DNA from: a virus
Length of the DNA stretch: 22,664 nt
Direction: 5' to 3' (one strand)
Virus record (IMG/VR): IMGVR_UViG_3300030339_000252
Coordinates: 1-22,664 of that record
Shown here: in pieces, positions 1 to 22,664 of the stretch
Layout of the letters: the number at the start of each line of letters is the position of its first letter
Numbering within the stretch: the first letter of the stretch is position 1
Position numbers and translations under genes: made by a program
Notes under the pieces: model-generated
What the model saw: only the letters and a program-made list of their open reading frames with translations
The model's database searches: none
What the model was told of the DNA's origin: nothing

Positions 1-3000
1 AATAGCCTGTGCAATTTGAATGGCAACAAAAGCACTGGATTGTTTTTTCTTTAAATCCAGTTCCTTTTGAGCATATTCGCGTTCCACAGCCTGCCGTTTA
101 TCTGCATTATCACCGGCAAGTGCAAGTTGTTTATTTTTCTCTGCTTCCAAATTACTGGTTTCAATTTGCTGATAACCTTGCACTGCATTGGCAATTCTTC
201 CGGTGATATCAACGGCAATTTGAGCATATTCAACGGCTTTCTGTTTTTTGAAAGCAGCTATTGCTTCGGCAGTTCCAGTCTCAGTTTCTTTTACTTCCTT
301 CAGGTGAGCTTTCAGAGCTTTCAGGCTCTTCATGTAACCAAGTTTCTCCTGATCTAAACCAAGATTCTGTCGGATTCGGGCTATTTCTTCCAAATTAGCG
401 GTTTCGTCTGTTATTCCAGCTTTCAGTCTTTTTTCTTTGGCTGTTTTTAAAACTTTATCGGCAGCAGTAACAGCAGCTTTTGCAGCAGTTACGGCTTTCT
501 TTTTATCCGCTTCCGAATTAAATGTAGCATCACCAATTAATTCGGAGTAAGTAGTTGCCTCATCTAGCCTTTTTTGTGCTAAGAATTCCTCAAGTGCAAG
601 AATCGAAGCATTATACTTTTCCTTATCTTTTTTGAGTTGATTGGCATTCCCTGAATGTAATTTCACATTCTTCTCTAATTCTCCCTGAAGGCGTTCGCGC
701 TCTGTATTTTCAAAAATATTAGTAGCGTCCTGAATGGATTTATACGAATCTTCGACAGATTTTAGGTGTGCATCATTAGCCGTTTTTTGTTTATTAATCT
801 GAATATCTTTAATCTGACCGTCCAAATCATTGTATTCTTTCGTGCCAGTTTTATATAAATTTCGTTTTTGTGTTAGAAAATCTACTTCTAAATCAAGTAA
901 TTCGGCATTATATTTATCTTCATCTTTTTTGCCGTCAATCCTATCCTGTTTAAGTAGATTTTTCTTTGCTGTAAGTTCGTTATCCAGTGCTGCAAGCATT
1001 TCAGCTATTGGTGTGTATCCTGTAGTTGGTTTGTCTTTGTTTGTGTTTTTTGCTTTGTCTTCCAGTTTCTTTATTTCATTATATTTCAAATTTGCGTATT
1101 TAAATGCTGCATTGGCTTGACTTATCTGGTCATTATAAAAATTCCATTTTTCAGAACCAGCTTCATATTCATCTCTTTTTTTGGAAATATCTCTTAAAAA
1201 GGTTTTATATTGATCCATTTGTTTTGAATAATATTCAGAAGTATTCATTGACTGGATTTCCTGATTATTTTTCACCGCATTAGCCCTGAATGTAGAAGAT
1301 GCAGTTTCGTATGTTTTTATATTTTTATTAAGCTGGCTATCTTCTTCTTCCAGTTTTTTTATTTCTTTATCATGGTCTCCTGGTTCTGACCTTAATTTAT
1401 TTAATTCATCCTGTATTTCAAGCTGACGTTGCATTGCTTTTACAGTAGCATTTTCATAAGCCTGAGCTTTAGAATTCAATGCAACGCTTTTCAATTTCAT
1501 ATCATATTGCTCGTTTACATCTGCCAAGGCAGAGGCAAGCAATTCGTTCGTAACTTTTTCTTTATCAATAAATGATATAAATCCAGGATATTTTTTGTTT
1601 AGTTCATCAATTAATCTACTTCTAGTTTGTTCATTCTCATTTGTATTTAAAATAGCTGCAACCAGCGACGTCAGTTCAGAACGTTGTTTGATAATTTCTT
1701 CCGAGTTTTGCTTATAAGCCTCTTTGTAATCATCCATTATAGCAATCTGAATCTTTTGTGCATCATTTAATTCTGTTGATTTTTTAATCCAGTCAATTAA
1801 ATAAACAAGAGCAACCGCTATTGCAGAAGCTATTATACCCCATAAATTACCCTTCATGGTTTTATTACTTATAGCCGTTGCTTCTGCCAAAGCCATTTCA
1901 GCAGCAGTTGCTTCTTTAGTCAATGCAATTCTGATACGCAAAGAAAGTATTTTGATAGCATGTCCAAGTTCAACTACTTTATCCCACGCATACATAAGTT
2001 TGAGGGCAATAGTGGTTAAATTTGTCACAACAAGAAAAGCAGTGAATGCCGAAACAAGGGCTATAATAATTGTTGCATTTTCTTTTAATAAAGTAGGTAA
2101 TTTAACCAGAAATTTGACAAACAGAGTACCGATGTTTGTTGCATTTAGCATTGCCGGATTTAGGTTTTTTACTAACTCCATTCCAAGCTCATTAAACTGA
2201 TTCTTAGCCTGTGCGAGTTTAGCAGCCATTGTTTGGCTGTTTATTTTAGCCTGTTCGTAAGCAACAGATGTTCCTGTTACAGCTTTTGTCATTGAATCAT
2301 ATTTTGGAATACTATCCAATAATATCTGACCTGCAGTAACATTTTCGGCACCAAACATCTTAATAATAAGTGCATCTTTCTGAGCAGGATCATGCAAATC
2401 TTTCAGTTTCTTATTTACATCGGTCAATGCATCTCTGAAATTGAAACTCCCTGAAGCATAACCGACTCCGGCTTCTTTCAACTTAAGTAAGGCGCCACGT
2501 AATTTAGTACCCGCCTCTTCACCTACTAATTGTTTTTCGGCCAGTACTTCCAAAGCTCCAACAGTTTGCTCAAGGCTCATATTGGATGCATTGGCAACAG
2601 CTCCAACGTTTTTCATGGAGTCGGAAAGGTTATTCACTTCAGCGCTACCGGCAAGCGCTCCAGCACCAAGAGCATTAATTACACGACTTGCATCGGAAGA
2701 TTTCAAACCAAACTGGTTCAATGAAGCTGCTACAGCTTCAAATGCCGGAACAGCTTCCATTTTGCCTGCTGTGGCAAGTATTAGAGCTTCCTTAGTTACG
2801 GCTGCCAACGCATCTCTATCTTTCAACAATTCAGGACGTTTACTTCCCATAATGGTCATACCGTCCACAATATCTTTTGACGACAGGCGAATACGTACAC
2901 CTGATTCGGTCATTTGAGTAGATAGATCCTTTGCCTGTTTAGCCAACCACTCTATATCATTGTCACCCAGTCCGGTCAATGCCTTCAGATTTGCTTTTGA

Positions 3001-3588
3001 ATCTTCCAATTGGTTTCGTTGATCCATAAAACCTTTTAATGCCAATGTAAATCCGGTTACAGCTGCAAATCCTGCCGTAAACATGGCAAAGTATTTATTT
3101 ACTCCATTGGCAGCTTTACTCATCATACTGCCATTCTCACCCACCTGAGAATTCATATCCGCTTGCGCTTTGCTTACTTCGCGGGTTACACGGTCGTACT
3201 GCTGCAGTTTGGTTTTATGTTCATCCGTTCCGCGAGATGTAGCCTTCAGTTCCTTTTGCAGTTGCTTTTGAACTGCAATCAAATCATTGTACGATTGCCC
3301 GGACAGATTCTTCAGAACCGATTCGGTTTGTTTTAATTTCGCACGATAGTCTATTTCTGCTTGTTGACTTTTCTTGAGCTGATTTTCATTTTGCTTCAGT
3401 TGTTTCTGAAGATCATCCCATGCTTTACCGGAGTTCTTACCCTCGGCAGTGAGTTTTTTACTTTCTTCGGTCAGTGTCTGGATAGAACTTTCATATTTTT
3501 TTGTTGCTGCCGACATGGCTGCCATACCTTTACCATAATCCGAAGTTTCGAGATAAACGCGTATCCCACGGCTAAAATCGTTTCCCAT
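1..3588 (-). CDS. Phage tail tape-measure protein, TP901-like (3' end beyond the window)
   Basis: The reading frame is open from an ATG at 3588 to base 1 (1196 codons, no stop), so the gene continues off the left edge. Residues about 20-160 are charged, Gln/Lys-rich and coiled-coil-like. A hydrophobic segment follows at about 166-184 (FAMFTAGFAAVTGFTLAL). Residues about 185-400 resemble the TP901 tape-measure core (alternating Ala-rich helices, LEQTVGALEVLAEK, MFGAENVTAGQILL). Two more membrane-like segments lie near 504-530 and 581-600, and the rest is long Lys/Glu/Gln-rich coiled coil. Tape-measure proteins set siphovirus tail length and help DNA pass into the cell. At about 0.15 nm per residue, the visible part alone implies a tail of roughly 180 nm or more. 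The gene sits behind its own terminator and promoter-like element, downstream of the lysis genes, which is an unusual place for it. Confidence 0.9.
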   Translation of the reverse strand, partial: MGNDFSRGIRVYLETSDYGKGMAAMSAATKKYESSIQTLTEESKKLTAEGKNSGKAWDDLQKQLKQNENQLKKSQQAEIDYRAKLKQTESVLKNLSGQSYNDLIAVQKQLQKELKATSRGTDEHKTKLQQYDRVTREVSKAQADMNSQVGENGSMMSKAANGVNKYFAMFTAGFAAVTGFTLALKGFMDQRNQLEDSKANLKALTGLGDNDIEWLAKQAKDLSTQMTESGVRIRLSSKDIVDGMTIMGSKRPELLKDRDALAAVTKEALILATAGKMEAVPAFEAVAASLNQFGLKSSDASRVINALGAGALAGSAEVNNLSDSMKNVGAVANASNMSLEQTVGALEVLAEKQLVGEEAGTKLRGALLKLKEAGVGYASGSFNFRDALTDVNKKLKDLHDPAQKDALIIKMFGAENVTAGQILLDSIPKYDSMTKAVTGTSVAYEQAKINSQTMAAKLAQAKNQFNELGMELVKNLNPAMLNATNIGTLFVKFLVKLPTLLKENATIIIALVSAFTAFLVVTNLTTIALKLMYAWDKVVELGHAIKILSLRIRIALTKEATAAEMALAEATAISNKTMKGNLWGIIASAIAVALVYLIDWIKKSTELNDAQKIQIAIMDDYKEAYKQNSEEIIKQRSELTSLVAAILNTNENEQTRSRLIDELNKKYPGFISFIDKEKVTNELLASALADVNEQYDMKLKSVALNSKAQAYENATVKAMQRQLEIQDELNKLRSEPGDHDKEIKKLEEEDSQLNKNIKTYETASSTFRANAVKNNQEIQSMNTSEYYSKQMDQYKTFLRDISKKRDEYEAGSEKWNFYNDQISQANAAFKYANLKYNEIKKLEDKAKNTNKDKPTTGYTPIAEMLAALDNELTAKKNLLKQDRIDGKKDEDKYNAELLDLEVDFLTQKRNLYKTGTKEYNDLDGQIKDIQINKQKTANDAHLKSVEDSYKSIQDATNIFENTERERLQGELEKNVKLHSGNANQLKKDKEKYNASILALEEFLAQKRLDEATTYSELIGDATFNSEADKKKAVTAAKAAVTAADKVLKTAKEKRLKAGITDETANLEEIARIRQNLGLDQEKLGYMKSLKALKAHLKEVKETETGTAEAIAAFKKQKAVEYAQIAVDITGRIANAVQGYQQIETSNLEAEKNKQLALAGDNADKRQAVEREYAQKELDLKKKQSSAFVAIQIAQAI

Positions 3589-3613
3589 TGTCGTAGAGTT
3601 TTAATTACAAGTA

Positions 3614-3649
3614 CAAAAGAAATCATTACCTCAAGCCATTTAAAGGACA
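3614..3649 (-). promoter_or_regulatory. Late-promoter-like element D, upstream of the tape-measure gene
   Basis: On the minus strand TGTCCTTTA (3649-3641) is followed after exactly 19 nt by TTCTTTTG (3621-3614). The final G is 26 nt before the tape-measure ATG. The same 9-mer and spacing occur at three other operon heads in the window. The second half is a weaker match to the Bacteroidetes TAnnTTTG box than copies A and B. Confidence 0.6.
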
Positions 3650-3650
3650 C

Positions 3651-3679
3651 AAAAAAGCCCTCGTTTCACAACGAAGGCT
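3651..3679 (-). terminator. Rho-independent terminator after the tail-tip/lysis operon
   Basis: On the minus strand AGCCTTCGTT, a short loop (GTGA-containing) and AACGAGGGCT form a 10-bp stem with one G-T pair, followed by six T. It lies 37 nt after the stop of the last lysis-region gene and directly before the tape-measure promoter-like element. Confidence 0.85.
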
Positions 3680-3716
3680 TAAATAAAATAAACAATATTA
3701 ATACTAATGAAAAAAA

Positions 3717-4118
3717 CTAAACATGTCGGGCAGTACTTCTAATATTATGCGTATATCCGTATTCTGTTTGATAATTATTCAGCTTCCTATTGAGCCGTAT
3801 ATTATAACTAGAGTCATTGAATTTAATAGATGTAGCATTACCATTTATCGCCAGGCTTGGACCCCAGTCCGGATTCCTCCAGGTATCCGATTTCACCATT
3901 TGCACTGTGATTACTTTTTCTGCCGGAAGCGTTACTGCAGTAAAATTATAAACCGCCGTAGCAGCTTCAAAATTTACAGCCATTACCGGCATAGGTGTGA
4001 TTTGCGTAATCACGAACGATTTTTGAATCATGTCAGTGGCCGTAGTCGCTGCATGGGTTGCCATTGTCGCCGAGAAAGTCAGCGAAAACAGCGCTAAGAA
4101 AAAAATCAATCTTTTCAT
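3717..4118 (-). CDS. Small secreted protein of unknown function
   Basis: 133 aa from the ATG at 4118. The frame stays open further upstream, but the chosen start begins a classic signal peptide (MKRLIFFLALFSLTFSATMA, cleavage near the following THAATT) and lies just 32 nt after the preceding gene, so the longer version is unlikely. The mature part of about 110 residues has no motif I recognise; its C-terminal half is rich in Asn, Thr and aromatic residues. It is the last gene before the terminator, directly after the lysis genes. It could be an accessory lysis factor or a surface-modifying moron expressed by a lysogen. Confidence 0.65.
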   Translation of the reverse strand: MKRLIFFLALFSLTFSATMATHAATTATDMIQKSFVITQITPMPVMAVNFEAATAVYNFTAVTLPAEKVITVQMVKSDTWRNPDWGPSLAINGNATSIKFNDSSYNIRLNRKLNNYQTEYGYTHNIRSTARHV

Positions 4119-4150
4119 AAGAGTAAAAATTTTTGTTGTTAATAATAAAA

Positions 4151-4777
4151 CTATTTGTTGTTTGAAGTGACAAATTTTGAAATAAATTTCTGCCAAATAA
4201 AGGTCAACTTTCCGGCCGGTGTAAACTTCCATGCAAGTTGGAATAAAACACAAATACAAATCCCCGCAAGAAACCATTTCCACCAGTTACTCGCTTGTTC
4301 GGTTTTCGTTGAAACTTCACTTTTAAGTAAAGCATTCACTTTGCTCAGGCTATCAATTTTCAAATCATACGACTTTAAATAGGTGGCAAATAAGTTAGTC
4401 ACTTCTTTTGCAGAATATAGCGTTTCAGTTGATTCAACAGCTTTTTTACCTTTACCTTTTACGGTTGTTTGTAAAGTTTCAGACACTTTAAGCGGTCTGT
4501 TAGGTGTACTGTCAGTGTATAGTTTAGGATCATAAACTATCGTGTGAATAGTCGTTTCTTCGGTCTCATTTTCATCTACTGAAGCAGTTGATTTGACTGA
4601 TTCAGTAGATTTTTTCTCTGAATTGACACTAGTTGTCAAATTCGTTTTTTCGTCAGAAACTTTTGTTACCTCAGTATTTGTCTGTAGCTTTTGAGTAACA
4701 TTCGTTTTCACAATTTTCTTAGCCGGTGCACACCCGACCAGGAGAATTACCAGGAATAAGATTAGTTTTGTTTTCAT
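4151..4777 (-). CDS. Probable unimolecular spanin (lipoprotein with C-terminal membrane helix)
   Basis: 208 aa from the ATG at 4777, which forms an ATGA overlap with the endolysin stop; an ATG two codons upstream (4783) is also possible. The N-terminus is a textbook lipoprotein signal (MKTKLILFLVILLVGC, Cys16 as lipidation site). Residues about 20-160 are Thr/Ser/Lys/Glu-rich, compatible with an extended periplasmic rod. Near residues 165-183 a membrane helix follows (WWKWFLAGICICVLFQLAW), then a basic tail. A protein anchored in the outer membrane by lipid and in the inner membrane by a C-terminal helix is the defining layout of u-spanins (T1 gp11 type), which fuse the two membranes at the last step of lysis. 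Position right after holin and endolysin supports this. The sequence itself is not recognisably similar to T1 gp11. Confidence 0.72.
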   Translation of the reverse strand: MKTKLILFLVILLVGCAPAKKIVKTNVTQKLQTNTEVTKVSDEKTNLTTSVNSEKKSTESVKSTASVDENETEETTIHTIVYDPKLYTDSTPNRPLKVSETLQTTVKGKGKKAVESTETLYSAKEVTNLFATYLKSYDLKIDSLSKVNALLKSEVSTKTEQASNWWKWFLAGICICVLFQLAWKFTPAGKLTFIWQKFISKFVTSNNK

Positions 4778-5316
4778 GTCCATCTACTTATTTTGTAAAA
4801 TTGTTTTTTAAGACGTTTTTTCTTGAAACACCCATTTCCTTCACGGCTGCCGTCTTTATTCGTATTTCCTTCAACCGTTATGGCCATGGAAGAATCAGGC
4901 GGCCACTCATCTATAAATCCTTCGTGAGCTATTCTTCCCATATCTACAAAGAAAAGTCCGAAAACATCCGCCGTTCGTGGGGTTAGATTATTCTTTTTCC
5001 CGCGTGTGTAAATCGTTTTTTTTGCAGGAAACCAATTCGGGCAGTAACCTGAAATAATTGCTTTTACTCCAGCTTCCACAAACGAGAAGCAAACAGTCGC
5101 AGCGCACCAGGGATCACCCTTTTTTATGCCGGCAGCTTTTTGAATTTTCTCAACCATAAATCCATCATTGCGTCCGGTAAGTTCTTTAACTCCAATCAGC
5201 GACGTATATACTTTTTGAACTTTATTGATGCGTTCTAGCTCACTATCATTGCCATAGCAACTAATAGAACAACAATAAAGCAGTAAATAGAGTAAGTAAG
5301 TTTTTGTCTTTGCCAT
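4774..5316 (-). CDS. Exported endolysin, CHAP-like cysteine peptidase/amidase
   Basis: 180 aa. Residues 1-20 form a hydrophobic export signal (KTYLLYLLLYCCSISC) with a possible but poor lipobox at Cys20. The catalytic domain has the CHAP-like pattern: Cys71 in DPWCAATVCFSF, His131 in GRIAHEGFIDEW, and Glu149/Asn151 in ITVEGNTN, spaced as expected for the Cys-His-Asn/Glu site that cuts peptidoglycan peptide bonds. Similar exported single-domain lysins are known in phages of Gram-negative hosts. The first 82 nt lie inside the 3' end of the upstream holin-like gene. The next plausible start is far inside the domain and would lose the signal, so the overlap appears real. The ORF ends in an ATGA overlap with the spanin gene. 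Confidence 0.8.
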   Translation of the reverse strand: MAKTKTYLLYLLLYCCSISCYGNDSELERINKVQKVYTSLIGVKELTGRNDGFMVEKIQKAAGIKKGDPWCAATVCFSFVEAGVKAIISGYCPNWFPAKKTIYTRGKKNNLTPRTADVFGLFFVDMGRIAHEGFIDEWPPDSSMAITVEGNTNKDGSREGNGCFKKKRLKKQFYKISRWT

Positions 5317-5657
5317 GGTGTGATATTATTTTTAAATTCATCTTTCATTTCCGTAGTCAGATACTTATGATGTGTGCCGAATATGGTCTTATAAGCCAAC
5401 CATGCCACAGCCAGGAATACAAAAAGCATGAGCGGTGGAACGATCAATAATTGAAATATCCCGGCATCAAAAATACCTGAAGAAGGATCATACCATCTCA
5501 GAACGGGAACGCTAATGGCAAACACCAGCAATGCTGCCGGAACAGTCAGTAAAACATGATGTTTTTTAAAAAACGCCTTCACTTTTCGCTTTACACATTT
5601 TAATTTCTCGGATATTAAATCCTTTGCTTTCTGAAATAATGCTTTAATCGTTTCCAT
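5235..5657 (-). CDS. Candidate holin, three membrane segments
   Basis: 140 aa. A basic amphipathic N-terminus (KCVKRKVKAFFKKHH) is followed by three hydrophobic segments at about residues 35-53, 67-90 and 120-138 (last one YSIYCFIVVLLVAMAMIV). Small size, basic N-terminus, multiple helices and position immediately before the endolysin fit a holin, the protein that permeabilises the inner membrane and times lysis. The last 27 codons overlap the endolysin signal sequence in another frame. I do not recognise a specific holin family, so the call rests on topology and neighbourhood. Confidence 0.6.
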   Translation of the reverse strand: METIKALFQKAKDLISEKLKCVKRKVKAFFKKHHVLLTVPAALLVFAISVPVLRWYDPSSGIFDAGIFQLLIVPPLMLFVFLAVAWLAYKTIFGTHHKYLTTEMKDEFKNNITPWQRQKLTYSIYCFIVVLLVAMAMIVS

Positions 5658-5659
5658 AT

Positions 5660-5983
5660 CTATTTTTCTATTATAAAATTTTCAAACTCCTTTTTGAAAT
5701 CACCGACGGCTTTATTCATAGCCGCCAACTCACCGTTTAATAAAGCCTTTCCTTTTTCGTCTCTAAGCTTTTTCAGGCTTTCAAGAGCCAGTTTTGTACT
5801 TTCGATCGATAGAAGAACTCCCTTGGTGTGCATCTGATGCATACACAAGTGTTTTTGCTCTTTTGCCCGAAATTCTTTTAGTTTTGCTTCTTCAGTTTCA
5901 TCGCGTTTTCGTTGATTTTTATTGAGCATAAACATAAAAATACCGACTATAAGAGGCGATATGAGTAATTTCACAATTTCCAT
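5660..5983 (-). CDS. Small one-helix membrane protein with coiled-coil tail, lysis cassette
   Basis: 107 aa. One N-terminal membrane helix (about residues 5-20, LLISPLIVGIFMFML) is followed by a strongly charged stretch (NKNQRKRDETEEAKLKEF) and a Lys/Glu/Leu-rich helical remainder. It lies 2 nt upstream of the holin candidate. This shape fits a holin partner, antiholin or inner-membrane spanin subunit. The basic residues just after the helix favour a cytoplasmic C-terminus, which argues against i-spanin. No family is recognised. Confidence 0.6.
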   Translation of the reverse strand: MEIVKLLISPLIVGIFMFMLNKNQRKRDETEEAKLKEFRAKEQKHLCMHQMHTKGVLLSIESTKLALESLKKLRDEKGKALLNGELAAMNKAVGDFKKEFENFIIEK

Positions 5984-5988
5984 ATTTT

Positions 5989-6237
5989 TTAATTTATCTG
6001 ATAAATAATTATACTCTCCTTACAAGGAATTGCATCCGCTCCATAGAAACTCAAATTGTTAGGTTTCTTCAAATTTGAGATGCTCCCGCCTAAAAATGTA
6101 AGCAAATTTGGTGTAAGGTATGCCTTACCACTTCCACTAACTCCTAAAAATGTAAGCAAATTAGGTGGAAGATAGACTTCACCACTTCCACTTACCCCAA
6201 CGAACTGAAGCTTTATATTAGGTGCTAATCTAGCCAT
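5989..6237 (-). CDS. Small protein with an 18-residue tandem repeat
   Basis: 82 aa, function unknown. Residues about 13-51 are built from an 18-residue unit, GVSGSGEVYLPPNLLTFL then GVSGSGKAYLTPNLLTFL, followed by a third partial start GGSISN. At DNA level the period is 54 bp. Glycine turns alternating with hydrophobic strands suggest stacked beta structure, as in fibre or spike tips. It sits 1 nt after the beta-helix spike gene and before the lysis genes, so a tail-spike accessory, trimer tip or chaperone is possible. No signal peptide or membrane helix. Confidence 0.55.
   Translation of the reverse strand: MARLAPNIKLQFVGVSGSGEVYLPPNLLTFLGVSGSGKAYLTPNLLTFLGGSISNLKKPNNLSFYGADAIPCKESIIIYQIN
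6089..6196 (-). repeat. 54-bp tandem repeat inside a small gene
   Basis: Two copies starting at 6089 and 6143 on the plus strand. They share CCTAAAAATGTAAGCAAATT and ACCACTTCCACT, with differences mainly in the middle. The period is a multiple of three, so the copies add or remove exactly 18 residues without a frameshift. Confidence 0.85.
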
Positions 6238-6238
6238 A

Positions 6239-7858
6239 CTAGTCTGCGTAATGAATGTTTAATTCAAGTTTAAAATACTTGATATTTATAGCTTGTAAAC
6301 CACAGTTAGCTTGAGAACCTAATTCAAAGTTTTCGCTATCAGCTTCGGTAACTGCCCAATCCCCATAAATATCTAAATCTTTATTCGTAGTAACTCCAAA
6401 TACTCCAAGTAAGTCAGAGAATAAAACTGGTTGCTCTGATTTTGCTCCTGATATGTGATACCACATCTTAGTCACTCCAGTAAACTTAGCCGAAAAACGT
6501 GGGAAAGCTGATGCTGCCAACGCATTATCAAAAGGTATAACTTCAACAGTCTCTACTGGAATGTTGCCTGCTGTAAACGGTTGAAGCTTCCCAAACCAAA
6601 AACGCTTAGTGATGCCCGACTCTAAGTAAGAGTTCATTCCATCAAATGAATACCCTCTAGGATAGAAAAAAACATCTGTAACTACTCTATTCCAGTACTG
6701 GTCTTCATATTGATTACTGGCATAGAAGTTACCCTCTGAATCTCTTGTGAGTATGTTTGGAACATTAGCTGTGTCAACTCCACTGGCATCAACATCAGTA
6801 ATATCATTGAATGTCATCCCACCCAGATTACCTGAATAAGCGCCCACGAACGCGCCTGTGTTCGACATATAAAGTGCTTGGTTATCCGCATTTAAGTATA
6901 GTGAATAATCTATTGGAGTACCTCCATTATAACGATTAAATATAGGAGTTCCATTAATGTCATCTACTACCTTACAACTCTCTGAATTATCTGGTTTAAG
7001 GGCAAATAACGTATTTATGCTATTCAGTAAATAAGTTTTATTTGTGGAATCTAGGGTATCTGCATACGCAGTTAATGAATCCCTAATATCTTGAATCCAT
7101 GTAGCCTCATCATTTCCATAAGTGATTGGAATAACTGAACCGTTCCACAACCATTGAGTTAGTTTTCTAAATAAACAATAGTAAAACTTTGTCACATCTG
7201 TAGTGGTGTTAGAGAATCTAAATAAGTCCACACAATTTGTTATTATGCTGTTACTTACTATGTTATTCAACCCACTATTACCATAAGCTCCAGCATAATT
7301 CTTATAATTAATAATTGTGTTATTGACGACGCCAATACTTATGTCGTTTATTAAAGTTGTTGAAGGACACCCACATGCTTTAAAATCTTCAATTAAGCAA
7401 TTCCGAATAAGAGCTTTTACGTCATAAATCCCAGTATCTCCTGTTAATGATTTTATCCTACAATTTATGATTTGTGAATTTCCACTAGCAATACCAACTA
7501 AAATATTAATTTTTATATTATGAATACATTGAATATAGCCATTACCAGCACCTCCATAACTTACAGTTCCTACTACTTCGGCATCATCTCCATCCCCAAT
7601 TAAATTTTTACCTGCTGCTAAAAGTTCAATATTTTCAGTACATTGCCCTCTAATAATTAAATTTTGTAGTGATAATGTTTTTGCGTAGGTAATAGTTCCA
7701 ACGGGATTACTCCTAGCACCATCATTAGTGTCTAAACCAACCCCCGCAAAAATGTGAAGGGTATTTGCATCCGTCAAGGGAGTAATTTGTTCTACCCAAA
7801 TGCCTGACGAAAATACTAACTTTTTAAAAAGCTTAGTTCTAAATAATTGATTGCTCAT
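6239..7858 (-). CDS. Right-handed beta-helix tail spike / receptor-binding protein
   Basis: 539 aa. Near residue 38 it has HIFAGVGLDTNDGARSNP, the motif that typically opens the helix of pectin-lyase-fold phage spikes, then short repeated strands ending in Asn, Ile and Val (IINCRIKSL, LIRNCLIEDF, VVNNTIINY, IVSNSIITN) to about residue 230. A different, probably globular C-terminal region follows. Such proteins are trimeric and bind or cut surface glycans. No catalytic residues can be assigned. It lies between small tail proteins and the lysis genes in the tail-tip operon, a usual spot for the host-range determinant. Confidence 0.7.
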   Translation of the reverse strand: MSNQLFRTKLFKKLVFSSGIWVEQITPLTDANTLHIFAGVGLDTNDGARSNPVGTITYAKTLSLQNLIIRGQCTENIELLAAGKNLIGDGDDAEVVGTVSYGGAGNGYIQCIHNIKINILVGIASGNSQIINCRIKSLTGDTGIYDVKALIRNCLIEDFKACGCPSTTLINDISIGVVNNTIINYKNYAGAYGNSGLNNIVSNSIITNCVDLFRFSNTTTDVTKFYYCLFRKLTQWLWNGSVIPITYGNDEATWIQDIRDSLTAYADTLDSTNKTYLLNSINTLFALKPDNSESCKVVDDINGTPIFNRYNGGTPIDYSLYLNADNQALYMSNTGAFVGAYSGNLGGMTFNDITDVDASGVDTANVPNILTRDSEGNFYASNQYEDQYWNRVVTDVFFYPRGYSFDGMNSYLESGITKRFWFGKLQPFTAGNIPVETVEVIPFDNALAASAFPRFSAKFTGVTKMWYHISGAKSEQPVLFSDLLGVFGVTTNKDLDIYGDWAVTEADSENFELGSQANCGLQAINIKYFKLELNIHYAD

Positions 7859-7860
7859 CT

Positions 7861-8091
7861 TTATTCAATTATATATTGTTTGAAATCCCAGTTTATAGAT
7901 TCACTGAAATACTCCACTCTTACTGTAAAGTACTCTGTAGCGTGTGATAGAGGTCGTCCAAAATCATCTTTAGTTTCAAAGTCTTTTAGTTCGACCTTTA
8001 CATTTTCACCGAACCACGCTTGAAAAAGTGAGGTTTGTTCTTGAAGTGATTTACCCAATTCAAAAGGTATGTTTGCTATTATTGTTGCCAT
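7861..8091 (-). CDS. Small tail-operon protein, unknown function
   Basis: 76 aa, mostly beta and acidic, no signal peptide or membrane segment (starts MATIIANIPFELGKSLQ). It is 2 nt from the spike gene downstream and 1 nt from the gene upstream, so it is clearly part of the operon. No family recognised; it could be a fibre adaptor or assembly factor. Confidence 0.6.
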   Translation of the reverse strand: MATIIANIPFELGKSLQEQTSLFQAWFGENVKVELKDFETKDDFGRPLSHATEYFTVRVEYFSESINWDFKQYIIE

Positions 8092-8092
8092 T

Positions 8093-8563
8093 TTATATTC
8101 GTGTTAGAGTTATTGTTGCCGTGGCCGAAGTTTCCCCAGCCTTAATATTTAAATCCATTTTCATTTCTGTTCCCATTGTCAGAACTACATCTACCAAGGT
8201 TTCTTCAGTATATTCATCTTCACCTATTTGCGCATATACGCTATCACAGTCACTCATCATATCCACTTTCGTGATTTTCAGATCAGAATCAGTATCTTTG
8301 AATTTGCTCAGCGAAACCATGACATTTGCGTTGGTCTTTACAAGAACTAACTTCACAGGCACTTTCAGGGCAGCAAGTATTACCGCCAATTCTTCCGGAG
8401 TCACATTCACAGGCTTCAGATTTTTATAGGTATTTATTCCATCTGCCTTTTTGACTAAATGCGTATCTGTACAAAAAAGCTCAACGCCTTTGTCATACAC
8501 TAAATTCTTAAACTCAAATTCAAACTGAGTTCCCCAAACGGGGATTGGTGCTTGTTTTTCCAT
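8093..8563 (-). CDS. Tail-operon protein, unknown function
   Basis: 156 aa, soluble, no signal peptide. The C-terminus (about residues 115-156) is a run of alternating strands (LVDVVLTMGTEMKMDLNIKA, SATATITLTRI) like an immunoglobulin-fold end. The N-terminus begins MEKQAPIPVWGTQFEFEF. It lies between the FN3-like fibre and the spike, so a fibre-associated structural protein is plausible, but nothing in it identifies a function. Confidence 0.6.
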   Translation of the reverse strand: MEKQAPIPVWGTQFEFEFKNLVYDKGVELFCTDTHLVKKADGINTYKNLKPVNVTPEELAVILAALKVPVKLVLVKTNANVMVSLSKFKDTDSDLKITKVDMMSDCDSVYAQIGEDEYTEETLVDVVLTMGTEMKMDLNIKAGETSATATITLTRI

Positions 8564-8568
8564 TTTAT

Positions 8569-11500
8569 TTAGTCATTTACATTTAATACTCCATAGGTAG
8601 GAGTCACATCTTCATAATATTGAGTTTTCACCCAGCCTTTTCCATTGTGAATCCATTTTTTCACCTCATTCGTTATAGGCTCTACATATACGAATATCTG
8701 TCCGGGGTCTTCAAAATCGGGAATGATAAATCCGGTACGTAGAATACTTTCAAAATACATAACAGGGCTGTAATAATATTGATTTCCTACTTTCGCATAC
8801 CCACGTATGTAATAAGTAGCTGTGCCTAGCTGTGTAATTCTTTTGCTGAATGTATCCGTACCTTCCGTTACCGGAACTTTGAAGGCATATTGAGCCGTTG
8901 GTACCTGAATATTGGTAGAATAAAGAAAACCTTTTTCAGCTATCGTATTACCATTGGCAGCAAGTTCGGCATTTATATCGAATGAATTTTCCGTTAGTTT
9001 AGTCATGGTGATTGACACAGCGGGATTTCCTTCCGATACGGCCAAGGTATCAACTTCTATTTCGTCACCCCAGCTGTAACCTTCCGAATTCAGTGCAAAA
9101 GGTCTGATAAAGTAATGCGTTGCAGGAGTTAAACCCGATAGGATTAAGCTGTAATTCAGACTATCAGGATCGTTAGGTCTAACAATTAAGTCCGTTTCCA
9201 ACAAATCCCTGTCAGTAGGAATGGTGACCAGACTATACACTATTCCTTCATCGGTTGGTAATGGCAATGCCTGAAGCGTCACATGTACCGAAACGGTAGT
9301 ATCAGTGGAGTCCAGCACTTCGCCTAGCGTAAATATTGGAACGAAGGGCAAAATCGGATCGAACGTGAAACTGCTTTGGTCTCCCCAGAATAGTTGGTCA
9401 TCTACCAGCGTATAAGGTCGCGCATAATATAGATTTTCTTCTACCAACCCCACAAAATCCACAACATCGCCCACAACTACGGCATAGTCATCGGTTTTTG
9501 TGGTCTGAGTGGTAGGTATCGGAGCTACATCCCAGCATACGCCAACTTCTTGAATAATATTACCTCCATTTGAAAGGATGCGTACTCGTTGTGATACATT
9601 ATTGGTATTATCCATGGTAGGCGCATCGGCCACCACACTCGGAGCTACAATAGTATCATTGGCAGTAGTGAAATTCAGCACCGAACTTTCATAAGTCGCA
9701 TCAGCCACCAGATAAGATTTCATGCTGTATTGCGTATTTTTCAATAAACCGGTAACCGTTTTATTTATAGTTCCGATGGTGGTAACTCCGGCACAAATTA
9801 CGGTAGTCCAATCACTGTCAACCGATTTTTTGTATTTAAAACCTATTTCGGTAGCTGTTTTACCGGCTAGTGAACTAACAGCACCATTCAATTGCACAGA
9901 AGTATTCAGCACATTGGTTGGATTACTTACCGATAAACTAGGATTTACAACTGCCTGAAGTGTGGTAAAACTAATTACATCGCTCTGATAAGCCGTTCCC
10001 TTGCTGTTGGTTGCGAAACCTCGTAACCAATACTGAGTGGCAGGGGTTAGCCCGGTTATTTCATGCGTAAAATCATTTGAAATGGGTGTTTTAATAAACT
10101 TGCTGTTGGCCGTAGTCGGATTGGGACTGGTTCCCCAACATACACCAATTTGAGTAATGGGCGAACCACCATCATTATCCATTTGAATTCGTACTTTTAC
10201 ACGGGTAGAAGTATTTTCAAACGGAATACCCGAATAAACATGAGGAAGTTGAACATCCACCAACGTAGTAAAATCAACACCGGCACCGGTACTTATTTGA
10301 TACGTAGTTGGTGCAGTATTGAAATACTCCACTCCATTAATTTTGATAAAGAAAGTATTGTAATACTTAGTATTAGCTGTAAGTCCGGTAATTATCTTCT
10401 CACAACTGTTTGAATTGATAGTAGCAATAACCCGGGTACCTCCATTCAAATGAGGATTACTCATTGTTCCATAATAAAATCCGGCTTCCTCAATGACATT
10501 ATCATACGGAGTAAACGAACCTCTTAATGTGGCAGAATTGATAGTGACATTATTGTGAATGCCTAGCGTCACAACAGGAGCCAGAAAAGCTGGCAACGTG
10601 GTTACACCATCTACTATTTCGTTGGTTGAAAAATCAGCACTGTAAAGCCTGGTTTCGGTAGAATATTGATACGTATTATCCGCAAATTTCAAATAGAAGC
10701 AAATAAAAAATTTTACTCCAGAGCTTAATCCGGTTATTTTTTTAGTCCAGCCATTGATTGAATCTCTATATATACTATCAGCTGTTACTTTTTGGCTGTA
10801 ATCACCTATAGTTGGAGTAGGATTGGTATTGGAAACAAGAAATCCTTTTTCAATGATTTCTTTGTCCATAAAAGTATGGCTACCGGAAGCGGTTAATTCT
10901 GTTTTAGACACACTCATTACTTCGATAGTATCCAATACATTATGATCGGTAATTGGAGCGATATAATCATATCCTTTCCAATTAGTTCGGAACTGAGGCA
11001 AAGCAATGCCGGGAATAACTTCAATATACCATGCTTCCATGGCTGCCTTAATCCAATCGGCCTTTACACCACCCACACTGAAATAATTATCCCAGTACTG
11101 CGTATCGTAACCGGTAATAGCTCGGTTCAATGAATCATATTCACCGTCCAAGTTAGGAAAATCCTGCGCTGATCGTGATCTGTGACCAAAATCCCGCCAT
11201 ACCGGAGCAATCAACGAATTAATCCCGGCATCAGTTTTGGCTATAATACCATTATAAGTGGGATCAGTAAGAAACGATATATCAGTCTTATCATACTGGT
11301 ATTCATGATAAAAGCGTGGGTATAAATCCTGTCCCCAAAGTGGGTTAAATGATTTATATTCAAAGCATTTAATTCCGTAATTAGTCACACCATTTGCAGC
11401 TACCAAATATCTCCAGTTACCGGTAAACCTACCGAAAACCATACCTTTCACACCCTCAATACCTGCAATTGAAAACACAGCAGGATTATCATTTAGCGCG

Positions 11501-11652
11501 ATCCCAGACAGCAAGTTAGGATTAACGGTCCGCATGGCAATAGTTGTTGCATTGCTTTCATAAACCAAATTCCCATTCGCATACACCAATTTACCATCTA
11601 TCGACGGTTCATAATTGGTATAGGTTTTTCTTATTTCGTTCGTATTTGCCAT
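8569..11652 (-). CDS. Large tail fibre-like protein with about seven FN3-like repeats
   Basis: 1027 aa. A unique N-terminal part (about 1-235) is followed by seven repeats of roughly 100 residues. Each has the Bacteroidetes FN3-like layout: a strand with (E)xGF/GVCW, a PxPT loop, then a GLTPxTxYYxRxF segment and a terminal strand. Examples are QIGVCWGTSPNPTTA, EVGVCWDVAPIPTTQ, GLTPATQYWLRGFA and GLTPATHYFIRPFA. A short C-terminal module (IHNGKGWVKTQ) ends the protein. FN3-type domains on virions are thought to aid weak binding to surface glycans or to act as spacers. Start is 6 nt after the previous gene. No signal peptide, which favours a virion protein over a cell adhesin. Confidence 0.75.
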   Translation of the reverse strand: MANTNEIRKTYTNYEPSIDGKLVYANGNLVYESNATTIAMRTVNPNLLSGIALNDNPAVFSIAGIEGVKGMVFGRFTGNWRYLVAANGVTNYGIKCFEYKSFNPLWGQDLYPRFYHEYQYDKTDISFLTDPTYNGIIAKTDAGINSLIAPVWRDFGHRSRSAQDFPNLDGEYDSLNRAITGYDTQYWDNYFSVGGVKADWIKAAMEAWYIEVIPGIALPQFRTNWKGYDYIAPITDHNVLDTIEVMSVSKTELTASGSHTFMDKEIIEKGFLVSNTNPTPTIGDYSQKVTADSIYRDSINGWTKKITGLSSGVKFFICFYLKFADNTYQYSTETRLYSADFSTNEIVDGVTTLPAFLAPVVTLGIHNNVTINSATLRGSFTPYDNVIEEAGFYYGTMSNPHLNGGTRVIATINSNSCEKIITGLTANTKYYNTFFIKINGVEYFNTAPTTYQISTGAGVDFTTLVDVQLPHVYSGIPFENTSTRVKVRIQMDNDGGSPITQIGVCWGTSPNPTTANSKFIKTPISNDFTHEITGLTPATQYWLRGFATNSKGTAYQSDVISFTTLQAVVNPSLSVSNPTNVLNTSVQLNGAVSSLAGKTATEIGFKYKKSVDSDWTTVICAGVTTIGTINKTVTGLLKNTQYSMKSYLVADATYESSVLNFTTANDTIVAPSVVADAPTMDNTNNVSQRVRILSNGGNIIQEVGVCWDVAPIPTTQTTKTDDYAVVVGDVVDFVGLVEENLYYARPYTLVDDQLFWGDQSSFTFDPILPFVPIFTLGEVLDSTDTTVSVHVTLQALPLPTDEGIVYSLVTIPTDRDLLETDLIVRPNDPDSLNYSLILSGLTPATHYFIRPFALNSEGYSWGDEIEVDTLAVSEGNPAVSITMTKLTENSFDINAELAANGNTIAEKGFLYSTNIQVPTAQYAFKVPVTEGTDTFSKRITQLGTATYYIRGYAKVGNQYYYSPVMYFESILRTGFIIPDFEDPGQIFVYVEPITNEVKKWIHNGKGWVKTQYYEDVTPTYGVLNVND

Positions 11653-11658
11653 AGTACA

Positions 11659-11952
11659 TTAATTTAATTCAATCCATTGTCCCTGCAACCAGGTAAATTC
11701 AATATCGTCCACCACCCATTTACTCACGCCTTCAATCATATCATGAGTTAGCGACGGATCTGTTTGCTGAAAGAATGTGGTTTGAACGGTAGTTCCACCA
11801 CCATTTCCACTACCACCACCAAGTCTTTCAGTTTTTATAATTACTTGCTGGCCGGTTGCTCTATTTACACCTAAAACAAGATCATCCGGTAATAGGTCCC
11901 GTCCTATTTCGTCAAAATCTTCCGGGAATCTTTTCAATTCGTTTTCAGCCAT
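11659..11952 (-). CDS. Small glycine-linker tail protein upstream of the fibre
   Basis: 97 aa. An acidic N-terminus (MAENELKRFPEDFDEIGRDL) is joined by a Gly-rich linker (GGGSGNGGG, about residues 45-54) to a C-terminus ending FTWLQGQWIELN, which resembles the small W-x-G-x-W modules at the ends of phage fibre proteins. Its ATG overlaps the upstream stop (TAATG). It probably joins or caps the fibre encoded next; function otherwise unknown. Confidence 0.6.
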   Translation of the reverse strand: MAENELKRFPEDFDEIGRDLLPDDLVLGVNRATGQQVIIKTERLGGGSGNGGGTTVQTTFFQQTDPSLTHDMIEGVSKWVVDDIEFTWLQGQWIELN

Positions 11953-13103
11953 TATATTAATATTTTAAAATCAGTAGAAGTTACTATTTCATTATCCGTT
12001 GTTCCGAGTATTTCATCTCCTTTTTGAAGTAAAGGACTATAATTGTTATCCGTATCAAGCAATTCAAAAATTATCGAAATGGGTACCGGAACTGAAGCAG
12101 TTGATTGAAACAAGCTACTATCTGTTTTTATTTTAACCGCATATTCTTCACCGTTAGCCATCAAATAACACTCTTTACTTATCAAAGCATCGATTAGGAA
12201 TAACCGTTCCTCATTCGTTTTATATCCAATTTCTCCCTTATACACATTTATAAAGGTTTTCCGTTGTGCCGTCGAAACAAAATCTGATATATCCTGATCC
12301 CATTCCGATATCGTCGATTGTTCCGAAAAAGCAGGGTTGTAATCTATCAAACCCTCTATTGAAATTATTTCAAGCACTCCCAAAGAGTTTCGAAATTTCA
12401 AAAAATAATCATGTTTTTCCGTTACTTCAGTAATTACAATTGTACAGGCGTAACCACCAGTCGATGTCATCACATCAAATTGAGAAATCAATTTATTTTT
12501 TGAACTCATTATCTGCTGACGGATTGCATTGAAATCTATTTCTTGTAAACTTTCAATTGCATCATTGCTGTGATCATAAGTAACTAATATTTCACCCGCC
12601 GATTTCAACACAAAATTAAAGCCTTGAGCATAATACTTTAGAAGAAGTAATTCATCTTCAGGAATAGTTATTATTCGGTTGTTGGTCCGCGTACTCAAAA
12701 AGAAATTCCGGGAAACGTTTTTCAATTTCCATTCGAAAATATCAGAGCCGGCACTAACTAACTTTCGTTGAAGCAACTTACTTATTCCACCACCGTAAAC
12801 TGTGAACTCAACCAGATATAAACTATTTCCTTCATTATTTTCGTCCACATAATTGTTTCCTTCACTATCTACAGTTACCATTTTAGCCGATAATATACCG
12901 GCTGTAGTTGCAAGGTTTTTAAATAACTCAGATACATCTACCTGTGCAGTTCCGGTAATTGAATACGCACTTCCATCATATAATAATTCAGAATAATTTA
13001 CGCCTGAATATACTCTATACCGTGTCGAAGCATTTACACCCGTCCATATATTTAGCAATATTGGATTTCCGGCTAAAAATCGAATCGTGTCGTTTGCTCC
13101 CAT
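11952..13103 (-). CDS. Tail-tip structural protein, unknown family
   Basis: 383 aa, no signal peptide or membrane helix, mainly beta-strand composition (opens MGANDTIRFLAGNPILLNIW). It is flanked by a 73-aa protein and the glycine-linker protein at the head of the tail-tip operon, upstream of fibre and spike. Position and size suggest a distal-tail or baseplate component. I recognise no motif that fixes the role. Confidence 0.6.
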   Translation of the reverse strand: MGANDTIRFLAGNPILLNIWTGVNASTRYRVYSGVNYSELLYDGSAYSITGTAQVDVSELFKNLATTAGILSAKMVTVDSEGNNYVDENNEGNSLYLVEFTVYGGGISKLLQRKLVSAGSDIFEWKLKNVSRNFFLSTRTNNRIITIPEDELLLLKYYAQGFNFVLKSAGEILVTYDHSNDAIESLQEIDFNAIRQQIMSSKNKLISQFDVMTSTGGYACTIVITEVTEKHDYFLKFRNSLGVLEIISIEGLIDYNPAFSEQSTISEWDQDISDFVSTAQRKTFINVYKGEIGYKTNEERLFLIDALISKECYLMANGEEYAVKIKTDSSLFQSTASVPVPISIIFELLDTDNNYSPLLQKGDEILGTTDNEIVTSTDFKILI

Positions 13104-13105
13104 TT

Positions 13106-13327
13106 TTAATATGTCTGAATAATGAAATGTTTAACCATTTCAATACTGATCTGTTGAGTCTCAAAAAAATCCCTGCGTTCCGCACTCGGATGACTTACAA
13201 ATTCAAATAAATCAGCACTTGTCAACCAGGCAAAACCCTTCCACGCTCTATAAGCTGTTAGCATCGTGTCTGCATCTATTATTTGCGGAGATGTTACCGG
13301 AGTATTTTGGTTTTGTTGTAAAATCAT
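13106..13327 (-). CDS. Small first gene of the tail-tip operon, unknown function
   Basis: 73 aa from the ATG at 13327; a TTG at 13333 could add two residues. It ends 2 nt before the next gene. The C-terminal two thirds look helical (TAYRAWKGFAWLTSADLFEF...). The late-promoter-like element B ends only 4 nt upstream of this ATG, so if that promoter is used the mRNA would be essentially leaderless or translation would begin at a later Met (about residue 21). Confidence 0.5.
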   Translation of the reverse strand: MILQQNQNTPVTSPQIIDADTMLTAYRAWKGFAWLTSADLFEFVSHPSAERRDFFETQQISIEMVKHFIIQTY

Positions 13328-13330
13328 GCT

Positions 13331-13366
13331 CAAAAATATAATATTACTATTCGTATCTAAAGGACA
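13331..13366 (-). promoter_or_regulatory. Late-promoter-like element B, upstream of the tail-tip operon
   Basis: On the minus strand TGTCCTTTA (13366-13358), 19 nt, then TATTTTTG (13338-13331), a perfect Bacteroidetes TAnnTTTG -7 box. Unlike the other three copies, no hairpin terminator precedes it; the upstream gene stops 7 nt before the element. Confidence 0.65.
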
Positions 13367-13372
13367 AAAATT

Positions 13373-15034
13373 TCAACGATCTGCATAAGCCCTCAATGTT
13401 CGGAATTTGACTTCACACTCACTAGGCTTATTAGTAATTCGCTTTATTTCCTCAAGCAATACCGGATCATTGTCTATCAATACGGGCATATCCAGCTGAA
13501 GACCTTCAAGTACATGAACAGGAATATTCATATTTACCGTTCCCGGAATATTACTGTTTTTCAAAAAATCAATATATTTTCGGTAAACTAATTTCATGCT
13601 CTTTGTATCATTCAATTTCGGCACGTAACTCCGATGAAATTTCAACCAATTATAACAATCCAGTACAGAAGGATCATAACAGATTAGTTGCACATTAGTA
13701 GAAGTATTCGTAGTTTCAGTAATTGTTTTTAAATCTATCTGAACTTCAGTATTAACATGAATAATTCCATCAATACTAACAAGTGGCATTATTACTTTTT
13801 GAATATGCGGATTCACATCTTCACTTCCTTTAGCCGTAATAGGAATTTCAACTACTTTTTGCTGCATCGGAGTAAATTGCAGCGTAGTCGTATCAGTTTG
13901 CTCTGTATCTGTATTTTTTCCGGTACCGTCAGATATGATCAACGATTTAAACTCCGGTGCTCCTGGCTTAACCGGTCCCGATTTATATTGTGTCAGATTT
14001 TCTACCGGATTAGACCCCAGTACATTATCATACATTCGGAATTTAGCCACCCGGGTAACTTCATTCACCACAAATTTTCCGGCAAATTTTTCATTAATAA
14101 TATCCAGAAATGCACTGATTTTTATGTCAGGAAGCAATTGCTTGATTTCCAATTTTCCTCCATATATCGCATCAGCCACATTATTAAGCAGAAGGAAATT
14201 ATTCAGCGACGTAGTATTTTCAGTAGTGGCCAGCAGATAGTTATCTATCTCACTCAAATCCACCTCATACCCATATTGCCCAAAAATCGTTTGGAGAATG
14301 TAGCGTAATTTCAAAAAAGGAGTCATTCCATATCCTTTACCAATAGAAATCACAGCACTATCCTGTATCATTACCTGGTCAAACTCGCCCTCAAATCGTT
14401 CGGCCACATAATAATCATCCAGCGCTTGAGGAATAATGGTTTGGTGTTGTTCAAATCCATTCAGAATCAATAAACCGGGCACATCTTCTATGGCATAGCT
14501 TGTTTCATTTGACTGAAGTACATTTTTTCGCCACGTAAATTCCTGCGAAGTAAGTACAGGAACCACCCCAAATCGATTATTACCATCATTGGCCGGAGTC
14601 TCATATATTTCCTTCAGCAGAGCCACCAGATAATTCACCCGCATTTCGTCCGATACAGTAGCATAGTTCGGATGCTTCACTTCACCCCAGTTCAAGCCTA
14701 TCAGATTCTTATTTTTTATTCGACTATAAAAATTGGCAATACCAAAATACAACGTGCAGTTAATGCCAGCACTAACATCCGGATTATTAATGCTCAGGTT
14801 AGCCAGACGTGAACTTATGCCATCCACTGCCATCACATCAATGTCGGACATCGGTTTATAATATCCATCCAGCCTATTAGCATAACCGCATAATTTTAGA
14901 TTCTTCGGACTATCAGGAATAGTCACCGGTGCCGTTTGTTCACCAGCATCACTCAGCATTTCATTATACTTTGTAAGCTCTACCGCAAAATCAGAAGGCA
15001 GATCGAAATCTATTCCGTTACTTATTATTCTCAT
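13373..15034 (-). CDS. Large tail/baseplate-like protein
   Basis: 553 aa from the ATG at 15034, 2 nt after the upstream stop; a GTG at 15040 overlapping that stop would add two residues. It opens MRIISNGIDFDLPSDFAVEL, then has SDAGEQTAPVTIPDSPKN, which I associate with large conserved tail proteins of Bacteroidetes phages. A central segment near residue 300-340 (LPDIKISAFLDIINEKFAGKF) recalls hub-like domains in which a helix packs on a beta barrel. No enzymatic motif. It is the last gene of the unit starting at 16205 and follows two neck-like genes, so a baseplate or tail-hub role is the best guess. Confidence 0.6.
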   Translation of the reverse strand: MRIISNGIDFDLPSDFAVELTKYNEMLSDAGEQTAPVTIPDSPKNLKLCGYANRLDGYYKPMSDIDVMAVDGISSRLANLSINNPDVSAGINCTLYFGIANFYSRIKNKNLIGLNWGEVKHPNYATVSDEMRVNYLVALLKEIYETPANDGNNRFGVVPVLTSQEFTWRKNVLQSNETSYAIEDVPGLLILNGFEQHQTIIPQALDDYYVAERFEGEFDQVMIQDSAVISIGKGYGMTPFLKLRYILQTIFGQYGYEVDLSEIDNYLLATTENTTSLNNFLLLNNVADAIYGGKLEIKQLLPDIKISAFLDIINEKFAGKFVVNEVTRVAKFRMYDNVLGSNPVENLTQYKSGPVKPGAPEFKSLIISDGTGKNTDTEQTDTTTLQFTPMQQKVVEIPITAKGSEDVNPHIQKVIMPLVSIDGIIHVNTEVQIDLKTITETTNTSTNVQLICYDPSVLDCYNWLKFHRSYVPKLNDTKSMKLVYRKYIDFLKNSNIPGTVNMNIPVHVLEGLQLDMPVLIDNDPVLLEEIKRITNKPSECEVKFRTLRAYADR

Positions 15035-15036
15035 GG

Positions 15037-15705
15037 TCACTCAGGTAAAAATATACTATTCATATTTACAGCTATATCAAGACTGTAGTTAGCCACTATA
15101 TCAGCCAGTTCGTCCATATTATTACGGATAATATCATTAAACCAGTATTCGGATGTTCGGTTTCCTGTTCCCATTCTGCCCTGACTACTTTCTTTGGTAG
15201 TATGTATTTTCCCGTACTTATCTGTCCATTTGCTGCCGGTAAGTCCGCCGTAACCACGCCCGGCTCCTTCGTGTAAGTAAACTCCGTGCCGTGCCACCGA
15301 AAAGCCAACCGATCGGGTTTCAAGCTTGTAGGCTTTATCAAACCTGAGATTCAATTTTATTGAATCGCTCAGGCGTGGAAACTCGTCTGAAATAGGACGA
15401 TCTTCATGACCAAAGCGCGTTTGTGCCGATTGCTTGAGTAATGCTTCTACTTTTATGCCCCAGTTCCTTACGCCTTTATTGAAGTTATTTACAGATTCAA
15501 TATCTTTTACCCGGAGAAACATGTCCGTATCACTTTCGGAAATGAAAGTTATACGAGGATTATAATTTGGAACTACAATGGAAGGTATCTGTATATGTCC
15601 GGCACGGGATATCCTGACCAGTTGCTTGAATGAATTAGCGTTCATGCTCGTTTTAGCATCAACCCAATCCGAAGTTGTCCATTCCTGTAGTTCGCGACCT
15701 ATCAT
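15037..15705 (-). CDS. Tail completion/neck protein, possibly HK97 gp10-like
   Basis: 222 aa. The central and C-terminal part has RFGHEDRPISDEFPRLSDSI, a basic stretch, then ARHGVYLHEGAGRGYGG, the kind of pattern (helical lead, arginines, V-Y-x-x-E/H-G loop) found in HK97 gp10-type proteins that close the head-tail junction. It overlaps the upstream gene by ATGA and is followed directly by the large tail protein. Length is somewhat above the usual 110-160 aa because of an N-terminal extension. The assignment is by pattern and position only. Confidence 0.5.
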   Translation of the reverse strand: MIGRELQEWTTSDWVDAKTSMNANSFKQLVRISRAGHIQIPSIVVPNYNPRITFISESDTDMFLRVKDIESVNNFNKGVRNWGIKVEALLKQSAQTRFGHEDRPISDEFPRLSDSIKLNLRFDKAYKLETRSVGFSVARHGVYLHEGAGRGYGGLTGSKWTDKYGKIHTTKESSQGRMGTGNRTSEYWFNDIIRNNMDELADIVANYSLDIAVNMNSIFLPE

Positions 15706-16205
15706 GATTCAGCTACCCAATAGTCTTCAATAATCTTATAATTTACGCCATGCTGGAGTTGAAATCCTATGATCACTCCATATAGGTTATCACCAATTGG
15801 CCCGATACTGGCAATGGTGAATGAGCTGTTCAAAAGTCCGGTTAATCCTTTCTGGAATTTTCGACTTTCGGCAATAAGTTTTGCCTGTATCTGAAGTGCA
15901 TTGGCTTCGCATATAGCCTGAGCATTAAGTATGTCGGATGGATCATCATTCTTTGCCGGCATTATCAGCATAAAGAAAAATTGCGGTTTCTTGAGTAATG
16001 CTTCAGCATCGTTATCTTCGAATGTTGAATCTTTACCGTCGATTGCTACCAATACCGGATAGTTTATTTCCGATAACCGGTTGCTGATACTGGCCAGCGT
16101 GTCGGAGTTCGGTGCTTTATGAAATGCTTTTTCAGCTTTTGGTTGGAAAAGTTTCATTGTTTTGGATAGATCCAAACCATAAGCGAAGTGATCATATTGT
16201 TCCAT
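15702..16205 (-). CDS. Possible tail terminator / neck protein
   Basis: 167 aa, soluble, no signal peptide. Alternating beta and helix with PVLVAIDGKDSTFEDND near residue 50 and FFFMLIMPAKNDDPSD near 77. It is the first gene after promoter element C and overlaps the gp10-like gene by ATGA. Size and pairing with a gp10-like protein fit a tail-terminator (gpU-type) protein that caps the tail, but no conserved motif is seen. Confidence 0.5.
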   Translation of the reverse strand: MEQYDHFAYGLDLSKTMKLFQPKAEKAFHKAPNSDTLASISNRLSEINYPVLVAIDGKDSTFEDNDAEALLKKPQFFFMLIMPAKNDDPSDILNAQAICEANALQIQAKLIAESRKFQKGLTGLLNSSFTIASIGPIGDNLYGVIIGFQLQHGVNYKIIEDYWVAES

Positions 16206-16230
16206 AATCCTGAGTATGAATTTATGGATA

Positions 16231-16266
16231 CAAAAAAAGCCACAATCAAGTGGCTTTTAAAGGACA
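16231..16266 (-). promoter_or_regulatory. Late-promoter-like element C, upstream of the neck/tail unit
   Basis: On the minus strand TGTCCTTTA (16266-16258), 19 nt, then TTTTTTTG (16238-16231), 26 nt before the ATG at 16205. The -7-like part lacks the A of TAnnTTTG and doubles as the T-tract of a hairpin lying inside the spacer, so this copy is the weakest promoter candidate on its own. Confidence 0.5.
16232..16257 (-). terminator. Hairpin with T-tract inside the spacer of element C
   Basis: On the minus strand AAAGCCAC, loop TTGATT, GTGGCTTT, an 8-bp stem running into seven T. It reads as a second terminator after the antirepressor gene, but it sits between the two halves of the promoter-like element. 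Confidence 0.7.
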
Positions 16267-16267
16267 T

Positions 16268-16291
16268 AAAAAAGGAGAATTCTCCCTTTTT
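16268..16291 (-). terminator. Bidirectional hairpin at the antirepressor stop codon
   Basis: AAAAAGGGAGAATTCTCCTT on the minus strand is a near-perfect palindrome centred on GAATTC, flanked by A and T runs on both sides, so it could end transcription in either direction. It overlaps the TAA stop of the antirepressor gene and touches the TGTCCTTTA element downstream. Confidence 0.6.
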
Positions 16292-16826
16292 ATTTCTCGA
16301 ATGGTATTTCAATTGATTTATTTGCTAACCGCCATTCTTCAATTGTCATCCGGCGCGTGACATTGATATTCTTTTCAATGTTTTTCAAAATCCCATCGGC
16401 AATTCTGAAATTTGTTTTTGCAGTTTCTCGTTGATCCAATAATTCGTCGGTTACTTTTTTTTGCTGAGCGAGGAAAATTTGTGGTTCGGCAAAGTGACTA
16501 TACAATGCCCGATAGCATTCAACTTGATATTTTGCCACGGCTTCCTGAGCTTCCGGCTTTACGTTTTTCGGGTTAATGGTAAACAGCCATCCGAATATAA
16601 ATTCATAGGGCAAACATACCATTTCATACTCTTTTCCATCACTTCCAGTTGTTGGGCTCAGCCCAACAACTGAACTCAAAAATTCATGCTCTTTTAACTT
16701 AGAATATTGAGTAGGATAATCGATTCCTAAAGCATCGCAAATTGGCTTAATTGGAATCAATTTTTCAGTTTCGTCAGTAGCAATAATTACTACATTGTTG
16801 ATCGTTGCAATTTCATTTTTGTTCAT
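16290..16826 (-). CDS. Phage antirepressor, P22 AR-N-type domain
   Basis: 178 aa from the ATG at 16826; an in-frame ATG at 16868 falls in the promoter region and is unlikely. Residues about 6-110 match the P22 antirepressor N-terminal domain: INNVVIIATDETEKLIPIKP, CDALGIDYPTQYSKL, then YEMVCLPYEFIFGWLFTINP and VKPEAQEAVAKYQ. The C-terminal 65 residues are charged and helical and are not a KilA-C domain I recognise. Antirepressors bind and inactivate the prophage repressor, or control other phage genes. It has its own promoter and terminators and lies between structural operons, a position that could link induction to late expression. A perfect 13-bp inverted repeat lies within the coding region at 16646-16672. 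Confidence 0.8.
   Translation of the reverse strand: MNKNEIATINNVVIIATDETEKLIPIKPICDALGIDYPTQYSKLKEHEFLSSVVGLSPTTGSDGKEYEMVCLPYEFIFGWLFTINPKNVKPEAQEAVAKYQVECYRALYSHFAEPQIFLAQQKKVTDELLDQRETAKTNFRIADGILKNIEKNINVTRRMTIEEWRLANKSIEIPFEK
16646..16672 (-). repeat. Perfect 13-bp inverted repeat inside the antirepressor gene
   Basis: CAGTTGTTGGGCT, one C, AGCCCAACAACTG on the plus strand. The arms are fully complementary with a 1-nt centre. It encodes the segment SVVGLSPTT. There is no T-tract on either side, so it is not an ordinary terminator. Confidence 0.85.
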
Positions 16827-16865
16827 TTTTCTTAATTTTAAATGGTTGATAATAGAATTATTGCA

Positions 16866-16901
16866 CAAATGTAATGTAACTATTTGTTAATCAGATAGTT
16901 A
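16866..16901 (-). promoter_or_regulatory. Antirepressor promoter with operator-like dyad
   Basis: On the minus strand TACATTTG (16873-16866) is a perfect TAnnTTTG -7 box, 39 nt upstream of the ATG. No clear -33 TTTG is seen at the normal distance. Instead a 7-bp inverted repeat (TAACTAT ... ATAGTTA, 16877-16901) covers the expected -33 region and could be a repressor or activator site. Confidence 0.55.
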
Positions 16902-16921
16902 GCATAATAATATAACAAAGT

Positions 16922-17083
16922 TTAACTTTCAGGTAACAATAACCGGATAAACTCTACTAACCGAAAAAATGCAATATCCTTTTCTTCGGCAGAGAATGCA
17001 CCTTTAGGCATTGCCGGATCGAGCGGTGTGATCATTTTAAATGCTTCCGCTTGGGTGGTTGGGGGTTTGAGGGTGTGGTTCAT
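16922..17083 (-). CDS. Small coupled protein, unknown function
   Basis: 53 aa, opening MNHTLKPPTTQAEAFKMITP and ending EFIRLLLPES. Its ATG overlaps the upstream stop as ATGA, the same coupling used by the two genes before it, which is the main reason to accept so short a gene. Soluble; the N-terminus is Pro/Thr-rich and probably disordered, the end helical. It is the last of a three-gene unit starting at 17591. Confidence 0.6.
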   Translation of the reverse strand: MNHTLKPPTTQAEAFKMITPLDPAMPKGAFSAEEKDIAFFRLVEFIRLLLPES

Positions 17084-17334
17084 TTTTCAGTAATTTTACA
17101 GGTTTCAAGGATAGTTCTTAGTCTTCGCATGGTATCGCGAAGTCCTTTTACGTCAAAAAGCATCATTTTAAATATAGATCCATCTTCGTCAACGGGTATG
17201 CCACCCGATTGAACATCAATGATAAGATCCATTACTTCGCTCAGCTTTTGTTCGGCATAGTCTTCATTCTCTTTTTCTTGTTTCATGAATTTTACCAATT
17301 CGTCGGTTATTTCCATTCCATTGATGACTATCAT
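17080..17334 (-). CDS. Small acidic helical protein, unknown function
   Basis: 84 aa, opening MIVINGMEITDELVKFMKQE, largely helical and acidic, with LRDTMRRLRTILETCKI at the end. ATGA overlaps join it to the genes on both sides. No enzymatic motif or membrane helix. A small regulatory or adaptor protein is the most that can be said. Confidence 0.6.
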   Translation of the reverse strand: MIVINGMEITDELVKFMKQEKENEDYAEQKLSEVMDLIIDVQSGGIPVDEDGSIFKMMLFDVKGLRDTMRRLRTILETCKITEK

Positions 17335-17591
17335 AGCGTAAACCCTTCCGTAAAATCAATGGTTAAACTAAATGAATCGCTGTAAAAAGTAACCGAATCA
17401 CAATCGGTTTTAGTCATCATGCCCGATATGGCCATGTAATCACGTTTGCGGATTTCCTTACGGGCTTCGCGCACAAACTGATTAAATACATGCAATGCTA
17501 CATCAATAGTAGCTTCTTTTTTGATTTCTACCGGTGTGTGTTTTACCGGCTTTTGCGGGCGATGCCTGCGGATGTTGGTGGTTGTGTTCAT
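17331..17591 (-). CDS. Small protein behind a structured leader, unknown function
   Basis: 86 aa. A basic N-terminus (TTNIRRHRPQKPVKHTP) is followed by a helix (VALHVFNQFVREARKEIRKR) and two strands (SVTFYSDSFSLTIDF). It is the first gene of the 17591-16922 coupled unit. Its ATG directly abuts a 15-nt segment complementary to part of the upstream leader, so translation could be controlled by RNA structure. No known family; the basic N-terminus would suit nucleic-acid binding. Confidence 0.6.
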   Translation of the reverse strand: MNTTTNIRRHRPQKPVKHTPVEIKKEATIDVALHVFNQFVREARKEIRKRDYMAISGMMTKTDCDSVTFYSDSFSLTIDFTEGFTL

Positions 17592-17624
17592 TTTGGGTAG
17601 TTCTGTTTTTAGTTTTTTGGCAAT

Positions 17625-17703
17625 AAAAAAGCGATGCCAATATCACGCTACAGAACTACCCAAAGGCTGATACCGCTCCAAACGGCTCGTGATATAGCAT
17701 CGC
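17625..17703 (-). terminator. Long hairpin with T-tract in the leader
   Basis: On the minus strand GCGATGCTATATCACG pairs with CGTGATATTGGCATCGC (7 bp, small asymmetry, 8 bp) around a 40-nt loop, then six T. The stem is stable but the loop is far longer than in ordinary terminators, suggesting a regulatory role for the loop. Confidence 0.6.
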
Positions 17704-17733
17704 TATATTTTAATAAATTTGATTTTATGGCAT

Positions 17734-17756
17734 AAAAAAACCACATCGTTATGTGG
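17734..17756 (-). terminator. Rho-independent terminator
   Basis: On the minus strand CCACAT, loop AACG, ATGTGG, then seven T. It may end transcripts from the 18155 gene and is also inside the leader of the 17591 unit. Its 5' arm overlaps a preceding small hairpin (GGCACTATGTGCC, 17767-17755), so the two may be mutually exclusive. Confidence 0.75.
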
Positions 17757-17787
17757 CACATAGTGCCTTTGTAATAGTTCTGTACTG

Positions 17788-17818
17788 CAAAGATGCAGAG
17801 TTATTTTTAATTGACAAT
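17788..17818 (-). promoter_or_regulatory. Bacteroidetes-type promoter for the structured leader
   Basis: On the minus strand ATTG (17818-17815), exactly 19 nt, then CATCTTTG (17795-17788). Each half is one base from the TTTG / TAnnTTTG consensus, at the canonical spacing. It begins 7 nt after the stop of the upstream gene. Confidence 0.5.
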
Positions 17819-17825
17819 GAAAAAA

Positions 17826-18155
17826 TCAATAATTTTTATATAATTCTTCAAAAAACTTGCCTTTACCTTGTGAAATATGTTCATCCCAAGTAGATTTATC
17901 CCAAACTTCAAGTCGTTGATTTGCTAAAATCTTTATAATTAATTGATTTGGCTTCATCTTTATTTTTAATTTTTCCAATTCAATAAGTTGATTATCGACT
18001 TCAACCTGTTCAATTTCAGGTATATTTTGTCTATATAAATAATTACGAATGTCTTTAATATTGCTGGTCATTCCCCACCAACGAATTAAAATTACAATTG
18101 CAATTAACAAAGATATGATTGATGCAATGAATTGAATATTACCAGTATTTTCCAT
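17826..18155 (-). CDS. One-helix membrane protein, unknown function
   Basis: 109 aa. A membrane helix near residues 9-25 (FIASIISLLIAIVILIRWW) is followed by a basic and acidic soluble domain, cytoplasmic by the positive-inside rule. The end (ANQRLEVWDKSTWDEHISQGKG) has no motif I know. It lies 30 nt after a gene for an exported protein. Both are unlike the structural genes around them and may be morons expressed in the lysogen. Confidence 0.6.
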   Translation of the reverse strand: MENTGNIQFIASIISLLIAIVILIRWWGMTSNIKDIRNYLYRQNIPEIEQVEVDNQLIELEKLKIKMKPNQLIIKILANQRLEVWDKSTWDEHISQGKGKFFEELYKNY

Positions 18156-18185
18156 GATATAGTTTTTTATTGTTTTATAATTAAA

Positions 18186-18518
18186 TTATTTTCTGTCATA
18201 ATATTCATTTATCCAGACTTCTAAATTTGGAGTAAAATGGGTTGTTGCCCATGCTCCATTATTTCTGCTTTTACCTTTGATATTGTAAAATATCCACAAT
18301 TTATCATACGATTTTCTGGTAGATCTGATTTGATAACCAATCTTAGTTAATTCATCTTTCGTTATTTTTTTTAATAATCGAACTTCAATGTTACACTTAT
18401 TGAACCCAAATCGAGAGTCAACATGAGGTTTCTCAGAAATAATTTCATAACCTAATTGAGAAAATGCATTCAGACTGATGAACACAGCCATTACAGCCAA
18501 CAATAAAACTTTTTTCAT
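18186..18518 (-). CDS. Exported small protein with GAWATTHF motif
   Basis: 110 aa from the ATG at 18518; an ATG two codons upstream is possible. A clear signal peptide (MKKVLLLAVMAVFISLNAFSQ) is followed by a compact domain with ELTKIGYQIRSTRKSYDKLW and NNGAWATTHFTPNLEVWI. I recall the GAWAT.HF.P.L.V.I ending from small periplasmic proteins of many bacteria whose function is unknown to me. It lies between structural operons with two other membrane-directed small genes. A role in superinfection exclusion or host fitness would be an inference. Confidence 0.65.
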   Translation of the reverse strand: MKKVLLLAVMAVFISLNAFSQLGYEIISEKPHVDSRFGFNKCNIEVRLLKKITKDELTKIGYQIRSTRKSYDKLWIFYNIKGKSRNNGAWATTHFTPNLEVWINEYYDRK

Positions 18519-18530
18519 AAACATAAATTT

Positions 18531-18626
18531 TTAGAGGGTTGATATAAAATAGATAATAGAAAACAGTACCAGCATAATTATACCGGCAATAAGATTATAC
18601 AGCATTCGTTTTTTAAGTGATAACAT
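18531..18626 (-). CDS. 31-residue membrane peptide
   Basis: ATG at 18626 to TAA at 18533-18531: a basic start (MLSLKKRMLYN) and one hydrophobic helix (LIAGIIMLVLFSIIYFI). It ends 6-12 nt before the exported-protein gene and begins 7 nt after a good -7 box. Size and composition resemble small membrane peptides of phages and type I toxins, but no partner antitoxin RNA is obvious. The very short predicted leader weakens the call. Confidence 0.45.
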   Translation of the reverse strand: MLSLKKRMLYNLIAGIIMLVLFSIIYFISTL

Positions 18627-18632
18627 GATGCA

Positions 18633-18697
18633 CAAAGATATAAAAAATGTTTAAACATTGTGCAATCCATGCACAACATCGTATAATACTGCACAAC
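18633..18697 (-). promoter_or_regulatory. Promoter with repeated TTGTGCA operator-like sites
   Basis: On the minus strand TATCTTTG (18640-18633) is a perfect TAnnTTTG box, with ATTG about 22 nt upstream. GTTGTGCA occurs at 18697-18690 and 18677-18670 (20 nt apart, same helical face), TTTGTGCA at 18636-18629 overlapping the -7 box, and the inverse TTGTGCAA on the plus strand at 18658-18665. This arrangement suggests a repressor operator array for the accessory genes. Confidence 0.5.
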
Positions 18698-18704
18698 TAC
18701 GAAC

Positions 18705-18742
18705 AAAAAAAAACCGTTCCGAACTTCACAGCCCAGAACGGT
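18705..18742 (-). terminator. Strong terminator after the portal operon
   Basis: On the minus strand ACCGTTC and GAACGGT form a 7-bp stem around a 16-nt partly paired loop, followed by nine T. It follows the 18792 stop by about 50 nt. The loop is nearly identical to that of the terminator upstream of the portal operon. Confidence 0.85.
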
Positions 18743-18791
18743 ATCAACCTTTAAAAAATAGTCATGTACAAATCACAAAGAAAACAAGTAT

Positions 18792-19589
18792 TTATGGAGT
18801 GGCAGTTTCTTTTTCTTCTTGCTCAAGCATATAGTCGAGTGAAAAAAGTATGTTATATAACATATCTTGCTTGTAAGCACGTTTCTTTTCCGGATCGGCT
18901 TTGGCAATATAGTCAAGCAGTTTCTGTTGTCCATCGTATGGGTTACCGGTGGCAGCTTCGCCACCGCTAAATACCCGGTCGAACTTTTCGGCAATAAAAC
19001 GGCAGCTGCCTATCCAAAACCAAATGGTCAGAATCACCACTTCCGGCTTCAGGCGTTTCATATATTCCAGATTCAGATCATCCGGATTAAACTGGCTTTT
19101 GTCTCTCCTGAACATACACCCAATCCAGGCATAAATCGCTTCAGGTTTTTTTTCCTTCATTACATCGTATGTCTGAAGGTAAATATATTGGTTATAAATC
19201 AAATCGGTCATTCCTGTTTTTGGTCCATAGAATTTACGTCCACGAATTTTGATTTCAGGATATTGATTTACGGTTAACCGGTTGTCCAAAAAACAACGTC
19301 CATCCTTATCCGGTTCGGTAAATAGGTAATCGAAAGCAGCTGCTGCACCGGTTACATCATTGGCCGTAATAGCAAAAATGTTTTTATCAATCTTCACACG
19401 GAAGTATCCCGGATTCTTCATCCGCTTTACCACAGCTCCGAGGCAGATAAACAGCATTTTGACTTTAATTTCCTGTATCGGTAATTCTGTACCAACTAAC
19501 CTGGATAAACTTATAAGTTGATTCCTGGTCATTTCGTCCATCTTTCCCGGCAGAGAAAAAGTATAATCACCGATATGAAGTGTTTTCAT
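18792..19589 (-). CDS. Conserved phage protein, possibly tail-assembly chaperone-like
   Basis: 265 aa, soluble. It opens MKTLHIGDYTFSLPGKMDEM and continues with TRNQLISLSRL, a layout (short strands, LPxxxxEMT, helix) that recalls tail-assembly chaperone-like proteins of Bacteroidetes phages. A middle helical part contains MTDLIYNQYIYLQTYDVM and a C-terminal part KPEVVILTIWFWIGSCRFIA. Its ATG overlaps the upstream stop (TAATG) and it closes the portal operon. Chaperones normally sit directly before the tape-measure gene, which here lies 15 kb away, so this role is uncertain. Confidence 0.5.
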   Translation of the reverse strand: MKTLHIGDYTFSLPGKMDEMTRNQLISLSRLVGTELPIQEIKVKMLFICLGAVVKRMKNPGYFRVKIDKNIFAITANDVTGAAAAFDYLFTEPDKDGRCFLDNRLTVNQYPEIKIRGRKFYGPKTGMTDLIYNQYIYLQTYDVMKEKKPEAIYAWIGCMFRRDKSQFNPDDLNLEYMKRLKPEVVILTIWFWIGSCRFIAEKFDRVFSGGEAATGNPYDGQQKLLDYIAKADPEKKRAYKQDMLYNILFSLDYMLEQEEKETATP

Positions 19590-20530
19590 TATCCGAATGA
19601 ATTAAAAATTTTCATATCAGCCGAATTGAAATCCATAGCCGAATTGATCGGCTCAATACCAAGCTCCATAGCGTACTTATTTAAAGTTTGCTGTATTTTG
19701 TTGTAGTAAAAAACGGCTTGGTCGGAAAAGAAATTCCCCTCATTTTGAGGATCGGAATAAAGTGGCCGGATAAGCGGTTTGTACTCCGGTGTTCCTGATT
19801 CGGTACGGTTCAGTTTACTCGCCTGGCTTGTGTGAAGCTCCGCTGTCTTACAAGCCACAAATCTTTGAACGGCAACAATCAGAGCCTTTTCTATGTCTGT
19901 TTGTGTATCGTTCAATTTTTCCCGGATAGTTGTGTCCAGTATATCTCCCAAAAGTTCGGTGATATAACGCAATTCAATCATGCTCATAGTCGGACGGAAA
20001 CTTTCAAAAGTCAATCGGCTGTAGTCGATATCAACCAACCCAATTTCTTGAAACTGCGTAGCAGATTGAATGTAATTGCCACCGCGTAGGGTATAGAACC
20101 GGCTGTTTGTCCATTCCGGAAAATCTGCCGCGTTCGCTTCCAGGTATTCAAGTACCTGATCGAGATATTTAAAACCTCTTCGTTCCAGGCTTTCTTCTAC
20201 TTTGCCAATTTTGGTATCTGAAGCTGCTACCGATTCACCTTGTTTAGACTCAACTGTAAATCCTTTATCGCCAAACCGAACGGATAATTCAGCATTCCCA
20301 AGCCATATGGCCAATGGTCCAAGTGCTTTCTGGACTAAATTATATAGCGGTTGATAATCTTCATCCAGTTCGTCAGCTTCAAGCGCTTCCACCAGCTGCG
20401 TACCCAGGTAATGATTTAAAAAAATATCCCGAGCCGTTTGAAGAAACGGTTCAACCCGTTCGAAAGGAATTGAAGCATTAATGCTTACCGTTTTTCGAAG
20501 TTGATCTATTGTACTTATAATTGCTGCCAT
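19589..20530 (-). CDS. Head-tail connector-like protein (resembles DUF6712)
   Basis: 313 aa, soluble and mostly helical. It opens MAAIISTIDQLRKTVSINAS, then FERVEPFLQTARDIFLNHYLG and a long helical part ending in KIQQTLNKYAMELGI. It resembles the conserved Bacteroidetes protein family annotated as DUF6712, as far as I can recall it. It lies 3 nt after the portal gene and probably adds to the connector below the portal. The function is inferred from position alone. Confidence 0.6.
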   Translation of the reverse strand: MAAIISTIDQLRKTVSINASIPFERVEPFLQTARDIFLNHYLGTQLVEALEADELDEDYQPLYNLVQKALGPLAIWLGNAELSVRFGDKGFTVESKQGESVAASDTKIGKVEESLERRGFKYLDQVLEYLEANAADFPEWTNSRFYTLRGGNYIQSATQFQEIGLVDIDYSRLTFESFRPTMSMIELRYITELLGDILDTTIREKLNDTQTDIEKALIVAVQRFVACKTAELHTSQASKLNRTESGTPEYKPLIRPLYSDPQNEGNFFSDQAVFYYNKIQQTLNKYAMELGIEPINSAMDFNSADMKIFNSFG

Positions 20531-20533
20531 AAT

Positions 20534-21943
20534 TTAAACTTTTTGATTTCCAACTGATTTAATTTGTCCGGTTCCATTGTCGACAGTGGTAAGCATAATA
20601 TTCGGTACCACGAAATGAATATCCGGATCCCACTTATTTATTTCCTTCACGATATAGAGTGGAAGGACCAACAAATCACGAATCGGTTTCATCATGGCTT
20701 GCTTGATAATAAACAATTCCCTGGCTTCCGTACCGTTTATGCTCCCAGAATTTCCCGAAGCTCCGATTATGGAAGGATGAATTTCCATGGCGTAACAGAT
20801 AGCGTCTGTTACTTCCTGAGAATCTTTCAGATATTCGCCACCGGATAGTTTATTGTCAATTGGTTTGATAATGATATCTTGAGTCTCAAATCCTTTAATT
20901 CGGTCATAATCAAACTCAGACACAAACGATTTACCGGCATTTTCTTCACCGGATAGAAAATCATTCATATCCTTCAGGAACTTTTTCCGACGTGCCAGTT
21001 TTGCTTTCACATCGGTATCAGGAATTCCTTCCGACTTGAATAATTTCGTCCAAAAATCTTTGTGAATGGTGACATGGAATTTCAAAACCATTTGATTTTG
21101 AATCAATGCTTTCCGTAATTTCGGAATGGCACAGGCGAAATCATACAATCCGGATTCGAAAATAGCCCACCAGTAAGGTTTTCCGTTGTAGTATCGTCCG
21201 GGTGTTGGTTGCATCAGTTGCACGATATAACTGAAGTCTTTTGGAACTTCAGTTTTACCTTTCATATTCAATGTAATTCCACGCCGTACCTTCAGGTCCC
21301 GAAGTGGAGTACGGCGATCGAGCAGTGGAGTTGCTTTTAAATCCGGTTGACTGCCTTCATGCCATTTGGTGGAATAACCATGGTATTCAATAACTCCGGT
21401 ATCAGGGTTTGCTTTTGAAATCCTGCTGTTCACCGATTCAACGGCATTTAGTTCTACAATTTTATTAGAATTATCTCTGGCAAAAATCAACTCACAATAC
21501 GATTCAAAAAAAACAACAATATCGTTGGCCCATTCCTGAGTACAATTGTTATAATTATTATCAAGCAGAAACTGGAAGATATCTTTTAGTTCGCTTGACA
21601 GCTGCTCAACAATTTTGATCTCTTTCGTAACCGGATCACGTTCTTTCTTTACCACCATGATTCCATCACCATATGCCATCTTACTATTAAATTGCACATT
21701 GGCGCCAAGTGTAGAATTGGCATAAACTTTATCCATCACTTCCACCGGTTGTTTATTCCCGATCCCACGTTGCACGAATTTTATTTGCTTGTTTTGCATG
21801 TTCGTCGGAGTAAGATCCTTTGTTGGAGTATTTGTGTCTCCAACCATTTCTTTCGAATCGGAAAATATAACCAACGCTTTACTACCTGATAAGTAAGCCG
21901 TATTCTCGAAGAGAAAAACCTCTGAGTCTGATTTTTTTGCCAT
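20534..21943 (-). CDS. Phage portal protein
   Basis: 469 aa. Portal-like order: an N-terminal wing with MAYGDGIMVVKKERDPVTKE, a central part with YYNGKPYWWAIFESGLYDFA, then QDIIIKPIDNKLSGGEYLKD before the stem helix, and a C-terminal signature EIHPSIIGASGNSGSINGTE followed by a long helix (IKQAMMKPIRDLLVLPLYIV). Portal proteins form the dodecameric ring at the capsid vertex through which DNA is packaged and ejected. It shares one base (TAATG) with the upstream gene's stop and is followed closely by the connector-like gene. No terminase or capsid gene is next to it in the window. Confidence 0.8.
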   Translation of the reverse strand: MAKKSDSEVFLFENTAYLSGSKALVIFSDSKEMVGDTNTPTKDLTPTNMQNKQIKFVQRGIGNKQPVEVMDKVYANSTLGANVQFNSKMAYGDGIMVVKKERDPVTKEIKIVEQLSSELKDIFQFLLDNNYNNCTQEWANDIVVFFESYCELIFARDNSNKIVELNAVESVNSRISKANPDTGVIEYHGYSTKWHEGSQPDLKATPLLDRRTPLRDLKVRRGITLNMKGKTEVPKDFSYIVQLMQPTPGRYYNGKPYWWAIFESGLYDFACAIPKLRKALIQNQMVLKFHVTIHKDFWTKLFKSEGIPDTDVKAKLARRKKFLKDMNDFLSGEENAGKSFVSEFDYDRIKGFETQDIIIKPIDNKLSGGEYLKDSQEVTDAICYAMEIHPSIIGASGNSGSINGTEARELFIIKQAMMKPIRDLLVLPLYIVKEINKWDPDIHFVVPNIMLTTVDNGTGQIKSVGNQKV

Positions 21944-22191
21944 TATATATAAACTTTAAATTCGTTGAACCTAGTAATTAAAATCTTACGGAAAGAATGA
22001 GGCTTGTTTTCCCCTTCAGGGATAATGTTTACAGTTGATCCTTTAGAATGAATAGTGGAGAACGTAGCATTATTATATGTTTTTAATTCTCCGTTCTTTT
22101 TAGCACATTGAAAACTGAACGGTTTCGGTTTCCCTTTTTCCTTCAACTCCATCAGTTCCCAAATCTTCGACTGTTTAATCAGTTTTTCCAT
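21943..22191 (-). CDS. Small protein upstream of portal, unknown function
   Basis: 82 aa, basic. It opens MEKLIKQSKIWELMELKEKG and contains PFSFQCAKKNGELKTYNNAT and FRKILITRFNEFKVYI. A mixed alpha/beta domain is likely. It is the first gene of the portal operon, 19 nt after promoter element A, and overlaps the portal start by one base. No motif identifies it. Confidence 0.6.
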   Translation of the reverse strand: MEKLIKQSKIWELMELKEKGKPKPFSFQCAKKNGELKTYNNATFSTIHSKGSTVNIIPEGENKPHSFRKILITRFNEFKVYI

Positions 22192-22209
22192 AATCTATCT
22201 TTTCAAGTT

Positions 22210-22245
22210 CAAAAATACTTGTCACTATACCGGCATTAAAGGACA
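22210..22245 (-). promoter_or_regulatory. Late-promoter-like element A, upstream of the portal operon
   Basis: On the minus strand TGTCCTTTA (22245-22237), 19 nt, then TATTTTTG (22217-22210), a perfect -7 box. After it comes AACTTG, similar to TACTTG after element D. The -7 G is 19 nt before the ATG. The best copy of the family. Confidence 0.7.
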
Positions 22246-22280
22246 AAAAAAGTGCACCGAGCTTCACAGCCAGATGCACT
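22244..22280 (-). terminator. Terminator upstream of the portal operon
   Basis: On the minus strand AGTGCA and TGCACT form a 6-bp stem with an inner GCT-GTGA-AGC stem-loop, followed by seven T that run into promoter element A. It would insulate the late operon from upstream transcription. Confidence 0.8.
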
Positions 22281-22664
22281 TAGCACACAAAAGTATTTTT
22301 TCATCTCTACCCCTTGCGGGTGCTTGCGTCTTTTTTGCTACTTTTTTGACGCGACAAAAAAGTAGTCGCTACTCACAGCTTCACCCTACTGGATTGTAGT
22401 GTGAAGCCTATTTAATTGCATTCAAATAAATCATATTTACATGCTGATTTCAATCCTATTTAATCAAAAAAACTTTTTAATCTTGGAAGATAAAAATTTC
22501 AAAATGATTTTATAAATCACATCTATTTGCGTTAAATTTCAAAAATCAGACTATTCCAGTAAAAATGTGTTAAACTTTTGCGTAAAAATTTAATAATCAA
22601 AATAATTAAGGGGTGTGTGAGGGGAATTTTTTCCACTCTCTGTTCCTTGGAACCACGCAACGCC
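22281..22664. other. Non-coding stretch with hairpins
   Basis: No credible gene in 384 bp. It holds a compact inverted repeat CTACTTTTTTG / CAAAAAAGTAG (22338-22348 and 22354-22364) nested with GCGTC / GACGC, and a hairpin GCTTCAC-C-CTAC ... GTAG-T-GTGAAGC (22378-22407). The rest (22408-22600) is A/T-rich without clear signals. At the right edge a minus-strand frame stays open for only 24 codons, too short to call a gene end. Confidence 0.6.
22338..22364. repeat. Inverted repeat with T/A runs
   Basis: Arms of 11 nt around a 5-nt centre, with T and A runs inside the arms. It could act as a bidirectional terminator or be a dispersed Bacteroidetes repeat; a search for copies would decide. Confidence 0.7.

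Follow-up and report, generated by a model that had tools for sequence, protein, structure and literature searches.

An element in search of a function

The window analyzed here is a 22,664-nt stretch of viral DNA, positions 1 to 22,664 of IMG/VR record IMGVR_UViG_3300030339_000252. Its minus strand carries four copies of a two-part element, each standing just before a gene. A sequence-only reading had proposed that the four copies are late promoters in which a phage-specific element replaces the usual -33 box. The elements and the features around them are listed below.

22210..22245, minus strand: putative late promoter 1; TGTCCTTTA at 22245-22237, 19-nt spacer, -7 box TATTTTTG at 22217-22210
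16231..16266, minus strand: putative late promoter 2; TGTCCTTTA at 16266-16258, hairpin-forming spacer, -7 box TTTTTTTG at 16238-16231
13331..13366, minus strand: putative late promoter 3; TGTCCTTTA at 13366-13358, -7 box TATTTTTG at 13338-13331
3614..3649, minus strand: putative late promoter 4; TGTCCTTTA at 3649-3641, -7 box TTCTTTTG at 3621-3614
22246..22279, minus strand: terminator-like inverted repeat and T-run (GTGCA...TGCACTTTTTT) directly upstream of promoter 1, read from the sequence
16267..16287, minus strand: palindrome with a T-run (AGGGAGAATTCTCCTTTTTTA) immediately upstream of promoter 2, read from the sequence
16235..16258, minus strand: terminator-like hairpin of 9 pairs with a loop of 6 nt, lying within the spacer of promoter 2
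3655..3680, minus strand: intrinsic-terminator-like hairpin of 11 pairs just upstream of promoter 4
21943..22191, minus strand: 82-aa gene, first after promoter 1 and just upstream of the portal-like gene
20534..21943, minus strand: portal-like protein, 469 aa, a relative of the protein annotated as portal in Polaribacter phage Leef_1
15702..16205, minus strand: 167-aa gene of the head-tail region, first after promoter 2, without family match
13106..13327, minus strand: 73-aa gene, first after promoter 3, without family match
1..3588, minus strand: tape measure gene, truncated at the end of the contig; first after promoter 4 (PHROGs tape-measure families, best E 6e-42)
12030..12038, minus strand: intragenic AGTCCTTTA without -7 partner, excluded from the promoter count

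All four copies were found as the sequence-only reading had described them, with the second half after exactly 19 nt in each case. When up to 3 mismatches were allowed, 5 matches were observed, a number reached by 0 of 100 dinucleotide shuffles, and 2000 first-order Markov windows contained the two-part motif at a mean of 0.001 per window (maximum 1). A sigma-70 promoter scan of the contig was uninformative, with 68 promoters vs 67 expected. The fifth GTCCTTTA, at 12038-12030, lies within a gene and reads TACTCGGA at the position where the -7 box is expected; it therefore has no second half, as had been claimed.

The distances from the last G of the element to the ATG are 18 nt (82-aa gene), 25 nt (167-aa gene), 3 nt (73-aa gene) and 25 nt (tape measure gene), which fits the 4-26 nt claimed before. 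The arrangement at promoter 1 is repeated in portal relatives, and promoter 2 is also kept in relatives. For the 73-aa gene the start is the ATG at 13327 rather than the TTG of the open reading frame at 13333, and the mRNA from promoter 3 is predicted to be leaderless or nearly so, the transcription start being inferred from the DNA sequence only. The gene labels of the sequence-only reading fared less evenly. The tape measure was confirmed by PHROGs. The portal as first gene at the 22245 site held in part, the 82-aa gene coming first and the portal-like gene next. The labels neck and tail-tip, given to the genes after the 16266 and 13366 copies, have no support and are positional guesses, because neither the 167-aa nor the 73-aa gene has a family hit. 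The T-run of the hairpin at 16235..16258 is itself the -7 box of promoter 2, and the inverted repeat at 22246..22279 was missing from the hairpin scan because the loop limit of the scan was 8.

Conservation of the element in related phages

The proposal would have been refuted by a motif found at random positions and with variable spacing in related phages. In 22 loci chosen by portal homology alone, TGTCCTTT was present on the late-gene strand of all 22. These loci contain 42 copies on the late strand vs 4.0 expected and 2 on the opposite strand vs 8.5 expected; a -7-type box stands exactly 20 nt downstream of 38 of the 42 late-strand copies and of none on the other strand. Across 31 phage genomes, 87 of the -7 partners were found at 20 nt and 3 at 19 or 21 nt, and 85 of 89 motif sites lie within 45 nt of an open reading frame start. 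Most of these 31 genomes were chosen for holding one exact motif; the sets picked by portal or by cl9 are free of this selection. In viral contigs, an open reading frame begins no more than 40 nt downstream of 68 of 110 unique N19 matches vs 7 of 79 matches to an N18 control; the raw totals of the two forms are uninformative. Positions are not random and the spacing is fixed, and the computable half of the refutation test was therefore passed: neither of the refuting patterns was seen, and an element known from one phage is now shown across a large lineage of Bacteroidota siphoviruses.

The nine-base motif of the sequence-only reading can be refined to the core TGTCCTTT. Core positions 2, 3, 4, 6, 7 and 8 show zero substitutions against 78 exact copies in the 31 genomes, and the ninth base, originally given as A, is variable (A in 63 and G in 5 of 95 sites). 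The 78 exact-core sites have the TAnnTTTG box at +20 that is expected of Bacteroidota primary-sigma promoters. The TTTG of the host -33 box is not matched, TTT being kept within TGTCCTTT and followed by the G in those 5 sites only. The -7 box is sometimes degraded (TTTTTTTG, CATCTTTG, GAAATTTG), and four members of the set (G009, L018, L019, L023) have the core on the late strand though they were missed by the strict -7 pattern. The promoters are dispersed, with 1-6 per genome. A hairpin is present in the spacer of 15 of the 95 sites, where shuffles give 0.3; the other 80 spacers share only their length. A search of 295 Bacteroidales genomes (about 1 Gb) returned 8 motif matches vs 24 for the reversed pattern, and a host regulon or host promoter was rejected on this count.

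A probable class of phage late promoters

The invariant core, the fixed spacing, the confinement to a single strand, the position just before late genes and the absence from hosts are shown by the sequences. The likely explanation, resting on sequence statistics and inferred start sites, is that all four elements belong to a single class of phage late promoter; this degree of confidence covers jointly the single promoter class, the host polymerase and the phage activator. TGTCCTTT, exactly 20 bases and a TAnnTTTG-type box would then make up an apparently undescribed promoter class before late structural genes. Fixed spacing and non-random position support the proposal that a phage-specific element substitutes for the -33 box. 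Whether it is read by an activator or through an altered sigma contact, as had been suggested, cannot be separated by sequence, and the activator role fits one conserved helix-turn-helix family.

In the proposed mechanism, TGTCCTTT would span roughly -40 to -33, with exactly 20 nt between it and a Bacteroidota primary-sigma -7 box that may be TAnnTTTG or a T-rich and weakened version of it. The -7 box would be opened by host RNA polymerase with its primary sigma. A phage-encoded protein, most probably of the cl9 family, is inferred to sit on TGTCCTTT over the -33 region and to replace the normal contact of sigma region 4, so that late units would stay silent until that protein is made. The predicted outcome is coordinated late transcription, with late units often insulated by a terminator just upstream of the promoter or nested within it. 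No transcription-start, footprint or knock-out data stand behind either the promoter or the activator role.

The primary-sigma promoter of Bacteroidota consists of TTTG at -33 and TAnnTTTG at -7 (Bayley 2000, Vingadassalom 2005, as cited in PMC6847099), which agrees with the background given in the sequence-only reading. The phage element has the -7 box in common with it, and its upstream box is similarly placed, with TTT at about -35 to -33. The differences are that this upstream box is an 8-bp TGTCCTTT that hardly varies and avoids the G of TTTG, that the -7 box may be degraded and that the motif is rare in host chromosomes. The anatomy is that of T4 middle promoters (MotA/AsiA sigma appropriation; PMC2988021, PMC6755090), where a host -10 type box is retained, a phage box at a set position stands in for the host -35 type box, and the promoters form a dispersed set. 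By analogy, this backs the claim that the two systems may work alike, not that they belong together. The MotA box lies 12 +/- 1 bp from the -10 box and tolerates changes (PMC2988021, PMC6755090), whereas the box described here has another sequence, stands at 20 nt and shows almost no tolerance. Furthermore, no MotA homologue was recognized, cl9 having neither a PDB fold match nor a convincing sequence match; the host sigma is the divergent primary sigma of Bacteroidota and the genes are late structural ones. In Gram-positive siphophages, regulators of the RinA / Ltr type are encoded by a small gene before the packaging/head genes and are needed for late gene expression. The likeness to this type (PMC13123087) is a small putative regulator gene just before packaging/head genes; the differences are the dispersed set of 1-6 promoters per genome and the lack of any detected sequence relation.

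No account of how Bacteroidota phages switch on late transcription was found in the paper library searched. In a large siphovirus lineage, to which sequenced B. thetaiotaomicron and P. gingivalis phages belong, late transcription units are marked by TGTCCTTT-N20-TAnnTTTG, and late operons become readable directly from sequence. With cl9 named as one candidate activator gene, a phage-specific promoter/activator pair is on offer for Bacteroides genetics, and a view is opened on how the unusual primary sigma of Bacteroidota may be redirected.

Alternative explanations

An alternative sigma factor, of phage or host, could read both boxes; a dedicated sigma would be expected to leave two boxes conserved together at a strict 20-nt spacing. 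However, a phage-encoded sigma with regions 2 and 4 was not found in 30 phage genomes: PF04542 (Sigma70 region 2) was detected in 0 of 30 and PF08281 (region 4) in none above the cut-off, while the controls responded. The downstream box moreover fits the primary-sigma consensus TAHHTTTG (PMC6847099), and the rarity of the motif in host genomes makes a host-sigma regulon improbable. We consider this explanation unlikely; a sigma too divergent for the models, possibly cl9 itself, is not excluded. Less probable still is that TGTCCTTT is an operator at which a phage repressor silences strong host-type late promoters in the lysogen. Its overlap with the -33 position would be ideal for a steric block, and these phages encode integrases and repressors. 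Nevertheless, the 8-bp core lacks the dyad symmetry typical of such operators, a steric block needs no fixed phase to the -7 box, and the ninth base avoids the G of the host box (5/95), which suggests a weak basal promoter needing help.

The elements might also be plain primary-sigma promoters, constitutively active, that have a variant -33 box and need no extra factor, as the -7 box and the approximate geometry are those of the host. This reading has very little in its favor beyond that: the TGTCC that precedes the -33 box does not vary, and to our knowledge no host consensus contains it; the motif is rare in hosts, F. johnsoniae promoters are barely conserved at -33, and the phage promoters occur only downstream of cl9. 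An RNA-level element, such as a terminator or a processing or stability signal, can be all but ruled out. In its favor are the hairpins of 15 of 95 spacers and the terminators frequently found just upstream, but the remaining 80 spacers have no such hairpin and only a common length, and the fixed 20 nt to TAnnTTTG with a start codon 3-45 nt downstream fits a promoter.

The cl9 family as candidate activator

The favored reading, host polymerase with a phage activator, calls for a DNA-binding protein, and cl9 is inferred to be the best candidate. This unnamed family of about 156-231 aa (typically ~166 aa) has a predicted basic C-terminal helix-turn-helix, and its gene closes the early region (early/late junction), just upstream of the protease/capsid genes. 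Of 30 phage genomes, 29 have it, the sole exception being a truncated contig beginning near TerL, and it is present in G317 and G332. It is not seen in the phage studied here because the contig ends before its expected place. None of 79 promoters falls within the arc from primase to cl9, and prophage regions chosen by cl9 alone carry 29 copies of TGTCCTTT on the cl9 strand vs 6 on the opposite one.

Family and core co-occur in Bacteroides phage BT-TP2, two Porphyromonas phages and MT835542. In BT-TP2 the cl9 protein is gp8, and sites of the element lie at 10591 and 25811. Polaribacter phage Leef_1 has cl9 (E 1.7e-14) and six cores on the late strand with none opposite, without a recognizable downstream box at +20. 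Neither cl9 nor the spaced motif was found in B124-14, phi11b or the examined half of crAss001. Among the families shared with Leef_1 across the set, cl9 is the one not assignable to packaging, virion, replication or integration. Shared descent confounds this co-occurrence, as these phages have TerL and portal in common too. No relative of cl9 was found in Pfam, PHROGs, NCBIfam or PDB, and for that reason its DNA binding rests on the predicted structure and the look of the sequence; a Foldseek comparison of the cl9 model with PDB gave no fold match at E <= 0.001. As activator, cl21 (about 133 aa, adjoining the primase, with a weak D5-like transcription-regulator match) was rejected, being present in only 11 genomes.

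A bolder reading, against which as a whole we lean slightly, would make cl9 a family of phage transcription factors with a new fold, taking the place of sigma region 4 at -33 of the divergent Bacteroidota RNA polymerase. It would act through one nearly immutable 8-bp box in phages from gut Bacteroidales to marine Flavobacteriia, and some promoter spacers would double as the terminator of the previous unit.

In the BT-TP2 record, which gives no grounds for the name, the annotators call cl9 a 'transcriptional regulator'.

The two-part elements of the window and their surroundings

The sequence-only reading had claimed four late-promoter-like elements with fixed spacing in the window, and this claim held. 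Each consists of an 8-bp core, TGTCCTTT, a ninth base and, 20 nt downstream of the core, a -7-type box (TAnnTTTG type), and all four were found where they had been placed:

22245-22210, minus strand, promoter 1
16266-16231, minus strand, promoter 2
13366-13331, minus strand, promoter 3
3649-3614, minus strand, promoter 4

The two-part motif is expected by chance 0.001 times per window, and a chance origin of the four elements is excluded. TGTCCTTTA alone, with one mismatch allowed, is at chance level in the window (9 vs. 7.7); the evidence gains its weight when the exact core is taken together with the fixed spacing, the strand and the position.

This 22.7-kb virus record (GC 37.5%) comes from a tailed phage of Bacteroidota. 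A tape measure and an endolysin-like gene were detected, together with DUF6712 and P22_AR_N antirepressor matches. The portal-like gene has a relative in Polaribacter phage Leef_1, where it is annotated as the portal, and others in two MAGs, one from Paludibacteraceae and one from Bacteroidales. Two genes drew further remark:

16290-16868, P22_AR_N antirepressor-like gene (Pfam E 2.6e-31), between two late units, with a TACATTTG box at its start and no TGTCCTTT
8569-11652, 1027-aa protein that carries fibronectin type III-like repeats and probably belongs to the virion surface or the tail

Conservation of the motif

Twenty viral loci and two MAG loci were selected by portal protein alone, without reference to the motif, reaching portals as low as 41% identity. 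The core was present on the portal strand in 22/22 loci, with 42 copies against 4.0 expected, while the opposite strand held 2 against 8.5 expected. A box matching [TC][AT]nn[TA]T[TC]G lay exactly 20 nt downstream in 38 of the 42 portal-strand copies, and no opposite-strand core in these loci had a partner box. The copies are partly non-independent, some loci being close relatives; 37 are unique.

The anatomy of the element was examined in a set of 31 genomes, the window among them, of 1.24 Mb in total. Most of these contigs were chosen by one exact motif and their numbers carry that selection bias, of which the portal-selected set and the set selected by cl9, an unnamed phage gene family, are free. 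The late strand held 123 cores (16 expected) and the opposite strand 21 (40 expected), none of the latter with a -7 partner. The partner distance was 20 nt in 87 cases and 19 or 21 nt in 3, and an ORF started within 45 nt of 85/89 sites. When the partner was held constant, no substitution was seen at core positions 2, 3, 4, 6, 7 and 8, two were seen at position 5 and eight at position 1, and 78 copies were exact. The ninth base was A at 63 sites, T at 16, C at 11 and G at only 5, so the elements avoid the G that a host -33 TTTG box would have. In the -7 box, changes of A2 to T and of T5 to A are tolerated, and in other hosts the box drifts to CATCTTTG or GAAATTTG with the core unchanged. These results show, at the level of sequence, a promoter-like class with an invariant core at a constant distance from a -7 box of the primary-sigma type, on the late strand only and before late units.

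Viral contigs were also scanned for the motif with a 19-nt spacer after the ninth base (N19) and for a control one nucleotide shorter (N18); the raw totals of the two are uninformative. An ORF started within 40 nt downstream of 68/110 unique N19 matches and 7/79 N18 matches. In two of the 7 the gene comes from a family also found after N19 sites, so N18 is possibly an occasional variant. Recurring first genes after N19 sites were neck-region, tape measure and tail genes and an 82-96-aa gene before the portal. A one-mismatch re-scan of 38 contigs gave 1-6 sites in 37, on one strand only within each contig, and one control match in total. Thirty genomes fetched from among these contigs form one large lineage, since all share TerL and nearly all the portal.

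What reads the motif

We infer, with good support, that host polymerase reads the elements as late promoters that depend on an activator. The motif could instead belong to a host regulon, and this was rejected: about 1 Gb of Bacteroidales genomes gave 8 matches, fewer than the 24 for the reversed pattern. As for a phage sigma factor, no match to sigma region 2, and none above the cut-off to region 4, was found in the 30 phages. The only nearly universal family without assignment to packaging, virion, replication or integration is cl9 (156-231 aa), present in 29/30 genomes; the exception, G327, is a fragment beginning near TerL. On balance we favor cl9 as the activator, an inference with moderate support. 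The activator may displace sigma region 4, as MotA and AsiA of T4 do by appropriation (PMC2988021), or may add a contact. T4 middle promoters and the late regulators of Gram-positive siphophages work in a similar way, but their boxes, spacing and proteins differ and membership in either group is not shown. No account of the motif or of a late activator of Bacteroidota phages was found in the literature searched, a weak negative limited to open-access papers; both are possibly undescribed.

The cl9 gene has the primase region on one side and the protease/capsid genes on the other, and the primase-to-cl9 arc, 14.7% of these genomes, holds 0/79 promoters. Its structure model is confident (pLDDT 89, pTM 0.80). 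The most conserved residues (D137, K141 and R145) fall in the last long helix, which comes after a short one and runs out into a basic tail; we read this C-terminal part as a predicted helix-turn-helix. Searches of PDB, Pfam, PHROGs and NCBIfam gave no relative. Among viral proteins the closest fold is that of a 157-aa Leef_1 protein (E 7e-4), and the cl9 profile matches Leef_1 frame 29499-29990 (E 1.7e-14), which contains a 157-aa gene just upstream of the phage's protease/capsid genes. This marine Flavobacteriia phage has six cores on the gene strand (0.47 expected) and zero on the opposite one; they precede late genes and have no box at +20. Bacteroidales prophage regions selected by cl9 alone held 29 cores on the cl9 strand vs. 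6 opposite. Both cl9 and the core occur in Bacteroides phage BT-TP2, whose annotators called the cl9 gene a 'transcriptional regulator', in two Porphyromonas phages and in MT835542; B124-14, phi11b and the examined half of crAss001 had neither cl9 nor the spaced motif.

Another family, cl21 (about 133 aa), adjoins the primase and has an N-terminal helix-turn-helix look (G310_006, G308_008, G002_019). It weakly matches PHROG 323, 'D5-like transcriptional regulator', and a second regulator is possible.

Predicted starts, hairpins and paired cassettes

In F. johnsoniae the -7 box occupies -12 to -5, and the start follows after another 4-5 nt (PMC6847099). On this ruler TGTCCTTT would lie at -40 to -33, by analogy only, with no start mapped. 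Leader length is bimodal: the ATG follows the box by 3-6 nt at 27 sites, for which leaderless or near-leaderless mRNAs are predicted, again without mapped starts, and the others are mostly 10-45 nt. Such leaderless mRNAs, as at window 13331-13327, are predicted for about one third of late units, namely short tail-region genes and 90-96-aa genes before the portal.

Stems of 6-10 pairs form in 15/95 spacers (ATAGCCCCTCACTCAGGGGCTATTTTTG is an example) against 0.3 in shuffles, and in these nested hairpins the terminator T-run doubles as the -7 box. Such a terminator could stop the upstream unit a few bases ahead of the next unit's start. Leaders with stems of 6 or more numbered 15, against 7 in shuffles; an inverted repeat, TGCCATAAA...TTTATGGCA, was seen at the 5' end of the predicted mRNA, start codon included.

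Hairpins, inverted repeats and paired cassettes (genome coordinates of nested hairpins are oriented)
Window 16258-16235, hairpin with T-run within the spacer of promoter 2
Directly upstream of window promoter 4, hairpin with T-run
Upstream of window promoters 1 and 2, two further terminator-like hairpins, spotted by eye
G004 22922 and 28367, G315 18765 and 19343, G326 24920, spacer-nested terminator-like hairpins
Window about 16228-16200 (CCATAA..TTATGG), G311 22174, G320 29405, G002 32076, leader inverted repeats
G315 18765 and 19343, G307 23835 and 25049, G317 13444 and 23400, paired cassettes

The paired cassettes are near-identical promoters, with the same or almost the same spacer, occurring twice per genome. 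In G315 no ORF starts after the first copy. From sequence alone, we infer promoter duplication in these three genomes.
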